NCBI GenBank assembly: GCA_020073705.1
Contig: JAIQES010000020.1
Coordinates: forward strand, 1 to 64,000
Origin: Terriglobia bacterium
GTDB taxonomy: Bacteria; Acidobacteriota; Terriglobia; Acidiferrales; UBA7541
Direction: 5' to 3'
Length of the DNA: 64,000 bases
In this document: piece by piece, positions 1-64,000 of the stretch
How the letters are laid out: every line of letters starts with the position of its first letter
How positions within the stretch are numbered: position 1 is the stretch's first letter
Program-made: the position numbers and the translations under genes
The notes under the pieces: generated by a model
What the model was told of the DNA's origin: nothing
Databases searched by the model: none
What the model saw: the letters and a program-made list of their open reading frames with translations, nothing else

Positions 1-164
1 GCAGCCGGAGCAATCCCGCCATGACGCGCCAAAAGAAAGTGAATGACCACGTGGTCCTTGCCGAGCGCGCGCCCAATCTCATGCAACGACTGCCCCGCTT
101 TCCAACGGCTCCACAGGGAGGCTTTCTGCGTGGCAGAAAGCCTCCCCCGTTTGCTGTGCGTCAT
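1..164 (-). CDS. IS30-family transposase, N-terminal part (runs off window)
   Basis: Reading the minus strand from the ATG at 162-164 gives a protein beginning MTHSKRGRLSATQKASLW and continuing through a segment rich in W-x-A-G-x-S-L-x-E-I-G-R and H-x-V-I-x-x-L-L-A-R-H-G-G. That is the N-terminal helix-turn-helix start of IS30-type transposases. Only about 54 codons are inside the window, so the DDE catalytic domain cannot be judged. The IS end with its terminal inverted repeat should lie at higher coordinates, roughly 170-230, where the sequence around 205-225 (gcatcgaccggttgagc) is a candidate; I could not fix the exact border. The element sits just outside a tRNA-Arg fragment and ppsA. Family assignment is by recognition of the N-terminal pattern. 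Confidence 0.75.
   Translation of the reverse strand, partial: MTHSKRGRLSATQKASLWSRWKAGQSLHEIGRALGKDHVVIHFLLARHGGIAPA
117..145. repeat. Perfect 13-bp hairpin inside the transposase start
   Basis: GGAGGCTTTCTGC at 117-129 is followed after three bases by its exact reverse complement GCAGAAAGCCTCC at 133-145. It lies within codons about 7-16 of the IS30-type transposase. In mRNA this would form a stable stem close to the start codon. Whether it limits translation or is an accident of codon choice cannot be told from the sequence. Confidence 0.8.
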
Positions 165-324
165 AAACACCACCTTTTAGAAAAACATTCCTATCAGATG
201 GTGTTGCATCGACCGGTTGAGCCGGCAGGTCTTCTCGGAATGTGGCTCCCGGTATCACGCGACAAAAGTTCTAAACTGCCTGAAGGGTCTTTCCCCAAGT
301 GATTGAATACAAAGCACGGAAAAA

Positions 325-370
325 TGGCGCGCCCGGAGGGATTCGAACCCTCGACCCTCTACTTAGAAGG
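325..370 (-). pseudogene. 3' half of a tRNA-Arg(TCT), att-like relic
   Basis: On the minus strand this stretch reads as the anticodon loop CTTCTAA (anticodon TCT at 365-367), a variable region, a T-arm with stem GAGGG/CCCTC around TTCGAAT, the 3' acceptor strand CGGGCGC, discriminator G and an encoded CCA (325-327). The matching 5' acceptor strand GCGCCCG and a D-arm are missing from the bases that should precede it, so it is not a functional gene. A tRNA copied from the anticodon loop to CCA is the usual footprint of a tyrosine-recombinase element that used this tRNA as attachment site. An intact tRNA-Arg(TCT) is not in the window. Confidence 0.75.
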
Positions 371-475
371 AAGATAGCCGAGACTCTTGCGCGAGTAGTC
401 GAGGATGACTTCGGCGAGATCGAGCGTGTAGCGCAGCCGCCCGGATCGTTCTCGCAATTGCAGGTTGTGATTCAT
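359..475 (-). CDS. Small 38-aa protein downstream of ppsA (unrecognised)
   Basis: An ATG at 473-475 opens a 38-codon frame ending in TAG at 359-361; it begins ten bases after the ppsA stop on the same strand. The product is MNHNLQLRERSGRLRYTLDL followed by an 18-residue tail ending in SLGYLPSK; it is basic and has no membrane segment. The stop codon and last residues lie inside the tRNA-Arg 3' fragment, so the frame may have been cut by the recombination that left that fragment. It could be a real small gene, the tail of a truncated gene, or chance. No family is recognised. Confidence 0.3.
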   Translation of the reverse strand: MNHNLQLRERSGRLRYTLDLAEVILDYSRKSLGYLPSK

Positions 476-485
476 TCCAACGCTT

Positions 486-2951
486 TCACGATGCCACCTT
501 AACGGGTATCTTCAACTTCTGCTCCGTCGCCGCCACATCCACCAGCGTCTTCAACACGGAATCCGGGTTGAGACTGATGGAATCAATCCCGAGCTCCACC
601 AGATACCTGGCAAACTCCGGGTAATCGCTGGGAGCCTGCCCGCAGATGCCGATTTTCTTTGAATTTCTCTTGGCCGCTTCGATCGCCCACCGGATCATGC
701 GCCGCACCGCTTCATTGCGTTCATCAAACAGCGAGGCCAGGAGCTGCGAATCGCGATCCAAACCGAGCGTGAGCTGCGTGAGATCATTTGAACCGATCGA
801 GAAGCCATCGAAAATTTGGAAGAAGTCATCGGCAAGGACAACATTGCTCGGCACTTCGCACATCACATACACTTCGAGACCATTCTTGCCGCGCTCCAAG
901 CCGTGCTTGGCCATCTCCGCCAGGACCGCGCGGCCTTCCTCGGTGGTCCGGCAGAACGGAATCATGAGGATCACGTTGGTCAAGCCCATTTCTTCGCGCA
1001 CCATCTTCATGGCGCGGCATTCGAGCGCGAATCCCTCGCGGTAGCGATCGTGGTAGTAGCGTGACGCTCCGCGCCAGCCGATCATCGGATTGTCTTCCAC
1101 GGGTTCGAATTGCTGCCCGCCGAGCAGGTGAGCATACTCGTTCGTTTTGAAATCGGAGAGGCGCACAATCACCGGCTTGGGATAAAAAGCGGCGGCTATC
1201 AACCCGGCGCCTTGCGCCAGCTTGTCCACGAAATATTGAGGCTTATCCTTGTAAGACACGGTGAGGCCGGCCAATTGCGCCTTCACCTGCGGATCGGTCA
1301 ATTCCTCGAAATGGACCAAAGCCATCGGGTGCGCCTGGATGTGATTCGCGATGATGAATTCCAGACGCGCCAGCCCGACGCCGTCGTTGGGAATGGCCGA
1401 GAGGCTGAACGCATCTTCCGGATTACCAATGTTCATCAAAATTTGGGTTCGCGTCTTGGGAAGCTGATCCAGAGGCAGTTCGGACGCTTTAAACGGGAGA
1501 ATCCCCTGGTACACGTAGCCGATTTCTCCTTCCGAGCAGGAGACGGTAATCTCCTGGCCGGTTGCGAGCACTCCCGTTGCATTTTCGGTTCCCACGATGG
1601 CCGGGATACCCAACTCGCGGGCGATGATCGCGGCGTGGCAGGTGCGTCCGCCCTGATTCGTCACGATGGCCGCGGCTTTCTTCATGATGGGTTCCCAGTC
1701 GGGATCGGTCTTGTCGGTCACGAGAATTTCCCCACTCTGGAACTCTCCCATGCTGTGCGCGTCAAGAATGAGGTGCGCCTTGCCCGTGCCGATCGCCTCG
1801 CCGACGCTGTGCCCGCTGACCAATCGCTTCCCGGCCGCTTCCAGCCGATAGGTTCGCAGGACCAACTTTTTCTTGCGTGACTGAACTGTTTCCGGGCGAG
1901 CCTGAACGATGAATAGCTGCCCCGTAATTCCGTCCTTCGCCCATTCCATGTCCATGGGCGTGTACGCGCCGTTCACTTGCGAATAATGGTCCTCGATCAC
2001 GCAAGCCCAGCGTGACAGTTCGAGAATTTCCAGATCGCTGAGGACCAGTTTTGTCCTCTCGCTCGGCGGGACGGGGACGTTCTTCGTGGATTTCGAGCCG
2101 CCCATGTCGTAGATGAGTTTCGATTCCTTCGTGCCGGTTATTTTCGAAAGGATCGGGCGAAAACCCTGCTTCAGGGTCGGCTTGAACACCATGAATTCAT
2201 CGGGATTCACCGCACCTTGGACGATGTTCTCGCCAAGGCCGTAGGAGCCATTGATGAGCACGGCATTCGTAAAGCCCGTCTCGGTGTCGACCGAGAACAT
2301 CACGCCGGAGCAGGCCAGATCCGAGCGCACCATCTTCTGAACGCCAATCGAAAGGGCGATGCTGAGATGATCGAAGCCATGGCTCTGGCGATAATAAAAA
2401 GCGCGGTCGGTAAAAATCGAAGCGAAGCATTTCTTGCACGCCTCCAGGAGCCCCTTTACGCCATGCACATTCAGGTACGTTTCATGCTGGCCGGCGAAGC
2501 TGGCGTCAGGCAAATCTTCCGCCGTAGCACTCGATCGGACGGCCACATCCGTGTTCGGGCCGTATTGTTCGCATAGACGAGCGTAGGCATCTCGGAGGGC
2601 ATGATCCAAATCTTCGGGAAACGAAGCTTCCAAAATCAGCGCCCGAGCTTGGCTCCCGATGTTTTGCAATTGCTTGAGATCCTCCACGGAGAGGCCGGTG
2701 AACAGTTTTCGCAACTTCACGTCCAGGCCGTTGAATTCGAGAAAGCACCGGTAGGCACGCGCCGTCGTGGCAAATCCATTCGGAATGCGAACACCTTTGG
2801 ACACGAGGTGACGAATCATTTCACCCAGCGAAGCATTCTTACCGCCCACGATGGGAACATCGGCAATTCCAACCTCTTCAAACCAGAGCACCGGGGCCTG
2901 CTCTTTGCGAGGTGTCAAACCAGAATCCGCTTTCTTTGCAGATATCGCCAT
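486..2951 (-). CDS. ppsA: Phosphoenolpyruvate synthase
   Basis: Makes phosphoenolpyruvate from pyruvate and ATP (giving AMP and Pi) in the cytoplasm, the entry to gluconeogenesis from three-carbon acids. The 821 residues show the standard order: the pyruvate-phosphate-dikinase ATP-binding region (about 25-360, with GGKNASLGEM at 37-46 and AVRSSATAEDLPDASFAGQ near 137-155), the mobile phosphohistidine domain around GGRTCHAAI with the catalytic His near 439, and the C-terminal PEP/pyruvate-binding barrel with GSNDLTQLTLGLDRDS and ICGQAPSD, whose Cys is the expected acid/base. Length is close to the E. coli enzyme (792) with a short N-terminal extension. The ATG at 2951 is used. A 38-codon frame follows on the same strand, and a universal stress gene precedes it after a 48-base gap. 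Confidence 0.95.
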   Translation of the reverse strand: MAISAKKADSGLTPRKEQAPVLWFEEVGIADVPIVGGKNASLGEMIRHLVSKGVRIPNGFATTARAYRCFLEFNGLDVKLRKLFTGLSVEDLKQLQNIGSQARALILEASFPEDLDHALRDAYARLCEQYGPNTDVAVRSSATAEDLPDASFAGQHETYLNVHGVKGLLEACKKCFASIFTDRAFYYRQSHGFDHLSIALSIGVQKMVRSDLACSGVMFSVDTETGFTNAVLINGSYGLGENIVQGAVNPDEFMVFKPTLKQGFRPILSKITGTKESKLIYDMGGSKSTKNVPVPPSERTKLVLSDLEILELSRWACVIEDHYSQVNGAYTPMDMEWAKDGITGQLFIVQARPETVQSRKKKLVLRTYRLEAAGKRLVSGHSVGEAIGTGKAHLILDAHSMGEFQSGEILVTDKTDPDWEPIMKKAAAIVTNQGGRTCHAAIIARELGIPAIVGTENATGVLATGQEITVSCSEGEIGYVYQGILPFKASELPLDQLPKTRTQILMNIGNPEDAFSLSAIPNDGVGLARLEFIIANHIQAHPMALVHFEELTDPQVKAQLAGLTVSYKDKPQYFVDKLAQGAGLIAAAFYPKPVIVRLSDFKTNEYAHLLGGQQFEPVEDNPMIGWRGASRYYHDRYREGFALECRAMKMVREEMGLTNVILMIPFCRTTEEGRAVLAEMAKHGLERGKNGLEVYVMCEVPSNVVLADDFFQIFDGFSIGSNDLTQLTLGLDRDSQLLASLFDERNEAVRRMIRWAIEAAKRNSKKIGICGQAPSDYPEFARYLVELGIDSISLNPDSVLKTLVDVAATEQKLKIPVKVAS

Positions 2952-2999
2952 CTTCCGCTCCTTTCGGGAGGAATGTTCATCTCCCTTCGCGGTTATCGG

Positions 3000-3419
3000 T
3001 CACTGCTTCGAATGCAACCGCACAATTTCCACCGAGCAGGGAGCATGATGCAAGATTGCGTCGGGTATGCTCCCTAGTAAGAACCGCTCGAGACCGCTCC
3101 GGCCGTGCGACCCCAGCACGATTAAGTCAGCATGGCACTCCACAGCAGAGTCGATAATCCCGGCTCTGGCCTCACCTCTGTACACCGTGGTGTCTACCTT
3201 GAAGCCAGCAGAGCGGAGTGTCTGACCGGCCCGATTGACCAACTCTTGAGCCTGAATTACTTGGTCCTCCGACACACCGGCAGGGTAACCGAGGCGCTCT
3301 ACTTGCTCCATCACGTGCAACACCTTTACTTCCCTGTCCTGCGGCCGGTATTGTCTGACCACAGCCTGCAAAACCGCCTCTGAAAACTTAGAATCATCAA
3401 TCGCGAGCAGAATTTTCAT
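3000..3419 (-). CDS. Universal stress protein, UspA family
   Basis: A 139-residue single-domain Usp. The N-terminus MKILLAIDDSKFSE is the first strand with its acidic nucleotide-binding residues, and the C-terminal part carries the ATP-binding signature G-S-H-G-R-S-G-x9-G-S near residues 100-118. This places it in the ATP-binding Usp class, which are cytoplasmic dimers induced in stress or stationary phase; the precise role is not readable. It lies 48 bases upstream of ppsA on the same strand, so the two may be co-transcribed, linking stress state to PEP synthesis. The CBS remnant upstream is on the same strand. Confidence 0.9.
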   Translation of the reverse strand: MKILLAIDDSKFSEAVLQAVVRQYRPQDREVKVLHVMEQVERLGYPAGVSEDQVIQAQELVNRAGQTLRSAGFKVDTTVYRGEARAGIIDSAVECHADLIVLGSHGRSGLERFLLGSIPDAILHHAPCSVEIVRLHSKQ

Positions 3420-3431
3420 ATTTTGCCTTGG

Positions 3432-3689
3432 CTATAGCGTTCTCTTCCGACGCACGGCTTCATCCAAAGTGCTTAGAGTTCGCAAGATTCCCAGATAGTG
3501 AATGAGGCCGTCACGCGACAGCATCCCTATTATTGCACGATGTTCGATGACCGGTATTTCATTGATTCCATCGCGGCCCATTTTTTCGATGGCTGTCCAC
3601 ACTTCTGCATTGGGATCGGCCGAGATGAGCTTCTCGGAAGGAATCATGGTCTGTGCCGCAGTGGCTGTGGGCCAAGAGGAGCGAGGCAA
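3432..3689 (-). pseudogene. CBS-domain protein, C-terminal remnant
   Basis: An 85-residue frame opening at a TTG. Residues about 10-70 match one CBS motif: T-A-A-Q-T-M-I-P, then N-A-E-V-W-T-A-I-E-K-M, then N-E-I-P-V-I and I-I-G-M-L-S-R-D-G-L. The arrangement, followed by a short helix, is like the last CBS of membrane-embedded M50 (site-2-type) proteases that carry CBS pairs. No protease region, second CBS or good ribosome site is present upstream, where the sequence turns into non-coding DNA. I call it the surviving 3' end of a larger gene; a free-standing single-CBS protein is the alternative. Confidence 0.55.
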
Positions 3690-3982
3690 TCCAAAAATCA
3701 GGAATCAGGAATAGTCAAGTTCGATAGGGATACCGAAGATCCGCCCAATTGAAATCGTATGCCGGAGCATTCCCCCCTCTTTTCCGCCTCGGCAAAAACT
3801 GACGCTCTGATCTTTTTGTTTCCTCGTGCTTACTCCCTCCTTAGAGGTCTTTCCGCAGTTACAGATTTGGATGCAAAACAATCTCAGCGCACGGCGCGGA
3901 AAAGGCCGGTCTCGGCTTCAATCTGCCCGAATTTGTACCCGATGTACGAAAGAGGGTGTCATATCAAGAAAAGAAAATGTCG

Positions 3983-4043
3983 CGTAAGATGCTACAATTC
4001 GAGAGGTTAGGAGCGCAGGTCCCCGGTAGCTCAACGGTAGAGC
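3983..4043 (+). pseudogene. Promoter plus 5' third of a tRNA-Asn-like gene
   Basis: TCCCCGGTAGCTCAACGGTAGAGC at 4020-4043 is identical to the first 24 bases of the intact tRNA-Asn at 18925. About 30 bases upstream both loci also share a GCTACAATT box (3990-3998 here, 18897-18905 at the intact gene) that can serve as a -10 element. After base 4043 the tRNA similarity stops abruptly and the end of a response-regulator gene follows. The remnant is therefore a promoter and acceptor/D-arm with the rest of the tRNA replaced. The remainder of 3690-4019 holds nothing I recognise. Confidence 0.75.
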
Positions 4044-4056
4044 CTTTTTGCCCAAT

Positions 4057-4479
4057 TCATTTCTTCAATAAATTTCCGAGGCAAATTTGGATAATCCAAA
4101 TTATCTCCGCGGTGGGAACGGGTTTCTCCAAATAGTCCATCGCTCCGAGTGCGAGTGCCTGCTGATGGCACAGCGTGTCCTTACACCGCGCCACCACGAG
4201 GAAAGGTGTACGAGAGTTGTAACGAACTAAGTGTTTTATTACGCGAAGTCCCTCGAAAGCTAGGGTGCCTTGATCCACCAGAGCCAAGTCGAACTCCTCT
4301 CTTTCGACACAGCGCATCGCTGTTTCAACTGACATACATTTGTGAACCTCGAACCCGTGAGCCTCGAAAGGTTCGGCGTGCCGCGCCAAGTCTTTGTTGT
4401 CTTCATCGAAAATCAGTACTTTGCGCGTGCCGCTGAGCGTTTCGGCCTCGTCTACCTCCGGTTGCGTTCCTTGTCTCAT
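4057..4479 (-). CDS. Stand-alone response-regulator receiver
   Basis: A 140-residue CheY-like receiver without an output domain. The acidic pair sits in IFDEDNKD near residue 25, the phospho-acceptor Asp in LALVDQG near 69, and the conserved Lys in YLEKPV near 117. The usual Thr/Ser position lies within FLVVARCKD. Such lone receivers act as phosphotransfer intermediates or bind partner proteins. It is the last of a run of minus-strand regulatory frames (5981 to 4057) behind a Crp/Fnr gene; a short frame overlaps its start. Its 3' end abuts the tRNA-Asn fragment, which marks a recombination border. Confidence 0.8.
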   Translation of the reverse strand: MRQGTQPEVDEAETLSGTRKVLIFDEDNKDLARHAEPFEAHGFEVHKCMSVETAMRCVEREEFDLALVDQGTLAFEGLRVIKHLVRYNSRTPFLVVARCKDTLCHQQALALGAMDYLEKPVPTAEIIWIIQICLGNLLKK

Positions 4480-4663
4480 CTCTGACCTCTAAGGTGGGAC
4501 CTTCTACGACCACCGTGAGCCATTCAAACTCTGAACTGCGATCCAGAACTACCCGCAGCTTGGCGGCTAACCGGTAGTCGTGATGACCATCAAGTAGGGG
4601 AACCGTGACGGTTCCTTTCTCGTAAGGGCACAGGTCGTTCTGTTCTCCCCTGGCCCAGGGCAT
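4403..4663 (-). CDS. Small hypothetical protein overlapping a receiver gene
   Basis: An 86-residue frame starting at ATG 4663. Its first 60 residues (MPWARGEQNDLCPYEKGTVT, then a segment with LLDGHHDYRLAAKLRVVLD and FEWLTVVVEG) look like a small soluble alpha/beta protein. The last 25 residues are Arg/Asn-rich and overlap the receiver gene start by 77 bases in another frame. The overlap is longer than normal translational coupling, so the natural end may have been lost by a frameshift. No family recognised; it could be spurious. Confidence 0.35.
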   Translation of the reverse strand: MPWARGEQNDLCPYEKGTVTVPLLDGHHDYRLAAKLRVVLDRSSEFEWLTVVVEGPTLEVRDETRNATGGRRGRNAQRHAQSTDFR

Positions 4664-4810
4664 GTTCGATTCCCCTCAACTGACCCGATCAACAAACTCC
4701 TCGGCATCAATCACCCGCCAGTTCCAATTCGTTTTGCAACTGTTGGAACTTCTGCTGGGCTATCTCGCAGTCGAGGAACTTGTCCACCATGTGCTTCATG
4801 TCGCCTTGGC

Positions 4811-5215
4811 TCAGGCCACTGCCTGAGTCGCTTTCCCGGTCCGCATAGTCTCGGTAAGCGCGGACCAAATGATTCTCTCTGTTTCCGCCGGGTTGGGTGG
4901 GCAAACGATGGAGTCAAATGCGCCTGCTGCAAGCGCTTTCAAGTAACTATCCCACTCATCCACATGGGAAAGGACGATTACAGGCGCATGGTCTAACGAT
5001 TTCTTTCCTTCTCTCAAAATCACTTGGAAATCACCATCGGACAGAAGATCGCTGCACAACACCACCCTGAATGCTTTTTGGAACAGCAGCGTGCGAGCTT
5101 CCTGCACGTTTGAGCAACAGATCGGACTCAGGCTGCACTTCAGGAGCGATCCGACGACCTTTTCTCGATCCTCTTCCTGATTGCAGATGACCAAGGCAAG
5201 ATCGATATTTGGCAT
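4811..5215 (-). CDS. Degenerate response-regulator receiver
   Basis: A 134-residue protein with the CheY fold pattern: LALVICNQEEDRE for strand 1 and its acidic loop, VVLCSDLLSDGD with the likely phospho-acceptor Asp near residue 56, PVIVLSHVDEW for strand 4, and AGAFDSIVCPPNPAE for strand 5. In the last motif the invariant Lys-Pro is replaced by Pro-Pro, so normal phosphorylation signalling is doubtful. Such pseudo-receivers work as phosphorylation-independent switches or adaptors. It sits between the Crp/Fnr gene and the other lone receiver on the same strand. A further 65-codon frame (4707-4904) overlaps its 3' end and may or may not be used. Confidence 0.7.
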   Translation of the reverse strand: MPNIDLALVICNQEEDREKVVGSLLKCSLSPICCSNVQEARTLLFQKAFRVVLCSDLLSDGDFQVILREGKKSLDHAPVIVLSHVDEWDSYLKALAAGAFDSIVCPPNPAETERIIWSALTETMRTGKATQAVA

Positions 5216-5264
5216 TCCCCCCCCATTAGCCTAGGAAGTACACACTCAATCCGAACGGGTATTC

Positions 5265-5981
5265 CTATACGTCGGCAAAGCTCTCGAGAGCTGCACGACT
5301 TGGGATCATCAGTGTCGATCCATGTATGGCAACCAGGTGTCTAACTTTAAAGTCGCTCAGCGTGCGTGTAACCGTCTCGCGGGTTGTACCAATGAATTCC
5401 GCTATTTCTTCGTGGGTCAGAGGCAGCTTGATTCGAGTACCTTCTTTCGTCGCCTGTCTTCCTGCGGACCATGCCAGTAGAAGCCTCGCGAGCTTTTCGT
5501 GTGCGGAGACAGACAGAACCACCGTTCGCAGTTGCTCGCAGGCATCTTGGTACTGTGCGCTCATCTGTCTGAGCACGCTTTGGGAAACTTCAAGATGCTT
5601 CGCAACGAATCGTAGGAAGTTCTCTCGGCGGACGAAAGCCACCTGGCATGGATGAAGTGTTTCGGCGGTCACTTCATAAGGGCTTCCTGACAAAGCGGCT
5701 ATCAGGCCCAGGATCTCACCAGCTTCGGCAACTCTCATAATGAGCGTCTTTCCTTCGCTCGAACTGATTGAGAGCTTCACTTCACCCTCGCATAGGACGA
5801 AGACTCCACGCGGGTCCTGCTTCTCCATGAAGAGCAGTGCACCCTTCGGATAGATTGTGGTGGACTTGATCGCATCGAAATCTTTCATGACGGCTGGCGG
5901 GAATTCGCAGAAGATTCCGCGTGCTTTCAACTTGCAAGTCTTGCAGCCCTCATTCAATTCCAATCCGTATAGACCCTTCAT
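5265..5981 (-). CDS. Crp/Fnr-family transcription regulator with FNR-like cysteines
   Basis: 238 residues: a cyclic-nucleotide-type sensor barrel (about 30-145), a dimer helix (about 145-170) and a C-terminal winged helix-turn-helix, with THEEIAEFIGTTRETVTRTL near 189-208 as the DNA-reading motif. The N-terminus holds Cys13, Cys16 and Cys25 (EGCKTC and GIFCEF), and Cys112 lies in the barrel. This resembles the C-x2-C-x5-C plus C122 set that binds the oxygen-labile [4Fe-4S] cluster in E. coli FNR, although the third spacing is longer. An oxygen- or NO-sensing role is therefore plausible but unproven. GTGA-N6-TCAC palindromes at 9284, 15438, 15460 and 51868 are candidate targets. Confidence 0.9.
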   Translation of the reverse strand: MKGLYGLELNEGCKTCKLKARGIFCEFPPAVMKDFDAIKSTTIYPKGALLFMEKQDPRGVFVLCEGEVKLSISSSEGKTLIMRVAEAGEILGLIAALSGSPYEVTAETLHPCQVAFVRRENFLRFVAKHLEVSQSVLRQMSAQYQDACEQLRTVVLSVSAHEKLARLLLAWSAGRQATKEGTRIKLPLTHEEIAEFIGTTRETVTRTLSDFKVRHLVAIHGSTLMIPSRAALESFADV

Positions 5982-6140
5982 CGCAGCCTCCTCATTCTCT
6001 TCTTATCAAATTTGTTCGAATGGCCTGCATTGCTTCTCTGGCGAAATACTTTGTCATTGGTGTATCCGCCAGAAATTTGGCCCCGGTTTTGTTGTGGATC
6101 TCGGCGAGGGGCATTGATGTCCGCCGTGACAAATAGGCGG

Positions 6141-6260
6141 TCAAGTGGTCTTTGTCGGGCGGACCCGGTGACGGGCCGGCGGAGAAGCGAAGACCGATCC
6201 GGTCCCAAGAAGCGCAACTGCCGCAAGGGCCACGATCATCCGCTTCAAGTTAATTCGCAT
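6141..6260 (-). CDS. Small exported peptide (hypothetical)
   Basis: A 39-codon frame beginning MRINLKRMIVALAAVALLGT, a textbook signal peptide with a basic n-region, an Ala/Leu core and a cleavage-like site VFASP. It starts at ATG 6260, eight bases after a GGAGAT ribosome site. The mature part would be only about 14 residues, rich in Arg, Pro and Thr, so the gene is either a tiny secreted peptide or has been truncated. The rest of 5982-6556 carries no other feature I can support. Confidence 0.35.
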   Translation of the reverse strand: MRINLKRMIVALAAVALLGTGSVFASPPARHRVRPTKTT

Positions 6261-6556
6261 TTTCGATATCTCCAGCCTTGGTTTCCTTTGACGCGCGGGC
6301 TGGCCGACGACTGCCTTACAACTACTCACCAGCCCACACATTTGTCTCGCTTCAGCTTGCAGCTGAGAACATACAAGGGAAGGTCACGGGCGGCTATCCC
6401 AACTGGAGGGTATTTCGGGGCTGAAAGTTAGCTATGCTCGCAAGAGAAAAAAGGACCCGCTTTCTATCGGCTCTCAGTCATGGCGCAAAGCAGTGCGACC
6501 TGGTCCACTTCGAGCTAAGGTCTTTATCAGCGAGCAAACAGAGGCAGTCAGCCCTT

Positions 6557-7207
6557 TTAACTAATGATTCCTTTGCGTACTGCATAGAGGATGAGCTCGG
6601 CGGGATTGTGCAGGTTCAGTTTCTCCAGAATATGACTGCGGTGAGTCTCAACAGTGTAGGGGCTAATGTTGAGAGCTGTTGCTACTTCTTTGTTCGCCTT
6701 CCCTTCAGCCAGGAGTTGCAGGATCTCTCGCTCGCGGCTCGTAAGCAAGTCATAGCTATCGACCGCGCCTTTTTGCTTGAGAACGCGGACGTAGTCCTCA
6801 GCCAGGATGCGGCTCACTCTAGGGCTAAAAAACGACTTATTTTGCGAAACCGCGTGAATGGCGCTGATCAGATCGGCCGCAGCTGAGTCCTTAAGCAAAT
6901 AGCCTCGGGCTCCGGCTTTCAAAGCACGCATCACATACGATTCGTCGGCGTGCATACTGAGGATAACCACGGCGATGGTTGAATGCTTATTGACGATCGT
7001 CTTGGTAGCTTCGATACCGTTAAGAACCGGCATGCCCACGTCCATCACCACCACATCTGGTCTGAGCGCAGCGGCGAGTTCGACAGCTTCGTGTCCGTTC
7101 TCACTTTCGCCTACAACCACCAAGTTGGGCTGGCGTTCGAGCAAAGCGCGCAACCCTGTGCGCATAACAATGTGATCGTCGGCCAACAATATCCGCAGCT
7201 TCTTCAT
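6557..7207 (-). CDS. NarL/FixJ-type response regulator
   Basis: 216 residues from the ATG at 7207: receiver domain (1-120) with acidic pair in LADDH, phospho-Asp56 in VVMDVGMP, Thr/Ser in VILSMHAD and Lys in YLLKDS. The C-terminal LuxR-type helix-turn-helix follows (about 148-212: LTSREREILQLLAEGKANKE, ISPYTVETHRSHILEKL). This start was chosen over the longer frame to 7291 because it falls four bases after the kinase stop and has an AGGAGAA ribosome site. It is co-transcribed with the upstream histidine kinase and is its likely partner. Target genes are unknown; a DNA-binding activator of the NarL, DegU or DosR kind. Confidence 0.92.
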   Translation of the reverse strand: MKKLRILLADDHIVMRTGLRALLERQPNLVVVGESENGHEAVELAAALRPDVVVMDVGMPVLNGIEATKTIVNKHSTIAVVILSMHADESYVMRALKAGARGYLLKDSAAADLISAIHAVSQNKSFFSPRVSRILAEDYVRVLKQKGAVDSYDLLTSREREILQLLAEGKANKEVATALNISPYTVETHRSHILEKLNLHNPAELILYAVRKGIIS

Positions 7208-7211
7208 GAAC

Positions 7212-8609
7212 TCAGTTCTCCTGATCGGTGGATGCGCTTGGGAGCGGCAGGTCAACTCGGAGGCGTGTGCCTCGTACCGGATCTGAGTCAACTTTCAACA
7301 CGCCGCCCAAGTGACTCACTCGCTCATTCATGCCGACTATTCCCAAACCTCGCATACGGCTTGGATCAAAACCCTTGCCGTCATCCTCGATGCTAACTCG
7401 CAGGTGATTCGGCTCCTGGCGCACAACGACTCGGACGTTCTTTGCGTACGCGTGTTTCGAGCAATTATTCAAAGCTTCTTGTACGATTCTGTACACGCAC
7501 GTCCTATACTCCTCTGGCAAGTTGTCCGAAACATTCTCTTCCACAGTATCAACAAGCATACCGGTGCGTTTGGAAACTTCACGCGCCTGCCACTCAAGTG
7601 CCGCAACCAGACCCAGGTCATCTAACATCGAAGGGCGCAGCAGTAGGGCCATATTGCGCACTTCGTTGACGCAGTTTTCCGCAAGCATCTTGATGTTCCG
7701 AAGGCCCTGCCGAAGGATACCTTCTTCGCTGGACATCACTATCAAGTGTTCGACATCCACAAGCAGGGCGCTTAAAGATTGGCCGACTTCATCATGAAGT
7801 TCCCGGGAAATGGCGCGTCGTTCCCGCTCCTCGGCGTTGACGAGACGCTTTGATAGTTCTTTCAATTCACTCTGCGCTTGCAGGCTTTCGTGGTATTTCT
7901 CTCCAACGCTCTTCTCGAGTCGCCCAGCGTACATGATGGTGGTGGCAGCCAGAATCAATCCAAAGCTGAAAGCAATCGTGGAGACCCTCAGCAAGCGGCG
8001 TCGAAACTGTGCAAACACTTCCGCGATCCTTCGGTCGGCTTCCTTTAGGTCGTCGTCATTCACCGCGCTAACTTCTTTCGTAATCGCCAGGATCGCCGCG
8101 TGCTCCTTGAGCACGTTGCGATGTGGCACGGAATTACCTAGTTCCTTTTTCTCCTTCGCACTTAATGCGAAAATGGGTCCAATCATCGACCAGTATTCTT
8201 CCATTTCCATAGAGAGAACCTGAAATGGCACCCTATCGTCTGTAGGCAGGGAGTGAATACATGCTTTCAAAGCTGCAGTCGTCTCATTGTGAATAGATTG
8301 AAACTCAGCCCGGAGCATTTCCTGTGCCTGCGGGTCTGATTCGATCGCGATGTAGTCGCGCATAATGTTACCCGTCTCGTCCAGGCCAGATCGAACCTGT
8401 TCGAGCGTACGTTCGCGGTGGAAAAAATCTTGCCGAATCTGGGTGTTGTTGGTTTCGTATGCTCTCAGAGTGTCCAGCGAATCGATGCATATGATCGCCA
8501 TCAGAGTTAGCAACGCTCCGAACCCGGCAAACAATGCCGCGCGAGACCCCAATCGCCGCCGGCTTTGGACCGGGGAGGCTGCCAGCGTATCGGATTTTTT
8601 CTCAGTCAT
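7212..8609 (-). CDS. NarX/DegS-type sensor histidine kinase
   Basis: 465 residues. Membrane segments near 23-43 and 210-228 enclose an extracytoplasmic helical sensor of about 165 residues, like CHASE3 or four-helix-bundle sensors. A coiled linker (235-262) leads to a HisKA_3 dimerisation domain with phospho-His272 in ERRAISRELHDEVGQS, then an HATPase domain (about 360-455) with EALNNCSKHA, DDGKGFD and the GLGIVGMNERV box typical of the NarX/DegS/LiaS class. The regulator gene follows after four bases. The sensor domain is not of a ligand-defined type, so the stimulus is unknown. Neighbouring stress and FNR-like genes suggest redox or envelope sensing, but that is inference. Confidence 0.9.
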   Translation of the reverse strand: MTEKKSDTLAASPVQSRRRLGSRAALFAGFGALLTLMAIICIDSLDTLRAYETNNTQIRQDFFHRERTLEQVRSGLDETGNIMRDYIAIESDPQAQEMLRAEFQSIHNETTAALKACIHSLPTDDRVPFQVLSMEMEEYWSMIGPIFALSAKEKKELGNSVPHRNVLKEHAAILAITKEVSAVNDDDLKEADRRIAEVFAQFRRRLLRVSTIAFSFGLILAATTIMYAGRLEKSVGEKYHESLQAQSELKELSKRLVNAEERERRAISRELHDEVGQSLSALLVDVEHLIVMSSEEGILRQGLRNIKMLAENCVNEVRNMALLLRPSMLDDLGLVAALEWQAREVSKRTGMLVDTVEENVSDNLPEEYRTCVYRIVQEALNNCSKHAYAKNVRVVVRQEPNHLRVSIEDDGKGFDPSRMRGLGIVGMNERVSHLGGVLKVDSDPVRGTRLRVDLPLPSASTDQEN

Positions 8610-8692
8610 TTGCTCGCCATCCTGTCTGATAGTGTACTCAGGGTCGCTGTTGCTGGAAAGCCTCTTGATTGCGTGAATGCAAAACCGCTTGG

Positions 8693-8857
8693 TTATCTTC
8701 CAAATGTATAACCGATGGCCACACCGTATTGTGGCACCACGTTGCTGCCAAACTGGAAGAAGTTATTCACCCAATGAACGGCAATCTGTGGATGGATGAA
8801 GACGCGCGGCATCACGTAGATGCGCACACTTCCAGCTGCATACAATTGGAAGTGGCT
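8693..8857 (-). pseudogene. C-terminal strand remnant of an outer-membrane beta-barrel
   Basis: The minus-strand frame ends FQLYAAGSVRIYVMPRVFIH, then PQIAVHWVNNFFQFGSNVVP and QYGVAIGYTFGR. Alternating hydrophobic residues and a final aromatic before a charged end (YTFGR) are the signature of the last strands of an outer-membrane barrel of the OmpW/opacity type. Sequence further upstream in this frame is not barrel-like and no start or signal peptide is present. Only about 55 C-terminal residues survive. The rest of 8858-9283 shows nothing I can support. Confidence 0.55.
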
Positions 8858-9283
8858 GGAACTTAGTAGAAAGGCGTTCGCGGTCTGGCAGCGATGCGAG
8901 AGTTGGTTCAACAGCGAAAGTGGCCGAGATTTCACGTATTGGATTGATAGGACAATTCGTTCTTGCTGGCCGAACGATCTGGATCATAATCAACAAGACG
9001 AAACCGATTGGAATCGATCGTTTCAGCCTCAGCGCCATGCATCTTTGGCATGACATCCCCTACTCTTACGTCGCAATTTGAACTCCGCGATTCCTTGTCC
9101 CGCTCCTCCAGACTTACTCTCGCGTGTCTACGGTTCTGACCCTACTTGTCTCCCGTGAGGCAATCAGTGCGCCAAGTCACATGCAGTTATGATGTCCCGC
9201 ATATGCGGGTGAATGATGGATTCTGGGTCGGGGCTGAATGCGTTGACCATGCATCGCCATCAATCAGAAAGTTGGGCTACGAA

Positions 9284-9299
9284 TGTGATTTGAATCACA
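9284..9299. promoter_or_regulatory. Crp/Fnr-like palindrome
   Basis: TGTGATTTGAATCACA is a perfect palindrome with 7-base arms around TG. It fits the CRP consensus TGTGA-N6-TCACA exactly and the FNR core TGAT-N4-ATCA. It lies 127 bases before the ferritin-like gene at 9426, with a Shine-Dalgarno AGGAGG ahead of that gene. A Crp/Fnr regulator is encoded at 5265-5981. Confidence 0.6.
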
Positions 9300-9425
9300 A
9301 CAGAGAGTGATCAGGACCACAGGCATGCTGGCACCACTGACATATATAGGCATTGTCTTGAAGAGAGGTTAATCGGGATCGACTTAACTCGTTTCTGATC
9401 AGATCACTAGGAAGGAGGCAAAGCC

Positions 9426-9752
9426 ATGAAAATCACGCTTTGCGTCACAGGGGTAATGGTGATCGCAGCATTCTTGGCGATCGGAGGAATGGGTGCGCAG
9501 AAACGTCCTGCTCTCTCCAAGCAGACTCAGGACAATCTGTCAACTGCGATGCATGGCGAGGCCATGGCTTACGCAAAGTACATGCTCTATGCGCAGCATG
9601 CTCGCAAAAATGGCAAGAAGCAGCTCGCTGCCTTATTCGAAAATGCGGCTAGAACGGAACGATTCCAGCATTTCGCAGAGGAAGCCGATCTGGCAGGACT
9701 AGTGGGCAGCGATGCAGACAATCTTCGAGACGCGATTCAGGGTGAATCATGA
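9426..9752 (+). CDS. Exported ferritin-like (rubrerythrin-type) protein, short
   Basis: 108 residues. MKITLCVTGVMVIAAFLAIG is a signal peptide or N-terminal anchor. The mature part is a rubrerythrin-like helical pair: L-S-T-A-M-H-G-E-A-M-A-Y-A-K-Y with the first di-iron Glu, and F-E-N-A-A-R-T-E-R-F-Q-H-F-A-E-E-A, where E-x-x-H is altered to E-R-F-Q-H. Rubrerythrin domains need four helices with a second E-x-x-H; the frame stops right after GES, so the second half is missing. It is either a dimeric half-bundle or a truncated gene. A GGAGG ribosome site precedes the ATG. A Crp/Fnr palindrome upstream fits an oxidative-stress role, which is inference. Confidence 0.7.
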   Translation: MKITLCVTGVMVIAAFLAIGGMGAQKRPALSKQTQDNLSTAMHGEAMAYAKYMLYAQHARKNGKKQLAALFENAARTERFQHFAEEADLAGLVGSDADNLRDAIQGES

Positions 9753-9803
9753 CGCTCGCTTGGGAGATTTAGACTTGCGCATGACCTGTGAGGGAGGCGT
9801 TGA

Positions 9804-10511
9804 TTGCCGGATCCTGTCTTTCACGTCCGAAAAGTCAGCAAGGTTTATCACATGGGCGATGTCGAGGTCCATGCACTCCGCGGCGTGGACTTGGACCTGT
9901 TCCCAGGTGAATTTGTGGTGTTGCTCGGCCCCTCCGGAAGCGGCAAGTCAACTCTACTGAACATACTTGGCGGTTTGGACGTGCCGACTTCGGGGGAGGT
10001 CTACTACCTGGACCACAACCTGACAGCTGCTGAGTCCGCTGAATTGACGCGCTACCGACGCGAGCACGTCGGGTTCGTTTTCCAATTCTATAATCTGATT
10101 CCGAGTCTCACCGCGCTTGAGAATACGGCTCTTGTGACGGAAATCGCTGAAAATCCACTCGACTCCCACGAGTGCCTCCGGCTGGTCGGCTTGGAAGAGA
10201 GGCTGAATCATTTTCCCGCGCAAATGTCTGGAGGAGAGCAGCAAAGAGTGGCCATCGCGCGCGCGATAGCAAAACGCCCCGAGGTGCTCCTCTGTGACGA
10301 ACCGACTGGCGCGCTCGATTGCCCGACTGGAAGACTGGTGCTCGAGGTTCTCGACCGCGTGAACCGCGAACTTGGAACCATCACCGTCGTCATCACGCAC
10401 AACGTAGTGATCGCCGACATGGCCGATCGAGTGATCCGGATCAGCAGCGGCGAGATTATCGACATCCATAGGAACGAGAAGAAGGTTGCGCCATCCGAAT
10501 TGACGTGGTGA
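9804..10511 (+). CDS. ABC transporter ATP-binding protein (MacB/LolD/DevA type)
   Basis: 235 residues starting at TTG 9804 behind a GAGGGAGG ribosome site. Walker A is GPSGSGKST (42-50), the Q-loop is in [14 protein letters not shown], the signature is [14 protein letters not shown], Walker B is [12 protein letters not shown] and the switch His is in VVITHN. The LNLIP/TALEN pattern after the Q-loop is the mark of the lipoprotein/macrolide exporter (LolD, MacB, DevA) class. It energises the FtsX-type permease that starts seven bases downstream; the HlyD-type adaptor follows. Together they form a tripartite exporter that moves a substrate out from the inner membrane or periplasm. Confidence 0.93.
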
Positions 10512-10518
10512 ACACGGC

Positions 10519-12882
10519 ATGACCGCGCTCAACAAAAAACTCCTGCGCGATCTTTGGCGCATGCGAGGGCAACTCCTCACGGTTGCTCTGGTCGTTGCAT
10601 GCGGAATCGCGACGTACGTAACGATGCGCGGATCGTACGAGTCGATCGCAAATGCCCAGCGAGAATATTACAGTAAGTACCATTTTGCGGATGTCTTTGC
10701 CACGCTGAAACGCGCCCCAAATTCGCTTGAGCCTTCTATTGCGGCGATTCCCGGCGTCTCCTCGGTCCAAACGAGAATCGTCGTCGAGGTGACCCTCGAT
10801 GTGCCCGGACTGCAAGAACCTGCCTTGGGCCGGCTTGTCTCCATCCCCGAGCACGGCACGCCATCGTTGAACGATTTGTGCATCCGCCGCGGACGGTATA
10901 TCGAACCTGGGCGGCGTGACGAGGTACTCGCCAGTGAAGCATTTGCAAATGCGAATCGGCTGGATGTCGGTGCGACGATTGGAGCGGTCATCAATGGCCG
11001 GTGGGAACCTCTTCGAATCGTGGGCATCGCGCTTTCTCCCGAGTATGTTTACGAGATTCGTGGCGCGGAGGTGTTTCCGGATAACAAGCGTTTTGGCGTG
11101 TTCTGGATGAGCCGGGAAGCGCTTGGACCAGCCTTCAATATGGAAGGTGGATTCAATGATATCTCCCTTGCTCTTTCGCCTGGGGGAAGCGAGGCGGAGG
11201 TGCTTTCGCGACTGGACAACTTGCTCGAACCTTATGGCGGGCTTGGCGCCTACGGCCGCATCGACCAAGTATCAAACCGCTTTCTTTCCGACGAGATTGT
11301 GCAGGACAGGATTACGGGAATCTTTATTCCCACGATCTTTCTTGCCGTGGCGGCTTTCTTGATTCACGTCGTGCTTTCGCGGCTGGTGCATACTCAACGC
11401 AACGCAATTGGACTGCTAAAAGCGTTCGGATTCAGCAATGCTTCGGTCGGACTGCACTACCTGGGATTCGCCCTCGCCGCTGTTCTGCTGGGAACTTTGC
11501 TGGGGGTGCCGCTCGGTATCTGGCTGGGCCGTGGCCTGTCACAGCTGTATCAGGACTTTTTTCGGTTCCCGGAACTCCGTTTTGTACCCACTCTGAGCAT
11601 GATTGTTTCGGTAGTCGCCATCAGTGGTGGCGCGGCCTGCTTTGGTGCTTTAAGCGCTTTGCGCTCTGTGGCAGCGTTGCCTCCTGCCGAAGCGATGCAA
11701 CCTGAAGCTCCCGCGCGCTTCCGGCCCGGAATTGCAGAACGCCTTGGCTTGCAGCGATTTGTACCTCTGAGTGCACGAATGATTCTCCGCAATCTTGAGA
11801 GACGCCCCTGGAAGGCAATGCTCTCGACACTTGGTCTCGCTCTGGCTGGCGCGATACTCATTGTGGGTTTCTACTTTTACGATGCCATCGAGCACCTGGT
11901 GCGCGTGGAATTTCAGACGGCAGCCCGCGAAGACGTTGGAATCACTTTCAACGAACCGCTTGGTTCGTCAGCTCGTTACTCTGTCGAGAGACTTCCGGGC
12001 GTATTCCGAGCGGAGCCGTTCCGGGTCGTGGCAGCAAGGTTGCGATTCGAGCATCGGTCCCGCCGCGTTGGCATCCTTGGCCTGGCGGACGATCGAGATA
12101 TGCGACGCATCGTCGATCGAGACTTCCACGTGGTTGACCTGCCCCCCAATGGAATAGTGTTGTCAGCAAGCCTTAGCAAAATCCTAGGTGTGTCACCCGG
12201 GGATACCCTCACGATTGAAGTCTTGGAAGGAGAGCGTCCCGTACGCCCGATGATCGTGGCTGGCACTGTCGAGGACCTGATCGGGACTTCTGCGTACATG
12301 GATATTCACGCTCTGAATCGTCTGATGCGGGAAGGCGAGACAATTTCTGGAGCCTATCTGTCGGTGGACACTTTGGTCGCGCCTAAATTATATTCCTTCT
12401 TGAAACAAACCCCTGCAGTAAGCGGAGTCAACGTACGCGAAGCCATGCTACAGAGTTTCCGGGACACGATTGCGCGCAGCCTCGGTATCTCTACCGGTGC
12501 CCTGATTGCCTTCGCATGTGTGATCGCGTTCGGCATTGTTTACAATGGCGCTCTGATCGCGCTGTCGGAACGCGCGCACGAGTTGGTATCCTTGCGCGTG
12601 CTCGGCTTCACACACACAGAGATCGGATGGATGCTACTCGGGGAACAGGCGATCCTTGCCGGAGTCTCGATTCCGATGGGATTCCTGTTAGGTTACGGAA
12701 TTTGCGGCTTATTAGTGTACTCCATGCAGTCGGAACTGTATCGCATGCCGCTTGTGATCAGTAGTCGTACCTATGCGTTCGCGTGCATCACCGTGACACT
12801 AGCATCGGTCCTCTCCGGCCTGTTGATTTCGCAGAAGCTTCGCAAGCTCGATCTCATCGCCGTATTGAAAGCGAGGGAATGA
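10519..12882 (+). CDS. ABC exporter permease, FtsX/MacB-type with two FtsX domains
   Basis: 787 residues. A first membrane helix (about 17-38) is followed by a large extracytoplasmic domain (about 40-260), three helices of a first FtsX domain (about 270-395), a fourth helix near 430-452, a second extracytoplasmic domain (about 455-640) and a second three-helix FtsX domain (about 655-780) ending in [17 protein letters not shown]. This duplicated layout is that of the large single-chain exporter permeases related to LolC/E and DevC. It is spaced seven bases from the ATPase gene and its stop nearly touches the HlyD gene, so the three are translationally linked. The exported substrate is unknown. 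Confidence 0.9.
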
Positions 12883-12883
12883 A

Positions 12884-14065
12884 TTGGAGCGGAAGAAAAC
12901 TCTTCGGCGTGTCCTCTGGCCTATCGTGACAATTGTGATCGGAGCGATTGTTGCTTTCGCTCTCATGCCGTCTCGTCTGCTGGTCGAAGTCGGGCGAGTG
13001 GACACCGGTCCTCTTCAGGTCACGATCGATCAGGAAGGGGAAACCCGGGCCCACGATCGATTCATAATGTCGGCTCCGGTTCCGGGCCGCCTTCTGCGTG
13101 TCGAACTGGAAGACGGCGACGCCGTCAAACGGGGTGAAATCATTGCCCGCATTGATCCACTCCCGTTGAGTCAGCGCGAACGACAGGAGATTCTGGCACG
13201 CATTGAAGCCGCAGAAGCTGCGGAACGCCAGGCCAAGGCCCGTGAGGCACATGCCCGTGAAGATTGGAGGCAGACTCATCGGGATCAAGAGCGCGCCGAG
13301 CGCCTTGCACGTGACGGCGTCATTTCGTCGCAGGCGCTCGAACTGGCGACAAACGCGGACATCACAGCCGCGGAAGAACTCGACGCAGCTAAATACAGCG
13401 CTCAAGTGGCCGCCTCGGAGGTGAAGATTGCGCGAGCCGGCCTAGTCGGACTGAATGCAGATGTGGATAAAGCAGGCCCGTTGATCGAGCTGCGGGCGCC
13501 TGTGGCGGGACGGGTCCTGCGCGTGATCGAAAAAAGTGAGCGCGTCGTATTGGCGGGTACCCCTATCCTTACGCTGGGAGATTCCAAACAATTGGAAATT
13601 GTTGCCGATGTTCTCTCTACAGATGCCGTGAAGATTCAGCCGGGCATGCCTGTTCTGTTGGAAGGATGGGGAGGAGATCATCCGATTCGGGCACGCGTTA
13701 GGCTTGTTGAGCCTGGAGGCTTCACAAAGGTTTCCGCTCTGGGTATCGAAGAGAAACGGGTCAACGTTATCTCTGATTTTGTTGATCCTCCCGGACCGCT
13801 CGGGGACGGCTACCGAGTGGAAACGCGGACCGTGATTTGGTCGGGTGAGAAAGTCTTGAAGGTTCCCCAAAGCGCTCTTTTTCGCCATGGACAAACCTGG
13901 AGCGTGTTTGCGATAGAAGGCGGTCGCGCGAAAAGACGCGAGGTCGAGATCGGTCAGCGCAATGAGACGGAAGCGCAGGTCTTCCGTGGTCTCACGAATG
14001 GTGAAGAAGTCGTTCTTCACCCCTCAAACCAGGTTAGCGACAGGGCGCGCGTCCGAACGAGATAG
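12884..14065 (+). CDS. HlyD/DevB-type membrane-fusion protein
   Basis: 393 residues from TTG 12884, one base after the permease stop. One membrane helix (about 10-28: VLWPIVTIVIGAIVAFALMP) is followed by a beta-barrel strand, a biotinyl-lipoyl half (SAPVPGRLLRVELEDGDAVK), a long Ala/Glu/Arg coiled-coil hairpin (about 95-190), the second lipoyl half (LRAPVAGRVLRVIEKSERVV) and C-terminal barrel domains. It would span the periplasm and join the FtsX-type permease to an outer-membrane channel. No TolC-like gene is in the window, so the channel must be encoded elsewhere. The operon 9804-14065 looks complete apart from that. Confidence 0.92.
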   Translation: MERKKTLRRVLWPIVTIVIGAIVAFALMPSRLLVEVGRVDTGPLQVTIDQEGETRAHDRFIMSAPVPGRLLRVELEDGDAVKRGEIIARIDPLPLSQRERQEILARIEAAEAAERQAKAREAHAREDWRQTHRDQERAERLARDGVISSQALELATNADITAAEELDAAKYSAQVAASEVKIARAGLVGLNADVDKAGPLIELRAPVAGRVLRVIEKSERVVLAGTPILTLGDSKQLEIVADVLSTDAVKIQPGMPVLLEGWGGDHPIRARVRLVEPGGFTKVSALGIEEKRVNVISDFVDPPGPLGDGYRVETRTVIWSGEKVLKVPQSALFRHGQTWSVFAIEGGRAKRREVEIGQRNETEAQVFRGLTNGEEVVLHPSNQVSDRARVRTR

Positions 14066-14083
14066 AATTTCAATTCTTGCCGA

Positions 14084-15172
14084 TTATGTACGTCGCGGGG
14101 CCGATTTCCACGAGAAGTCCGTTTTCCTCAGCATGTCCAGAACCGCCATAGTAACAGAGAGCACGACGGGGCCAATGAAAATTCCTACAATGCCAAACGC
14201 CTCGACTCCACCAAGCAATGAAAAAAACACCAGCAACGTATGAACTTTGACATGTGCGCCTATTACATACGGCCGGACTACCGCATCAACCTGCCCCACC
14301 ACTCCGGCTCCCAATGCGAGTAGAACGATCGCTTTGATCCAGTGCCCGCTGAGGAAAAGTAGAATAACCGCAGGCCCCCAAACCAGAGCGGATCCAACCA
14401 CGGGGACCAACGAGGCCAAGGCAGTCACAAGCGCCCATAAGATCGGAGCGGATAATCCCAAGATTCCAAAAGCAATGCCGGTGAGAGTTCCTTGTGCCGC
14501 GGCTACAGCCAAGCCACCATACAGGTTCGCGGTCATTGTTTCGGCAATCCCCGCGAAGAGTTTTTCCGTCTGATCCGAATTCAGAGGAAGCACAGCACCG
14601 ACGCTCTGCAAAATGCTTTCGCCTTCCCGGAAGAAGAAGAAAAGGCTGAAAAAAACCACAACCGTATCGAGCGCAAACGAAAGTATGTTGGATACAGCGG
14701 CGGCCCCTGCGGAGAGAAGGTAACGGCTGACCTGTTCTGCGCCGCGCAAAAGAGCCGCTTCTGGGTCAAACTGTGAAAGATTTGCGTAATTTCCAAGCCG
14801 CTTCAGCAAATTCTCGCCCAGATACGCCAGATAAGGACTCAAGCCTCCTTGAGTTCCACTGCGTTCACGCAGCGATTGAACCACTGCACTCAACTCCCTA
14901 CTGACCGATATTCCAAGGACCACAAGAGGTATGGCCACGACCAGCAATACCAGGGTTGTCGAAATTGTCGCCGCTGCATTGGGGTTGCGAAGAAAGGTCC
15001 GTATTTTCAAATGAAGTGGATGAAAGACAATGGCGAGCATCACCGCAATCACGAGCGGGACAAGAAACGGCTTGGCGATCAGGTAACAGAGGTATAGCGC
15101 GATTGCTGCCAAGACCAGCAAACAGACGACAGCAGCCTGCTTTCTCACTGTCTCGTTCATTTCGGCCGTCAT
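14084..15172 (-). CDS. AI-2E family membrane transporter
   Basis: 362 residues with the AI-2E (PerM/TqsA/YtvI) layout: two N-terminal membrane helices around KPFLVPLVIAVMLAIVFHPL, a third near 60-80, a soluble helical region (80-150) and five C-terminal helices with the conserved GILGLSAPILWALVTALASL and PVVGSALVWGPA motifs. The family is named after autoinducer-2 export but most members export other small solutes or act as Na+/H+ antiporters; the substrate is not readable. It converges on the HlyD gene with an 18-base gap. A decayed second copy lies at 15681-15850. Confidence 0.9.
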   Translation of the reverse strand: MTAEMNETVRKQAAVVCLLVLAAIALYLCYLIAKPFLVPLVIAVMLAIVFHPLHLKIRTFLRNPNAAATISTTLVLLVVAIPLVVLGISVSRELSAVVQSLRERSGTQGGLSPYLAYLGENLLKRLGNYANLSQFDPEAALLRGAEQVSRYLLSAGAAAVSNILSFALDTVVVFFSLFFFFREGESILQSVGAVLPLNSDQTEKLFAGIAETMTANLYGGLAVAAAQGTLTGIAFGILGLSAPILWALVTALASLVPVVGSALVWGPAVILLFLSGHWIKAIVLLALGAGVVGQVDAVVRPYVIGAHVKVHTLLVFFSLLGGVEAFGIVGIFIGPVVLSVTMAVLDMLRKTDFSWKSAPRRT

Positions 15173-15437
15173 TCAATGCCTATGAACTCAATTTGTGTAT
15201 TCTGCACAAATACCGGTCAATGTCTAGGCTCTACCATATCACCAGACTGCCGCAACCATGCACTGTGGCACCATATTGCCTTGCCCGCCCCTTGACGTAC
15301 TACAGCGCGACCTCCGCCGCCAGCGAAAAATCAGTGGCATACAATATATTCTTGAGTGAGATCCGCGTTGTCATGTCGGCCGGGTTCATTATCTACGTCC
15401 CCGCAAATTATGAATACGCCAGTGGTTGCGCGATAGA

Positions 15438-15475
15438 TGTGACCTGTCTCACGTTCAAATGTGACTGGAATCACT
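15438..15475. promoter_or_regulatory. Two tandem Crp/Fnr-like boxes
   Basis: TGTGACCTGTCTCACG (15438-15453) and TGTGACTGGAATCACT (15460-15475) each have GTGA-N6-TCAC arms; their centres are 22 bases apart, two helical turns. They lie about 270 bases upstream of the AI-2E gene and 220 bases beyond the decayed AI-2E copy. The remaining part of 15173-15680 has no gene I can support. Confidence 0.5.
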
Positions 15476-15680
15476 TTCCAGGTCTGGCCCTCCTGCTAAT
15501 TTCTTGCCAGAAGTTGGGTTTTGGCTGGAGGCATTCTGAAAATCGACCGCGAGAAGAATCCGGTTATCCTGATCGCCACCCATGCTCTAAAGAAACTCTA
15601 TGTGATCAACATGAAAATTCGCTTTGGGTTCCTACGTATCTGCAGGCATATACTTCCGCGCGTGGAGATACTCGATTACC

Positions 15681-15850
15681 TAACGGTTCAATAACATCCG
15701 AAACGCTGCGCAAAAGAGCCTCCGGTGGATCAAGCTGTGGGTGATTTGCGTAATTCCCAAGCTGCACCAGCAAACCCTCGCCCAGATCCCCAGGTAAGGA
15801 CTAAAGCCGCCTTGAGATCCGGTGCGTTCGCGCACCGCGTGCGGCAAACT
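15681..15850 (-). pseudogene. Decayed second AI-2E gene fragment
   Basis: The stretch repeats, with many substitutions and small indels, the segment 14720-14880 inside the neighbouring AI-2E gene. Shared blocks include CGCAAAAGAGCC, GATTTGCGTAATT, CTCGCCCAGAT, TAAGGACT and GCCTCCTTGAG-like bases. On the minus strand it translates to VRERTGSQGGFSPYLG before the frame is lost; the intact protein has LRERSGTQGGLSPYLA at the same place. It therefore represents a former tandem paralogue or duplication of the AI-2E gene reduced to about 160 bases next to the P-type ATPase. Confidence 0.75.
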
Positions 15851-15868
15851 GAAACCCGATTACTAAGA

Positions 15869-18592
15869 TCAAGACTCCCGTCGCAGTGCAAGCCACTTCT
15901 CCAGCTCCACGGCCAGAAAAATGACGGCGGCGGCGACCACGCTGACGGTCAGATCCCAAATGCCCAACGCTGTCGTTTGAAATACCGTCTGCGCAAAAGG
16001 GGCATAGATGAGAGCCAACTGAAAGGCGACAACGATGGACACCGCAGCCAGTAGGAATCGATTGGACAGCAAACCGATGCGGAATAGCGAGAGGCGCTCG
16101 GACCGAATGGCCATGACGTGCGCCATCTGTGAGAGCGTGAGCGTCGTGAACACCATGGTTTGCCACTGCGGACTGTCGATTCGCCAATATGCATAGCCGA
16201 TGCCCAGCGACAGAAAACCCATGAGTAAGCCGACCCAAACCACGTGGCGTCCCAAGCCGCGCGCCAAGATACTCTCATCCGGTGGATACGGAGCACGGCT
16301 CATGGTATACGACTCGGGAGGCTCGACTCCCAGCGCCAGTGCGGGCAGACCATCAGTCATCAGGTTCATCCAGAGAATCTGCAGGGGCAGCAATGCTAAC
16401 GGCATTCCTAAAAAGGGACTTACGAGCATGACCCAGATTTCACCCGAGTTCGTCGCCAGAATATATTTGATGAACTTTCGAATGTTGTCATAGATGACGC
16501 GCCCTTCCTCCACGGCCGCGACCAGCGTTGCAAAATTGTCGTCCAACAGGACAATATCCGCGGCCTCTTTCGCGACGTCGGTCCCGGTCACACCCATGGC
16601 CACGCCAATGTCCGCTTTCTTGAGCGCAGGCGCGTCATTTACTCCGTCTCCGGTCATGGCTACGACATGGCCGCGCCGCTTGAGACTCTCCACGATCTTG
16701 AGTTTGTCTTCGGGCGACACTCGCGCGTAGACCTGCGTGGAGTCTACCGCCCTGTCCATTTCCGCTGCGGACTTCCGGTTGAGCTGTAGCCCGGTGAGAC
16801 ATGTTTCAACTCCGTCCTGAATTCCCAATTGACGCGCGACATATTGCGCGGTGAGAGCGTGGTCACCGGTGATCATCACGGGACGTATACCCGCCGCTTT
16901 GCAAGTTGCCACCGCGGATATCGCTTCGGGCCGCGGCCGGTCAATCATGCCGAACATGCCGATAAAAGTGAGGTCCTGTTCGACGGCATCCGTTTCACTA
17001 CGCGATGGCAGCATTGGGAGGGACCGAAACGCCACACCAAGGATGCGCATGCCGTCGGCGGCCATTCCATTGTGGGCGGCATCAAGGCGTTCTCGCCACG
17101 TCTGGTCCAAGCGCTCGCGATTTCCGTTCACCCACACCCAGTTGCACAGGCCGAGAAGAACCTCGGTGCTTCCCTTCGTAAACGCCAGTGCTCCAGTGTC
17201 CCCTCTGCTGACCAAGGGGAGGATGGCGTCGACAATCCTCGAACCTTCGCCGGCAAGACTGTGAATCGTTGTCATCCGCTTCCGTTCGGATGTGAAGGGC
17301 ACTTCGCCGATGCGGGGCAAAGCCTGTTCCAGTTCCCGCTTGTCGAGGCCGAATCGGCGTGCTGCGACGAGCAAAGCGGTCTCTGTGGGATCGCCTAGAA
17401 CTGCCGTCGCGCTCGCATCCCCAAGCGGCACTTGGATCATGGCATCGTTACAGACCGCACCCCCGATCAGCAACAAAGCCAATCCCGAATCCATGAATTC
17501 CGTAAACTTGCGATTGTCTTCACTGGTTTCGTTCGTCAAGTGTTCCAGTTTCCGGTCGGCGAGTTGGACCGTCGTGACGGCCATGCGGTTCTCGGTGAGC
17601 GTGCCGGTCTTATCCGAGCAGATCACGGTGACCGAACCGAGCGTTTCGACCGCCGACAGGTTGCGGATGAGAGCTCTGCGGCGGAGCATGCGCTGAGCGC
17701 CCAGAGTCAGCGCAATCGTCACGACGGCAGGCAGTCCTTCCGGGACGGCGGCGACTCCGATGCTCACCGAAGTGAGAAACAGTAGCTTGAGGTCTTCGCC
17801 GCGAATCCAGCCCAGGATGAAAATCAACGTCACGAGGAAAGCAGCGACGGCGACCAATCGTTTTCCCAGTTGGCTGAGTCTCCGTTGAAGCGGCGTCGTT
17901 TCCTGGTCAAGACCACGGATCATCCCGGCAATGCGGCCCAATTGGGTGCGCATCCCGGTTTCGGTGACAACGGCCAGACCGCGGCCCGTCGTAACGAATG
18001 TTCCCATGTAGGCTATGTTGCGTCGGTCACCCAGGGGCGCGTCGGGGGATTCAATCGCGGTGCTATTCTTGTCGACGGTCTGCGATTCACCCGTCAGGGC
18101 GGCCTCTTGTGTCTGCAGATTCGCGCCATCGAGAATGCGGCAATCTGCGGCGACCAGGTTCCCTGCCTCCAGCAGGACGATGTCCCCTGGGACCAGTACC
18201 GTGGAGGAAATTTGCCGGACTTTACCGTCGCGACGAACCTTGGTGAAAGGAACCGTTAGGCTCTTCAGGGCTCCGATGGCTTTCTCCGCGCGGTATTCTT
18301 GGGTGAAACCGAGCAACGCATTCAGTACGACGATGGTGGCAATGGCAATGGCGTCGATGTAGTCCCGGAGCAAGGCGGAAATCAGCGCGGCAACGATCAG
18401 CATCACGACCAGCACTGCCTTCAGCTGGTCCCAGAGAATCAGCCAGGCGCTTCGGCCACGGGTTTCAGTCAGTTCGTTGCGGCCGTATTTCGACAGCCGG
18501 CGGTCGACTTCGGCGTGGCTCAGCCCAGCGGCCACGTCGGTCTCCAGTCTTTCGACGACCGCCGCAGCCTCCATTTGATGCCATTCAGTCAT
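15869..18592 (-). CDS. Ca2+-type P-type (P2A) ATPase
   Basis: 907 residues, the full P2A length. It has an N-terminal cation-ATPase region (1-75), the actuator with TGES at 167-170, helix 4 with PEGLP at 284-288 (the Ca2+/Mn2+-binding kink of the SERCA/PMA1 class), the phosphorylation motif [10 protein letters not shown] with Asp327, an N-domain (about 340-560), the hinge [16 protein letters not shown] and six C-terminal helices. The PEGLP kink argues for Ca2+ (or Mn2+) export from the cytoplasm rather than heavy metals. Monocistronic, ending 19 bases from the AI-2E remnant. Confidence 0.92.
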
Positions 18593-18924
18593 GATTTACC
18601 GATCGCGTGAGTCAGACCACATCTGTTCGGCCATGGGAGCCTTTAGCTACCGCATTATCCTATGAGAGTGCTGTTCACCAAATGCTTTTTCAGACATGGG
18701 AAAAATGCGGTTCGACGGCTTCAAGGGAGAACACATCTCGTGACGCGACTCCTTGACGTGTGTCACCACACTTCTGACGGGTGCGGCTAAGGGCCGTACC
18801 GAGGCGAATGGGCCGAGAAAGTCGGACTCGGCTTTGTTGTGCCCCGTGTGCCCCAATCGAACGTAGTGCCCATGGAACAGCACGCGGCGTAATTTGCTAC
18901 AATTGCGGAGATAGCCATTGCAGT
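18593..18924. other. Spacer with tRNA promoter
   Basis: No gene is supported. A GCTACAATT box at 18897-18905, also present at the tRNA-Asn fragment near 3990, probably serves as the -10 element for tRNA-Asn. An imperfect GTGA-N6-CCAC element lies near 18607, just upstream of the ATPase start. Confidence 0.4.
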
Positions 18925-18999
18925 TCCCCGGTAGCTCAACGGTAGAGCATTCGGCTGTTAACCGAAGGGTTGCAAGTTCGAATCTTGCCCGGGGAGCCA
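18925..18999 (+). tRNA. tRNA-Asn(GTT)
   Basis: Acceptor TCCCCGG (18925-18931) pairs with CCGGGGA (18989-18995). The D-arm is GCTCAACGGTAGAGC. The anticodon loop CTGTTAA sits on stem TTCGG/CCGAA, giving anticodon GTT. The T-arm contains GTTCGAATC. Discriminator G18996 is followed by an encoded CCA (18997-18999). An integrase relic lies immediately downstream, so this gene is probably an attachment site. Confidence 0.97.
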
Positions 19000-19025
19000 A
19001 CTTGATATCCTGAATCTACACCAGG

Positions 19026-19256
19026 TTACGCGGTATCTTTCATTTCCGCTTTCGTCTTCAGATGGGTGCAAATGGGTGCAAGATACGTGAATCCTGTCCC
19101 CGCCTTCTCTGCCCATTCCCTGCGGCTCTCGATCCGTTGCTTCATTTTCGAGTAGCGATCCGTCACAGATTTGTCCGCATGAGAGTTTTGTAGGCCGCTG
19201 ACGCCTTGGCCCGGTTGATCCAGGCCGGAAAAGTTTCTAAACCATAGAGGCCCCAA
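19026..19256 (-). pseudogene. Tyrosine-recombinase (integrase) C-terminal relic
   Basis: The minus-strand frame reads, near its end, GLQNSHADKSVTDRYSKMKQ, followed by RIESRREWAEKAGTGF and a short tail. The H-(A/S)-D-x-S-V-T-x-R-Y pattern matches the region around the catalytic Tyr in the last helix of integrases, and RREWAEKAG-GF is a tail often seen after it. No upstream recombinase domain or start exists. Its position directly beyond the 3' end of tRNA-Asn, pointing towards it, is the classical integrase location of a tRNA-integrated element, now deleted. Confidence 0.6.
19062..19081. repeat. 10-bp tandem repeat near tRNA-Asn 3' end
   Basis: ATGGGTGCAA occurs twice head to tail, 62 bases beyond the CCA end of tRNA-Asn, within the integrase relic. 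A similar tandem (TGGTGTCAA twice, period 10) lies 61 bases inside the tRNA 3'-end fragment at 54481. Confidence 0.6.
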
Positions 19257-19390
19257 TCGGGCGCCGCCAATCGTTTGGCCAGCCGGGAATACGGGAACTG
19301 CACATCCCCAACAGTCGTGGTTGACTTCCCGCCGCGTAGCTCTTGTAATGGGTTACTAGAGACCATGAATACGCTGTCCAAAAGCCGCGC

Positions 19391-20995
19391 GTGAAAAGTC
19401 CAGAGACAGCAGCCGCCGGCCGCTTCGCATCGAAACGCTCCTCATTTCTTGTCGCTGCGGGAATCTTGCTGAGCCGCATAGCGGGACTGATCCGCGACAG
19501 GGTTTTTGCGCACTATTTCGGGAATTCCGATGCCGCGGACGCTTTCAAGGCTGCATTCCGGATTCCCAACGCGCTCCAGAACCTGTTTGGCGAAGGAGTT
19601 CTCTCTGCTTCCTTCATTCCCGTATATGCGGCGTTGCTCGCGCGTGACGAGGACGAGGAAGCCCGGCGCACGGCCGGAGCCGTCGCGGCTCTACTGGCGC
19701 TTAGCACTTCCATTCTCGTCCTGACCGGAGTGCTGGCAACTCCTTTTCTGATCGACGCAATTGCGCCGGGATTCTCTGGTGAGAAACGCGAACTGACAAT
19801 TCGCATTGTGCGCATCCTGTTTCCCGGCGCAGGGCTGCTTGTCCTTTCTGCGTGGTGCCTTGGAATTCTGAACAGCCACCGGCGTTTCTTTCTTTCCTAT
19901 ACCGCCCCCGTGATTTGGAATGCTGCCATGATCGCCACCATGTGGGGATTCGGCGAGCGTTACGCGCAGTTTCCGCTCGCTGTGGTCCTGTCGTGGGGAT
20001 CGGTGGTTGGCAGCGCGCTGCAGGTGGCCGTGCAACTGCCCGTCGTCGTGCGGCTCCTGCGTGGCCTACACCTCTCGCTGGCCTTTCACCTCGAGAACGT
20101 GCGCACGGTCGTTCGGAATTTCTTTCCCGTGTTCATCAGCCGGGGCGTGGTGCAGATCAGCGCCTATGTGGACGCGCTGCTGGCGAGTTTGCTGCCGACC
20201 GGCGCCGTTGCGGCGCTGGCTTATGCGCAAACGCTGTATACGCTGCCCGTCAGCCTGTTTGGGATGTCGGTATCGGCGGCGGAGCTTCCGGCAATGTCCG
20301 GCGCGGTAGGCGCGGGATCGGAAGTTGCTGAAGCGTTGCGCGTGCGGCTCGATGCAGGGCTCCGCCAGATTGCTTTTTTCGTGATTCCGTCCGTAGCTGC
20401 ATTTCTGGTGTTGGGCGACGTTATTGTCTCCGCGATTTATCAATCCGGCCGGTTCACTCACACGGACGCAATCTACGTCTGGGGAATTCTGGCCGGATCG
20501 ACGGTGGGTTTGCTGGCGTCCACACTCGGGCGCCTCTATGCGTCCACGTATTACGCCCTCAAAGATACGCGCACGCCGCTCCGTTATGCGGTCCTGCGGG
20601 TCATCTTAACTACGGTTCTCGGATACCTCTCGGCTATCCCATTGCCGCATGCGCTGGGGATCGAAACTCGATGGGGCGTGGCTGGACTTACGATTTCGGC
20701 GGGCATCTCTTCGTGGGTCGAGTTCACCTTGCTGCGGCATACCTTGAATCGCCGAATTGGTGCAACGGGTCTCCCTGTCGCGTACCTCGTCAAGGGGTGG
20801 ACGGCTGCCCTGGTCGCCGCGGGAATCGGCAGGGCGCTGCTACTCGCCGTCGGTCATCGCAACCCGATTGTTGCCGCCATCGTGGTTCTCGGAGCGTACG
20901 GGACAATTTACTTCGCCGGAGCTTTTGTCCTAGGTCTTTCCGAAGTCCGAGCACTGCTCAGCATGTTATCCCGCCTGCGTGCGCGCTCCTCATGA
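19391..20995 (+). CDS. murJ: Lipid II flippase MurJ
   Basis: Flips the lipid-linked peptidoglycan precursor lipid II to the outer face of the inner membrane. 534 residues with 14 membrane helices of the MOP/MVF fold. Family motifs include the N-terminal SRIAGLIRDRVFAHYFGNSD, the loop DAFKAAFRIPNALQNLFGEG with the central-cavity Arg and the FGEG turn, and RGVVQISAYVDALLASLLPT in helix 7. The start is GTG 19391; no strong Shine-Dalgarno is visible. It is an isolated gene between tRNA-Asn with its integrase relic and a convergent oxidoreductase. Confidence 0.93.
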   Translation: MKSPETAAAGRFASKRSSFLVAAGILLSRIAGLIRDRVFAHYFGNSDAADAFKAAFRIPNALQNLFGEGVLSASFIPVYAALLARDEDEEARRTAGAVAALLALSTSILVLTGVLATPFLIDAIAPGFSGEKRELTIRIVRILFPGAGLLVLSAWCLGILNSHRRFFLSYTAPVIWNAAMIATMWGFGERYAQFPLAVVLSWGSVVGSALQVAVQLPVVVRLLRGLHLSLAFHLENVRTVVRNFFPVFISRGVVQISAYVDALLASLLPTGAVAALAYAQTLYTLPVSLFGMSVSAAELPAMSGAVGAGSEVAEALRVRLDAGLRQIAFFVIPSVAAFLVLGDVIVSAIYQSGRFTHTDAIYVWGILAGSTVGLLASTLGRLYASTYYALKDTRTPLRYAVLRVILTTVLGYLSAIPLPHALGIETRWGVAGLTISAGISSWVEFTLLRHTLNRRIGATGLPVAYLVKGWTAALVAAGIGRALLLAVGHRNPIVAAIVVLGAYGTIYFAGAFVLGLSEVRALLSMLSRLRARSS

Positions 20996-21009
20996 GCCGA
21001 GAGGCCAAG

Positions 21010-22134
21010 TCAATTCATCCCCTTGGCTCTGGGTGTTCCGGCGTCAAACGGTTTGCGCGCCGGAGATTCTGGAGGAGCGGCCCTGAGATATTGCGCAGGC
21101 CAGGGAATCTTGTGCCCAAGCTCGCGCGCCGCCCGCAGGGTCCAATATGGGTCGCGCAGAAATTCCCGGGCCATCAGAACTAGATCGGCCTGATTCTTGG
21201 CGAGAATTTCTTGCACCTGTTCCTTTCTTTCGATCAATCCGACTGCGCTAGTCATCACTCCTGTTTCGCGGCGAATTCGTTCGGCGAAGGGGACCTGAAA
21301 GCCGGGACCGGCTACGATCTTCTGGTCGTGGACAAGGCCCCCCGAGGAACAGTCCACCAGGTCCACGCCCAAAGGCGCAAGCTGTTTCACCAGTTCGATG
21401 GATTGCTCCAGATCCCAGCCGCCTTCCTTCCAGTCCGTGGCAGAAATTCGTATGAAAAGCGGGAGACGCTCCGGCCATTGCTTACGAACCGCGGAGACGA
21501 TCTCCCGCGCCAGCCGCGTGCGGTTTTCGAACGAGCCGCCATACTCGTCCGTCCGCTCATTGCTCAGCGGAGAGAGGAACTCATGGATTAAGTAGCCGTG
21601 CGCGGCATGGATTTCTACGACTCTGAAACCTGCTTCCAGCGCCCGGCGCGCAGCGCGCGCAAATGCCTCCACGACGCCCCGAATGCCTTCCTTCGTCAAA
21701 GCCTGGGGCATGGGGTATTCTTCCGAATGAGCGCGGGCGCTTGGCGCGACAGGCACCCAGGCGCCTTCCTCGGGCGAAAGCGCGCTAGAGCCAACCCATG
21801 GATTCTGCATGCTTGCTTTGCGTCCCGCATGAGCAAGCTGAATCCCGGGCACGCTTCCCTGACTCTTGAGGAAGTCTGTGATACGCCTCAGGAACTCGAC
21901 ATGCCCGTCTTTCCAAATTCCCAGGTCATCAGTAGTGATGCGCCCCTCCGGTGATACCGCAGTGGCTTCAGTAAGTATCAGGCCAGCCCCGCCCACTGCA
22001 CGGCTTCCCAGATGCACGAGGTGCCAGTCGTTGGCAAAACCATCCTGGCTCGAGTACTGGACCATCGGCGAGACGGCAATGCGGTTCGGCAACGTGATGC
22101 CGCGAATTGGAAGTGGATCAAATAGGAGTGTCAT
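21010..22134 (-). CDS. NADH:flavin oxidoreductase, old yellow enzyme (YqjM-like)
   Basis: An FMN-dependent ene-reductase that reduces activated C=C bonds with NAD(P)H. 374 residues from ATG 22134, preceded by AAAGGAAACC; a frame without a better signal extends to 22194. The N-terminus MTLLFDPLPIRGITLPNRIA leads into a TIM barrel with SPMVQYSSQDG (FMN loop), the substrate His pair in EIHAAHGYL, IRISATDW, and the C-terminal FMN-phosphate site TSAVGLI and LVLMAREFLRDPYW. The active-site pattern fits the thermophilic-like YqjM subclass. Its physiological substrate is unknown. It converges on murJ with a 14-base gap. Confidence 0.9.
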   Translation of the reverse strand: MTLLFDPLPIRGITLPNRIAVSPMVQYSSQDGFANDWHLVHLGSRAVGGAGLILTEATAVSPEGRITTDDLGIWKDGHVEFLRRITDFLKSQGSVPGIQLAHAGRKASMQNPWVGSSALSPEEGAWVPVAPSARAHSEEYPMPQALTKEGIRGVVEAFARAARRALEAGFRVVEIHAAHGYLIHEFLSPLSNERTDEYGGSFENRTRLAREIVSAVRKQWPERLPLFIRISATDWKEGGWDLEQSIELVKQLAPLGVDLVDCSSGGLVHDQKIVAGPGFQVPFAERIRRETGVMTSAVGLIERKEQVQEILAKNQADLVLMAREFLRDPYWTLRAARELGHKIPWPAQYLRAAPPESPARKPFDAGTPRAKGMN

Positions 22135-22479
22135 GGTTTCCTTTGTGAAATTCCCGGCATCGTCCGGTTCGCCAGGATCTCTGGCAGGCTTCAAGGGCTA
22201 GTGTCGTTCCAAATAATTAGGAGCGAGTCTGGACGGGGTGTGCCTCCGCCTCCCTGCCGGGGCACATTTTACAGGTTGCAAGGCATCTTTGCGCGAGTTT
22301 CCTGGCCTGTGTGGTTTCATTCAGGGTTGCTGCCAAGCGTGGTTTATATCCACACGGAGGATAATGCTCGCGCCCCGTTCTTCCAGCCGCATCCGGAAGG
22401 CTTGTCCGTTCTCAAGGACTCCCGCATGCGGAGACCGGTCTGGAACCTCAAAGATTCTGCCGGGCAGGCTGGGATTCTT
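22135..22479. other. Intergenic spacer
   Basis: About 345 bases between two minus-strand genes. I see the oxidoreductase leader and no convincing coding frame, RNA gene or repeat. Confidence 0.4.
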
Positions 22480-23622
22480 TCAGTCGGGTTCCTGTGTGAC
22501 GATGTGCACATCCACGGCGGGGGCGTCGCGCAAGAAGCGGTGAATGGCCGTCATATAGAGATATTTCCGCCATCCCTCGACGGCCGAGCGGCCGAAGATC
22601 ACCTGCGTCATATGCTTCTCGCGGATAAACTCGGCGGTGGCCGTCGAAACGTCTTTTCCTTTTAGTTTGACCACTTTTGCGCCAAGGCTTTCCGAGAACT
22701 GGATGTTGGCTGCCAGTGATTTTTGGTCTTGGTCTGACGTGTCCTGCCCGATATCGACATAGATGGCATAAAGTTCAGCGTCCATCCGGCGCGCTATGCG
22801 TGCGGCGCGCGCGATCAGGTACTGCGCTCTTGGATTCGAACTGAAACACACCGCGATGCGCTCGCGCACCGGCCAAAGCTCCTGGATGTCCTTCTGCTCC
22901 ATGTAGGTTTCCAGGCTACGGTCCACCTGTTCGGCTACCTGGCGCAGCGCGAGTTCACGGAGAGCAATCAGATTGCCCCGGCGGAAGAAATTCTTGAGCG
23001 CCTGGTCCACCTTTTCCGTGTGATAGACATCGCCGCGCCTCATGCGGTTCTGCAGCGCTTCGGGCGTCAAATCGATCATGACGATTTCCGAAGCATGTTC
23101 GAGCACCCAGTCCGGAACGGTTTCTCTCACTTTGATTCCGGTGATTGCACCCACCGTGGGAGCAATGCTTTCCAGGTGCTGCACATTCACGGTGGAAAGC
23201 ACTTCCATTTTCGCCTCGACCAGATCCAGCACATCTTCATACCGTTTGCGGTGTTTGCTTCCGGGAATGTTTGTGTGCGCCAGTTCGTCGACCAGCACGA
23301 CGTGAGGATTCCTTGTAATGATGGCATCGGGATCCATCTCCTCGAAGATGGTGCCCTTGTACTCGATCTTCTTGCGCGGGACCTGTTCAAGTTGGGATGC
23401 GAGCTCAGCGATGGCTTTCCGTCCGTGCGTTTCGACAATGCCAACCACCACGTCTTCGCCACGGCTGTGCCGCCGGATCCCTTCGCTCAACATGTTATAT
23501 GTCTTGCCGACACCCGGGGCATAACCAAGGAACAGCTTCAGAATTCCTTTGATCCTTGGGGCGGGGGAGACCTCTTCCAGCCACTGCTCGGGTGTCTTCG
23601 TCATAAAGATATACTCGTTCAC
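22480..23622 (-). CDS. KdpD N-terminal (KdpD domain + Usp) protein, separate gene
   Basis: 380 residues matching only the cytoplasmic N-terminal half of the K+ sensor KdpD. The KdpD ATP-binding domain (about 22-230) has Walker A GYAPGVGKT (33-41), VGIVETHGR, VLVDELAHTN and SVNVQHLES-like motifs. It is followed by a universal-stress-like domain (about 245-380). No membrane helix or kinase domain follows. The start is GTG 23622 or ATG 23604. The missing transmembrane-kinase half is encoded divergently 12 bases away, followed by a KdpE-like regulator. No kdpFABC transporter genes are in the window, so the output may not be the Kdp pump. Confidence 0.9.
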   Translation of the reverse strand: MNEYIFMTKTPEQWLEEVSPAPRIKGILKLFLGYAPGVGKTYNMLSEGIRRHSRGEDVVVGIVETHGRKAIAELASQLEQVPRKKIEYKGTIFEEMDPDAIITRNPHVVLVDELAHTNIPGSKHRKRYEDVLDLVEAKMEVLSTVNVQHLESIAPTVGAITGIKVRETVPDWVLEHASEIVMIDLTPEALQNRMRRGDVYHTEKVDQALKNFFRRGNLIALRELALRQVAEQVDRSLETYMEQKDIQELWPVRERIAVCFSSNPRAQYLIARAARIARRMDAELYAIYVDIGQDTSDQDQKSLAANIQFSESLGAKVVKLKGKDVSTATAEFIREKHMTQVIFGRSAVEGWRKYLYMTAIHRFLRDAPAVDVHIVTQEPD

Positions 23623-23634
23623 TATAGCCGATAA

Positions 23635-25116
23635 ATGCTAGGCTATAAACGTTCCGTGACGAAGAAACTTCCCATCCTTGTCGCTCGCTACGCGGCCACC
23701 CTGGCAGCGGTCTGTGTCATTACGTATTTCTATACTCACACTCATCGATTCAACGTTACGACGGTTGCATTCACGTTTCTGCTGGCAATCCTTGGTTCTT
23801 CCGCTCTTTGGGGACTCGGGGTTTCGATTTTCATGTCCGTCGCCGCCACGCTTGCCTATAACTATTTTTTCTTGCCGCCTACCGGGACGTTCACCATTGC
23901 GGATCCCCAGAACTGGGTGGCCTTGTTCTTTTTTCTCGCGACGGCGGTGCTCGGCAGCCATCTGGCAGCGCGCGCGCGCCGCCAAGCCGCCGAAGCCAAC
24001 CGCCGGCGGCGCGAAGTGGAGCGACTTTACCGGTTCAGCCAGCGACTGTTGAGTGCGGGGAATCCCATCGAGCTGTTGAATGCCATTCCACGCCAAATTG
24101 TGGACACGTTCGAGGTGGGGGCTGCCGCATTGTTCCTGGCGGACAAACAGAAAGTATACCGTTCAGGGATAAACCTGCCGCAGCTCGACGCGGACTCCTT
24201 GAAAGCGATCGTCGTGCGCGAAGATCTGCAGATTGATGAGGAGCGGAGTGTCTGCTTCGCGCCGCTCCGTTTGGGTGTGCGCATTCTCGGCAGCATGGGA
24301 ATTTCGGGACCCGTGCTTTCACGCCAGTCGCTGGAGGCGTTGGGCACGCTGATTGCTGTTGCCATTGAGCGGGCATACGCAACGGAACTGGTCGGCAAGA
24401 CCGAAGCGACGCGGGAAGGCGAGCGCCTAAAATCTATACTGCTCGATGCCATTACGCATGACATCCGCACGCCGCTCACGTCCATGAAGGCTTCCGTGAC
24501 GACTCTTCTCTCCAACGCCAAACTTGACGAAGGGCAGCGCAGCGAGTTGCTCAACATCATCGACGAGGAATGCGACCGGTTGAACCGTCTTGTTGGTGAG
24601 GCCGGAGAGATGGCTCGATTAGAGGCCGGCGACGTCAGATTGCAGCGTCAGCCCCATCGTGTGGAAGAATTGGTCTTGGCGGCGCTCGATACCTGCAAGA
24701 GTGGTTTGGGGACACGGCCGATTCACGTGGAGCTCAAGAATCCGGCTCTGACCGTCAACGCGGACATGGCTCGGGCCAGAGAAGTGCTTGTCCATCTGAT
24801 CGAGAATGCAAATCTGTACTCTTCTCCCGATGAGCCGATCACGATCAGCGCGGAAGAAAAAGAGGACTTTGCGTTCATCAGCGTCGCTGACCATGGGCCC
24901 GGCATCGACGACCAGGAAGTGGGGCTCATTTTCGATAAATTCTATCGTGGCAAAGATCAACGATTCCGCGTCTCAGGCACGGGCATGGGCCTGCCCATTG
25001 CAAAAGCCATCGTCGAGGCGCACGGCGGCACTATAGGTATCGTTAGCCAATTGGGGCACGGTTCCGTATTTACTTTCAGTTTGCCTATCGTCAGGGGGGA
25101 AACCGAGCGTCGATGA
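23635..25116 (+). CDS. KdpD C-terminal-type sensor kinase (DUF4118-GAF-HisKA-HATPase)
   Basis: 493 residues. Four short membrane helices between 14 and 112 form the DUF4118 bundle of KdpD (including the PPTGTFTIADPQNW loop), followed by an Arg-rich stretch AARARRQAAEANRRRREVER, a GAF-like domain (about 135-250), HisKA with phospho-His275 in LLDAITHDIRTPL, and an HATPase domain with HLIENANLYS, DHGPGID and the GTGMGLPIAKAIVEAHGG box. This is the second half of KdpD as a free protein. It overlaps the downstream regulator by four bases (ATGA) and shares a 12-base divergent start region with the N-terminal half at 22480-23622. Confidence 0.92.
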   Translation: MLGYKRSVTKKLPILVARYAATLAAVCVITYFYTHTHRFNVTTVAFTFLLAILGSSALWGLGVSIFMSVAATLAYNYFFLPPTGTFTIADPQNWVALFFFLATAVLGSHLAARARRQAAEANRRRREVERLYRFSQRLLSAGNPIELLNAIPRQIVDTFEVGAAALFLADKQKVYRSGINLPQLDADSLKAIVVREDLQIDEERSVCFAPLRLGVRILGSMGISGPVLSRQSLEALGTLIAVAIERAYATELVGKTEATREGERLKSILLDAITHDIRTPLTSMKASVTTLLSNAKLDEGQRSELLNIIDEECDRLNRLVGEAGEMARLEAGDVRLQRQPHRVEELVLAALDTCKSGLGTRPIHVELKNPALTVNADMARAREVLVHLIENANLYSSPDEPITISAEEKEDFAFISVADHGPGIDDQEVGLIFDKFYRGKDQRFRVSGTGMGLPIAKAIVEAHGGTIGIVSQLGHGSVFTFSLPIVRGETERR

Positions 25117-25826
25117 ACACAGCAACCATTCTTGTCGTGGATGATGAGCCGCAGATTCGCCGCGTGATGCGCACGACTCTGTCGAGCAACGGTTACGCAG
25201 TGGCCGAAGCGCGAAGCGGCGAAGAAGCTCTAGAAGTGCTCCGGAAGGAACGGCCGGAACTGGTGCTTTTGGACGTCAACATGCCTGGTATGGGTGGACT
25301 CGCAGCGTGCCGCGAAATCCGCGACACGTCCGACGTCGCCATCATCATGCTGACGGTGCGTAACACCGAACATGATAAGGTGCTCGCGCTTGACGCCGGC
25401 GCTGATGATTATGTCGTCAAGCCGTTCAGCATGGAGGAGTTGCTGGCGCGCATTCGCGCAGCCCTGCGGCGCACATCTTCCGGAGAACCGGTCCCCGCAT
25501 ATGTTTCGAATGATTTGGAAATTGATTTCGAACGGAGAAAAGTCCTCGTCCAGGGCCGCCCGGTCCGGCTAACGCCGAAGGAGTTCGAATTGCTCCGTCA
25601 TCTGGTGGCGAATCAGGGCAAGCCACTCGAGCACCGGCGTCTCCTGCAGGCGGTCTGGGGCCCGGATTATGGAAATGAAACGGAATACCTGCGCGTCTTC
25701 ATCAACCAACTGCGGAAGAAAATCGAACCGGATCCCGCCCATCCTAAATACATCCACACCGATCCGTGGGTCGGCTATCGGTTTGAGCCTGCCGATTCCT
25801 CGCCCGTGACGACGAAGAAAAAATAG
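25113..25826 (+). CDS. KdpE-like OmpR-family response regulator
   Basis: 237 residues: receiver with VVDDEPQIRR, phospho-Asp54 in LVLLDVNMPG, Thr in IMLTVRNTE and Lys in VVKPFSMEELLARI; then an OmpR/PhoB winged helix (about 130-228) with RLTPKEFELLRHLVANQGKP and YLRVFINQLRKKIEPDPAHP. The start overlaps the kinase stop by four bases, so the two are translationally coupled. KdpE-type proteins normally turn on K+ uptake genes, but none is present here. Confidence 0.92.
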   Translation: MNTATILVVDDEPQIRRVMRTTLSSNGYAVAEARSGEEALEVLRKERPELVLLDVNMPGMGGLAACREIRDTSDVAIIMLTVRNTEHDKVLALDAGADDYVVKPFSMEELLARIRAALRRTSSGEPVPAYVSNDLEIDFERRKVLVQGRPVRLTPKEFELLRHLVANQGKPLEHRRLLQAVWGPDYGNETEYLRVFINQLRKKIEPDPAHPKYIHTDPWVGYRFEPADSSPVTTKKK

Positions 25827-26231
25827 AATTTAGTGCAGCGGGTGAACTGGCCCTATTGGAGGCCGGTGAAGTCACACTTCAATTCGCCCCCACGCAGTGG
25901 ATGAATTGATCTCTGCGGGTAGCAGAACAACTAACCGAGGCGCGATTGTCACCCAACTGTGGCCAGGGCGATGGGAGCTTGACACGATAGGGCGGCTGGC
26001 ATATGGTTTTGCGCAATGATGAAGTTGAAATCGGAAATTCCAGCTAAGTATTGGTAGAGCTCAACGGAACCACATGGACCGTCGCAGATTCATTTCGATT
26101 GCCGATAGAGCAGGGCCGGGCATTTGCTGCCGTACCCGTATATCGTTCACTCTCCTGCGGATTCGGTGGCGGGCGCGTCAACGTCAAGAACGAACTATGA
26201 ACAAGGCGAATGGAACAGGGAGGCGATCAAG
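25827..26231. other. Intergenic spacer
   Basis: About 400 bases between the KdpE-like gene and the exported dehydrogenase. It contains the ribosome site of the latter (AGGGAGG near 26217). An open stretch upstream of 26232 in the dehydrogenase frame looks non-coding in composition. Nothing else is recognised. Confidence 0.4.
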
Positions 26232-28037
26232 ATGCCAAGCGCACGGGGGATGATCAGGCGGCAAGTACGATTTTGTTTTGGAATCGCGTTGGCGGCCGGC
26301 CTGCTGCTGAGCCTCCCCGTGGTATGGGCGCAGTATCCTTTGCAATACCCTGCCAAGTCGGAAGTCAGCAAGGACGGAACGGCCATCCTGATCGAGGACT
26401 ATGCGACTCCGCCATTGTCGAGCGCGTTGATGGGCCACGATTACCCCCCTCCCATCGATTATCACGGGCAGCTCGCACGCGTGGTCTCGATGCGCTCGGA
26501 GCCGGCGGGTGCTCCGCTCGCGTCCACGCGATTTTTCGTCGCCGATATGAACGGCAATCTCTATATCCTGGACAAAGCGACCAGGAAGTTCACTCCGTAC
26601 ATCACCTTTGTCGAAATCTTCCCCAGGTACAGCACGGATCGTTTGACCACCGGGGTGGGTGTCATCGCCTTCGATCCAAATTATGCGAAGAACGGCAAAT
26701 TCTATACCGTGCACACGGAAGATCCCTCCAAGCCGGGTTCCGTCCAGCCGACCAATGCCCATATGCCGAGCCTGAAGCTCGATGGGTACGCGACGACTCC
26801 GGTGGTGAAACCTCCGGTGGGCGACGTCCAGAATGAGTCGGTCCTCGTGGAGTGGACGGATACGAACATAAAGAATTCCACGTTCGAGGGGACAGCGCGA
26901 GAGATCCTGCGCGTCGGGTTCAACACCGTGATTCACCCCATGGACGATGTTGTGTTCGATCCGCTCGCCAAGCCCGGCAGCGCGAACTACGGGAATCTCT
27001 ACGTTTCGACGGGCGATGGCGGATCGGGAGAGACTCCGGGACCCATTCAGATCATCCCGCAATCGCTGAACGCCTTGCAGGCCAAGATCCTGCGGATTAC
27101 TCCGAACCTGGCGTTGCGCCCGAAGGACAGGCTCAGCGAGAACGGCAGGTATCGCATCCCCAGCACTGGGCCTGACCCAAATCCATTTATTTCAGTTGCC
27201 GGAGCAAGGCCCGAAATCTTCGCGTACGGATTTCGCAATCCGCACCGCATGGATTGGGACCCGGTCACCAACACCCTACTCGTGAATGACATCGGCCTGC
27301 ATTCCTGGGAGGAGGTGGACATCGTCACCAGGGGCGGAAATTACGGCTATTCCCAGCGCGAAGGAAACGAAGTGTTGATCGTCCCCGGCGGGGGCAAGAC
27401 GGGCACGCAATCCAACCCGCAAGTTCCATTTCCGCAACTGGATCAACTCACCGTCGAGGGCCTGGAAAAACCTGTCGCGCCAATTTATCCCGTGGCGGTG
27501 TATAGCCATGAGGAAGGCGATGCAATTGGAAGCGGCTTCGTGTATCGCGGCAAGCTGATGCCGCAGATGGTCGGGAAGTATATTTTTACAGACATCACCA
27601 CGGGGCGTTTGTTTTACACCGATCTGGACGAAATGATCGCCTCGCGGAGCACGCGCGGCAAGCAGGCGCCCGTTCACGAAATCCAGGTGATGTACAAGAG
27701 CCCCTACGATCCATCCGGCGAGGGCCCGGTACAACGGCGGATGTATGACATTGTTGCAGAGGCTTATGCTCACAGGGATGGCATTGCCAGCGCGGATTCT
27801 CCGCAAGGCGTGCTCCCAGGAGCGCCAGCCACCACGGGCGGCTGGCGCGGCAAGACATTTCTTCCGGGCAAGACGGACCCGTACGGCGTCCCCTACGGCG
27901 GAGGCCGCGCGGATGTGCGGCTTTCCATGGGCGGCGACGGCGAACTCTACATTATGAGCAAGAGCGACGGCATGATTCGTAAAATGGCGGCTGTCGTGAC
28001 GCCGCCGCCGGCCTCGAAGCAAATGGCATCACACTGA
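26232..28037 (+). CDS. Exported glucose/sorbosone-dehydrogenase-type (PQQ sugar dehydrogenase fold) protein
   Basis: 601 residues from ATG 26232, behind AGGGAGGCG; a frame reaching 26124 would bury the signal peptide. MPSARGMIRRQVRFCFGIAL then a hydrophobic core and VWAQ is an export signal. The body is a six-bladed beta-propeller of the GSDH family: LYILDKATRKFTPY, TGVGVIAFDPNYAKNGKFYT, LYVSTGDGGSGE, FAYGFRNPHRMDWDP, NDIGLHSWEEVDIV and RGGNYGYSQREGNEV. The paired N-x-G-W/Y and R-N-P-x-R motifs line the PQQ site in soluble glucose dehydrogenases. The substrate is a sugar, aldose-like compound or aldehyde in the periplasm; PQQ synthesis genes are not in the window. It lies just outside the repeat-bounded island. 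Confidence 0.82.
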   Translation: MPSARGMIRRQVRFCFGIALAAGLLLSLPVVWAQYPLQYPAKSEVSKDGTAILIEDYATPPLSSALMGHDYPPPIDYHGQLARVVSMRSEPAGAPLASTRFFVADMNGNLYILDKATRKFTPYITFVEIFPRYSTDRLTTGVGVIAFDPNYAKNGKFYTVHTEDPSKPGSVQPTNAHMPSLKLDGYATTPVVKPPVGDVQNESVLVEWTDTNIKNSTFEGTAREILRVGFNTVIHPMDDVVFDPLAKPGSANYGNLYVSTGDGGSGETPGPIQIIPQSLNALQAKILRITPNLALRPKDRLSENGRYRIPSTGPDPNPFISVAGARPEIFAYGFRNPHRMDWDPVTNTLLVNDIGLHSWEEVDIVTRGGNYGYSQREGNEVLIVPGGGKTGTQSNPQVPFPQLDQLTVEGLEKPVAPIYPVAVYSHEEGDAIGSGFVYRGKLMPQMVGKYIFTDITTGRLFYTDLDEMIASRSTRGKQAPVHEIQVMYKSPYDPSGEGPVQRRMYDIVAEAYAHRDGIASADSPQGVLPGAPATTGGWRGKTFLPGKTDPYGVPYGGGRADVRLSMGGDGELYIMSKSDGMIRKMAAVVTPPPASKQMASH

Positions 28038-28238
28038 CCAGGCGGAACTACTACTACACGGCGGGTTATTCAGAGGAAGGCCGGCATTAGTTTTTAAACC
28101 TGCGGTACCAATTCTAGGGGCCGAGAATGAACAAATTTACAAGATCGCCCGGAAGTATTCCCACTTCGCTTTTTATCCCATTTGCAACTCATCTCAGAAC
28201 GGCTCCGAGTTGGGTTACATCTTAAATGGCGCGACCAT

Positions 28239-28274
28239 ACTCCCTTCGGTTACATTTTAGACGGCGCGATACGA
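28239..28274 (+). repeat. 36-bp inverted repeat, left copy
   Basis: The 36 bases from ACTCCCTTCGGTTACATTTT to CGCGATACGA are an exact reverse complement of 46641-46676. A degenerate direct copy of part of it lies just before (28213-28235: GGTTACATCTTAAATGGCGCGA against GGTTACATTTTAGACGGCGCGA at 28250-28271), 37 bases apart. It ends 98 bases before the cupin start. It may be a shared promoter/operator or the end of an inserted segment. The rest of 28038-28238 shows nothing else. Confidence 0.9.
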
Positions 28275-28288
28275 TTGTATGCAAAAGC

Positions 28289-28307
28289 GCTTATGTGTAT
28301 CATAAGC
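28289..28307. promoter_or_regulatory. Palindromic operator candidate
   Basis: GCTTATGTGTATCATAAGC has perfect 7-base arms around five bases and sits 66 bases before the cupin gene. Related elements TATG-N6-CATA at 43584 and CCTATGTATAGG at 42959 lie 55-80 bases ahead of two other island genes. This would suit a GntR- or TetR-like regulator, none of which is encoded in the island. Confidence 0.5.
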
Positions 28308-28372
28308 CCGATTCGTGCGCCACCGAAGTGGCAGAGTGACTCGTCGCAGAATCGTTGGCCAGACCGAGGTGA

Positions 28373-29743
28373 ATGGACATGAGCGAATTCCTGGACGATC
28401 TATACAACGGAATCGTATCGCGACGCTCGTTTCTTGAAAAACTATCGGCGACCGCGGCGGGATTGCCGTTGCTAGCCGGCACAGTCGCCGGCGCAGCAGA
28501 GCCGCAGTCGGGCCATTCTCAGGCGGGTGCCAGCGCAGCCACTCTGAAAGGCACCGGCAAGCAAAAAGAGCTCGACATTGACCAACTGCCCGATGAAAAC
28601 CTTACGCTCAGTCCCTCGAATATCGGCGGCGGTGGACGGATCGAGCGTAACTTCTATCGCCGCTGGATTAAGTTCACGAAGATTCCCACTGTGGAGGGCT
28701 ATTCCATACTGGACGCGCGCACCCAGGAAGTCTTTCCGTGGCCGGAGGTGGAGGGGCGCGGCGTCTACCTGAACTTTTCTGGAAATGTTCACATGGATGG
28801 CGTGATCTACGAAATCCCGCCGGGTAAAGCTCTGGCCGCGCGGCACAACTTCTACGAGCAGAACCTGATAGGATTGACGGGCAGAGGCTATACCATCGTC
28901 GGCCAGGGCCGGCACGCCAATAAGGTGGAGTGGGGAGAGGGCAGTCTGCTTGCCGTGCCCTTGAACGCGGTCCATCGTCATTACAACGCTGATCCGGCAC
29001 ATCCGGCGCGTCTTTTGGCGATTACGAGTTTCCCGTTGATGCTGCAAATATTCGGCAGCCTTCGCCTAATCAATGATCTGCCGTTTGAGTTTACCAACCG
29101 TTACAATGGCTCGCCCGAATACTTCACCAAGAAGAGTCGGATCGCACAGCGCTGGGATGAGGCCAACTTCGTTCCTGACATGCGCGAGGCGGAACTGGTG
29201 GAGTGGTCCGAGCGTGGAGGGGGCGACCGCAGCTTCTTCTGGAAAATGGCTGGGCAGACGTTCCTGGAACCCCATGCGTCGGAATTTGAGATCGGTTCGT
29301 ACAAACTCGGGCACCGGCATCCCTACGAAGCCATTATCCTGACTCTGAACGGGAAGGGCTTTTCGCTTGCTGGCAAGGATGGCCTGGACGAATCAAAGTC
29401 GGTGAAATTAGACTGGCAAGCCGGCTCGATCATTTCTCCCCCGTTCTATTGGTGGCATCAACATTTCAACACCGGGCCAACTCCCGCCAGATATTTTGCG
29501 ATGACCGAAGGCGATTTCCCGAAGCGTCTCGGCATACCCTTGGACGTCCAGCAAATTGAGGCGAATGAGGAAGATCCTCGAATCAAGCAGCGGTTTGAAC
29601 AGGAGCTGAAAAAGGCGGGAATGGCGAAGGCAGATGTGCACCACAACCTGGACGAGAGCGACCATCCCGGCCATAGCCATAGTCACGGTCGCGGCCACAC
29701 ACACAGCCATGCTCACGATGGTGAGCACTCGCATGAGGTGTGA
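28373..29743 (+). CDS. Tat-exported cupin protein with His-rich C-terminal tail
   Basis: 456 residues. A twin-arginine signal SRRSFLEK (Arg17-Arg18) and a hydrophobic stretch ending AGAAEP predict export in folded form, usual for metalloproteins. Two cupin-like cores follow: around 130-235 (PPGKALAARHNFYEQNLIGL, HANKVEWGEGSLLAVPLNAV, HRHYN) and around 310-380 (GHRHPYEAIILTLNGKG, SIISPPFYWWHQHFN). Both have His clusters able to bind a metal. The last 30 residues are a His-rich tail (HSHSHGRGHTHSHAH-like). The nearest relatives I can think of are gentisate-dioxygenase-type bicupins, but identity is uncertain. It heads the plus-strand arm of the island, 98 bases from the left 36-bp repeat, and a nickel-type transporter follows. 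Confidence 0.75.
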   Translation: MDMSEFLDDLYNGIVSRRSFLEKLSATAAGLPLLAGTVAGAAEPQSGHSQAGASAATLKGTGKQKELDIDQLPDENLTLSPSNIGGGGRIERNFYRRWIKFTKIPTVEGYSILDARTQEVFPWPEVEGRGVYLNFSGNVHMDGVIYEIPPGKALAARHNFYEQNLIGLTGRGYTIVGQGRHANKVEWGEGSLLAVPLNAVHRHYNADPAHPARLLAITSFPLMLQIFGSLRLINDLPFEFTNRYNGSPEYFTKKSRIAQRWDEANFVPDMREAELVEWSERGGGDRSFFWKMAGQTFLEPHASEFEIGSYKLGHRHPYEAIILTLNGKGFSLAGKDGLDESKSVKLDWQAGSIISPPFYWWHQHFNTGPTPARYFAMTEGDFPKRLGIPLDVQQIEANEEDPRIKQRFEQELKKAGMAKADVHHNLDESDHPGHSHSHGRGHTHSHAHDGEHSHEV

Positions 29744-29827
29744 GGGCGGCACGGCCGATACGCACCAAACTCCTTGTGTGTTTGGCCACGGTGATTCGTT
29801 GTTGGCAGGCGTCTGGTTGTTGTAGCG

Positions 29828-30634
29828 ATGAACCTGATTAACTTTCTCTCCATCTTGGTGCTGGGATTTTTTCTCGGGATGCGGCACGCGACCGATCCCG
29901 ACCATGTCATCGCGATCACCACGATTGTGTCGCGATATCGGAGTGTAAGTTATGCGGCGGTGATTGGAATTCTTTGGGGCCTGGGCCATACGGTGACGAT
30001 TTTGGCCGTAGGCGGGAGCATCATTTTATTTGGATGGGTAATCCCAGTTCGGATCGGCCTCTCGATGGAATTTTCCGTTGCCTTGATGCTGATCCTGCTC
30101 GGAATTCTCAATTTGACGGGGATTCTCCAAACGCTAAGCGAGCAATTTATTCCGGGGCACGGGAAAATTCATTCCCATTCTCACCGCCATGGCGGGTCCG
30201 TTCATACCCATTTGCACGGGCATGATCCGCAAGCTCACCCTCATATGATCGGACAGACGCCCGTGAAAGCGAGCGATACACATTTCGGCTCGATGGGCAT
30301 CTATCATATGCTGCGCCCGGTGATTGTGGGCCTTGTACACGGCCTTGCGGGGTCTGCCGCCGTGGCACTGCTGGTTCTGGCAACAATTCGAAACCCGAAG
30401 TGGGCAGTTGCTTACCTCCTTCTGTTTGGAGTAGGAACCATGGTGGGCATGATGCTCATCACGATAGCGATGTCTCTGCCGTTTGCTCACACCGCGAAGA
30501 GCTTTCCTCACATGAACCGGGGATTCAGGATCGCCTCTGGGCTGCTGAGCCTGGGATTTGGTCTATTTCTGGTTTACCAAATTGGATTCGCAAACGGTCT
30601 GTTTACCAGCCATCCGATCTGGACGCCGAGGTGA
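29828..30634 (+). CDS. Nickel/cobalt transporter, NicO/HoxN-related
   Basis: 268 residues with six to seven membrane helices. The N-terminal signature GMRHATDPDHVIAI contains H-x4-D-H (His20, Asp25, His26), the metal-selecting motif of Ni/Co permeases. A cytoplasmic loop near 115-145 is strongly His-rich (HSHSHRHGG, HTHLHGHDPQAHPH), another hallmark. Further motifs are GILWGLGHTVTI and GLVHGLAGSAAVALL. It would carry Ni2+ or Co2+ across the inner membrane. It is 84 bases downstream of the His-tailed cupin, so both metal-binding proteins are probably one transcription unit. Confidence 0.85.
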   Translation: MNLINFLSILVLGFFLGMRHATDPDHVIAITTIVSRYRSVSYAAVIGILWGLGHTVTILAVGGSIILFGWVIPVRIGLSMEFSVALMLILLGILNLTGILQTLSEQFIPGHGKIHSHSHRHGGSVHTHLHGHDPQAHPHMIGQTPVKASDTHFGSMGIYHMLRPVIVGLVHGLAGSAAVALLVLATIRNPKWAVAYLLLFGVGTMVGMMLITIAMSLPFAHTAKSFPHMNRGFRIASGLLSLGFGLFLVYQIGFANGLFTSHPIWTPR

Positions 30635-30808
30635 CGCTTGTCGCCGCGGAACCCTCGCCGGTTCGCTGTGGTCTCAACTTGACGACGGGTCTTTTTTCCT
30701 ATCGGATGGATTAGATGATTTTCCGGGCTTTGTTCGCGCCCAGCATGGTAAGAGCTGTCGGTGCGGCCCCGCTCAGTCACGCATGGCTGCATGCACAAAG
30801 GAGGAACT

Positions 30809-32305
30809 ATGCAATTGGCAACAGCCGACCCAGGTGCGTCCCTGGTCGGGTACCGTGATCTGCGCGAGTGGCTTGCGGCCGTGGAGGCGATGGGCGAACT
30901 CAAGACGGTCCGGGGCGTGCCTTGGGATCGCGAAATGGGCGCTATGGTGGATATGGCCTATCGGGCCAAGGGCAGCGGCAAGTGTCCCGCCATTTTGTTT
31001 GACGATGTGCCGGGGTATCCTGCCGGCTACCGGTGTCTCTACGGCATGATGGCTTCGCCTCGCCGCTTTGCTTTTACCGTCGGAGGCATTGACGTAAAGA
31101 CCGCGCACAACAACATCGAGTACCTAAAGCAATACCGTGCTCGGATGAAGGACATCCAGTACATCCCGCCGGTCTTTGTGGATCGCAGTCCCATTTTCGA
31201 AAACGTGATGGAAGGAGACGATATTGACCTATTCAAGCTGCCCGTGCCCATCCATCACGAACTGGATGGCGGTCGTTACATCGGCACGGCGTGTGGCGTC
31301 ATCACGCGTGACCCCGACACTGGCGGGCTGAACTGCGGCACCTACCGAATCCAAGTCCACGATGCGAAGACGTGCACCTGCTACATCTCCCCGGGCAAAC
31401 ACGGGCGGCTTCACCGCGACCAATACTTTGAGCGCGGCCAGCATTGCCCGGCGGTCGCTGTCGTCGGCATAGATCCCATATTGTTCCTTGCGGCGCGCTA
31501 CCAGGTCCCCCCGGGACTGTCGGAGTTGGATTGGGTCGGCGGCATGCGCGGAGAGCCGCTCGGGGTGGTGCGCAGCAAGTACACGGATCTGCCGATTCCT
31601 GCGAACAGCGAAATCGTGCTCGAGGGCGAGTTCCGCGCCGACGAACGGCGCCTGGAAGGACCGTTCGGCGAGTGGCCGGGCTACTACGCGGGCGGAAAGA
31701 TGGAGGAACCTGTCTTCCGCATCAAGCGAGTCCTATTTCGCCATCAGCCGATCCTGACCTGCGCGGCTTCCATGAAACCTCCGCACGCTCACCTCTACGA
31801 GCGCGCGTTTACGCGCTCGGCAGCGTTGTGGGAAGGTCTCGAAAAGGCTTCCGTTCCCAACCTCGCTGGCGTGTGGGTGCATGAAGCGGGTGCCGGGCGC
31901 ACGTTCAACGTGGTCAGCATCAAGCAGCGGTACTACGGCCACTCCCGGCAAGCAGGACTGCTGGCCAGCCAGATGGTCCCGGTCGCCTACGGCAACCGCT
32001 GGACAATTGTGGTTGACGACGACATTGATCCATCCCGGCTCGAGGAAGTGATCTGGGCCATGGGCACGCGTTGCGACCCCAAGCAAGATCTGGAGATCAT
32101 GAGCAAATGCTGGAGCAGCAAGATTGACCCGATGGTTTTTGACCAGCACTACTACAACTCCCGGGTGGTCGTTGACGCGTGCATTCCTTACGAGCATCGC
32201 AACGACTTCTCTCGCGTGGCCGAAACCAGTCCGGAGTTGCGAGAAAAGATGCTCACGAAATATCGGCGCGATTTCCACGACCTTCTGGGCGAAGAGCTGG
32301 TCTGA
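30809..32305 (+). CDS. UbiD-family prenyl-FMN decarboxylase (copy 1)
   Basis: 498 residues from ATG 30809 behind AAAGGAGGAAC; an upstream in-frame ATG at 30761 lacks such a site. UbiD enzymes (de)carboxylate unsaturated or aromatic acids with prenylated FMN. The N-terminal domain (YRDLREWLAAVEAMGELKTV), the FMN/metal half (HHELDGGRYIGTACGVITRD, GTYRIQVHD) and the catalytic motif EGPFGEWPGYY are intact. Arg180, Glu283 and Glu288 correspond to the R173-E277-E282 set of fungal Fdc1. Nothing identifies the substrate. The amidohydrolase follows 48 bases downstream, so the pair may act in sequence. No ubiX (prenyl-FMN synthase) gene is nearby. Confidence 0.92.
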   Translation: MQLATADPGASLVGYRDLREWLAAVEAMGELKTVRGVPWDREMGAMVDMAYRAKGSGKCPAILFDDVPGYPAGYRCLYGMMASPRRFAFTVGGIDVKTAHNNIEYLKQYRARMKDIQYIPPVFVDRSPIFENVMEGDDIDLFKLPVPIHHELDGGRYIGTACGVITRDPDTGGLNCGTYRIQVHDAKTCTCYISPGKHGRLHRDQYFERGQHCPAVAVVGIDPILFLAARYQVPPGLSELDWVGGMRGEPLGVVRSKYTDLPIPANSEIVLEGEFRADERRLEGPFGEWPGYYAGGKMEEPVFRIKRVLFRHQPILTCAASMKPPHAHLYERAFTRSAALWEGLEKASVPNLAGVWVHEAGAGRTFNVVSIKQRYYGHSRQAGLLASQMVPVAYGNRWTIVVDDDIDPSRLEEVIWAMGTRCDPKQDLEIMSKCWSSKIDPMVFDQHYYNSRVVVDACIPYEHRNDFSRVAETSPELREKMLTKYRRDFHDLLGEELV

Positions 32306-32353
32306 TCTTCACGGGCACAGCAAGGCAATGCCAACAAAAAGGAGCATCGAACC

Positions 32354-33331
32354 TTGATCATTGATTTCCAGCACCACTACATTCCGCAAAAACTTGCCGA
32401 GCAGCATGGGGCGCGCCGGGGCGAGAAGGTAGTCCTTACCGAAGGCGGGACTCCCAAATTCACGATGCACGATCGCGTTTTCGATCTCCAGCAGCAACTC
32501 CGCGACTTGGAAGTGTCAGGCATGGACCTGGCCGTGCTCTCCTGCCCGTTGGGCTGGGATGCTTCGCTGGAGGATTGCCAGCGGATCAACGATGAGTACG
32601 CTGCGGTGCAGCAGGAACACGGAGATCATTTCGCGGGACTCGCGCACGTCCCGGTCCACGAAGGGAAGACAGCCCTGCGGGAATTGGACCGCGCCATCAC
32701 GCAGCTTGGCTTGCGTGGCGTCACAATCATGTCGCAAATTAAGGGAGCAACACTCGACGCGCCCGCTTTTCGGGAGTTCTTTGCGAAGACGGTCGAACTC
32801 GATATTCCCATCTTCGTGCATCCCGCGCTCGTGCCCCACGGCTACGCCCACGCGATGGATTACGACTTGATTCGGATCATCGGGCGGGAACTCGACCTCT
32901 CCCTAGCCGTAACCCGGCTGATCGCGGGTGGCGTCCTGGACGCATTCCCCGCGCTCAAGCTGGTGATGGCCCACTTCGGAGGAGGCATTGCCGCGATCAA
33001 GGAAAGATTAGTCAACAAAGCCTATCGCTTTGGCACGCGGCTATCGCGGCCGTTCGACGACTACTTCGGCCAACTCTATTTCGACATGGCCGGGTTCGAG
33101 GGAGGCCCCGCCGCGCTTCAGTGCGCCCTGACCGGGATTAAGCCGGAGCGGCTCGTTTTCGCCACCGACTATCCGCAAGATTTCACCGGTGTCGTCACGA
33201 ATACGGGAAAAGGATCGGCGCAGATTCGCGACTACATCCAGAGCGTTCGCGATTTGCCGTTGCCGGCAGCCGCGATTGAAGCCATGCTCGGAGGCACGGC
33301 GGCGCGGCTGCTGAAGCTCCGCGTTTCGTAG
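32354..33331 (+). CDS. ACMSD-like amidohydrolase (amidohydrolase_2)
   Basis: 325 residues from TTG 32354. It is a TIM barrel of the metal-dependent decarboxylase/hydrolase group that includes 2-amino-3-carboxymuconate-semialdehyde decarboxylase and resorcylate decarboxylases. The first strand reads DFQHHYIP: the usual H-x-H is Q-H-H, so the first metal His is Gln6 while His8 is kept. Other site residues are His in PIFVHPALVP (about 156), His in VMAHFGGG (about 214) and Asp in VFATDYPQD (about 275). It probably removes CO2 from, or hydrolyses, a ring-derived acid. It lies between two UbiD genes on the same strand. Confidence 0.88.
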   Translation: MIIDFQHHYIPQKLAEQHGARRGEKVVLTEGGTPKFTMHDRVFDLQQQLRDLEVSGMDLAVLSCPLGWDASLEDCQRINDEYAAVQQEHGDHFAGLAHVPVHEGKTALRELDRAITQLGLRGVTIMSQIKGATLDAPAFREFFAKTVELDIPIFVHPALVPHGYAHAMDYDLIRIIGRELDLSLAVTRLIAGGVLDAFPALKLVMAHFGGGIAAIKERLVNKAYRFGTRLSRPFDDYFGQLYFDMAGFEGGPAALQCALTGIKPERLVFATDYPQDFTGVVTNTGKGSAQIRDYIQSVRDLPLPAAAIEAMLGGTAARLLKLRVS

Positions 33332-33664
33332 GCGGGGCTCAGCACACGGCTGAGTAGACTCTTTCTGAGGCTAAGATTACGCGGCAGCAAGAGAGGCTCG
33401 TCAGACGGGCAAGAACGCGCTGTCGGAATCCCGCTGATCTCGCTGGGGGCTGCTCTGGTGGCAAATTTGTTGTCTTGAAGGTAGGAGACGCTTAAGATAC
33501 GCGAGCCAGAGGTCTAAATCGGGAATTCCGGATAAAACTATAAGCGCTGAACAGCAGATGCGTTGATTGCTCATGCAAGATTCCGATCGAGTAATTAGTC
33601 CTATAATTGGAAGTTATTGGCCGCGACTGACGCAATAATATCCGTATGGAGATCAGGAGGTCTC
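33332..33664. other. Spacer upstream of second UbiD
   Basis: About 330 bases without a gene. The AGGAGG ribosome site at 33655-33660 belongs to the next gene; an ATAAGC half-site resembling the 28289 palindrome lies near 33540. No repeat or RNA gene recognised. Confidence 0.4.
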
Positions 33665-35155
33665 GTGCACGATTTGCGCAATTGGTTGAAACAAGTCGAC
33701 GAGATGGGAGAGTTGAAGGTCATTTCCCAACCGCTCGACTGGAATGAGGAAACCTCGGCCCTGGATTATATGGTCAGCCAACGCGAAGGGGCGCCGGCAC
33801 TGTTATTCGAAAACATCAAAGGCGCTGCTCCGGGCTTTCGCGCCTTGTATAACCTGTTTGGGACCAGCAAGGAGCGTATTGCGGCTGCCTCTGGATTTCC
33901 TCGGGGCAAGAGCCTTACGGAGTTGATTCAGATAGTGCGCGACGGCTTTGGCACCAAAATCCCTCCCGTGAAGATTCCAGCCGAGCGAGCTGTGGTGAAC
34001 GAAAACGTGCTCCTCGAAGATAAGGCCGATATCACCATTTTCCCCGCGCCCAAGATGTGGCCTCTCGACGGGGGCCGGTACCTTGGAACTTGGGATCTTT
34101 TTGTCACCCGCGATTTGGAGGATGGCCATTTCAACGTCGGCACCTACCGCCAGATGGTCAAGGGCCCCAAGGAATTGTTTGTCTATTGGTCTCCGGGCAA
34201 GGATGCCCGGCTGCAAGCAGAGCGTTACTGGCAGCGCGGCCTCTCGTTCCCGGTAGCCGCCGTCTACGGCCCTGAACCGCTGATGTTTATGGTCAGTACC
34301 CAGACTCTGCCGAAGACAGAGTCGGAATATGATTACGCCGGAGGATTGGCCGGGCAACCTGTGGAAGTTTTCGAAAGTCCTGTTACAGGGCTCTTGCTGC
34401 CTGCCAATGCGGAGATCATTATTGAAGGCATGATGCGGCCTGGAAACAATGCGATGGAAGGGCCGTTCGGGGAGTTTACGGGATATTATGGCCGGCCCGA
34501 AGCCTCTACGCCGATCATTGATGTGAAGTGCGTTCGTTACCGCAACAATCCCATCCTCACTTGCGCGCTCATGGCAGACTATCCAGCTTGCGAACAGAGC
34601 CTGTTCTTCAGCATCGTTCGTTCCGCCGGGATCTGGGCCGACTTGCAAAAGCTTGGAATTCCGGGCATTCAGGGAGTGTTCGCCTTTCCGGAAGCCGCAG
34701 GTGGGTTTGGCGCCACGGCAGTCTCCATCGAGCAACGCTATGCCGGCCACGCTTCCCAAACCGCCGCTCTAACGGCTCAAGTGCCGGCCGGCGCCTATTA
34801 CGGCAAATACGTTATCGTAGTAGATGAGGACGTGGACCCGACTGACATTCATCAAGTTTTATGGGCGATGACCACACGCTCGGACCCCGCCACCGACATC
34901 GATATCTTGCGCTCGACCTGGTCCACCTACCTGGATCCTACCAAGAATCCTCCCGAGGAGCGCCCCTACGGCTCCAAGGCCTTGATCAATGCTTGTAAAG
35001 AGCACAAACATTTGAAGCAGTTTTCGAAGCGTTCCCGTTTACGGCGGGAAGTTTATGAAAGACTCGTCAAGCGGTGGAGTGAATTTGGTTTTAAGTTTCC
35101 GCCTCCCGTGATTCGCCATTTTGAGGAGGATGAGGCTTCCGCTGTCCGGAAGTAG
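33665..35155 (+). CDS. UbiD-family prenyl-FMN decarboxylase (copy 2)
   Basis: 496 residues from GTG 33665, chosen because AGGAGG lies just upstream and the protein then begins MHDLRNWLKQVDEMGELK, as other UbiD proteins do; the open frame reaches a TTG at 33617. Catalytic residues are Arg162 (FNVGTYRQM), Glu265 and Glu270 (MEGPFGEFTGYYG). FMN and metal loops are conserved (LDGGRYLGTWDLFVTRD, SPGKDARL). It is only distantly similar to the other three copies, so it should act on a different acid or be a different subunit. It ends the plus-strand arm and converges on the cytochrome c gene. Confidence 0.92.
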   Translation: MHDLRNWLKQVDEMGELKVISQPLDWNEETSALDYMVSQREGAPALLFENIKGAAPGFRALYNLFGTSKERIAAASGFPRGKSLTELIQIVRDGFGTKIPPVKIPAERAVVNENVLLEDKADITIFPAPKMWPLDGGRYLGTWDLFVTRDLEDGHFNVGTYRQMVKGPKELFVYWSPGKDARLQAERYWQRGLSFPVAAVYGPEPLMFMVSTQTLPKTESEYDYAGGLAGQPVEVFESPVTGLLLPANAEIIIEGMMRPGNNAMEGPFGEFTGYYGRPEASTPIIDVKCVRYRNNPILTCALMADYPACEQSLFFSIVRSAGIWADLQKLGIPGIQGVFAFPEAAGGFGATAVSIEQRYAGHASQTAALTAQVPAGAYYGKYVIVVDEDVDPTDIHQVLWAMTTRSDPATDIDILRSTWSTYLDPTKNPPEERPYGSKALINACKEHKHLKQFSKRSRLRREVYERLVKRWSEFGFKFPPPVIRHFEEDEASAVRK

Positions 35156-35259
35156 AATGAATCCGCGCGGGGAGTGATGTAATCCCGGTTGGTATGGGTT
35201 GGTAAGGGTGCTAAGGAGCTACTAAGATTCGTCCTTCCTATCGAACAGCGAAAACCTTG

Positions 35260-35883
35260 TCATTTCGCCGCAGGTTTTGCTTGATTCCAATAGGGTTGCC
35301 AGGTGCCGTCCTTATTCGGCGTTGATTGTGGGGGGTCAGGATAGAATCCATGACGATTCGGCATCTGGACCTCCGGCAGACTGTTCTTATCCATAACATC
35401 GATCTCTTTAATGATGCCGTTCCAGTAAAGCAGAAGGGCGGTCAGAGCGTAGATATTGTCTGGGGTGAGATTCTTCTCTAGGGGGAATGGCGGCATGGCG
35501 CGCTGGATGTAGTCCCAAATCGTCGTCGCATACGGCGAATAGCTCCCTACGGTTTGAACAGGGATAGGGGTGTTGAGTGTGCCTATGCCTCCCACCAAAC
35601 GCGGCCACGGGTATATGCCCTCTCCGTTTTTTCCATGACAAGCAGCACACTTGGCGGCATAGATCGTCTCGCCTTCCTTGGCAGTTCCGCGTCCGGGAGG
35701 GAGTTCCTTTCCGTCGGAACCTACAACACCATCCGAGGGGTGCAATTCTGCTTCCGTCGGCGCCCTCCCCACGTTATAGATAGGGAGCTGCGCCATGGCT
35801 GTCCCGCACGCCAACAGAACCATCACCGGCAATAGAAAATTAGATTTTGCCGCCAGAATAGTACGAGTTCTTTGACGGGCCAT
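35260..35883 (-). CDS. Exported c-type cytochrome partnering SoxC-like enzyme
   Basis: 207 residues from ATG 35883 (an in-frame ATG at 35928 is also possible). The N-terminus MARQRTRTILAAKSNFLLPV with a hydrophobic core to GTAMAQ is a signal peptide. One haem site C79-A-A-C-H83 is followed by a cytochrome-c fold; RAMPPFPLEKNLTPDNIYAL holds the probable Met axial ligand. The C-terminal region is long and Pro-rich. The gene overlaps the 3' end of the SoxC-like gene, the usual arrangement of sulfite dehydrogenase pairs (SorAB, SoxCD), so it should take electrons from the molybdenum enzyme in the periplasm. Confidence 0.88.
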   Translation of the reverse strand: MARQRTRTILAAKSNFLLPVMVLLACGTAMAQLPIYNVGRAPTEAELHPSDGVVGSDGKELPPGRGTAKEGETIYAAKCAACHGKNGEGIYPWPRLVGGIGTLNTPIPVQTVGSYSPYATTIWDYIQRAMPPFPLEKNLTPDNIYALTALLLYWNGIIKEIDVMDKNSLPEVQMPNRHGFYPDPPQSTPNKDGTWQPYWNQAKPAAK

Positions 35884-37264
35884 TGGTGTTGTACAGCGTG
35901 TTGTACAGCGCATCTTGGACGCTCCCATCTGGCTTCACTCGCCATGGCAGAATTGGATTATTGAGAAACTCCATAATTGCTGCGGTTTCCCACCAGTGCT
36001 CAATTTCCTCGCCGGTATAGTGGGGGGTTACCTGATCGCCCCACAGTTTGGCTAGCTCCAGCATCGTCGGTTGAATGTCACCGTATTCATTGGTGCAGCG
36101 AGACATAATCACAGTCTCTGCTCCGGACCAATTCCAGCCCAGGCGAAATCGCGTAAATGCCTTTCGAAACACGGGCTGCTGAAGTTGCGCGTCCTTCCAA
36201 GTCCGCCCGCCGTCGGTGCTTACTTCCACTCTGCTGATCGCGCCTCGACCGGACCAAGCCAAGCCGGAAATCTCATACAAGCCGCGCTCCGGCAGATGGT
36301 GCGCGTCCGATGGGTAGGTGATTAAGGATTTCGGTCCGACTTGAGATTCGTACCAGCTCGCCTTGCCGTTCGGTTTCAAATTGGTGTAGGAGCTGGTTTC
36401 CCGCCCGAGATAGTAAGGTTTGTCCACCAACTTAATGCGCTTCACGTACTTCACGTTGTTGACCCCTTGCCAACCGGGAACGACCAGCCTTAATGGATAA
36501 CCCTGTTCGCGCCGCAGCGCCTCGCCATTTTGACCGTACGCCACGATCACGTCGTCCATGGCCTTGGCGAGCGGAAAGCTCTTCGCATGCCGACAAAGGT
36601 CCGCCCCTTCCGCAACCAGCCAGCTCGCCTGCTTTTGCACACCGGCTCCCTTGAGCAGCAGGGAGAGGGGAACTCCCGTCCATTCACTGGTAGAGACTCT
36701 TCCATGCATTGCTTGGATTACAGTCAAGTCGGCCCTCCCTAACTTCTGGTCGTGCAACATGGACTTATAATGCATCAGGCCGCTGTTTCCAGTGCACTCC
36801 AAGAAGTGAATTCGGGATACAGAAGGGAGGCGCTTCAATTCCTCCATGGTGAAGACCAGGGGACGGTCCACCATGCCGTAAATCATGAGAGTGTGCTGCC
36901 GGGGATCAATGTTCGTGATATGCATATCGTGCTGAACCAAGTAATGATAAGAGGATGGTGTGATGACTCCGATCGAATCCTGAAGCGGGGTCAGGTTTCG
37001 TAGTCCCGTGGCGCCATTCCATCCTACACTTGGTATGCGTACAGTGGTCTCGTAGCGAGAACGCCCGCCGTATAACAAATCCTGAATGTTGGGTTCGTCG
37101 GGGGTAACGCCCAGCTTGGTAACGCCCATGCTGGTGTTGGGTTCACCGGGGGTAACGCTCGCGAGCGCGTTGCCATTCGCGAACGGTATCGCTCCCACGG
37201 CCAAGCCGGCCATAGCTGCAGTTCCCTTCAAAAATCCTCTACGATCAGACATCTTGGAATTCAT
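35840..37264 (-). CDS. SoxC/SorA-like periplasmic molybdopterin sulfite dehydrogenase
   Basis: 474 residues. The Tat signal DRRGFLKGTAAMAG (Arg8-Arg9) fits export of a folded molybdoprotein. The sulfite-oxidase-fold Moco domain (about 90-320) has the Mo-ligating Cys157 in HFLECTGNSG, followed by TSEWTGVPLSLLL and YGQNGEALRREQGYPLRLVV. The dimerisation domain (about 330-440) has EVSTDGGRTWKDAQL. It oxidises sulfite or a sulfane-type group, passing electrons to the cytochrome c encoded behind it. No soxA, X, Y, Z or B genes are present, so it is not a full Sox system. The extreme N-terminus contains a short repeat (VTPGEPN and VTPDEPN). Confidence 0.88.
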   Translation of the reverse strand: MNSKMSDRRGFLKGTAAMAGLAVGAIPFANGNALASVTPGEPNTSMGVTKLGVTPDEPNIQDLLYGGRSRYETTVRIPSVGWNGATGLRNLTPLQDSIGVITPSSYHYLVQHDMHITNIDPRQHTLMIYGMVDRPLVFTMEELKRLPSVSRIHFLECTGNSGLMHYKSMLHDQKLGRADLTVIQAMHGRVSTSEWTGVPLSLLLKGAGVQKQASWLVAEGADLCRHAKSFPLAKAMDDVIVAYGQNGEALRREQGYPLRLVVPGWQGVNNVKYVKRIKLVDKPYYLGRETSSYTNLKPNGKASWYESQVGPKSLITYPSDAHHLPERGLYEISGLAWSGRGAISRVEVSTDGGRTWKDAQLQQPVFRKAFTRFRLGWNWSGAETVIMSRCTNEYGDIQPTMLELAKLWGDQVTPHYTGEEIEHWWETAAIMEFLNNPILPWRVKPDGSVQDALYNTLYNTNGPSKNSYYSGGKI

Positions 37265-37453
37265 AGTGGGAACCTCCTAAGCGAATACTTTTTGCGAAGC
37301 TAGCGCTAAAATCGATTCATGTCAACAAGTGGGTTGTAAAGTGGGCCGGAATTTCCGATTTCAACTTTATCTCTCCGTGAGACATACGGCAGCCGCCCCC
37401 TCTCCTGCCAAGATCAGCACGAGCGAGCACACAGTTCTTGTGAGAATTGCGGA

Positions 37454-38695
37454 TCAGACAGCCCCAGCGGCCCGTAGCTGCTGCATTTCCGACGCGCTCA
37501 AGCCCAATTCCTTCGAATACACTTCTTCATTATGCTGGCCGACCGACGGTGCGGGCCGCGCGACGCGCAGCCGCTCATTGTTGATGAGTGCGAAGCCTCC
37601 CGGATATTTCATCCGCACACCGGATGAGGGGTCCTCCATTTCCGTCCAGAAGTTCCTGGCGGCAAGGTGCGGATCGCCATAAATGTCCTTGATAGTATGC
37701 ACCGGATACCCGAGGATTTCCCGCTTCACGGCGCCCTCGTAGAACTCCTGCTTGGTTAGCGCGGAAAGAAAGCGCCCGATGGGGGCTTCGAACGCGTCCA
37801 CTTCGTCCTGTGTAACCGCGGTGGCATCGAAGTTGTCCCAATTCACCTGCTTGAGCCATTCCGGGGCGGAATTTGTTTCGTCCATCCAGGCTACGAGTTG
37901 CCGGTTGGCGTGACGGCCGGCGGCTCCGCCGTACAGGCAAAAGTTGATCCACCCGTCCTGGCAGGGCCAAAACATTCGCATCTTGGCGCCTGTGACGCTC
38001 CGGCCAGTTAAAAAAATTCCCGCGCGCTCGGGGTTGGTGCGATTTAGATCCCAAAAGGCAGGGGCGTGAGCGAGAGCCGCCATCACAGCCGCCTGTGCGG
38101 AAACGTCCACATGCTGACCTGTGTTCATCAGGCTGCGATAGGCAAGCGCTGTAAGCGCACCCATCGCCGCTTCGGCTCCCACCCACATCGGCGCCTGGGG
38201 AACGGTTACGCGCATTGGTTCGCCGTCCTTTTCTCCTGCAAGCGACATCGCGCCGCCCAGAGCCATGATCTCCAGATCCGAACCCGAGAAATTCTGATAG
38301 GGTCCATCTTGCCCGTAGGGTGTAATGGAAACCCAGATGAGTCTCGGGTTCCGATGTTTTAGCTGGGCATAACCGAGACCTCGTTCGTTCAGCGACCCTG
38401 GCGGAAAAGATTCCAGCAGGAAGTCTGCACCTTTCACAAGGCGGACCAGCAGGTTCTGACCCGCGGGGTTTTCAAGGTCCAGCGTAATGCCCCGCTTGTT
38501 CGCATTGAAGGCCAGCCAGTGCAGACTTTGGGGCTCCCCGCGCGCAGGCCGCAGGAGTGGGGGAGTGCTGCGCGAAGGATCTCCTGTGGGAGGCTCTACC
38601 TTAATGACGTCGGCTCCCAAATCGCCGAGGATCTTGCCGCATGAGAAACCGAGAGGCCCGGTCAAATCCAGGACGCGATAAGGTGTCAGCAGCAA
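37454..38695 (-). CDS. Family III CoA-transferase (CaiB/BaiF type), catalytic Asp replaced
   Basis: 413 residues with the interlocked-ring CoA-transferase pattern: TPYRVLDLTGPLGFSCGKIL, DLGADVIKVEPPTGDPSR, NANKRGITLDL, FNFS/GSDLEIMALGG and the central VDVSAQAAV. In formyl-CoA transferase the residue corresponding to Ala202 is the catalytic Asp169, which forms the acyl anhydride. With Ala there the subunit should be inactive alone. Two-subunit family III transferases in aromatic pathways (BbsEF, phthalate SptAB) exist, and the second transferase at 41670-42881 may be its partner. It is last in the minus-strand operon from 42881, 75 bases after the divergent UbiD. Confidence 0.9.
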   Translation of the reverse strand: MLLTPYRVLDLTGPLGFSCGKILGDLGADVIKVEPPTGDPSRSTPPLLRPARGEPQSLHWLAFNANKRGITLDLENPAGQNLLVRLVKGADFLLESFPPGSLNERGLGYAQLKHRNPRLIWVSITPYGQDGPYQNFSGSDLEIMALGGAMSLAGEKDGEPMRVTVPQAPMWVGAEAAMGALTALAYRSLMNTGQHVDVSAQAAVMAALAHAPAFWDLNRTNPERAGIFLTGRSVTGAKMRMFWPCQDGWINFCLYGGAAGRHANRQLVAWMDETNSAPEWLKQVNWDNFDATAVTQDEVDAFEAPIGRFLSALTKQEFYEGAVKREILGYPVHTIKDIYGDPHLAARNFWTEMEDPSSGVRMKYPGGFALINNERLRVARPAPSVGQHNEEVYSKELGLSASEMQQLRAAGAV

Positions 38696-38770
38696 TGCTC
38701 ACCTGGCAATGGAACACACTTCCTGGCGATGGAAACCAACGCAGGCCCCTTCCAAAGCCAACGATTGAAT

Positions 38771-40351
38771 TTACCGGCCCGTGCGAGCCAATACTTCGAC
38801 CCAGCCATGCATCCGCTGTTTCGCTCGCTCGACATCGGACTTCGAGAAGAATTTCAAGGGATCAACCCTGTCCACCGGATAGACGGGCCGATGAAAGTCC
38901 TGTTCGAAACCATAGGGCACCGTCGCGTCAACACCCATGCCGCCCTCGAAGCGGGTATTCGAGGCGGTCCATTCCCGCTCGCCGGCCGTCATGCGCTCCT
39001 GCGGCTGGAACGTCTGCCCAATGCCACCCGGCAGGGGATTCAGAATATCGGTGTGGGGATTTACGCGTGTGGTCAGGCACCACATGATGTCGTCCATGCT
39101 GTAGATATCCACATCGGGACTCACGGCGATTGCCAGTCGCATTCCCTGATTGCACGCCAGAATGGCTGCCAGGAAGTTGCGTTGCCAGCCCTCCTCGATC
39201 TTGTTGCGCTTCTTGACCTGGATGATGACTCCGCCCCAGTCCGTCATGCAGTAGGGGATGTTGACATCCTGAATGATGCCGGGTTGCAGACGCTCGCAGA
39301 GCTCGTAGATGGCCGCCTCACGGAGTGTCGTATCAATGTTGCTGTCGTCAGCGGTATGAACGCCCAGCGGAAAAATGATCGGTCTGCTACTGCGCTTTCG
39401 CATCGTAATCGCGGTCACGTGGAACGTCGGCGCTTTGTACGCCTTGCCCATATAGCCGGCCCATTCCGGATGAAAGAAGTGCTTGCCTTGCACGCCTGCT
39501 TTTTCTGCTTCGGCCGTTTCGTAGCGCTTATCTCTTGGGTGCAGCAAACCTTCCAGCACATATTCCGATTCGGCGATGGCGTACGCATCCACCGTGCGCG
39601 CCTTCACGATCTTCACGGGACTGCCTTGGATAGCGCCGGCGACGCCCACTTCGTCACAACCTTTTGGCAGAATTACGTAGTCAAAGCCCGACCCCGCGAC
39701 CAGCGTGCACGCCGGAGGGACTCCGAAACACATCGTGAGGGGAATTGGCTTCTCGTCCTTGTAATGTTCGGTGATGATTTGCCACATGTGGGAACCCGGA
39801 GAGGCCTGGAAGGTGCCCACGTTCCCCCAGCGAAAATTCATCCGGTTGTAACCGATGTGGCTGCCGCCGCCGAAATAATCTCCGATGACGCAACTGATCC
39901 CGCTCCCAACGGTCAGCTCCGGCTCCAGCGCCGTATGACGAATGGCGGTGATGTACTTGTTGACATCCAGATCGTCGGTAATAACCTCTTCCTGGCATGG
40001 GGCTTCACTCTGCTGAATTTCGACCGGCGGAACGGGGTGCGTCATCGCGCGGGCAATGTGTTTGGTGCGGTTCTGCGGGCCTTGAAAACCGAACAGCTTA
40101 TCCACCACGTGGATGTCCGCCAGAAGGTTCGTAATGGCGCGCGCATGGGGCTTTCCTTTCACCTTGTTGAACAGCAGCACAGGGCCCCCGTCCAAGTGCT
40201 TCTGCAGGCCGGTGATCTCCAGATCGGGATCCACCTCCACGTCGGTCTTCAGAACGTCGCCCTGCGCATCCAGCCACTCCAGGGCTGAACGGAGGGAAGT
40301 AATATCTTTTTTCGTCTCCGCTTTTGGTGTTTCGCTTCTGACTATGGACAC
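38771..40351 (-). CDS. Divergent UbiD-family decarboxylase (copy 3), candidate aroyl-CoA decarboxylase
   Basis: 526 residues, the longest of the four copies. UbiD landmarks are present: NVKG-type loop FNKVKGKPHA, GISCVIGDYFGGGSHIGYNR, SPGSHMW and a C-terminal DIMWCLTTRVNPHTDI. Arg170 (GYNRMNF) aligns with the catalytic Arg. The catalytic motif is altered: where the other copies have EGPFGEW, it reads HFFHPEW, keeping the second Glu (Glu296) but with His291 in place of the first, after an insertion of about 20 residues. It lies between the MFS and a CoA-transferase gene in one operon, as expected of a phthaloyl-CoA-decarboxylase-like enzyme acting on a CoA thioester. Confidence 0.88.
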   Translation of the reverse strand: MSIVRSETPKAETKKDITSLRSALEWLDAQGDVLKTDVEVDPDLEITGLQKHLDGGPVLLFNKVKGKPHARAITNLLADIHVVDKLFGFQGPQNRTKHIARAMTHPVPPVEIQQSEAPCQEEVITDDLDVNKYITAIRHTALEPELTVGSGISCVIGDYFGGGSHIGYNRMNFRWGNVGTFQASPGSHMWQIITEHYKDEKPIPLTMCFGVPPACTLVAGSGFDYVILPKGCDEVGVAGAIQGSPVKIVKARTVDAYAIAESEYVLEGLLHPRDKRYETAEAEKAGVQGKHFFHPEWAGYMGKAYKAPTFHVTAITMRKRSSRPIIFPLGVHTADDSNIDTTLREAAIYELCERLQPGIIQDVNIPYCMTDWGGVIIQVKKRNKIEEGWQRNFLAAILACNQGMRLAIAVSPDVDIYSMDDIMWCLTTRVNPHTDILNPLPGGIGQTFQPQERMTAGEREWTASNTRFEGGMGVDATVPYGFEQDFHRPVYPVDRVDPLKFFSKSDVERAKQRMHGWVEVLARTGR

Positions 40352-40377
40352 GCGCCGTGCTCCTTTTCATCCTGACT

Positions 40378-41673
40378 TTACTTTGCGGATGCCAACCCAC
40401 ATCTTACAGTTTTCGAATCTATTGAAAAATAGAGAATGACCATGGCCAAGTTCACCACGCTGATGAATCCGAATGCGCCCAGATAGCGGCCACGAAAATG
40501 AGCGATCAGAAAACCGATTATCGTGGGGGCTAGCCCACCGATTAAGTTTCCGATCCCCACGAAAATTCCGGTGGCGCGCCCAATTTGCTTTGGGAGCGCC
40601 AGCGATTGCATGATGGAAGCGTTCATGGCTCCGTAAATCATAGGAGCGGCTAAAGACGTAACCAGCAAGAGTACGGACGCGATAGCGCTGGAAACAGCCA
40701 CAGAGGCTAAAATCAGGGCGGCGACCACTGCGCTGGTAAGAGTGCCCACCAGCGCGGGTCGCATCGTTCGATCCGCAAAGTATCCCAGCCCCAAGGACAC
40801 CACGATCGGCAACGTATAGCTCAATGCCACCCATCCTCCGAGGGCACTGAACGGAATCCCGCGCACCTGCGTCAGATAGGTCGGAATCCAAGTCGTCAGA
40901 CCGAATAGCGTGGCCACCGCGCCCACATGGCAAAGCGTGACGACCCAAAATTCGAAATTGGCGAGCAGCGACCCAAGCTTGATCGAGCGCCCAGCGTGGA
41001 TTTCCTCAGGCTCAGTTGCGGGAAGACTAACGATGTGCTCGCGTTCCTCGCGATTGGCACGGCCGGATTGCGCCGGTGTATCCGGGGCCAGAAACAACAG
41101 CATGGGCATTAAAACCAGGACTGACCCAGCACCCAGCGCCCAGAAGACCACACGCCACCCGCCTAATGAAATCAGGAGAGTCGCCGCAGGCAGGCCGAGG
41201 GCGAGCCCCACCTGATTGCCATTGACCCAAAGGGACTGGATGCGGCCCCGCTCACGAATGGGGAACCAGCGTCTTGCGTATGTATTGCATACCGGCCAAA
41301 TGCATCCCTCGGTGAGCCCGAGCACGAAACGAGCGGCGTAAAGCTCGCTGACACTATGACTGACCGCGCACCACATGGTCGTCAGCGCCCATCCGCACAC
41401 ACCGAACATCGCCGCGCGACGCGGGCCCAGATGGTCCACGACAAATCCCCATACCAGAAGTCCCCCACCGTAACCGATAAAGAAAATCGTGGATAGGAAT
41501 CCCATGCGCGCCTGCTGGCCCATAAGCGTCATATCGGAAAGAAACTTTCGGTCGGCAAGAACCACGGCGATGTTCGTCTTATCGAGCTGGTTGACGACGA
41601 CAAGCATAAACAGCGTCGGCGCGACATACAACCAGCGCGCGGCGGTGCGCTTCGCTCCTGGCATTGATGTCAA
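40378..41673 (-). CDS. MFS transporter, anion:cation symporter (ACS) type
   Basis: 431 residues and 12 predicted membrane helices. The start (LYVAPTLFMLVVVNQLDKTN followed by VVLADRKF) and the loop GFVVDHLGPRRAAMFGVCGW are those of the ACS branch, which imports organic anions such as phthalate, tartrate, glucarate and hydroxybenzoates. LTEGCIWPVCNTYARRWFP is another ACS motif. It overlaps the CoA-transferase gene at 41670-42881 by four bases and is followed by the divergent UbiD 26 bases away, so it most likely imports the acid that those enzymes activate and decarboxylate. Confidence 0.9.
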   Translation of the reverse strand: MTSMPGAKRTAARWLYVAPTLFMLVVVNQLDKTNIAVVLADRKFLSDMTLMGQQARMGFLSTIFFIGYGGGLLVWGFVVDHLGPRRAAMFGVCGWALTTMWCAVSHSVSELYAARFVLGLTEGCIWPVCNTYARRWFPIRERGRIQSLWVNGNQVGLALGLPAATLLISLGGWRVVFWALGAGSVLVLMPMLLFLAPDTPAQSGRANREEREHIVSLPATEPEEIHAGRSIKLGSLLANFEFWVVTLCHVGAVATLFGLTTWIPTYLTQVRGIPFSALGGWVALSYTLPIVVSLGLGYFADRTMRPALVGTLTSAVVAALILASVAVSSAIASVLLLVTSLAAPMIYGAMNASIMQSLALPKQIGRATGIFVGIGNLIGGLAPTIIGFLIAHFRGRYLGAFGFISVVNLAMVILYFSIDSKTVRCGLASAK

Positions 41674-42881
41674 GAGAACACGCCCTGTTCCTGCAATCGC
41701 TGAAATTCCTCCGGCGGGAGCCCTAGCAACGATTGGAAGACAAACGAGTTGTGTTCGCCCAAACAGGGAGCGGGGCGCCGAATCCCGCCCGGCGTTTCAT
41801 CCAATTGGTAGGAGACCATGCGATAGTGATGCAGCCCCATTTCCGGATGTTCCATCTCCTGAAAGATTCGGCGGGAGGCGATCTGCGGGTCGGAAAAAAG
41901 GTCCCGCATCGTATTCACCGCGGCAGCATGGATTCCGCGATTTTGCAGCAGTGCCATCACCGCATGTGCGTCCATGTCTCGCGTCCAGTCTCCGATCAAT
42001 TTGTTTAATGAGGTCTCGTGCTGTTTCCGTTGTGAGAGGGAATGAAAGCGCTCATCGGAAAGCCACGACGGCTGGCCGGCGGCGTGACAAAACTTGGTCC
42101 ACTCCTCGTCATCCCAGCAACTGATCACGCACCAGTGGCCATTGCGGCAAGGGTAACACCCATGTGGCGCGGCAGCGGGATCGCGATTGCCTGCACGATC
42201 CTCGACAACACCATTGCCTGAATAATCCAGCAGCGCACTGCCGAGAAACTGCAAGCCCGCCTCATATTGAGACAGGTCAATGTAGACGGACTTATTCGTC
42301 CGCCGCTGGTGGTCCAGCGCGGCTAGAATTGCGGCGCCCCCGAACGCTACCGCGATGAAATCAACATAGGGTCCGTAAATAAACTGCGGTGGCCCGTCCG
42401 GTTCACCGATGAAGTGGGTAAAACCACACAAAGACGACAGTTGCGTTCCGAAACCCGGATGGCGCGCATAGGGGCCCGTTTGGCCCATGTTGCTCGTGCT
42501 CAGCATAACCAGAGAGGACTTGCGCTCGCGCAGCGTCTGATACCCCAGGCCTAACCTGGCCACCACCCCGGGCCGCATATTTTCAATGACCACGTCGGCC
42601 CAGTCCACCAGACGGTACGCCAGAGCGAGCCCGTCGGGATGCTTGATATTGAGCGTCACGCCGTACTTGGAGTCGTTAAAAAACGCGAAGCACCCCGAAA
42701 GGTTTAGGCCGACTTTGCCGTTCCTATAGGGCGGATATTGCAGGCGAAAACCATCCGGGCGGTCCTGGGATTCCAGATGAACGACCTGCGCGCCGAAATT
42801 TGCGAGATACTTGCCGATACAAGGCCCGGCGGCATAGCCGCCAAGTTCGAGAACCTTCAGATTTTGGAGGGCATCTTTCAT
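41670..42881 (-). CDS. Family III CoA-transferase with Glu at the catalytic position
   Basis: 403 residues of the CaiB/BaiF family: LKVLELGGYAAGPCIGKYLA, NFGAQVVHLESQDRPDGFR, KYGVTLNIKHPDG, ENMRPGVVARLGLGY and VYIDLSQYEAG. The residue matching catalytic Asp169 of formyl-CoA transferase is Glu207; a carboxylate is kept, so it may be the active partner of the Ala-containing transferase at 37454-38695. It starts the minus-strand operon CoA-transferase, MFS, UbiD, CoA-transferase and overlaps the MFS gene by four bases. The likely reaction is CoA transfer from succinyl-CoA or a similar donor to an aromatic or unsaturated acid. Confidence 0.9.
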   Translation of the reverse strand: MKDALQNLKVLELGGYAAGPCIGKYLANFGAQVVHLESQDRPDGFRLQYPPYRNGKVGLNLSGCFAFFNDSKYGVTLNIKHPDGLALAYRLVDWADVVIENMRPGVVARLGLGYQTLRERKSSLVMLSTSNMGQTGPYARHPGFGTQLSSLCGFTHFIGEPDGPPQFIYGPYVDFIAVAFGGAAILAALDHQRRTNKSVYIDLSQYEAGLQFLGSALLDYSGNGVVEDRAGNRDPAAAPHGCYPCRNGHWCVISCWDDEEWTKFCHAAGQPSWLSDERFHSLSQRKQHETSLNKLIGDWTRDMDAHAVMALLQNRGIHAAAVNTMRDLFSDPQIASRRIFQEMEHPEMGLHHYRMVSYQLDETPGGIRRPAPCLGEHNSFVFQSLLGLPPEEFQRLQEQGVFS

Positions 42882-42957
42882 CGAAACATCCGGAGGCTCC
42901 CCGGAAGATATGTTGCTCGCGCTGCATGCGAAGATTCGCGCCCTTCCAACCTGATGA

Positions 42958-42972
42958 GCCTATGTATAGGGC
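42958..42972. promoter_or_regulatory. Operator-like palindrome upstream of CoA-transferase
   Basis: GCCTATGTATAGGGC has near-perfect GCC(C)TAT/ATAGGGC arms and lies 77 bases before the CoA-transferase start at 42881. It shares TATGT with the palindromes at 28289 and 43584. Confidence 0.4.
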
Positions 42973-43051
42973 CTCTGACAAAGGCTGGCTAGTTGGCTGG
43001 TTGAAAGCCAAAATCAGTTGGAACGGCACTCGTCGGCATTGCCATTCCTGC

Positions 43052-43528
43052 CTATTCGACAAGCTCCCGCAAGAGCTTTTTCTGTTCCATGGGATCCGCG
43101 CGCCGTTTGTACAGAATGGCGCTGGTAACGTACGATCCCGGTTCATACTCCTCATTGGCTTCGTCGGCCAGCACCTGCTCGACGCGACAGTTGAACTTGG
43201 CATTCTGAGGCGAGCAAATCATTTCTCCCGCCAGTTCCTCGACGGTGCCCTTGATGTAGTAAGCGACCCGCTCATCAACGATCACAATCGAAAGCTTGCC
43301 ATTTCTTCGCATGTTGTTCGTGGTGGTGGTATTGCCATACACCGCGAGCCGGATATTGCGATCATCTTTGGCGATCACTTCAAAATAGCTGAGCATCGCG
43401 GGATGCGGCCACCCGCCGGCATCCACTGTGCAAATGACAATCGCCTTTTCGGCGTGCGTCTGCAGATCGCTACCTGCCAGCCGCTGATACAGGTCCGCGG
43501 GCAATTTGTTTCCGACGACTTTGCTCAT
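43052..43528 (-). CDS. PNPOx-fold (pyridoxamine 5'-phosphate oxidase-like) flavin/cofactor-binding protein
   Basis: 158 residues of split-barrel fold: KAIVICTVDAGGWPHPAMLS (strand pair and cofactor loop), RLAVYGNTTTTNNMRRNGKL, SIVIVDERVAYYIKGTVEEL and CRVEQVLADEANEEYEPGSY. Proteins of this class bind FMN, F420 or haem and include flavin reductases and oxidases; true PNPOx residues for pyridoxal phosphate are not evident. It is a single gene between the CoA-transferase operon and the DASS transporter, with an operator-like palindrome ahead. A role in redox handling of a pathway intermediate or flavin supply is inference. Confidence 0.8.
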   Translation of the reverse strand: MSKVVGNKLPADLYQRLAGSDLQTHAEKAIVICTVDAGGWPHPAMLSYFEVIAKDDRNIRLAVYGNTTTTNNMRRNGKLSIVIVDERVAYYIKGTVEELAGEMICSPQNAKFNCRVEQVLADEANEEYEPGSYVTSAILYKRRADPMEQKKLLRELVE

Positions 43529-43583
43529 ATCTTACTCCCTGCTGTGATCACTACGGTTTCCCTCTTTGTTGCTTTGCGATTCG

Positions 43584-43597
43584 TATGTGTAATCATA
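43584..43597. promoter_or_regulatory. Operator-like palindrome upstream of PNPOx-fold gene
   Basis: TATGTGTAATCATA (TATG-N6-CATA) lies 55 bases before the gene start at 43528 and matches the core TATGTGTATCATA of the 28289 palindrome with one inserted base. Confidence 0.45.
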
Positions 43598-43619
43598 GGC
43601 TCATCCAATTGGAACAGCA

Positions 43620-45059
43620 CTAGCGGATTCCGATGAGCGGCCAGTAAAACGGCACGAGCAGCAGCAACACCAGAGACTCCACGATCGTTAAGCACAGCCC
43701 CACTCGAAACAAATCCCGGGCCTCGAAATACCCGTATGAGTAACCCGTAACTATTACCCCCGATTGGTACACAAAGATTTTCCCGCCCGCCGCAAACGCC
43801 CAGACCAGCCCGAGCGGCAGCACCGCCAAACCATTCGATTTGGCGAAATCCATTAGCGGAGGGATGGACGTAGCGATCGTCGAGAGTTCACTCCCTAAAA
43901 AGATGTGATAGACGAACGCCGTCCAATACGGCACGAGCGCTGTAGTAAAGCCATTGGTAATGAGCGGTCGCATCCAGGCGAACATGACCGTGGTCATGGC
44001 TTGCAGCGCTTTGGTCTGCATTAACACGATGCCCATGCTGATCGCTGCGCCCGTGAAGATGATCGGGGAGTAGTTGACCCGTTTCAAATCCTCCTCGTTG
44101 AGCACTCCGATGCCGGGGACAGCCGCAAGCAATCCAATGCCGATACCAATCACCGCGGGAGAGATGTGGTGAAGCAGATCGGTGGCCCACAACGCGATCG
44201 CCACGAGCATCAAGAACAGCGATTTCTTCTCGGTGAAGCTCCACGGCCCCATCTTCTTCAGTTCACTGTCGAGGAACGCTGCCCCTTCCTCCAGGGCCTC
44301 GTTCTCCGGCGGGTAGAGCCACAACACCAACCGCCAGGTGAAGAAAATCACGACCACTGCAACAGGGAAAAACGCCAGCAGCCAGACGCTCCAGTAAACC
44401 TCAATACCCGTCGCCTTCTGGATCAGACCACGGCCGAGGATGGTAGTGGCGCCGGCCATGACGATCTTGTCGAACATGCCCGCCGTGTAGGTCAACGTTA
44501 TAAACAGTCCTCGCCCGATATTGCTGCCGGTTCCCAGGCCGAAGACTTGCATCAGCCCGAGCGCGACCGCGGCCATGATGACTACGCAGGCCATTCCCGA
44601 AGGCACAAGAAACGTCAGCACGAACGATGTGAGTATCAACCCCAGGAGCAGGCGCGAGTAACTGGCTCCCACGCGCCGCAAGACAAGATATGCCAGGCGG
44701 CGAGCCAAGCCCGACTTCGTGGCCATGATGCCGAGCAAACTTGCGCCGAACAGGAACCAGGTCGTGGAATCGGTGAATCCGGAGAATGCGGATTCCAGCC
44801 GCACAATCTTGAAGATCCAGAAGAAATAACACCCCAACAGTCCTGTGATTGCAAACGGCAGAATCTCCGAGATCCACGCGATGATCATAAAGGACGCAAC
44901 CGCCAGGGCGTGCTTGGCCGTTGCCTCCAGCCGAAGAGGCGCAAACCACAACGCCACCGGCACGGCGATCGCCAGCAAATATCCAGCCAGTTTCCGGGGA
45001 GACCTCAGGAACCCTCCAGCTTTCCCGAAGTCCTCTGCTGCCGGAACTCCGTTCGCCAT
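43620..45059 (-). CDS. DASS/SLC13-family divalent anion:Na+ symporter
   Basis: 479 residues with about 11-12 membrane segments. Typical features are ISEILPFAITGLLGCYFFWI, the first re-entrant loop region with FGASLLGIMATKSGLARRLA, a second repeat with FTGAAISMGIVLMQTKALQA and SELSTIATSIPPLMDFA near the C-terminus, where DASS proteins carry SNT/TP-type substrate motifs (here altered). The family imports dicarboxylates, sulfate and similar anions with Na+. Its ATG overlaps the stop of the upstream UbiD gene (TGATG at 45059), so it is translationally coupled to that decarboxylase, suggesting a shared substrate. Confidence 0.88.
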   Translation of the reverse strand: MANGVPAAEDFGKAGGFLRSPRKLAGYLLAIAVPVALWFAPLRLEATAKHALAVASFMIIAWISEILPFAITGLLGCYFFWIFKIVRLESAFSGFTDSTTWFLFGASLLGIMATKSGLARRLAYLVLRRVGASYSRLLLGLILTSFVLTFLVPSGMACVVIMAAVALGLMQVFGLGTGSNIGRGLFITLTYTAGMFDKIVMAGATTILGRGLIQKATGIEVYWSVWLLAFFPVAVVVIFFTWRLVLWLYPPENEALEEGAAFLDSELKKMGPWSFTEKKSLFLMLVAIALWATDLLHHISPAVIGIGIGLLAAVPGIGVLNEEDLKRVNYSPIIFTGAAISMGIVLMQTKALQAMTTVMFAWMRPLITNGFTTALVPYWTAFVYHIFLGSELSTIATSIPPLMDFAKSNGLAVLPLGLVWAFAAGGKIFVYQSGVIVTGYSYGYFEARDLFRVGLCLTIVESLVLLLLVPFYWPLIGIR

Positions 45060-46534
45060 CAGAGTTTTCCTTTAGTCTGCACGGATGCCGTCGTGCCTTT
45101 CGGATTGGGCTGTGCAAGTATGGCGCCCCACTTCTTTTCGGCCGCGCGGCGGACCTCCGGACTAGATTCCGCTACAGGCGGAAAATCCTTGAGCCACTCG
45201 TACGGACGGCATGCATCAATGACCGCGCGTGAACTGTGGCCCTTTTGTCCCTTCGGAATGATCGGATCGAGCACGCCGCTCCAACTGCGGCGAACAATCT
45301 CAATATCCAGCTCGGGATTGGATCGCGTTGTGAGCGCCCACAACACATCATTGATATTTGTGACGTCAATGTCATCATCCACTACAATGACATACCGGCC
45401 CAAGTAAGCGCCGGAGTGGCAATAGGCGGCGATCATGCCCGCCTGGCGCGCATGGCCCGGATAGCGTTGCTTGATCGAGACGAAGGTCAGCAGCCGGCTT
45501 CCTCCCGCCTCGTGACACCATACGCCACGCACGTCGGGCACACCTGCGGCCTCCAGTTCCTGCCACACCATCGCCGATCGCATATAGCAGCGCATGTAGT
45601 TGAACTCGCACGGGGGGCGAGTGGGAGGCGCGCCGAGAAGGATTGGGTTATTCCGATGGTAGAGCCGCTTGACCTTCATGGTGGGCTCCGGCCTCATCGA
45701 ACTGGCGTAATACCCGGTCCACTCGCCAAACGGACCTTCGTCACGATCCTGGCCGGGAATCGCTTCGCATTCGACAACGATTTCCGAGTTGGCCGGTATT
45801 GGCAAGCCAGTATATTCTCCTTGAATCACTTGAACGGGATGCCCTTGGAGTCCGCCCACCCAATCGTACTCGGATACACCATGCGGAATTTCCATGCCGC
45901 CCGCCAGAAACAACAGGGGATCGTGCCCGAACGAAACGGCCACCTTGCAGGGCTGGCCTTTTGCGAAATATTTCTCCCGCATGATGCGGCCATGTTTCCC
46001 CGGGGAGATATAAAAGCCCAACGTATCGTTGTCGTGTACCATCACGCGATACGTTCCGACGTTAACCCAGCCGTCGTCCGGGTCCCGCGTGATATCCACC
46101 GAGCCGGTCCCGATATAGCGCCCTCCGTCCAACTCATGCCATTTGGGCGTCGGAAACTTCAACATATCAATCGCTTTGCCCTCGAAGACGTTTTCCATGA
46201 CCGGCCCGTCTCGGACAAACTCGGGCGGAATGTATTTGACGTCAGAAATGTGGCGTTTGATGTCTTTAACGAATTCAATGCGTGAATAGTTTGTGTCCAT
46301 GTAAAGCGTCATCGCCAGCCGCTTAAGCGTGTTCAGCGTGTTGGACAGCACGCGGAAACCTGGCGGGTATCCTTTGATGTTGTCAAAGAGCAGGGCAGAG
46401 CTATCTTCTCCGCGATGGTGGCCCAGTTCGGTGATCGCTCCGATCTCGACGTCCCAATCGGCTCCGTCAATGTGTTTAAGTTCACCCAGTTCTTCCGCAC
46501 TCTGCATCCAACCACGCAAATCTCGAGATGACAT
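45059..46534 (-). CDS. UbiD-family prenyl-FMN decarboxylase (copy 4)
   Basis: 491 residues from ATG 46534, preceded by GGAGGAGACCAGG; an in-frame upstream start at 46567 lacks a good site. The full triad is conserved: Arg163 (VNVGTYRVMVHD), Glu266 and Glu271 (DEGPFGEWTGYYAS). It resembles copy 1 along its length (RDLRGWMQSAEELGELKHID, ELDGGRYIGT, YISPGKHGR, KQRYPGHARQAG) more than copies 2 or 3, so copies 1 and 4 are probably paralogues. It opens the right-hand operon with the DASS transporter and lies 106 bases from the right 36-bp repeat, mirroring the cupin at the left end. Confidence 0.92.
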   Translation of the reverse strand: MSSRDLRGWMQSAEELGELKHIDGADWDVEIGAITELGHHRGEDSSALLFDNIKGYPPGFRVLSNTLNTLKRLAMTLYMDTNYSRIEFVKDIKRHISDVKYIPPEFVRDGPVMENVFEGKAIDMLKFPTPKWHELDGGRYIGTGSVDITRDPDDGWVNVGTYRVMVHDNDTLGFYISPGKHGRIMREKYFAKGQPCKVAVSFGHDPLLFLAGGMEIPHGVSEYDWVGGLQGHPVQVIQGEYTGLPIPANSEIVVECEAIPGQDRDEGPFGEWTGYYASSMRPEPTMKVKRLYHRNNPILLGAPPTRPPCEFNYMRCYMRSAMVWQELEAAGVPDVRGVWCHEAGGSRLLTFVSIKQRYPGHARQAGMIAAYCHSGAYLGRYVIVVDDDIDVTNINDVLWALTTRSNPELDIEIVRRSWSGVLDPIIPKGQKGHSSRAVIDACRPYEWLKDFPPVAESSPEVRRAAEKKWGAILAQPNPKGTTASVQTKGKL

Positions 46535-46635
46535 CCTGGTCTCCTCCCCAATTCGGCCAGCATCCAATAGCGGCTCCGAGAGAATCCGCTGCGCCGGGCG
46601 GCGCTTATCTTACTCTAAAGTAGCGGCTAGAGTCT

Positions 46636-46878
46636 TTAACTCGTATCGCGCCGTCTAAAATGTAACCGAAGGGAGTTTTGAACCCAGTTGATTGCTCCTG
46701 GGCCGTTCGTCGCGACAAAAATCGCAATGGGAATCATCAGGTCAGAGAACCAGCGAAGGCCGCGGGCAAAATCCCGCCATGGCACTTCGCCGCGCCGCAG
46801 AAATATAAGCGAAACACCGTGCGCCACCACGACCAGCGCACCAAAGAAATCGCTGTAAACGGCCAGTATGCAAACCAC
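46636..46878 (-). CDS. Hypothetical membrane protein, apparently truncated at the island border
   Basis: A frame opening at GTG 46878 encodes about 80 residues with two membrane segments: VCILAVYSDFFGALVVVAHG continuing into VSLIFL, and FSDLMIPIAIFVATNG. Between them lies RRGEVPWRDFARGLRWF. The last 13 residues (LRLHFRRRDTS-like) are encoded by the right 36-bp repeat, so the natural C-terminus seems to have been replaced there. It could be a real gene fragment cut when the island formed, or a fortuitous frame. No family recognised. Confidence 0.4.
   Translation of the reverse strand: MVCILAVYSDFFGALVVVAHGVSLIFLRRGEVPWRDFARGLRWFSDLMIPIAIFVATNGPGAINWVQNSLRLHFRRRDTS
46641..46676 (-). repeat. 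36-bp inverted repeat, right copy
   Basis: Exact reverse complement of 28239-28274, from TCGTATCGCGCCGTCTAAAA to CCGAAGGGAGT. It ends 106 bases before the ATG of UbiD copy 4, in the same orientation relative to that gene as the left copy is to the cupin gene. Confidence 0.9.
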
Positions 46879-46977
46879 AGCGTAGGTTGTGCTTCAGGGA
46901 TAAACAAAATTCCGTTGTGGCGGCCCAGACGTGGAATGTTGGACTTGGCCGCGATGCGTTTTCTTGGCTGGAGACGC

Positions 46978-47064
46978 TGGTGCGGAAGAAGGGACTCGAA
47001 CCCCTACGGCCTTTCGGCCACCAGCTCCTAAGGCTGGCGCGTCTGCCAATTCCGCCACTTCCGC
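46978..47064 (-). tRNA. tRNA-Leu(TAG)
   Basis: On the minus strand acceptor GCGGAAG (47064-47058) pairs with CTTCCGC. The D-arm is GGCGGAATTGGCAGACGC. The anticodon loop CTTAGGA on stem CCAGC/GCTGG gives TAG. A long variable arm (GTGGCCGAAAGGCC region), typical of class II tRNAs, precedes the T-arm GGGGTTCGAGTCCC. Discriminator A is followed by an encoded CCA (46978-46980). Total 87 bases. Confidence 0.96.
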
Positions 47065-47264
47065 GATGCCGGACAGTATAACATCGGGATCGCCTTGCCA
47101 TCAGGACGGGCCGCATTGCCACCTGTGGGCCTGTCTCGATTCCCCTCGCCGTAGAATCCGCCGTGGCTTCTGCGGCGGCACTTGTATGCTGCGGGCAGCA
47201 GTGATAGCCTTCCGCCTCGTGGTCATCTTTTCCTTTCTTAACGACTCACAGACGGAGAGAGACA

Positions 47265-47729
47265 ATGGCCTACTGCAGCAAGTGTGGTGGTGAAGTGGAA
47301 TCTGGCGTGGCGTTCTGCCCGAAATGCGGGCAAGCGCAGACGGGAGGACCAATGATGCAAACTTCGCAGAGCGCACAGCCGGGCATGTCCGAAAACGTTG
47401 CCGGGTTATTGTGCTACGTGCTGGGATGGGTCACGGGGATCATCTTCTTCCTGATCGACAAGCGGCCTTTTGTCCGATTTCATGCCGCGCAGTCCATTGT
47501 CGTTTTTGGCGGGCTGCACGTCCTCAACATTGTCGTTGGGATCATTTTTGGCGCTGGTTTCATGATGATGGGCGGATGGGGGGCTTTCGGGCTAGGGTGG
47601 GTGCTGTATAGCCTGATTAACCTCGTCGCGCTCATTCTCTGGATACTCCTCATGGTGAAAGCCTATCAGGGCGAAAAGTTTCAGGTGCCGGTGGCCGCGG
47701 GAATCGCACAGAGCTTCGCTGGCAAGTAG
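47265..47729 (+). CDS. Zinc-ribbon plus DUF4870-like membrane protein
   Basis: 154 residues. An N-terminal zinc ribbon Y-C-S-K-C-G-x10-C-P-K-C-G (Cys4, 7, 18, 21) and a short linker lead to a DUF4870/Tic20-like membrane part with three helices: ENVAGLLCYVLGWVTGIIFF, the connecting IDKRPFVRFHAAQSIVVFGG, and YSLINLVALILWILLMVKAY. The RPFVRFHAAQS motif is characteristic. The function of the family is unknown; zinc-ribbon forms are common in Acidobacteriota and Chloroflexi. It is a single gene between tRNA-Leu and the DHH phosphoesterase. Confidence 0.85.
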   Translation: MAYCSKCGGEVESGVAFCPKCGQAQTGGPMMQTSQSAQPGMSENVAGLLCYVLGWVTGIIFFLIDKRPFVRFHAAQSIVVFGGLHVLNIVVGIIFGAGFMMMGGWGAFGLGWVLYSLINLVALILWILLMVKAYQGEKFQVPVAAGIAQSFAGK

Positions 47730-47927
47730 CGCGGTTCTTTGCAGCGACAGTCGCTATCCCGCTGCAAGCCCGCTGGGCGGTGGCGGCCGCTTTTTTGCAG
47801 CTCGATTTGCACGGCATGGCTGAAGAGTGGGAACTTCCCAAAATAAGACAGTCCTCCCTTTTCGTCTTGACATTCCCCCGGCTCCCGTCCATCTTTTATG
47901 GCTTTGCGTACAACGCCGCGTTTTTGA

Positions 47928-48917
47928 GTGGCATGGAGGCGAGTGAGGGCAGTGGCGGACCCGGTCAATGTTCGTTTGTGTTTTCACGACCGATGCTTCG
48001 ATGGAGCGGCATCGTCGGCGGTCTTTTATCGTTTCTTTCACGAACGCATCCGGCCCGGCGCGGAGTTTCACTTCACGGGCATGACGCACCGCGCGCGGCA
48101 GCCATTCGCGGACGGGCTGTTTGACGGCGACGAGAACGTTATCGTGGATTTCAAGTATTCGAGTTCGCCCCGCTTGACGTGGTGGTTCGACCACCACCAG
48201 AGTGCGTTCCTTACACCCGCCGACGCCGAACATTTCCACCGAGATCACAGCGGTCATAAATTCTACAACCCCGAATACAAGTCCTGCACGAAGCTCCTTG
48301 CGGATGTAACCAGCGCGCAGTTCGGCTTCGACGTGAAGCCTCTCGCCGAGTTAGTGCACTGGGGCGACATCATTGACGGCGCTCAATATCCAACACCCGA
48401 GTCGGCGGTAGCCCTCACCGAACCCGCGACGCAACTGGCGCTGGTGATCGAAGCGGCCCCCGAGAAAGGGCTGGTGCCGAGGATTATTCCGAAGTTATCC
48501 GAGCTTCCGCTTGCGGAAATGATAAAGCTGCCGATCGTCGCGCGCCACCTCGGACCCTTGCTCGAACGGCATCGCCGGTCCGTCGATCTGATACGGCAGC
48601 ATACAGAGGTGCGCGGCGGCGTCATATTCTTCGACCTTAGTGACCTGGATCTCGAGGGATACAACAAGTTCATACCGTACATGCTCCATCCGGAAGCGCG
48701 CTACTCGGTCAGCGTCATCGCGTCGCCGACACGTTCGAAAGTTTCGCTTGGCTCAAATCCGTGGAATCCCGATGCCGCGGAGGATAACTTGGCCAGCCTC
48801 GCGGAACAATACGGCGGCGGTGGGCATCCGCGGGTAGCTGCGATCTCTCTTGAGCCGAATGACATCGAGCGCGCGCGTCACGTGGCGAAGGAAATCTCGG
48901 AAAAGCTGCGCCGCTGA
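47928..48917 (+). CDS. DHH/DHHA1-family phosphoesterase
   Basis: 329 residues from GTG 47928; GTG 47952 is equally possible. The start CFHDRCFDGAASSAVFYRFF is the first metal-binding motif (H-D-x-C-x-D-G). WWFDHHQSAF is the DHH motif and YGGGGHPRVAAI the DHHA1 signature. VHWGDIIDGA holds another metal Asp. Related proteins hydrolyse oligoribonucleotides (NrnA), cyclic dinucleotides or short-chain polyphosphate; the sequence does not decide among them. It stands alone ahead of tRNA-Lys. Confidence 0.85.
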   Translation: MAWRRVRAVADPVNVRLCFHDRCFDGAASSAVFYRFFHERIRPGAEFHFTGMTHRARQPFADGLFDGDENVIVDFKYSSSPRLTWWFDHHQSAFLTPADAEHFHRDHSGHKFYNPEYKSCTKLLADVTSAQFGFDVKPLAELVHWGDIIDGAQYPTPESAVALTEPATQLALVIEAAPEKGLVPRIIPKLSELPLAEMIKLPIVARHLGPLLERHRRSVDLIRQHTEVRGGVIFFDLSDLDLEGYNKFIPYMLHPEARYSVSVIASPTRSKVSLGSNPWNPDAAEDNLASLAEQYGGGGHPRVAAISLEPNDIERARHVAKEISEKLRR

Positions 48918-49115
48918 CGAAATGAATTTCGAACGCGTAATTCGCACGGAGCGAAGCCCAATCACAGATCGCGCGGCCGTGCTGAGCCCGCAAGAACTCA
49001 AGTGGAAAATGCGTACTCGCCACCACATGCCTCGCGCCCTGAGCCAATGGTCTTCTTTTGCGTCTCGCTGGAGAAGTCGAGAAATTGTCGAGTCATGGTA
49101 GTATTAAAAATTCGT

Positions 49116-49190
<75 letters not shown>

Positions 49191-49280
49191 CTTGTTTTCA
49201 GAAGGTTAGCTTCGTCTGACTTTTCAGAAACAAAAAACTGTGCCCAATTTTGTGCCACACCCGGCTCAAAATCGGTGCCG

Positions 49281-49613
49281 CTAAGGTCGTCCACGGCCAG
49301 GCGCTTCGCTTCCATCCTGATACAATCCGACCATCTCCGAGCGGTAGTAGACAAACTGAATGACGTGAGCGCCCAGCGCCGGAAGAAGTCGCTCGACCGT
49401 TGAGTCGTGCGGAGTTCGGTGCTGGCGACCGATGCGCAGTCTTCGGCCCTCAGTACGGCTCCAAAACTCGCGGACGAGCCCATCTCGACGGAGTATGGGG
49501 ACCGCGTCAAAGCCTCCTCGGTCGGCAGCCGCCGCTGCGTCAGCGTCACTTGATGCATGTTTTAGGAGCCGCCGAGGCGTCATAATGTCTTCGGCACGTA
49601 CCGTTACATTCAT
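49281..49613 (-). pseudogene. CBS-domain protein, frameshifted or truncated
   Basis: The frame opens at 49613 with [20 protein letters not shown], then FDAVPILRRDGLVREFWSR and HVIQFVYYRSEMVGL. This is the beginning of a two-CBS protein: the IMTPR start and the V-P-I-x-R/D-G hinge of CBS1. At YRSEMVGL the expected continuation (a second strand ending in DLSDL) appears in another frame as a VDDLSGTD-like segment, so a frameshift and early stop have broken the gene. Its 3' end runs up to tRNA-Lys, with an imperfect TGTGCC tandem near 49239-49256. Confidence 0.5.
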
Positions 49614-49843
49614 CGTGTCATCAAGGCCCTCTAACTTCTGCCGTTCATCCGCCTTGCCGTGATCGCCTTGGATAGCGCGCGTGGCTCAGTCCGCGGACCA
49701 AGATACCACACTGCGGGGCGCTGGCGGTCCCTGGTGCGCCCGCTGCATCGCCCATCAGGATGGCGCGCATAGAGCAACATTCCAGCCCCCGCAGCGTGAG
49801 GGTAGAGGGCTTCACAAGCCTGCAAGAATTTTTCAGCATTCTG

Positions 49844-51457
49844 CTAAACTTTGAGAATGCGTCCCGCATCGTCCACGTCAATGAATGCGGCGCGAGATAC
49901 CTTGGGAAGCCCGGGCATGAGCATCATGCTTCCGGTTATGACCACCACAAAGCCAGCACCCGCGGACAGCGATACGTCCTTCACATGCAGTGTCCAACCC
50001 GTGGGCGCGCCCAGGAGTTTCGGATTGTCGGACAAGGAGTACTGCGTCTTCGCGACGCAGATGGGCAATTGAGCGCTACCCCACAGGGTAAACTGATCGA
50101 GCTTTGTCCTGGCTTGGTCACTGATCGTCACATCCGCCGCGCCGTAGATTTTTTGAGCGACACGCCGAATCTTTTCCGTCAGGGATTCATCCAGCGAGTA
50201 GATCGGTTGCACTCTGGGCGACGGGTTCGCGGCGATTGTTTCGACGACGCGTTCGGCAAGCTCTTTCGCTCCCGATCCTCCCTTTGTGAATGCTTCCGAG
50301 ATCGCGCTGACGATACCGTTTTGCAAGCAGAAGTCGGCCAGCCGCTTCAGATCTGCGTCGGTGTCGCCGGGAAAACGGTTGAGCGCGACGATGATCGGTA
50401 CGCTGAAGCTTTCCAAAATTTCGATGTGTTTACGGAGATTTGCCAAGCCTTGATCGATGCGGCCTTCTCCCTGATTCCGGATGCTCTGAACGGTAGTTAC
50501 AAGAACCGCAGCTGCAGGCGTGATGCCGGACTGCTGCATGACAATGTCGAAGTATTTTTCGGCACCAAGGTCCGATCCGAAGCCGACCTCATTAACGACA
50601 TAGTCCGCCAGCCGCAGTCCCATTTCCTGGCAGAGGATGCTGCTGGTCCCAGGAGCGATATTCCCGAAAGGCCCGGTATGCACAAATGCAGGCGTCCCAT
50701 CGGTTGTCTGCACCAGGTTCGGGAGGATGGCATCAGCGAGCAGGGCCATCATGCCACCCGTGGCCCCCAAGTCTCGTGCGCGGATTGGTCTACCGTCCCG
50801 AGTGGTGCCAATGACGACACATTCAAGGCGCTCCCGCAAGTTCCTCCGATCCGTTGCCAGCGCCACGATGGCCATGATTTCGGATGCGGCCGTGATGACG
50901 AATCCTGAGCGGCGTCCCGCGCCGTCCTTCTTGCTGTCCAACGCGATGGAAATCCGGCGAAGCGCGCGGTCGTTCATGTCCATCGTGCGCGGCCAGCTGA
51001 TTCGATCAGGATCGAGGTTCAGATCATTACCGTGGAAGAGATGGGCATCGATGAGCGCGGCCAACAGATTTTGCGCGGAGGCAATCGCATGAAAATCGCC
51101 GTGGAAATGAAAATTGATCTTTTCGCTAGGCTCAATTTGCGATAGGCCGCCGCCGGCGGCGCCTCCTTTAATTCCGAATACGGGACCCAGCGAAGGCTGC
51201 CGTGACGTAACGACGGCCTTTTTCCCAATCTGCGCGAGACCCTGCGCAAGTCCGATGGCAGTGACGGTCTTACCTTCGCCGGAAACGGTAGGCGTTGTTG
51301 CGGTGACAAGAATGAGTTTTCCGCGCCGACGTAAAGAAGAGTCAGCAAGGAGCTCCAGCTTAACCTTGGCGCCGTGAGGCCCGATCTGCTCGAGATACTG
51401 ATCCGGAAGCTCGAGCTTGCGCGCCACGGTTTGGATTGAGAGAAGTGTTTTTCGCAC
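49844..51457 (-). CDS. fhs: Formate-tetrahydrofolate ligase
   Basis: Joins formate to tetrahydrofolate at the cost of ATP, giving 10-formyl-THF for one-carbon metabolism. 537 residues, slightly shorter than the usual 555-560. The ATP loop TPTVSGEGKTVTAIGLAQGL, the family motif REPSLGP-like (SRQPSLGPVFGIKGGAAGGG), HFHGDFHAI, DMNDRALR, GFVITAASEIMAI and GFGSDLGAEKYFDI are present. TP-T-V-S-GEGK has one residue more than the common TPAGEGKT. It has no operon partner; a non-coding stretch of about 500 bases lies upstream. Confidence 0.94.
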   Translation of the reverse strand: MRKTLLSIQTVARKLELPDQYLEQIGPHGAKVKLELLADSSLRRRGKLILVTATTPTVSGEGKTVTAIGLAQGLAQIGKKAVVTSRQPSLGPVFGIKGGAAGGGLSQIEPSEKINFHFHGDFHAIASAQNLLAALIDAHLFHGNDLNLDPDRISWPRTMDMNDRALRRISIALDSKKDGAGRRSGFVITAASEIMAIVALATDRRNLRERLECVVIGTTRDGRPIRARDLGATGGMMALLADAILPNLVQTTDGTPAFVHTGPFGNIAPGTSSILCQEMGLRLADYVVNEVGFGSDLGAEKYFDIVMQQSGITPAAAVLVTTVQSIRNQGEGRIDQGLANLRKHIEILESFSVPIIVALNRFPGDTDADLKRLADFCLQNGIVSAISEAFTKGGSGAKELAERVVETIAANPSPRVQPIYSLDESLTEKIRRVAQKIYGAADVTISDQARTKLDQFTLWGSAQLPICVAKTQYSLSDNPKLLGAPTGWTLHVKDVSLSAGAGFVVVITGSMMLMPGLPKVSRAAFIDVDDAGRILKV

Positions 51458-51867
51458 GTTGCTATTGAGTCTTCCCAGTGGAGTTCATTGCCGTAGAAAC
51501 TGAAAATATCACACTTGAGGCAGTACTTACCCCGTGCTTGTCGATAGTTGACTCTACACCCAATCTGAGGAAGCGAAATCAATTACTCGCCGCGCTCGAT
51601 CGTTGGATCGGCGGGTTGTACTGATGGGCGGGTGGGCCTTCGTTGCAATGCACGAATGGCATTTCGCCCCCTATGCGCCCAATGCCACATTCCGATAAGA
51701 CTTCATGCGCCGTTGGCGCACCACCAGGCATGAAAATGGGTATCGCGCCGTAAGACGTCTATTTTCAGTCGAAGTTGAGGCCATTTTCATAGCAGAGGAC
51801 TTCTCAGGACTTGGCGTGCACTTAGATTGAAGCCCTCAAGGGACTTTCGTTGATGCTCACACTGCTG

Positions 51868-51883
51868 AGTGACGTACATCACT
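51868..51883. promoter_or_regulatory. Crp/Fnr-like palindrome
   Basis: AGTGACGTACATCACT has GTGA-N6-TCAC arms like the boxes at 9284, 15438 and 15460, and lies 100 bases before the Sel1-repeat gene. The remainder of 51458-51867 contains no gene I can support. Confidence 0.5.
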
Positions 51884-51982
51884 GAAAGCTGCGCTAGAAG
51901 CGCACATAGATCTGACATGAACGGACTGCTAATGCGAACGGAGAATCCTCGTTTACATATTGAAGGAGGATGCTCACGATCC

Positions 51983-52435
51983 ATGAGAATGTCCATTCAG
52001 GTTTTCTTGCTGATTGCCGCTTTTTTCGCGTTTCATCCCTGCGTCCGGGCAACAAAAATTCCACCTCTGCTGCAAGAACTTCCGGATGATCTTGCCCGAC
52101 TCACAAAAGAGTGTGATGGGGGCAATGCGGACAGTTGCACCAAATTGGGATTGTTGTATTCCGAAGGGAAAGGTGTGGCGAAGGACGACAAGCGGGCCGT
52201 GGAACTCCTCCAACGAGGGTGTGAGGCAGGTGATGTGGACGGCTGCTTTGGATTGGCATTCAGGCATGAACGAGGTCGGGGGATAGGCAAAGATGATATC
52301 CCCGCGGTTAACACTTTCGTACCTTCCAGGCCATCTGAAACTGAGGGAATGCGCTCTGATCGCAAGGCATTGTTAAGGATGCCTAGTCCCTTGTGGAGGG
52401 TTCGGGCCGCTCTAATTTTAAGAGAGAACACATGA
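51983..52435 (+). CDS. Exported Cys-rich Sel1-repeat protein, degraded C-terminus
   Basis: 150 residues from ATG 51983 with GGAGG about 15 bases upstream. The signal peptide MRMSIQVFLLIAAFFAFHPC is followed by two 36-residue Sel1 repeats: A-D-S-C-T-K-L-G-L-L-Y-S-E-G-K-G-V-A-K-D and D-V-D-G-C-F-G-L-A-F with G-R-G-I-G-K-D-D. Cysteines spaced within the repeats are like those of Helicobacter Hcp proteins. After AVNTF the sequence loses the repeat pattern, so the 3' part is probably frameshifted. It overlaps a 44-residue membrane protein by four bases. Confidence 0.65.
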   Translation: MRMSIQVFLLIAAFFAFHPCVRATKIPPLLQELPDDLARLTKECDGGNADSCTKLGLLYSEGKGVAKDDKRAVELLQRGCEAGDVDGCFGLAFRHERGRGIGKDDIPAVNTFVPSRPSETEGMRSDRKALLRMPSPLWRVRAALILRENT

Positions 52436-52566
52436 AGCATCGCTGGTGGAGAAAACATAAGCGTAGGTTGTTGTCATTGACGCTCTTCGACATCTGGCTT
52501 TGGCTCAGCTTCACACTGGTCGTGGGCATATTTTTGTGGATATTCTTTTTCAGGTCCGGTGCCTAG
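52432..52566 (+). CDS. Small single-span membrane protein (44 aa)
   Basis: ATG 52432 overlaps the preceding stop (ATGA). The 44 residues begin MKHRWWRKHKRRLLSLTLFD, strongly basic, followed by one membrane helix (IWLWLSFTLVVGIFLWIFFF) and a short RSGA tail. The positive-inside layout predicts a cytoplasmic N-terminus. Composition is convincingly that of a real small membrane protein; function unknown. Confidence 0.55.
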   Translation: MKHRWWRKHKRRLLSLTLFDIWLWLSFTLVVGIFLWIFFFRSGA

Positions 52567-52760
52567 CATGACCCGCGAGGAAATTAAGAACACGTTCAAC
52601 AACTACCGCATCGAATGGCCGCTCGCCGATGAGGCATGTGGCCAGTGAATTGATCCGGTTCATCCTGGAAACCCTGGCGCAGAGCTGCACGCGACGGAAG
52701 TGCGGATGCGGGCCGAGTATCGGGCCGGGGAGTTGCTGAATGCAGGGTCCTAAGCTAGCT
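52567..52760 (+). pseudogene. Broken small-ORF region
   Basis: A 26-codon frame from ATG 52569 (MTREEIKNTFNNYRIEWPLA and six more residues) ends in TGA. Shortly after, another frame gives AELHATEVRMRAEYRAGELL, which resembles the middle of small proteins with an R-x-R-A-E-R-R-A-G-E-L-L helix found near phage or plasmid genes. The two pieces suggest decayed genes of mobile origin. Confidence 0.3.
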
Positions 52761-52825
52761 GGAGAGGTCTCAACCGGAATTTTCGATTAGACCTCTGGCT
52801 TGCGCATTGCATTCGCTACTGGGTG

Positions 52826-53212
52826 TCACTTGCGGCCATGGCCTCTACCGTGGTCACGGAAGCCCCGATCATGGCCGCGGTCGCTGCGATGATTTTGTTC
52901 AATCCGGCCGCGACCTCCGGCCCAATAACCCGCAAAAAACTGCCGTCCATCGTGATGCGGTGCCACCCACAGAGCGCCCACGTACGGTGGTCGAGTCCAA
53001 TAACCTTCATGCCAGTTGTAGTGCATTCCTACGGGATACCAATAGCCCTCCACCCACACGAACTCAGCACCCGGCCTTGCGGGTAGAACCCCAACCATCC
53101 GGGGCGGCGGTGGCGGCCCAATTCTGATTCCTATCGAAACCTGCGCTTCAATTGCCGAGACCGTGGCTAACAGCATCGCGGCAAGCAGTATTGCCTTCAT
53201 GAAGGTTTTCAT
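52826..53212 (-). CDS. Exported YXWGXW-repeat-like protein
   Basis: 128 residues from ATG 53212, preceded by GGAGGC; an in-frame ATG upstream at 53257 is less likely. The signal peptide MKTFMKAILLAAMLLATVSA ends IEAQ. The mature part has a Pro-rich start (IGPPPPPRMVG) and W/Y-rich motifs FVWVEGYWYP, HYNWHEGYWTRPPYVGALWV and QFFAGYWAGG, then a His/Arg/Gly/Asp tail (DRGHDRGFRDHGRGHGRK). This is the pattern of the small periplasmic YXWGXW/BcpO-type proteins, frequent in Acidobacteriota. The role is unknown; surface or periplasmic binding is possible. Confidence 0.75.
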   Translation of the reverse strand: MKTFMKAILLAAMLLATVSAIEAQVSIGIRIGPPPPPRMVGVLPARPGAEFVWVEGYWYPVGMHYNWHEGYWTRPPYVGALWVAPHHDGRQFFAGYWAGGRGRIEQNHRSDRGHDRGFRDHGRGHGRK

Positions 53213-53437
53213 ATTGCTCAGCCTCCCTGATCCCATCATACGCACAAAGGGGCGCAAAACATTGGGCAGTGCAATTTGCGATTGCGAAAGATATAGCTGG
53301 CCGTATGTACAGGCGGTTTAGTTAGGCCCAGCCATCGTGTTATTCGCCGTCAACTTACCGTAGTGGTATCATCCCATCGTGAGCTTGCGTCAACTGAAAA
53401 AACGCGAACGGGTTGGCCACCCGCCAGCAACGGGAGG

Positions 53438-53971
53438 ATGAGTCACTTGCAAGAGGAATTGAGAATTCGGGAGAAGCTGCCGGTCCACAGCCCTAGAGAC
53501 GACAAGGGTATCCGCCCCCATGTGCTCCGAGTCGACGGTCTTGTTGGCCACTGTCTGGAGCTGACCCTAGCCGATTTGGAGCGATTATCCCAGCAAGATC
53601 TCACAGACGATTTTACATGCCTGGAGGGCTGGACTGTTCCCAACATTAGATGGCGCGGGGTTCTGTTGGCAACTGTGCTGTCGCTCACGGAACCACGTCT
53701 CGAGGCTCGTTATGTCCAGGCAAGTGCGGGAGACTTCAGTGTTTCCTTACCCCGCGACCGTGCCGAACGGGCACTGCTTGCTATCCGCCTCAACGAGGGT
53801 GCTGTGCCGTTGGAGCATGGCGGCCCGGTTCGTCTTGTTGTTCCCGGTGGGGAATGCTTCATGAGTATTAAGTGGCTGGATCACTTGGAATTGCGCACCG
53901 AACCTGGGGCAAACACCGCCGAGAAAATCGCATTGGGCCGATTACCTGCTCTCAGGCCCCGCGAGTACTAG
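53438..53971 (+). CDS. Sulfite-oxidase-fold molybdopterin-binding protein, domain only
   Basis: 177 residues; possible starts are ATG 53438 or TTG 53447 (the latter nine bases from GGGAGG). It contains one short oxidoreductase-molybdopterin domain: VLRVDGLVGHCLELTLADLE, the Mo-ligand-type Cys in FTCLEGW, then VPNIRWRGVLLATVL, YVQASAGDFSVSLP and EHGGPVRLVVPGGECFMSIKW. There is no signal peptide and no dimerisation domain, as in MsrP/YedY-like or the small cytoplasmic relatives. Its electron partner is unknown. It is independent of the SoxC-like gene in the island. Confidence 0.75.
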   Translation: MSHLQEELRIREKLPVHSPRDDKGIRPHVLRVDGLVGHCLELTLADLERLSQQDLTDDFTCLEGWTVPNIRWRGVLLATVLSLTEPRLEARYVQASAGDFSVSLPRDRAERALLAIRLNEGAVPLEHGGPVRLVVPGGECFMSIKWLDHLELRTEPGANTAEKIALGRLPALRPREY

Positions 53972-54480
53972 GGAAGGTTCTATAAAAGCAGTTGACTGCG
54001 CCTGCGGCCGGGTGCGCCGACATTTGAGCGATTTTGAACCTTGGGCTCCCCATCCTCTCCCAGCTGTCCGCAACCACCGAATCGCATCTCCCCAACTGAA
54101 CTTAAGGAAGAATCCGCTGCTCCACCTCCCGAAACGTCACTCACTCCACCGCTGGTGAGAAGATCGGGCTAACTAAAATCTAACGGATTAGAACAAAACA
54201 GTGCTCCCTAATTTGCGAATTCGGGTTCAAATGGATCAAACAGCACCTGCGAATCAAAACTTTTTACGGCACCAGCGAGAACGCAGTGAAGACCCAAATA
54301 TAGTATTTAATTGCTGCGAACCAGAAGATCCGGGCGGACAGGTAGCTTCAGTTCTGATTAGGGGTAAACTCCGCAATATGAATGCGAATCCCACTCCCGG
54401 CCAGGTCAGCACAACTCAATTGACGACTTTGGCTCTTTTTGACGACTGACGCGATCTTAAGTCCCTTGATTTGCATGAGG

Positions 54481-54507
54481 TTGGTAGGGGCGGCGGGGAT
54501 CGAATTT
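54481..54507 (-). repeat. tRNA 3'-end fragment, copy A
   Basis: On the minus strand this is a T-arm and acceptor: TTCGATC loop, CCCCG stem, CCGCCCCTA and CCA. It matches 55761-55787 in 26 of 27 bases and in the same orientation. The region 53972-54480 before it has no gene I can support. Confidence 0.7.
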
Positions 54508-54509
54508 GC

Positions 54510-54602
54510 ATCTCCAAAAAATAAGTCCTGAGTTGTAAAAAGCGTAGCACCACTGCCCTTCTTCCAATTGGTGTCAAATGGTGTCAAGTTCTTCGTTCGC
54601 AA
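54510..54602 (-). pseudogene. Possible integrase tail with 10-bp tandem
   Basis: The minus-strand frame RTKNLTPFDTNWKKGSGATL runs towards the tRNA 3'-end copy A. Its DNA contains TGGTGTCAA twice with period 10 (54569-54577, 54579-54587), as ATGGGTGCAA is doubled in the integrase relic at 19062. The likeness in position and design suggests the last codons of another integrase; the protein similarity alone is weak. Confidence 0.35.
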
Positions 54603-54669
54603 AGACGTGACAAATGTCCAGAGTCCTCAGATATACTGTTGCATCTGAAACTTTGAATTGGAGACATGG

Positions 54670-55662
54670 ATGACAGGACCTAGTCCCGAAAAAGTCATGC
54701 AGATCATTACTGGTGGGTGGGCGACTAGCATTCTCGGCGCGGCCGCGCAACACGGCGTGTTCACCGCGCTGGAAGGAAATCCGGCTACCGCGGAGAGCGT
54801 CGCTAAAAAGACGGGAATTTCGTCCCGCGGCGCCCAGGCTCTGCTCGACGGTCTGACCGGACTGGGCCTTCTCACCTTGTCGGAGGGACGGTATCAGAAC
54901 ACTCCGGACGCTTCCCTGTACCTCGTGAAGGGCAAACCCAGCTACTTGGGGGCCATGGCCGAAGTGTATCTGCAGGATTTCCCAACTTGGCAAAAGCTGC
55001 CAGAGGCGGCGAAGACCGGGCTGCCGAGCGCTCCGGACGACTCGGAAGTAGTGGACAATCCCTTCTGGCATGTGCTCGTTCCCGCAATCGCCGCGCTTTC
55101 CTTTCCCGTCGCGCAGATGGCCGCGGAGCGGCTAGGCATCGCCAAGGCGAGTGCGGTGTCGTGGCTCGACGTCGGCGGCGGTTCGGGCGTCTGGTCGGCA
55201 GTCTGGCTCGGCGTGAACAAGCAGGCTACGGGCACCCAGCTCGATTGGCCCAACGTCAACAAGATCGGCCGCGGGTTCGTCGCAAGCTTCGGCGTCGCCG
55301 ACCGTTTCCAGACGATTGATGGGGACTTCCACACGACCGACTTTGGCGCCGCGAAATACGACTTCGCGATCTACGCCCACATCGCCCACATGGAGGCGCC
55401 GGCGGATAACATCGCGGTCTTCCGCAAGTTCCGCAAGGCGCTCAAACCGGGCGGAACGCTCGTGGTTAATGACTTCATCCTTAACGACGACCGGACAGGC
55501 CATCCCTTCGCGATGCTGTTCGCGTCGCAGATGCTGGTGATGACCAAAAGCGGCTTCACCTACCGGCAATCAGACTACCGCCAGTGGCTCGGCGAAGCGG
55601 GATTCAAGTCAGTCGACATCGTGCCGACGCCAACGCCCTCGACGCTGGTCTTCGCGAGTTAG
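54670..55662 (+). CDS. SAM-dependent O-methyltransferase (acetylserotonin/hydroxyneurosporene type)
   Basis: 330 residues from ATG 54670, eight bases after GGAG; an in-frame TTG at 54658 is an alternative. The N-terminal winged-helix dimerisation domain (about 1-95: ATSILGAAAQHGVFTALEGN, LLDGLTGLGLLTLSEGRYQN) precedes a class I Rossmann methyltransferase with the SAM loop WLDVGGGSGVWSA, acidic residues GTQLDWP, DGDFHTTDFG, and LKPGGTLVVNDFILNDDRTG. This is the plant-like O-methyltransferase family acting on phenols and polyketides. It lies between two copies of a tRNA 3' end, so it is probably cargo of a small integrated element. Confidence 0.9.
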   Translation: MTGPSPEKVMQIITGGWATSILGAAAQHGVFTALEGNPATAESVAKKTGISSRGAQALLDGLTGLGLLTLSEGRYQNTPDASLYLVKGKPSYLGAMAEVYLQDFPTWQKLPEAAKTGLPSAPDDSEVVDNPFWHVLVPAIAALSFPVAQMAAERLGIAKASAVSWLDVGGGSGVWSAVWLGVNKQATGTQLDWPNVNKIGRGFVASFGVADRFQTIDGDFHTTDFGAAKYDFAIYAHIAHMEAPADNIAVFRKFRKALKPGGTLVVNDFILNDDRTGHPFAMLFASQMLVMTKSGFTYRQSDYRQWLGEAGFKSVDIVPTPTPSTLVFAS

Positions 55663-55760
55663 TGCGCGGTATTGCCTTCCGAACGGTCGTCCTCCATCGC
55701 GATAGCCGTCGCGCGTGTCAATCTTTTGCGGAGCAAGAGGTGAGTGGTTTCAGAGAAAAT

Positions 55761-55787
55761 TGGTAGGGGCGGTGGGGATCGAATTTT
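55761..55787 (-). repeat. tRNA 3'-end fragment, copy B
   Basis: Direct repeat of 54481-54507 with one T for C change, 1,280 bases away, beyond the methyltransferase gene. No 5' tRNA half is attached to either copy. Confidence 0.7.
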
Positions 55788-56323
55788 TCCTATCCAGTAT
55801 TCTCAAGGACTTACAAAACTCTCTACGGAACAGCAAGAAACAACTTAGCATCCTAGGAAACGCTTGTTGCTGCCCTAAAGCTGCCTTGTCGTTCATCCTG
55901 CTTTCCGCACCGGCAACAACATTGCAACAATCTTTCCGTGTGCTTCCCGCATCGCGTGAAGATCGACGTTTAGAACTGCAATTCCGAGAATCGTCTCGAG
56001 CAACGCACGTAGCCCCTTGAGCGTGATGCTGAAGCGAAAGCTCCCATCAAGTAGAGAAACACTCTTAATGCCGCGCATATTGGGGGTCTGCCGGGCCTGC
56101 CGGGCATGTGGTGAAGACTTCCTGGCGCACAAGAAAACATCTACAGGAAAGCACAGAAAGTCTCAATCAGGAGTAGCAGCGTGAAACGCCAGCGGACTAT
56201 CGTCTATTGGGAGTTCAACATCGACATTCTTGGGCCTGGTCACAAGAGCGTAGCCAAACGTCGCATACGGGCCTGTTGCCATCTCAGAAGATGGCGTCCG
56301 GCACCTACTTTGCAAGGGAACAC
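55788..56323. other. Spacer with a doubtful small frame
   Basis: About 535 bases. A minus-strand frame at 55893-56078 reads MRGIKSVSLLDGSFRFSITL and on to MREAHGKIVAMLLPVRKAG; its composition is protein-like but no ribosome site or family is evident. Nothing else stands out. Confidence 0.3.
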
Positions 56324-56989
56324 TTACTGCAGAATCCAATCGCCTGCTTTCTGTACGAATCGGAACGAATACCGTGGGTAAGGCGTGTCGCACCCCTCGG
56401 ACCTGACTACACGTGCCTTGCCAACGAATTTCGTCCCTCCACTAACCAGATACACCTCGACCACGGCATCCTTCTTCAGTAGGGCCGTGCAACCACACAG
56501 GAACCCGCTTTGACTGACGTTCTCCGTAGCGCTCATTTCCTCGAATGGTTTTTCGTTGATATCGATTCCTCGTAGCTTCAGCATGACTCGCAAGCGAACG
56601 CGCACTTCACTTCTCCGCTCGGGTAGAACCGCGTGCAGCACGTTTGCCAGGCCGGCTCGCAGCGCTTCAAAGTCGATCGGTTTCTCGAAGTACGCCTTGG
56701 CGCCGAGTTCCTTGCAGAGTGATTTCGTTGTTGCACCAGCTTCCCCACTCACGATGATGAGAGGAATCAACTGCGTGGAAGCCAAGGAGCTGAATGTCCG
56801 GCAGAGCTCGAAACCTGAATACTTCGGCATTCTCAGGTCGAGCAAGATGGCGTTGGGTTTGTCTTGCATGGCCATGGCAAGGGCCTGTTCCGGGTCTCCC
56901 GTATCGATGATTTCGTAGCGGTCTGCGAGATTTATTCGCAGGAGACGCCGCATGGCCTCCTCATCATCGACGATCAGTAATTTCTTCAT
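56324..56989 (-). CDS. Response regulator with PilZ output (REC-PilZ)
   Basis: 221 residues: receiver (1-118) with IVDDEEAMRR, phospho-Asp51 in AILLDLRMP, Ser in IIVSGEAG and Lys in YFEKPIDF; then a PilZ-like domain (about 122-221) with R-R-S-E-V-R-V-R in place of R-x-x-x-R, the second motif TENVSQSGFLCGC (D/N-x-S-x-x-G), and VRSEGCDTPYPRYSFRF. PilZ domains bind cyclic di-GMP; the Arg and D-x-S-x-x-G sets are near canonical, so binding is possible. It lies 14 bases after the hybrid kinase on the same strand and probably receives phosphate from it. Confidence 0.85.
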   Translation of the reverse strand: MKKLLIVDDEEAMRRLLRINLADRYEIIDTGDPEQALAMAMQDKPNAILLDLRMPKYSGFELCRTFSSLASTQLIPLIIVSGEAGATTKSLCKELGAKAYFEKPIDFEALRAGLANVLHAVLPERRSEVRVRLRVMLKLRGIDINEKPFEEMSATENVSQSGFLCGCTALLKKDAVVEVYLVSGGTKFVGKARVVRSEGCDTPYPRYSFRFVQKAGDWILQ

Positions 56990-57003
56990 GGTGCGATTGT
57001 CTC

Positions 57004-59274
57004 TTACCTCCTCGATTTGACGTCAGGCGTGGTGACCACCGGGGCATCCGTGCCCGCCGCACTGTTTGTATTCTCCGTCTCTTTATTTGCATCCAATAGC
57101 TCCCGGACTTTGCGCATCAGCCCTTCCTCTGTGATAGGTTTGTGGAGTAAATGGATGCCCTCCTCGAGGACCCCATGACCGGCGATAAAACTGTCCGTGT
57201 AGCCGGACATGTAAAGCACCTTCATCGCGGGATGTCGGGGAGCGAGTCGTTCCGCCAGTACGCGCCCGTTAATTCCCGGCATCACCACGTCTGTGAGTAG
57301 CAGATGAATGGGGCCAGGGTTCTGCGTGGCCACATGCACGGCTTCAGTCCCGTCAGCAGCCGTCAGAACCTGGTACCCATTGTCTCTCAGAAACATATGC
57401 ACTAGTTTGCGCAGAGGTTCTGCGTCTTCGACCAACAAGATGGTCTCGCTTCCGCGTACGGTCAGCGGCATCTGGTTAATTTCGCGTTGAGTTGTAACGG
57501 GCAGTTCGATACGCGGCAAATAGATCTTGAATAACGCTCCCTTTCCTTTCTCAGATTCAACGGTGATGTAGCCACTGCTTTGTTTCACCACGCCATAAAC
57601 TGTGGCGAGACCCAGTCCCGTTCCTTTGTCTCGTCCCTTGGTGGTGAAAAACGGTTCGAAAATTTGTGCCTGGATTTCCGGGTCTATCCCCGTGCCCGTA
57701 TCCGTGACGGCCAGCATTACGTACAGGCCTGGGACCGAACCCTGATGTTCCCTCACAAAAGCCGCATCTAGTTCCACGTTCGCTGTCTGAATTGTCAATG
57801 TGCCCCCAACCGGCATTGCATCCCGCGCGTTGACAGCAAGATTCATCACGACCTGTTCGAGTTGTCCGGGGTCCGCTTTGACCTGGCCGATAGCCGGGTC
57901 AAGGACCAAATTCAGCTGGATGTCTTCTCCGATCAGACGGGGCAGCATCTTTTCCATTTCGGACACCAGCGTGTTCAGGTTCAAAATAGCCGGTTCCAGA
58001 ACCTGTTGACGGCTGAAGGCCAACAGCTGCCGCGTTAACGACACAGCGCGCTGACTGGCCTGCTCAATTTCCTCAGCGTACTCATACGAAGGATTTCCGG
58101 GGACGAGATTTCGTTTCATCACCTGGATGTAACCAAGGATGACTCCGAGGAGATTGTTGAAGTCGTGGGCGATTCCTCCGGACAACCGGCCAACCGCTTC
58201 CATCCTCTGCGCCATGCGGAGCTGTCGCTCCAGCACTCGCCGCTCCGTCACGTCTTCAGCAAAGACCTCGATATGCACGCTGCTCTCGTCCTTTACAGGC
58301 CAGCCGCTGCACCGCACCGTAATGAAAGAGCCGTCTTTCCGTTTCCATTCCATCTCTACGTCTTTGAAATGCTGGTCTCGTAGAAACAGTTCGTTTATTT
58401 TCTGGTGCTCGGCCGGATGACGGTAAATGCCGCTTGCGAGATTGACCGCCAACAATTCGTCCTGCGACTTATAACCCAGCATCTTTTCGAGGGCCGGATT
58501 GACCATGAGGAGCTTCCCGGTCAAATTCGCCTTGAAAATCCCGTACGGCGCATCTCCGACCACGGAGCGAAAGCTCGTTTCCGATTGCCGCAGCAACTCC
58601 ACTGCGCGCTTCCGTTCTGTGACGTCGCGATTAACAATGACTATCTTTTCGGGGTCACCCTTGGAATCGCGGATCACGCTCGCTGTGGATTCCAGCACCC
58701 GCCACGTCCCGTCCTTGTGGCGGAAGCGATACTCCATTGGACGGCCCACCCCCGTGCGCCGGGCTTCCTCAGACGCCTCTTTCACGCGTTCTCTGTCTTC
58801 GGGGTGGATCTGTTCGAAAGAAGATGAGCTTCTTAATTCCTCCGGTGAATATCCAAGAACCTTCTCGTAGGAAAGACTGTTGTAAATGCGGTTGCCGTGT
58901 ATGTCGACAACCGCAATCAAGTCGGCTGCATTTTCGCTGATGAGCCTGAATAGCTCTTCGCCCTGGACCAATTTGCGGCGAATCCTGTTGATCTGCAATT
59001 GCTGATAAAGGGTGTAAATATCGAATATTAGAATGAGTCCCAGCAGACCCATCACGATTTGCGGCAGAACAAGAAAAGTAGATTGGTCGCTTTTGCGTCC
59101 TTCCAAACCGGGGAGTAGAAAGGAAGCGAGTCCAGCGGTCAGCAGCAGTGTGACTGATACCGCCGCAGACCACAGCCACCACTCGTGCCTCTCCATCTTG
59201 CGAATATTCATCGAGAGGGTCTCGGGTGACTGGATGTTCCCGACAGGCGTCCCCTCACCGATTGTGAGACTCAT
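57004..59274 (-). CDS. Hybrid sensor histidine kinase, 2TM-PAS-PAS-HisKA-HATPase-REC
   Basis: 756 residues. Two membrane helices (about 36-56 and 66-88) come first, then a short coiled linker, PAS1 (about 107-222, [20 protein letters not shown]), PAS2 (about 232-345, [20 protein letters not shown]), HisKA with phospho-His370 in [16 protein letters not shown], HATPase (about 465-590: [38 protein letters not shown]) and a C-terminal receiver (about 612-735) with LLTDVVMPG and LHKPIT. The H-D-F-N-N motif marks the HPK4/NtrB-like hybrid class. The start is ATG 59274. The REC-PilZ gene follows after 14 bases. Confidence 0.92.
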
Positions 59275-59871
59275 TGATGATCACCGATGAGAGTCTGCTT
59301 CTTGCTCCGCCATACGTTTTTACGCACACTGACCATAGCTGCCCTCCATATGCACTGGGGAAATTCCAGGTGATTCCATCAATCTCGCTCCATTTCAATC
59401 TGCAGGAGGTTCGGTAAATTCGGCAGAACCGCCTGGATTTTCGAGGAACATGCCAGCGGAGCCGGCACTGAAGTGGATCGCCGAAACGCAAGCCCGTTAG
59501 GTTGTCTCCAATTTCTTCTGCATGTCGAGTAGGTTGCGCAGCGAAAGATGGATAGGGCCATGATGCTTCTTAGCAACCTTTGCAAGAGTTCAGCTAATCT
59601 AGTGTGTTCCAAAATAGCGGTGAGCGGCATGAAATTCCTGGTCTGTTTCTTACAGCGCATCACGCGAGGAGCGGCAGGCCTGATTCCAGGTTTCGGAATG
59701 TGTTTTCATTTACAACCGAGCATGAGACCGCCGTGGTGCCCTCATTCGTCCTGAAATAAAACGGCGCCCCCCGATGCGGGATAATTCTTGACCGTGGGCC
59801 GCTCTATTTTACGGCCTGAGCGATGGCAATCTGTTCTTGGACCTGCTTACGGAAATCAAACGGCTTGGTAA

Positions 59872-60085
59872 TCATTTTGAACGATTCCTTCGGGCTGTCC
59901 GCAGCCGCACACAAGCCGCGTCGTTCAGCCACAACCTTCCTCGGGGCCGCTTCTTCTGCGGCATTTTAAGCTCCTCCCGCCGCCAGATACACGGCCCCCG
60001 ATCCTCGCCTACCTGCCAATCCCACAATAGGGCCATGATCTTCCGGTAGCCGAAACGGCCATCTCGCTGGTCCGTGAATTTTAGT
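59872..60085 (-). pseudogene. IS3-family transposase (OrfB) fragment
   Basis: The minus-strand frame reads RDGRFGYRKIMALLWDWQVG, then IWRREELKMPQKKRPRGRLW and LNDAACVRLR before a stop at 59872-59874. The G-R-x-G-Y-R-K/R-I, I-W-R-R-E-x-L-K-x-P-Q-K and R-G-R-L-W-L-N-D pattern is the region just ahead of the catalytic DDE core of IS3-type OrfB proteins (IS407-like group). Neither the DDE core nor OrfA is present. The surrounding stretch 59275-60322 is otherwise without supported genes. Confidence 0.8.
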
Positions 60086-60322
60086 CCCTGAAAATAGAAA
60101 AGCTCTTCATATGTTTGGTCAGAGTTCTTTTCGTTGCATTAACTTGCGGGTCCTCTCTCAGGGCCGACTCATCATCTTCTCTTTTCTAATCAATGATTTG
60201 CCCAGCATGGTGCATGTCTCCCAGAAGGCGATAATGAGACTGACCGCGGTGTTGTTTGGCACGACTCTTGCTGGCACTTCGGGAGTACTGTTCGCGACAT
60301 GACTAGATGCGCACGTACGGTT

Positions 60323-60634
60323 ATGCGAAAACTCTTAATTAAGTTCCACGTGCCGATCTTGATCTTTCTGATTTCCTCCTCTGTGGCCTGTGCAGAATTC
60401 TCTGAATTGGTCACCTTGTGCGACGACATTTCGAACGATTGCTGCGTCCAGATCTTTTCGCATCATCGGTCACAGGCCAGCGCTACCAGCCTCCACGAGG
60501 TGCTTCTATCGGCTCGAATGCAAGAAAGAGCAGTGTACGCTGAGACTGTTGTTTCCCCGCTGTTTCCTTTTCCTGACACAGGTCCACATACGTCGAACGA
60601 CCTCCTTCATCGGTTGTGCATTCAGCTCACATAA
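60323..60634 (+). CDS. Hypothetical protein with signal peptide
   Basis: A 103-residue frame from ATG 60323 beginning MRKLLIKFHVPILIFLISSS, with VACAEF as a likely cleavage or lipobox-like site. The mature part has Cys-rich CDDISNDCCVQIF and no recognised domain. No clear ribosome site is seen. It could be a genuine short exported protein or a chance frame among IS debris. Confidence 0.3.
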   Translation: MRKLLIKFHVPILIFLISSSVACAEFSELVTLCDDISNDCCVQIFSHHRSQASATSLHEVLLSARMQERAVYAETVVSPLFPFPDTGPHTSNDLLHRLCIQLT

Positions 60635-60796
60635 TTTCAGCCCACCCCACCCAATAGTCTGCGTTAGTTGCTAGGTGTCAATTACCGGAATCACTGAAGA
60701 CCGGTGCTCGGACACTTGCAGATAGTGTATTCGGCGTTGTTTGAGATTCGACCCTTGCTGTTGGATGCAAGACACACTCGGAATGGAGAGGGCAAA

Positions 60797-61852
60797 ATGA
60801 TGAGCCCTAATGTTACCCACGCGAGAGCGGTGCCCTTGGAGATGCGGCCTTTCGGCTGCACCGAAATGCAAGTCAGTGTGCTAGGGTTAGGCGCCGCCGA
60901 GATTGGCTTTGAAAATACGCCCGATCACACGGTCGACAGGATGGTGGGTCAGGCCCACGATACGGGGCTCAACGTCATTGACACTGCTGCGATGTACGGA
61001 GACAGTGAGGAAAAGATCGGCCGCGTCCTGCGCGGGAGACGCGACCGATTCTTGCTTTTTACTAAGTGCGGACGACAATTGCAACCCAGGGCGAGTTTGT
61101 CTGGATTTCTGGCACGTGCAGATCGCACACTACGACATATGGTGGGTCTAAAGGATGGATTGGACTCGACCGACTGGCATCCGCGTGCACTGAAGCAGAA
61201 TATCGAGACGAGTTTAATCCGGCTGAAGACCGACCGGATTGATCTTATTCAACTCCACAGCTGTTCAGAAGAGACGCTACGCGAAGGCGATGTCCTCGAA
61301 GTACTGCAAAGGGCCCGTCAAAGTGGCAAGGTGCGCTACATTGGTTACAGCGGAGACGGGCAGGCGGCCCTCTACGCGGTTCGGAGTGGCTTCTTTGATG
61401 CCTTGCAGATTTCGATTAATATTGCCGAACAGGAAGCGCTCGAATTGATCGTGCCGCTGGCCCGCGAGAAAAACATGGGCATAATTGCAAAGCGGCCGAT
61501 CGCCACAGGACTCTGGAAAAAGGCTCAAACGGAAGCCATAGATCAGCATATCTGCTTGGAACGACTGCAGAAACTCCAATATGATTTCCTGAAAGGCCCG
61601 CAGGATTTTGAGACAGCCTTAAGATTTACAATAAGTGTTCCGGGCGTGAGCACGGCTATAGTAGGGACAACGGACATTGCACACTTTGGCGAAAACATCG
61701 AATTTGCCCGGGCAGGCAGCCTAGATCAGTGCCAATTTGACTCGATCCATAACAGGTGGAAGCAAATCGCACAGCCGGAATGCGTTGGACAAGTGTCACT
61801 CTGTCCGAAACATGTAGAAGCTATTGCACAACCTTCCGTAAGACGATCATGA
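60797..61852 (+). CDS. Aldo/keto reductase, C-terminus extended into IS debris
   Basis: 351 residues from ATG 60797 behind GGAGAGG; an upstream in-frame ATG at 60704 is less likely. It is a TIM barrel of the AKR superfamily (YajO/YhdN-like): N-terminal MQVSVLGLGAAEIGFENTPD, catalytic Asp in NVIDTAAMYGDSEEKIGRVL with Tyr in AAMYG, Lys in LLFTKCG and His in LIQLHSCS. The NADPH-binding end has SVPGVSTAIVGTTDI. It reduces aldehydes or ketones with NADPH. The last 20-30 residues (LCPKHVEAIAQPSVRRS) are read from the complementary strand of an IS5-type transposase relic, so the original end has been replaced. Confidence 0.85.
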   Translation: MMSPNVTHARAVPLEMRPFGCTEMQVSVLGLGAAEIGFENTPDHTVDRMVGQAHDTGLNVIDTAAMYGDSEEKIGRVLRGRRDRFLLFTKCGRQLQPRASLSGFLARADRTLRHMVGLKDGLDSTDWHPRALKQNIETSLIRLKTDRIDLIQLHSCSEETLREGDVLEVLQRARQSGKVRYIGYSGDGQAALYAVRSGFFDALQISINIAEQEALELIVPLAREKNMGIIAKRPIATGLWKKAQTEAIDQHICLERLQKLQYDFLKGPQDFETALRFTISVPGVSTAIVGTTDIAHFGENIEFARAGSLDQCQFDSIHNRWKQIAQPECVGQVSLCPKHVEAIAQPSVRRS

Positions 61853-62015
61853 AGCAGGCAATATGAAAGAACGCCCCGTAGATTCGGAGCGAGCGGTCGT
61901 AGCGGACGACTAAACGCCGGAAGTTGCCGAGCCAGCCGATCGTGCGTTCGATGACCCTGCGTTTTCGGTACCGGCGCAGCGCTCGGCCATCCTGTGAGTT
62001 CGTAAACGGCCGCAC
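61821..62015 (-). pseudogene. IS5-family transposase C-terminal fragment
   Basis: The minus-strand frame contains RRYRKRRVIERTIGWLGNFR, then RLVVRYDRSLRIYGAFFHIA and CFMIVLRKVVQ. The R-x-x-V-E-R-T-x-x-W-L-x-x-F-R-R-L motif holds the last catalytic Glu of the DDE core in IS5-type (IS427 group) transposases, and the C-terminus is complete. The front part of the transposase is absent; the frame before it changes near 62015. It overlaps the end of the aldo/keto reductase gene on the other strand by 32 bases. Confidence 0.85.
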
Positions 62016-62078
62016 GCGAATGTGCTAACTCCTGGTTAACCTCCGTGGACAATTCGCTGGCTGGCAGCGATAACGGCG

Positions 62079-63227
62079 CTAGTAGCTCAGGATGTCTATC
62101 GCGATGAGGGTAATGTCGTCTAATTGGGCTGTGCCGGGAGCTTGTTCCGCCCACCGCCACAATTGGCTAAGCAAAGTCTCGAGAAGGTGTTCTGCGCTAA
62201 GAGTGTGATTGGCTTCGATGAATTGTCTGAGACGGTCTCCCCCGAAATCTTCCCCTGCAGGGCTCCTGAATTCCACGATGCCATCGGTATAGAGGAACAA
62301 CCGGTCTCCGGCCTCGAGGGGTACTTGAATGGAAGAAAACGTGGCTTCAGCGAATGGACCGAGAAGCAATCCGTTTTCCGCTAATTCGCGAGCCATTCCC
62401 TCTCGTTTACGCCACAAGAGCACGGGGGGATGCCCCGCGCCGGCGTGGCTCACAACGTTCTTTTCCAGATCCACAAAGATGTAGGCGACAGTGACAAAAT
62501 GAGGCCGGAACTTTCCGCACAACGACTGATTCAATCCAGCCAGGACCCGCGCGGGATCGAAAGCGTGCGGGGATTGAGCGAAGAGTGCAACCTTTAGCAT
62601 CGAGGCGATAAGAGCCGCGGGCAGGCCGTGTCCTGAAACATCGGCAATCAAAATCCCGAGATGTTTCTCGTCGACGGAAATGAAGTCATAGAAATCGCCC
62701 CCCACCGCGCTCATGGGAATATAGCGAGTCGCAATGTTGAGGCCCGCGATCTTGGGAGTGCCGCTGGGCAGGATGGAAAGCTGAATCTCGCGCGCCATTT
62801 CCAGTTCGTTGTTGATAGCCATGAGTTGGCGGGACAGCTCTTCCCGGGCTTCGCGAAGCATGATATGGGTTCTAACCCTGGCATTCACAACGGCAACAGA
62901 AAACGGCTTGTGAATGTAATCGACAGCACCGACTTCAAAGCCTTGCGTTTCGTCCTTGTCTTTGATCTGTCCTGTCAGGAAAATCACCGGGATGTCGCGT
63001 GTTTGGAGATTCGCTTTTAAACTCCGGCAGACATCATAGCCGTTCATCTTGGGCATCATAACGTCCAACAGAATCAGGTCGGGCATTGGCGCAGACTGAG
63101 CCAGTCTCAATGCCTCCACGCCGTTTGTCGCGGTGCGGATGCTGTAATCATCTCTCAGTATGGAATTTGCCAACCGGAGGTTGACCGGCTCATCATCAAC
63201 AACAAGTATCAGTTTCTTGTGTTCCAT
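62079..63227 (-). CDS. Response regulator with PP2C (SpoIIE-type) phosphatase domain
   Basis: 382 residues: receiver (1-125) with VVDDEPVNLRLAN, phospho-Asp55 in LILLDVMMP, Thr in VIFLTGQIK and Lys in IHKPFS; a coiled linker (about 128-160, REELSRQLMAINNELEMARE); and a PPM/SpoIIE phosphatase (about 165-380) with VGGDFYDFI, DVSGHGLPAALIASML, YTDGIVEFRS and QLDDITLIAI, supplying the metal-binding Asp residues. Such RsbU/RssB-like proteins dephosphorylate anti-sigma antagonists in partner-switching stress control. No anti-sigma or antagonist gene lies beside it. Confidence 0.92.
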   Translation of the reverse strand: MEHKKLILVVDDEPVNLRLANSILRDDYSIRTATNGVEALRLAQSAPMPDLILLDVMMPKMNGYDVCRSLKANLQTRDIPVIFLTGQIKDKDETQGFEVGAVDYIHKPFSVAVVNARVRTHIMLREAREELSRQLMAINNELEMAREIQLSILPSGTPKIAGLNIATRYIPMSAVGGDFYDFISVDEKHLGILIADVSGHGLPAALIASMLKVALFAQSPHAFDPARVLAGLNQSLCGKFRPHFVTVAYIFVDLEKNVVSHAGAGHPPVLLWRKREGMARELAENGLLLGPFAEATFSSIQVPLEAGDRLFLYTDGIVEFRSPAGEDFGGDRLRQFIEANHTLSAEHLLETLLSQLWRWAEQAPGTAQLDDITLIAIDILSY

Positions 63228-63592
63228 CGTGCTTATTGTTCGCCAACCCCATTCAGCCGGAATTTGCGATTTGGACCTCTAGTTCGCACATAGTATGCTT
63301 CTCCTGCCCTGGACACAACGAATTTGCCACCAGAGCTGGCCCCAAATTTTCACCCCCTGCGATGCGTGAGAAACCTCTCAGCGAGCCCGTAGGCGAACGC
63401 AAAATAATCAGTAGCCGCTATCTAAGCCAGCGGCCACGCAGGACAGTATGGCTATCCCGAACCATCTCTTGAGCTTCACAAGTTGCCTCCTTGACAGACG
63501 TGCGGCGGCGGTGTTTACTGCGACCTTAACACGCGCATTTCTAAAACTGGTCAGGCTCATCACTCACTTAAAGATCGGAGAGTACCTGCGCT
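63228..63592. other. Intergenic spacer
   Basis: About 365 bases between the divergent REC-PP2C gene and the exported protein at the edge. It should contain both promoters; I see no clear gene, repeat or operator. Confidence 0.4.
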
Positions 63593-64000
63593 ATGAACAC
63601 CTTCATTCAGGGCCTGCTTTGCATTCTACTGTTTTACCAGTCGGCCACAGTTTCGATGGCTTCGCCTCAGCAAGAAGCCGCGAGGAAGCAAGAACAAGGT
63701 TCGACAACTCCGAACTCACAAAGCACTCTCGCAGACGGGACCCCGGTTATATTGCGGATCTCACAAACGGTTTCGTCAGCAGATGCTCACGTGAATGATC
63801 GTGTGGAATTCGAGGTTGTTGAAGAAGTCCGGGTTGCGGATACATTGATAATTCCCGGAGGCGGGATCGCATGGGGAACGGTGACGGAAGCTCAGCCAAT
63901 ACGGCGGATGGGACGAGGAGGAACACTCGAAATCGTGATGGACTCGGTCAGACTCGCTGACGGGGAGAAGGCCGCTCTACGCGCCACCAAGAAGGCCCAA
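63593..64000 (+). CDS. Exported protein of unknown function, cut by window end
   Basis: ATG 63593 opens a frame that has no stop before base 64000 (136 codons). MNTFIQGLLCILLFYQSATV with SMASPQ is a signal peptide. A low-complexity Gln/Glu/Ser/Thr linker (about 25-48) is followed by a beta-rich domain: LADGTPVILRISQTVSSADA, HVNDRVEFEVVEEVRVADTL, IIPGGGIAWGTVTEAQPIRR and MGRGGTLEIVMDSVRLADGE. This pattern (regulated solubilisation of a constant such as a P-x-G-G-x-A-W-G-T-V-T turn) is common in acidobacterial exported proteins of unknown role. Its continuation lies outside the window. Confidence 0.8.
   Translation, partial: MNTFIQGLLCILLFYQSATVSMASPQQEAARKQEQGSTTPNSQSTLADGTPVILRISQTVSSADAHVNDRVEFEVVEEVRVADTLIIPGGGIAWGTVTEAQPIRRMGRGGTLEIVMDSVRLADGEKAALRATKKAQ

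Follow-up and report, generated by a model that had tools for sequence, protein, structure and literature searches.

The window analysed here is a stretch of 64,000 nucleotides from a Terriglobia bacterium (contig JAIQES010000020.1). It contains a block of catabolic genes enclosed by a 36-bp inverted repeat, and the features at the two arms are listed in Table 1. The genes found between the arms by Pfam agree with the gene content claimed in the preliminary description: four UbiD genes, two CoA-transferase III genes, Amidohydro_2, cupin and NicO domains, a SoxC-like molybdoprotein with a cytochrome c, and transporters of the MFS and Na/sulphate types. The exact reverse complementarity claimed for the arms was borne out (36 of 36 nt, 100%), as were the distances of 98 and 106 nt from the arms to the start codons of the outermost genes. 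The repeat is genuine and far above the level of chance; by our own naive estimate, about 1e-12 inverted repeats of 36 nt would be expected in 64 kb.

Each arm derives from a different decayed copy of an insertion sequence (IS) and is its R end, which lies 5' of the transposase gene. Neither copy is intact. The R-end sequence that is left amounts to 35 nt on the right and about 130 nt on the left, where the remnant region shows similarity over 149 nt to a copy on contig C40 of the same genome. The terminus of the left copy, ...GATACG, is placed at 28273 by alignment with the other copies; base 28274 does not belong to the IS and agrees with the right arm by chance. The repeat family extends past the 36-mer, which the preliminary description had missed: a second 22-mer is located upstream of the left arm, a transposase remnant adjoins it, and more copies are found on contigs C25, C40 and C56.

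Table 1. Features at the left and right arms of the inverted repeat (window positions)
Feature	Position	Strand	Remark
Transposase N-terminus remnant	28142..28181	-	MG*KAKWEYFRAIL, intact form MGNKGRWEYLRAIY; interrupted by stop codon
Inner R-end 22-mer, left copy	28213..28234	+	GGTTACATCTTAAATGGCGCGA; 35 bp upstream of outer 22-mer
Left arm, 36-bp inverted repeat	28239..28274	+	28239-28273 is IS R-end sequence
Outer R-end 22-mer, left copy	28248..28269	+	GGTTACATTTTAGACGGCGCGA; 35 bp from inner 22-mer
Target-duplication position, 5 bp	28274..28278	+	ATTGT; in register with other loci; partner copy lost
Putative targeted promoter position	28279..28306	+	ATGCAA-N16-CATAAG (weak); alternative -10 TATCAT at 28298-28303
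Cupin-domain gene, downstream of left IS end	28373..29743	+	Pfam; ATG 28373
UbiD-family decarboxylase gene, downstream of right IS end	45059..46534	-	ATG 46534; RBS GGAGGAG
Putative targeted promoter, in register	46607..46636	-	AAGACT (46631-46636)-N18-TAAGAT (46607-46612), from sequence
Target-duplication position, 5 bp	46637..46641	-	AGTTA (minus strand); partner copy lost
Right arm, 36-bp inverted repeat	46641..46676	-	46642-46676 is IS R-end sequence; 35 nt surviving
Outer R-end 22-mer, right copy	46646..46667	-	Within right arm

The insertion sequence family and its copies

Intact copies are found in relatives. They are about 1.3-1.4 kb in length and carry a single gene for a DDE (rve-type) transposase of about 390-430 amino acid residues; of 298 transposase relatives the best 80 were retained, and these come from many phyla. 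The R end of the intact element consists of two 22-nt repeats, 35 bp apart, and a matching pair is located at the L end. Target duplications of 5 bp occur in a fixed position at at least 14 loci, and they place the termini at CGTATC... and ...TTGACANG. The intact copies in relatives show the features by which an IS is generally recognised, a single transposase gene between terminal repeats together with a target duplication. In one multi-copy genome (G006), six of eight R-end flanks share their 5-bp duplication with an L-end flank located on a different contig.

The transposase has an RNase-H-like integrase core. It matches the Pfam rve domain with E-values from 2e-5 to 2e-7, just under the gathering score, and comparison of the transposase with PDB sequences gave no match. 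The core of the AlphaFold model corresponds to retroviral integrase cores with a Z-value of 13.5 and an rmsd of 3.3 over 135 residues. The Foldseek matches of the whole model had low TM-scores, and only the match of the catalytic core was used. The catalytic Glu is located in the context HIEQKNWTHVRKL, where the Val at position E+7 is invariant in 31 sequences.

Five R-end relics are present in the host genome, the window pair and those on C25, C40 and C56; one of the five retains 54% identity over transposase residues 1-35. The copies outside the window precede an esterase-like gene, another amidohydrolase gene and a sigma-factor-like gene. The preliminary description had named scattered copies of the 36-mer, without relation to the genes of the island, as the finding that would refute it. 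Such copies do occur, on other contigs of the host and, in relatives, in front of ribosomal protein, rnpB and tRNA genes. Against the five R ends, the host has a single L-end relic. This excess was set aside as proof of selection, because solo L ends occur in relatives as well.

Position of the insertions relative to promoters

The targeting set, drawn from many phyla for the R ends, comprised 93 distinct R-end and 20 L-end flanks, with random positions of the same flanks as background. The triplet TTG is found at positions +6 to +8 in 58 of the 93 R-end flanks (62%, background 1.2%), and a -10 element TAnnnT follows 16-18 bp beyond in 74 (80%, background 1.8%). The mean match to TTGACA has its sole peak at +6, 16.7 sd over background, and that to TATAAT peaks at +29, 14.2 sd over background. 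Neither TTG nor the -10 element occurs in any of the 20 L-end flanks, and by the strict criterion 11 of the 93 R-end sites have neither. As judged from these sequences, the R end always points the same way and sits 5 bp upstream of a predicted promoter of the sigma70 type. In a second subgroup of the family the insertions lie 15-16 bp upstream of the -35 box, approximately one helical turn farther.

The promoters are present at empty sites and are host DNA that predates the IS. In the sister species G018 and G028, the same loci are unbroken across the junction with the promoter in place, and at the clearest site, in G018, a single GTTCA is followed directly by TTGACA. Empty sites of the two window copies could not be recovered, the promoter-region DNA being conserved in none of 88 family genomes. 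The alternative that the R end is longer and itself bears the -35 and -10 elements is contradicted by the eight near-identical G006 copies, which have unrelated flanks.

That the targets are real promoters is supported by the genes behind them, which include rnpB, tRNA genes, those of ribosomal proteins L21 (rplU) and L19 (rplS) and of trigger factor (tig), as well as genes for a PurQ-like amidotransferase, a SucC-type ATP-grasp protein and a CDP-alcohol phosphatidyltransferase. A statistic on the distance to the downstream ORF was dropped, since random positions in the GC-rich flanks already give 77%. Two of the five relics in the host pass a strict promoter test, namely the right arm and C25 (TTGCAT with TACGTT). 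The promoter at C56 fits with a shift of 1 bp; at C40 there is a TTGCAA, but the -10 is less clear. At the left arm in the window, the promoter is weak or decayed and does not pass this test.

Origin of the inverted repeat

The identity of the IS, its 5-bp duplications, its fixed orientation and promoter register, and the pre-existing promoters at empty sites are established. Both arms are very probably the R ends of separate decayed copies of this one family, which duplicates 5 bp and inserts 5 bp upstream of the -35 box in a fixed orientation. Two insertions would have entered the promoter regions of two operons facing each other, 18 kb apart. With the R end 5 bp upstream of the -35 box, the core promoter would be left intact, and the transposase would be transcribed away from the target gene. 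Two insertions placed in the same orientation toward convergent targets would give an inverted repeat. This would also explain why each inward-facing gene starts about 100 bp downstream of its 36-mer, as the IS would have entered the promoter of that gene. Later deletions would have stripped both elements of nearly everything but the promoter-side end.

It is highly improbable that the arms are the terminal inverted repeats of one large element, a composite transposon or genomic island by which the 18-kb block was inserted or transposed whole. The perfect repeat does enclose the block, the R ends of both arms face it as in a composite element, and none of the five genus mates examined has DNA-level homologues of the outermost genes. 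However, the bodies of the two IS ran outward, away from the block, no L ends were found outside the arms near the window copies, and the 5 bp inside one arm (ATTGT) are not those inside the other (AGTTA). In comparison with three genus mates, synteny is lost at 25826, in the flank, and not at 28239; in one of them it resumes only at about 49.8 kb. The GC content is flat across the arms. The presence of two of the five copies within 18.4 kb has, by our own estimate, a chance of about 10% in a 3.8-Mb genome. A composite transposon would have two complete IS, outer ends with a shared duplication and a clean empty site; here the window copies have no L ends nearby and the synteny break lies elsewhere. 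The preliminary description had offered terminal repeats of an inserted segment as one reading; the arms are indeed ends of a mobile element, but its extent is that of an IS of about 1.4 kb pointing away from the island.

The other reading offered there, a shared promoter/operator unit, is correct in that each arm abuts a promoter region; however, the promoter is the adjoining host DNA and the 36-mer is transposon DNA. The 22-mers might be sites at which a regulator of both operons binds, and might be kept by selection. All copies lie immediately upstream of -35 boxes, several of the downstream genes in the host are hydrolases or catabolic genes, the tandem 22-mers are conserved while the remaining IS has decayed, and R ends outnumber the single L-end relic. 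We consider this improbable, as in relatives the same ends flank intact transposase genes and are accompanied by target duplications, the downstream genes elsewhere are unrelated housekeeping genes, and the genus mates have no copies. A regulon module would be limited to related promoters and lie outside a mobile element, while this repeat is part of an IS with targets such as rplU, rplS, tig, rnpB and tRNA genes. A relic IS end may nevertheless have been exapted as an operator.

For the insertions themselves, we infer that the target would be chosen via the promoter complex, RNA polymerase holoenzyme at -35/-10, and not by the -35 sequence alone. That the -35 hexamer (TTGAC), read as DNA, is all that the transposase recognises, and that the -10 appears in register through selective loss of other insertions, is possible but doubtful. 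The -35 positions hold most of the information (T 86%, T 75%, G 80%). However, 80% of the sites carry the -10 in register, including 24 of the 35 without TTG, and the second subgroup inserts a helical turn away from the -35 box and not adjoining it.

Comparison with known systems

IS with specific targets have been described before, at dif, res and attTn7-like sites. The promoter-targeting IS was compared with the IS1202 family by published family features. The ISAjo2 group of this family hunts pdif/dif sites; its members are IS of about 1.5 kb with a DDE transposase of about 400-450 residues, an extra internal repeat near each end, a 5-bp duplication and a fixed orientation, 5 bp from the XerC site of dif (PMC10132070). 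In the IS1202 family, Gln is seventh after the catalytic Glu and the outer ends are 5'-TGT and ACA-3' (PMC10132070). The present IS works in a similar way and has in common with the ISAjo2 group the 5-bp duplication, the fixed orientation, the fixed distance of 5 bp from a protein-bound site, a similar size of element and transposase, and the internal repeat near each end. However, its target is a sigma70 promoter (-35/-10) instead of dif, the catalytic Glu is found in EQKNWTHVR with Val and not Gln at E+7, and the outermost bases are CG... and ...AGG.

The transposase of ISBj12 (ISNCY, rhizobial plasmids) is homologous, with 40.8% identity over 95% of the query. In ISBj12-like elements the repeats are likewise paired, and a TGCG/TACG motif resembling a terminus lies near the ends, but the sequence past this motif is common to both ends, so that the ends are built otherwise. 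The rhizobial relatives (L148-L155), with their differently constructed ends, were left out of the end comparison. The best NCBIfam match of the transposase is the IS481 family (NF033577, E 1.7e-10), with a score of 40.9 bits against a curated cut-off of 224, and membership was rejected by this test. Mobile promoters, or IS with outward promoters, also have IS sequence beside gene promoters (cited in PMC9208149). Here, in contrast, the host promoter pre-exists and is not brought by the IS.

The yeast retrotransposons Ty1 and Ty3 integrate upstream of Pol III genes, in safe sites that lie a set distance away. The IS resembles them in its fixed distance upstream of a transcription unit and in leaving the gene intact; unlike them it is a bacterial DNA transposon at sigma70 promoters, with a putative polymerase contact. 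No description of an IS that selects sigma70 promoters at base-pair precision was found in the open-access literature searched. We lean towards the view that a widespread bacterial IS family docks on the complex of RNA polymerase holoenzyme and promoter, with integration 5 bp (in the second subgroup one helical turn farther) upstream of the -35 box. It would be a counterpart of yeast Ty safe-site targeting and the first promoter-hunting IS family.

The case also cautions that a gene block can come to be enclosed by a perfect inverted repeat through two promoter-targeted insertions in convergent operons. Insertion at promoters may be a safe-site strategy and, if true, would explain how the IS persists beside essential genes without killing its host. 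In uncultured phyla, each IS end would then flag the site of a core promoter, so that promoters could be mapped in lineages that lack transcription data, and the IS might serve as a tool for programmed insertion in front of active promoters.

The repeat as an end of an insertion sequence

The perfect 36-nt inverted repeat reported in the preliminary description was confirmed, the left and right arms being exact reverse complements, and the genes named there between and around the arms agree with Pfam. A search of the whole genome (3.79 Mb, 78 contigs) revealed more copies on contigs C25, C40 and C56, the one on C25 forming the very start of its contig. The left copy resembles the C40 copy across about 136 nt of a 149-nt query. 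This indicates that the 36-mer is merely that part of a longer repeat which by chance persists in both window copies. A 22-nt core of the repeat is present in 32 of 151 related genomes, frequently in many copies per genome. The copies often lie no more than about 130 bp from the end of a contig, as expected of a mobile element that has collapsed in assembly.

In the fetched loci the end on the 5' side of the transposase gene (R end) has the constant layout ...GGTTACATCTTAAATGGCGCGA-N13-GGTTACATTTTAGAYGGCGCGA-TACG followed by the flank, and the transposase gene starts inward of these repeats. The opposite, inverted end (L end) lies about 1.2-1.3 kb beyond the transposase start and reads ...GGTTACATTTCAAATGGCGCGA-N13-GGTTACATTCTTARATGGCTTGACANG up to the flank. 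The transposase consists of about 390 residues with an integrase core; its Pfam rve match is just below the gathering score, and its NCBIfam IS481 score of 41 bits does not reach the cut-off of 224. An AlphaFold model (mean pLDDT 79) predicts N-terminal helices followed by the core, and this predicted core matches retroviral integrase catalytic domains with Z 13.5. The C40 copy aligns to transposase residues 1-35. When one genome of each GTDB species was scanned, 298 transposase relatives emerged; the best 80, which were retained, represent Acidobacteriota, Rokubacteria, Nitrospirota, Elusimicrobiota, Chloroflexota, Hydrogenedentota, Verrucomicrobiota and others.

Insertion sites and promoters

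At least 14 loci carry a 5-bp duplication at a fixed position past the L end; it is TATAC in L053, for instance, and CCGTT in L048. Genome G006 has six R-end flanks that can be paired through the 5 bp with six L-end flanks on separate contigs (e.g. AATCC/GGATT). Empty sites were predicted by joining paired R-end and L-end flanks, and were found in the sister species G018 and G028, uninterrupted over the junction. In the clearest case, L162/L173 against G018, ACCGACG-GTTCA-TTGACA occurs in both, with a single GTTCA in the IS-free site. The promoter is present at the IS-free sites and is thus older than the insertion; the targeted promoter pre-existed.

A sigma70-like promoter lies at a constant distance outward of the R end in copy after copy. 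Among the 50 scan copies, TTG occupies positions +6 to +8 of the host flank in 32, and almost never other nearby offsets, and TAnnnT is at +29 or +30 in 40. With copies from family genomes added, 93 distinct R-end flanks were available. TTG was found at +6 to +8 in 58 of them (1.2% at random positions of the same flanks, maximum 5.4% over 2000 draws); with a spacer of 16-18 bp, TAnnnT was present in 74 (random 1.8%, maximum 6.5%); the most frequent spacer is 17 bp (60 of 93). Neither motif occurs in register in the 20 L-end flanks. The -10 element is in register in 24 of the 35 R-end flanks that have no TTG, so the register is a property of the whole promoter. The promoters hit include those of RNase P RNA, tRNA-Leu, tRNA-His, ribosomal proteins L21 and L19, trigger factor, a PurQ-like amidotransferase and a SucC-like ATP-grasp protein.

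In another subgroup of the IS family, with ends GAGTCAATTCG, the insertion sits 15-16 bp upstream of TTGAC-N16/17-TATANT (R-end flanks of L125, L141, L144 and L146); compared with the main group it is shifted upstream by about one helical turn.

The L terminus ends in CTTGACANG (e.g. L053, L048, L161-L177), a perfect, outward-pointing -35-like hexamer that may provide hybrid promoters or a landing site. In L070 an R end is 5 bp away from the L end of another copy.

The window copies and the catabolic block

Repeat copies, their flanks and other features (window positions unless a contig is named)
Feature	Position	Strand	Remarks
Left arm	28239-28274	+	36 nt
Right arm	46641-46676	-	36 nt
Second core copy	28213-28234		22 nt, slightly different, 35 bp upstream of left-arm core
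Transposase remnant	28181-28142	-	MG*KAKWEYFRAIL vs MGNKGRWEYLRAIY in intact copies
Left-arm flank	cupin gene at 28373		ATTGT, weak ATGCAA-N16-CATAAG
Right-arm flank	UbiD gene ATG 46534		AGTTA, AAGACT-N18-TAAGAT, RBS
L-end relic, same IS family	G000:C13:89489-89512	-	locus L231, GGTTACATTCTCAGATGGTTTGAC, single in window genome, inner repeat decayed
Region lacking DNA-level synteny to genus mates	25827-49790		real extent of variable region around catabolic genes; conserved sensor kinase/response regulator genes left, FTHFS gene right
Inverted pair	33444-33536 / 63252-63344		93 nt, 77% complementary, 29.7 kb apart
Similar segments	3982-4046 / 18887-18951		65 nt, resemble starts of two tRNA genes; upstream sequence similar

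Promoter targeting explains why each arm lies about 100 bp from its gene and in the same orientation to it, and the arms are inverted because two operons face each other. The chance of two of five copies falling within 18.4 kb is roughly one in ten by our estimate, so that no particular connection between the copies and the catabolic block has to be assumed. The block is accessory, the genus mates lacking DNA-level homologues of its outer genes. However, synteny breaks at 25826 in three genus mates and the conserved FTHFS gene starts near 49.8 kb; the arms are therefore not the borders of the block. The GC content is even throughout.

Relatives and proposed recognition of the promoter

The closest annotated sequences are ISNCY/ISBj12-like transposases of rhizobial plasmids, with about 40% identity. 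In the ISBj12-like relatives L148, L149, L151, L154 and L155, the end motif TGCG/TACG is followed by a common sequence, about CTCATCCTGATTGTCGCGCYATAA, which suggests either terminal repeats of greater length or a different target that is hit repeatedly. A close parallel in insertion behavior is the ISAjo2 group within the IS1202 family; its members insert in one orientation at a distance of 5 bp from the XerC site in dif-like sites and make 5-bp duplications (PMC10132070). The present element was not assigned to IS1202, since neither the characteristic Gln at the seventh residue past the catalytic Glu nor the TGT/ACA ends of that family were found. No description of promoter targeting by an IS was found in the open-access literature searched, an absence that is not proof.

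At the level of sequence, the comparison shows a fixed orientation, a 5-bp stagger, a 5-bp distance to the -35 element and a tie to a promoter-like site. The main rival explanation is that the transposase reads the -35 DNA directly. We infer instead that RNA polymerase holoenzyme bound at the promoter would guide the transpososome, by contact with either sigma region 4 or alpha-CTD. Three observations favor this: the -10 element is kept at sites with a weak -35, housekeeping promoters are among those hit, and the second subgroup is displaced by one helical turn. The insertion leaves the core promoter untouched and would for this reason be tolerated even in front of essential genes.

Follow-up and report, generated by a model that had tools for sequence, protein, structure and literature searches.

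A predicted o-phthalate-to-benzoyl-CoA operon with a phthaloyl-CoA decarboxylase gene in a Terriglobia bacterium

Operon layout and neighbouring genes

The window, i.e. the whole stretch of 64,000 nucleotides of Terriglobia bacterium contig JAIQES010000020.1 analysed here, carries four minus-strand ORFs at 37454-42881, which were confirmed with Pfam scores far above the cut-off. These genes and their relevant neighbours are:

28373-29743, plus strand: exported-looking cupin protein (PF07883)
30761-32305, plus strand: UbiD3, free-acid type, in the divergent neighbouring cluster (Pfam/NCBIfam profiles)
32354-33331, plus strand: Amidohydro_2 protein of the ACMSD-like superfamily (PF04909)
33617-35155, plus strand: UbiD4, free-acid type (Pfam/NCBIfam profiles)
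37454-38695, minus strand: CoA-transferase III (ORF and Pfam)
38771-40351, minus strand: UbiD, predicted Pcd (UbiD_N, UbiD and UbiD_C over cut-off)
40378-41673, minus strand: MFS protein, putative importer (MFS_1, 177 bits)
41670-42881, minus strand: CoA-transferase III (ORF and Pfam)
43052-43528, minus strand: PPOX-type flavin-binding split-barrel protein (PF01243)
43620-45059, minus strand: DASS sodium/dicarboxylate symporter (PF00939, 174 bits)
45059-46567, minus strand: UbiD2, free-acid-type UbiD decarboxylase (PF01977)

The four genes at 37454-42881 form a tight operon: the CoA-transferase gene at 41670-42881 overlaps the MFS gene by 4 bases, a gap of 26 bases separates the MFS and UbiD genes, and 75 bases lie between the UbiD gene and the second CoA-transferase gene. 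ORF coordinates and Pfam bear out the gene order, overlap and short gaps described in the first-pass annotation, and also the presence of three more UbiD proteins, a DASS symporter and an amidohydrolase in the neighbourhood. Chance grouping of the operon genes was ruled out by the conservation of the CoA-transferase/UbiD/CoA-transferase set over many phyla. The transcription unit probably starts further upstream, with UbiD2 as the likely first gene, since the UbiD2 stop and the DASS start overlap as TGATG, the PPOX gene is next and the order DASS-PPOX-CoA-transferase-pcd-CoA-transferase was seen again in other genomes.

The nearest subfamilies of the MFS protein are of the PgtP/galactonate type. 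All NCBIfam matches fall below cut-off, so that of its earlier designation as ACS-type only a subfamily resemblance stands. Close homology to a phthalate permease was rejected, as plasmid matches reach only 25-28% and support ends at the family level. In a comparison sample of 80 related pcd loci no homologue of this protein was found, and its position between a transferase subunit gene and pcd is peculiar to the window. Judged by sequence, it probably imports an aromatic dicarboxylate, and the DASS symporter is a second candidate importer. DASS genes adjoin pcd operons in five further loci (L030, L031, L086, L088, L092).

Several other neighbours recur as well. Homologues of the PPOX gene occur in 7 of the 80 loci, including a position between boxB and a transferase gene in L033 and L034. 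UbiD2 is a recurrent pcd neighbour (23/80 loci); it has canonical EGPFGE and NVGTYR motifs, and its phenylphosphate-carboxylase-beta- and VdcC-like scores are below equivalog cut-offs. An obligate UbiD2-pcd pair was rejected for the class, as genome G258 has UbiD2 (83%) and DASS (68%) with no Pcd within the 30 kb examined. UbiD4 has ~50% homologues in three pcd loci (L052, L060, L078), the amidohydrolase has a 56% homologue beside pcd/spt in L092, and in L029 a 66% homologue of the cupin protein immediately precedes ubiX-spt-pcd-spt. From this neighbourhood a multiply carboxylated substrate, or a whole substrate family, had been suggested. The sequences do not establish this, as NCBIfam profiles place UbiD2, UbiD3 and UbiD4 in the VdcC/phenylphosphate-carboxylase-beta-like lineage of free-acid type.

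The decarboxylase and the CoA-transferase pair

The UbiD protein at 38771-40351 matches the phthaloyl-CoA decarboxylases of PDB 8pmk/8oz5 with 930 bits over nearly its full length, compared to 163 bits for the next UbiD, and is 73-75% identical to both Pcd copies of Aromatoleum aromaticum EbN1. All 51 of 51 Pcd-diagnostic columns are present. R170, H188, E234, E278, E283 and E296 are invariant in 82/82 Pcds. The catalytic Arg/Glu network of UbiD enzymes is kept, with R170, E278 and E296 aligning with the canonical R and EGPFGE positions, and there is a 12-residue insertion. The phylogenetic check proposed earlier was run and placed the protein with the phthaloyl-CoA decarboxylases, not in a free-acid clade and apart from a Pcd-like outgroup of ~50% identity. 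Within this clade it groups with Acidobacteriota and Gemmatimonadota, away from the characterised betaproteobacterial tip. On these sequence grounds the protein is identified as a prenylated FMN (prFMN)-dependent phthaloyl-CoA decarboxylase (Pcd), an enzyme type defined by turnover of phthaloyl-CoA with prFMN, K+ and Fe2+.

Both CoA-transferases have counterparts beside pcd in strain EbN1, namely EBN1_RS22140 for 41670-42881 (50.7% identity) and EBN1_RS22145 for 37454-38695 (52%). Their best PDB matches are chain B (204 bits) and chain A (212 bits) of benzylsuccinate CoA-transferase, respectively. Across loci, the catalytic Asp (Asp174 in 41670-42881) is found in 59/59 homologues of 41670-42881 versus 0/59 of 37454-38695, which has a Pro at this position in the alignment with YfdW. 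Chain A of BbsEF likewise lacks the catalytic Asp in the alignment. The two transferases claimed in the first-pass annotation are present and of the pathway type, yet are best interpreted as the paired subunits of a single class III enzyme of the SptAB/BbsEF type; this pair is the best match in the transferase-family check, oxalate/carnitine enzymes are not. The 41670-42881 protein is best read as the catalytic subunit of a succinyl-CoA:phthalate CoA-transferase-like enzyme and 37454-38695 as its non-catalytic partner. The acid specificity could differ from that of the EbN1 pair, since identity is only ~51%.

Substrate and proposed pathway

The biochemistry of homologous systems is known from Aromatoleum and Thauera (PMC13040137, PMC6644310, PMC9516798). 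We propose that the operon converts o-phthalate to benzoyl-CoA, with a probability of roughly 0.7. Phthalate would enter via the MFS protein, the DASS symporter or both. Both class III polypeptides would form a heteromeric transferase with the catalytic Asp only in the 41670-42881 subunit; this enzyme is expected to use succinyl-CoA as the CoA donor for phthalate. Pcd would capture the resulting phthaloyl-CoA, which is unstable, and convert it to CO2 and benzoyl-CoA, with prenylated FMN presumably supplied by the single UbiX of the genome. The earlier outline of uptake, CoA activation and UbiD decarboxylation of an aroyl-CoA was right in substance, as the Pcd clade and the SptAB/BbsEF-type transferases indicate. 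Of the two substrates it had named, phthalate and isophthalate, o-phthalate is most likely, since the isophthalate pathway that has been characterised relies on a CoA ligase for activation (PMC9516798, PMC13040137).

An isophthalate or terephthalate pathway also employs a UbiD enzyme on a CoA thioester. However, activation in the characterised isophthalate route depends on an ATP-dependent CoA ligase (PMC9516798), the decarboxylase of that route is said to resemble phenolic acid decarboxylase subunit C closely (PMC8269228), and the EbN1/PA01 transferases showed no activity with isophthalate or terephthalate (PMC13040137). The proteins inspected in the 26-46.6 kb region include no acyl-CoA ligase that might serve as a dedicated isophthalate:CoA ligase. 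Both the Pcd clade and the type of activation disfavour this pathway, which we consider very improbable. Even less credence is due to a free-acid UbiD brought together by chance with unrelated oxalate/carnitine-type CoA-transferases. Genes of the CoA-transferase III family are frequent, and the equivalogs that NCBIfam offers are all distant, but this reading is refuted by the Pcd clade placement, the BbsEF-type pairing, the strict Asp/no-Asp split and the conserved synteny.

A more serious rival, which we still regard as rather unlikely, is the same chemistry on another ortho-dicarboxylated aromatic (a substituted phthalate, or a naphthalene- or pyridine-dicarboxylate), with phthalate as a side substrate. 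The transferase of the characterised phthalate system is highly substrate specific (PMC6644310), and the specificity-setting subunits in the window share no more than 51-52% identity with those of EbN1. Titles of genomes with the gene set refer to soil, groundwater, ocean and hot springs, and several free-acid UbiDs and cupin proteins lie close by. Against this stand the 73-75% identity of Pcd to the characterised clade together with the complete set of diagnostic columns, and boxB or bcrBC beside pcd in relatives, which points to a benzoyl-CoA product.

For the o-phthalate route, cofactor supply and downstream genes were searched by family in the draft genome (78 contigs). UbiX, for which the window has no gene, is present in one copy over the subfamily cut-off on contig 54; 37/80 pcd loci have one nearby. 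BoxB and BoxC exceed the equivalog cut-off on contig 55, which is not the operon contig, whereas the search gave no BoxA. Four adjacent genes of class-I-type benzoyl-CoA reductase (BcrABCD families) all score below equivalog cut-offs; the BcrB/C proteins are 58-66% identical to those encoded beside pcd in Actinomycetota. Benzoyl-CoA may pass to the BoxB/BoxC and reductase-like gene products on contig 55. Its fate is incomplete, since BoxA was not found and the reductase subunits fall below the equivalog cut-offs. The genome also encodes two haem-copper oxidases.

Spread and comparison with known systems

Among the 80 loci, 60-62 have pcd together with both transferase types. Loci with Pcd and SptAB span at least 8 phyla, including Acidobacteriota, Gemmatimonadota, Chloroflexota, Actinomycetota, several proteobacterial classes and others, and the characterised strains form one tip of the tree. 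Such a distribution documents spread but is in itself no measure of age. pcd is absent from five genomes of the same genus. A recent mobile island was rejected, as GC and GC3 of 26-46.6 kb resemble the rest of the window; the best repeat of the neighbouring tRNA-Leu is 14 bases and not useful.

In two hot-spring relatives (L033, L034), boxB immediately precedes ppox-spt-pcd-spt and is collinear with it, boxB and boxC are near pcd in two Alphaproteobacteria (L057, L072), and bcrBC adjoins pcd-spt in L091, L101 and L106. Of 50 pcd genomes searched with BoxB/BcrC profiles, 32 have a BoxB above cut-off, and 40 have either such a BoxB or a BcrC-like match scoring 220 bits or more, in keeping with the proposed route. 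Together with BoxB, BoxC and the oxidases of the host genome, the box gene arrangements and the BoxB count tentatively suggest that the product of phthaloyl-CoA decarboxylation enters the oxygen-using box route, alongside or in place of ring reduction. CoA-dependent phthalate use under oxygen or fluctuating oxygen, without phthalate dioxygenase, might then be indigenous to Acidobacteriota and predate industrial phthalates. The missing BoxA speaks against this, and we hold it to be possible but doubtful.

Anaerobic phthalate degradation has been described from few denitrifying Proteobacteria and sulfate reducers, in one title as the evolution of a xenobiotic pathway. Phthalate is a plasticizer building block, and its gene set, seen as a 'recent pollutant' pathway, extends far beyond the small number of laboratory strains that served to elucidate it. 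Whether phthalate is the natural substrate and whether the route runs with oxygen can be tested directly, and Pcd with the Asp/no-Asp transferase pair offers a marker for phthalate users in metagenomes.

The pathway type is known, whereas the host, a soil-type acidobacterium, and the genetic setting look unreported. The closest described system is the o-phthalate cluster on plasmid 2 of EbN1 (NC_006824), with UbiX, Pcd, two CoA-transferases and a TRAP transporter. Besides the similarity in Pcd, each transferase subunit of the window has a one-to-one counterpart beside the EbN1 pcd. However, the EbN1 cluster is plasmid-borne with IS elements, has the order ubiX-pcd-transferase-transferase and uses TRAP/ABC transport, whereas the window shows the order transferase-MFS-pcd-transferase with DASS, PPOX and UbiD2 upstream, lacks a local ubiX and bears no compositional trace of recent insertion. 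The 8pmk/8oz5 enzyme is similar to the window Pcd but comes from a different host, outside its Acidobacteriota/Gemmatimonadota clade. BbsEF (9fn0) is also a two-subunit class III transferase, and each window subunit is nearest to a different chain, including the one without Asp; it acts on another substrate, while the window transferases are linked to pcd. Finally, in L022 and the same-class loci L021 and L023, a Pcd-like UbiD adjoins CoA-transferase genes (two in L022) as in the window, but it is only ~50% identical to the window Pcd and separated from it by a long branch.

Gene layout and operon extent

The window makes up bases 1-64,000 of contig 45, which is 87,048 bases long. The draft genome is 97% complete, comprises 78 contigs totalling 3.79 Mb and is taken to be that of an acidobacterium. 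The four minus-strand genes described in the first-pass annotation (CoA-transferase, MFS, UbiD, CoA-transferase) were found as reported; one neighbouring pair overlaps by 4 bases, and the other two pairs are 26 and 75 bases apart. The genes relevant here are:

37454-38695, minus strand: probable CoA-transferase subunit (spt), Asp-less
38771-40351, minus strand: UbiD-family decarboxylase (pcd)
40378-41673, minus strand: MFS protein
41670-42881, minus strand: probable CoA-transferase subunit (spt) with catalytic Asp
43052-43528, minus strand: PPOX-type protein
43620-45059, minus strand: DASS symporter
45059-46567, minus strand: UbiD2

UbiD2 and DASS overlap by TGATG, the PPOX-type protein is next in line, and the gene order dass-ppox-spt-pcd-spt was found again in two of the loci compared (L030 and L031). 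UbiD2, DASS and PPOX therefore probably belong to the transcription unit of the pcd and spt genes. PPOX-type flavin-binding proteins recur adjoining pcd or ubiX (window 43052-43528; L033, L034, L091, L105 and L106), and could conceivably serve to handle flavin or its prenylated form. The MFS protein shows a below-cut-off likeness to anion-symport subfamilies, matches the plasmid proteins listed at no more than 25-28% identity and has no homologue in 80 related pcd loci. The upstream DASS symporter is another candidate for the importer.

Decarboxylase, CoA-transferase pair and substrate

The substrate of the operon is most likely o-phthalate. The decarboxylase scored 931 and 930 bits against the solved phthaloyl-CoA decarboxylase sequences 8pmk and 8oz5, while the next-best UbiD of any kind reached 163 bits. 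Its identity to the two Pcd copies on plasmid 2 of the o-phthalate degrader Aromatoleum aromaticum EbN1 is 74.9% and 73.5%. An alignment of 82 Pcd homologues has 209 columns with a conservation of at least 97%, and the catalytic positions R170, E278 and E296 are invariant in it; 51 of the 209 columns differ from a Pcd-like outgroup (~50%), and the window Pcd retains all 51. Compared to the canonical UbiD motif EGPFGE, Pcd carries a 12-residue insertion separating E278 and E296. A tree from a short search without bootstrap placed the window Pcd with one Acidobacteriota gp4 and one Gemmatimonadota sequence (SH-aLRT 98), apart from the Aromatoleum tip.

The transferase proteins are:

TRANSFERASES: proteins encoded at 41670-42881 and 37454-38695, minus strand

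They share 50.7% and 52% identity with EBN1_RS22140 and EBN1_RS22145, respectively, which adjoin each other beside pcd in EbN1. The nearest solved chains are chain B (204 bits) and chain A (212 bits) of benzylsuccinate CoA-transferase. Across pcd loci, the catalytic Asp is present in 59/59 proteins of the 41670-42881 type and in 0/59 of the other. Alignment to E. coli YfdW revealed Pro in the 37454-38695 protein at the position of the catalytic Asp169 of YfdW. The two window proteins are most simply read as subunits of a single heteromeric enzyme rather than as separate transferases. From their position, we infer that RS22140/RS22145 are the transferase assayed in EbN1. According to a review (PMC13040137), the EbN1 transferase accepts o-phthalate specifically and shows no activity towards the other isomers.

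The first-pass annotation had also raised a family of substrates, which is possible beyond one dicarboxylate. Nine UbiD genes were found in the genome, including a menaquinone-type enzyme and Pcd. UbiD2, UbiD3 and UbiD4 of the window resemble VdcC and the phenylphosphate carboxylase beta subunit, i.e. the free-acid type, and genome G258 harbours UbiD2 and DASS together in a stretch without Pcd; the operon itself is thus explained by one dicarboxylate, o-phthalate. UbiD2 relatives occur in 23 of the 80 pcd loci.

Several further arrangements were observed. Aromatoleum buckelii plasmid pU120 (L066/L068) and EbN1 plasmid 2 each carry pcd twice, in identical or near-identical form and at a distance of about 10 kb; a UbiD2-like gene and, in EbN1, also an ABC transporter lie between the copies. 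Loci L021, L022 and L023 (G071, G079 and G099) encode a Pcd-like UbiD (~50% identical) on a long separate branch, followed in L022 by both transferase types; this may be a sister enzyme that acts on a different aromatic dicarboxylate. A set of CMD-like, ornithine-cyclodeaminase-like, double-cupin (gentisate-dioxygenase-like) and DapA-like genes, named partly by eye, recurs adjoining pcd (L029 6008-9863) and adjoining UbiD2/DASS (L109 17065-20000, G258). A molybdopterin sulfite-oxidase-like protein accompanied by a cytochrome c is encoded twice, each time near UbiD genes (window 35260-37264; L025 18285-19899), and a pair of the same kind is located near pcd in L032.

Probable benzoyl-CoA product and downstream genes

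Contig 55 of the window genome encodes BoxB (862 bits, cut-off 499) and BoxC (928 bits, cut-off 712) of the aerobic benzoyl-CoA route, an anaerobic-benzoate-type regulator, a 4-hydroxybenzoyl-CoA-reductase-like Mo enzyme and four adjacent benzoyl-CoA reductase (BCR)-type genes that fall under their equivalog cut-offs. The BCR-type subunits (L015 2220-4705) are well under these values and form a divergent benzoyl-CoA-reductase-like group. BoxA was not found in the genome, which encodes two haem-copper oxidases.

In the hot-spring genomes HR10 (L033, 4773-9.6 kb) and HR08 (L034, 927-5.7 kb), boxB lies directly upstream of ppox-spt-pcd-spt on the same strand, which suggests a single operon from phthalate to benzoyl-CoA epoxidation. 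L057 and L072 feature boxB and boxC near pcd, and three Actinomycetota loci (L091, L101, L106) show pcd-spt followed by bcrB/bcrC, 58-66% identical to the contig 55 counterparts. Of 50 pcd genomes, 32 had BoxB above the cut-off, and 40 had BoxB or a BcrC-like protein scoring 220 bits or more; for relatives of the window genome the BoxB count was 27 of 101, the two samples being unmatched by phylum. This linkage and these counts support benzoyl-CoA as the product of the Pcd operon. The pathway logic first proposed, namely uptake, CoA activation and UbiD decarboxylation of an aroyl-CoA, is supported.

Distribution and comparison with known systems

A scan of genome contigs yielded 268 stretches that encode relatives, the best 80 of which (identity at least 68%) were analysed. 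These 80 stem from Acidobacteriota, Gemmatimonadota, Chloroflexota, Actinomycetota, Bacillota, Thermodesulfobacteriota, Myxococcota, several classes of Pseudomonadota, unplaced hot-spring genomes and SAR324, with the caveat that MAG bins may hold foreign contigs (e.g. L087, filed as Klebsiella). About 60 of the 80 loci combine pcd with both transferase types, and several of the remainder end at contig edges. Within the window's own class pcd is patchy: any match at E 1e-30 was obtained in 7/101 genomes, Pcd of at least 70% identity in three (the window genome, G083 and G096), and none in five same-genus genomes searched at E 1e-30. A literature search of partial coverage returned no report of the pathway in Acidobacteriota. 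The pathway type itself is already known elsewhere. Its wide spread and the box linkage lift the window operon above routine.
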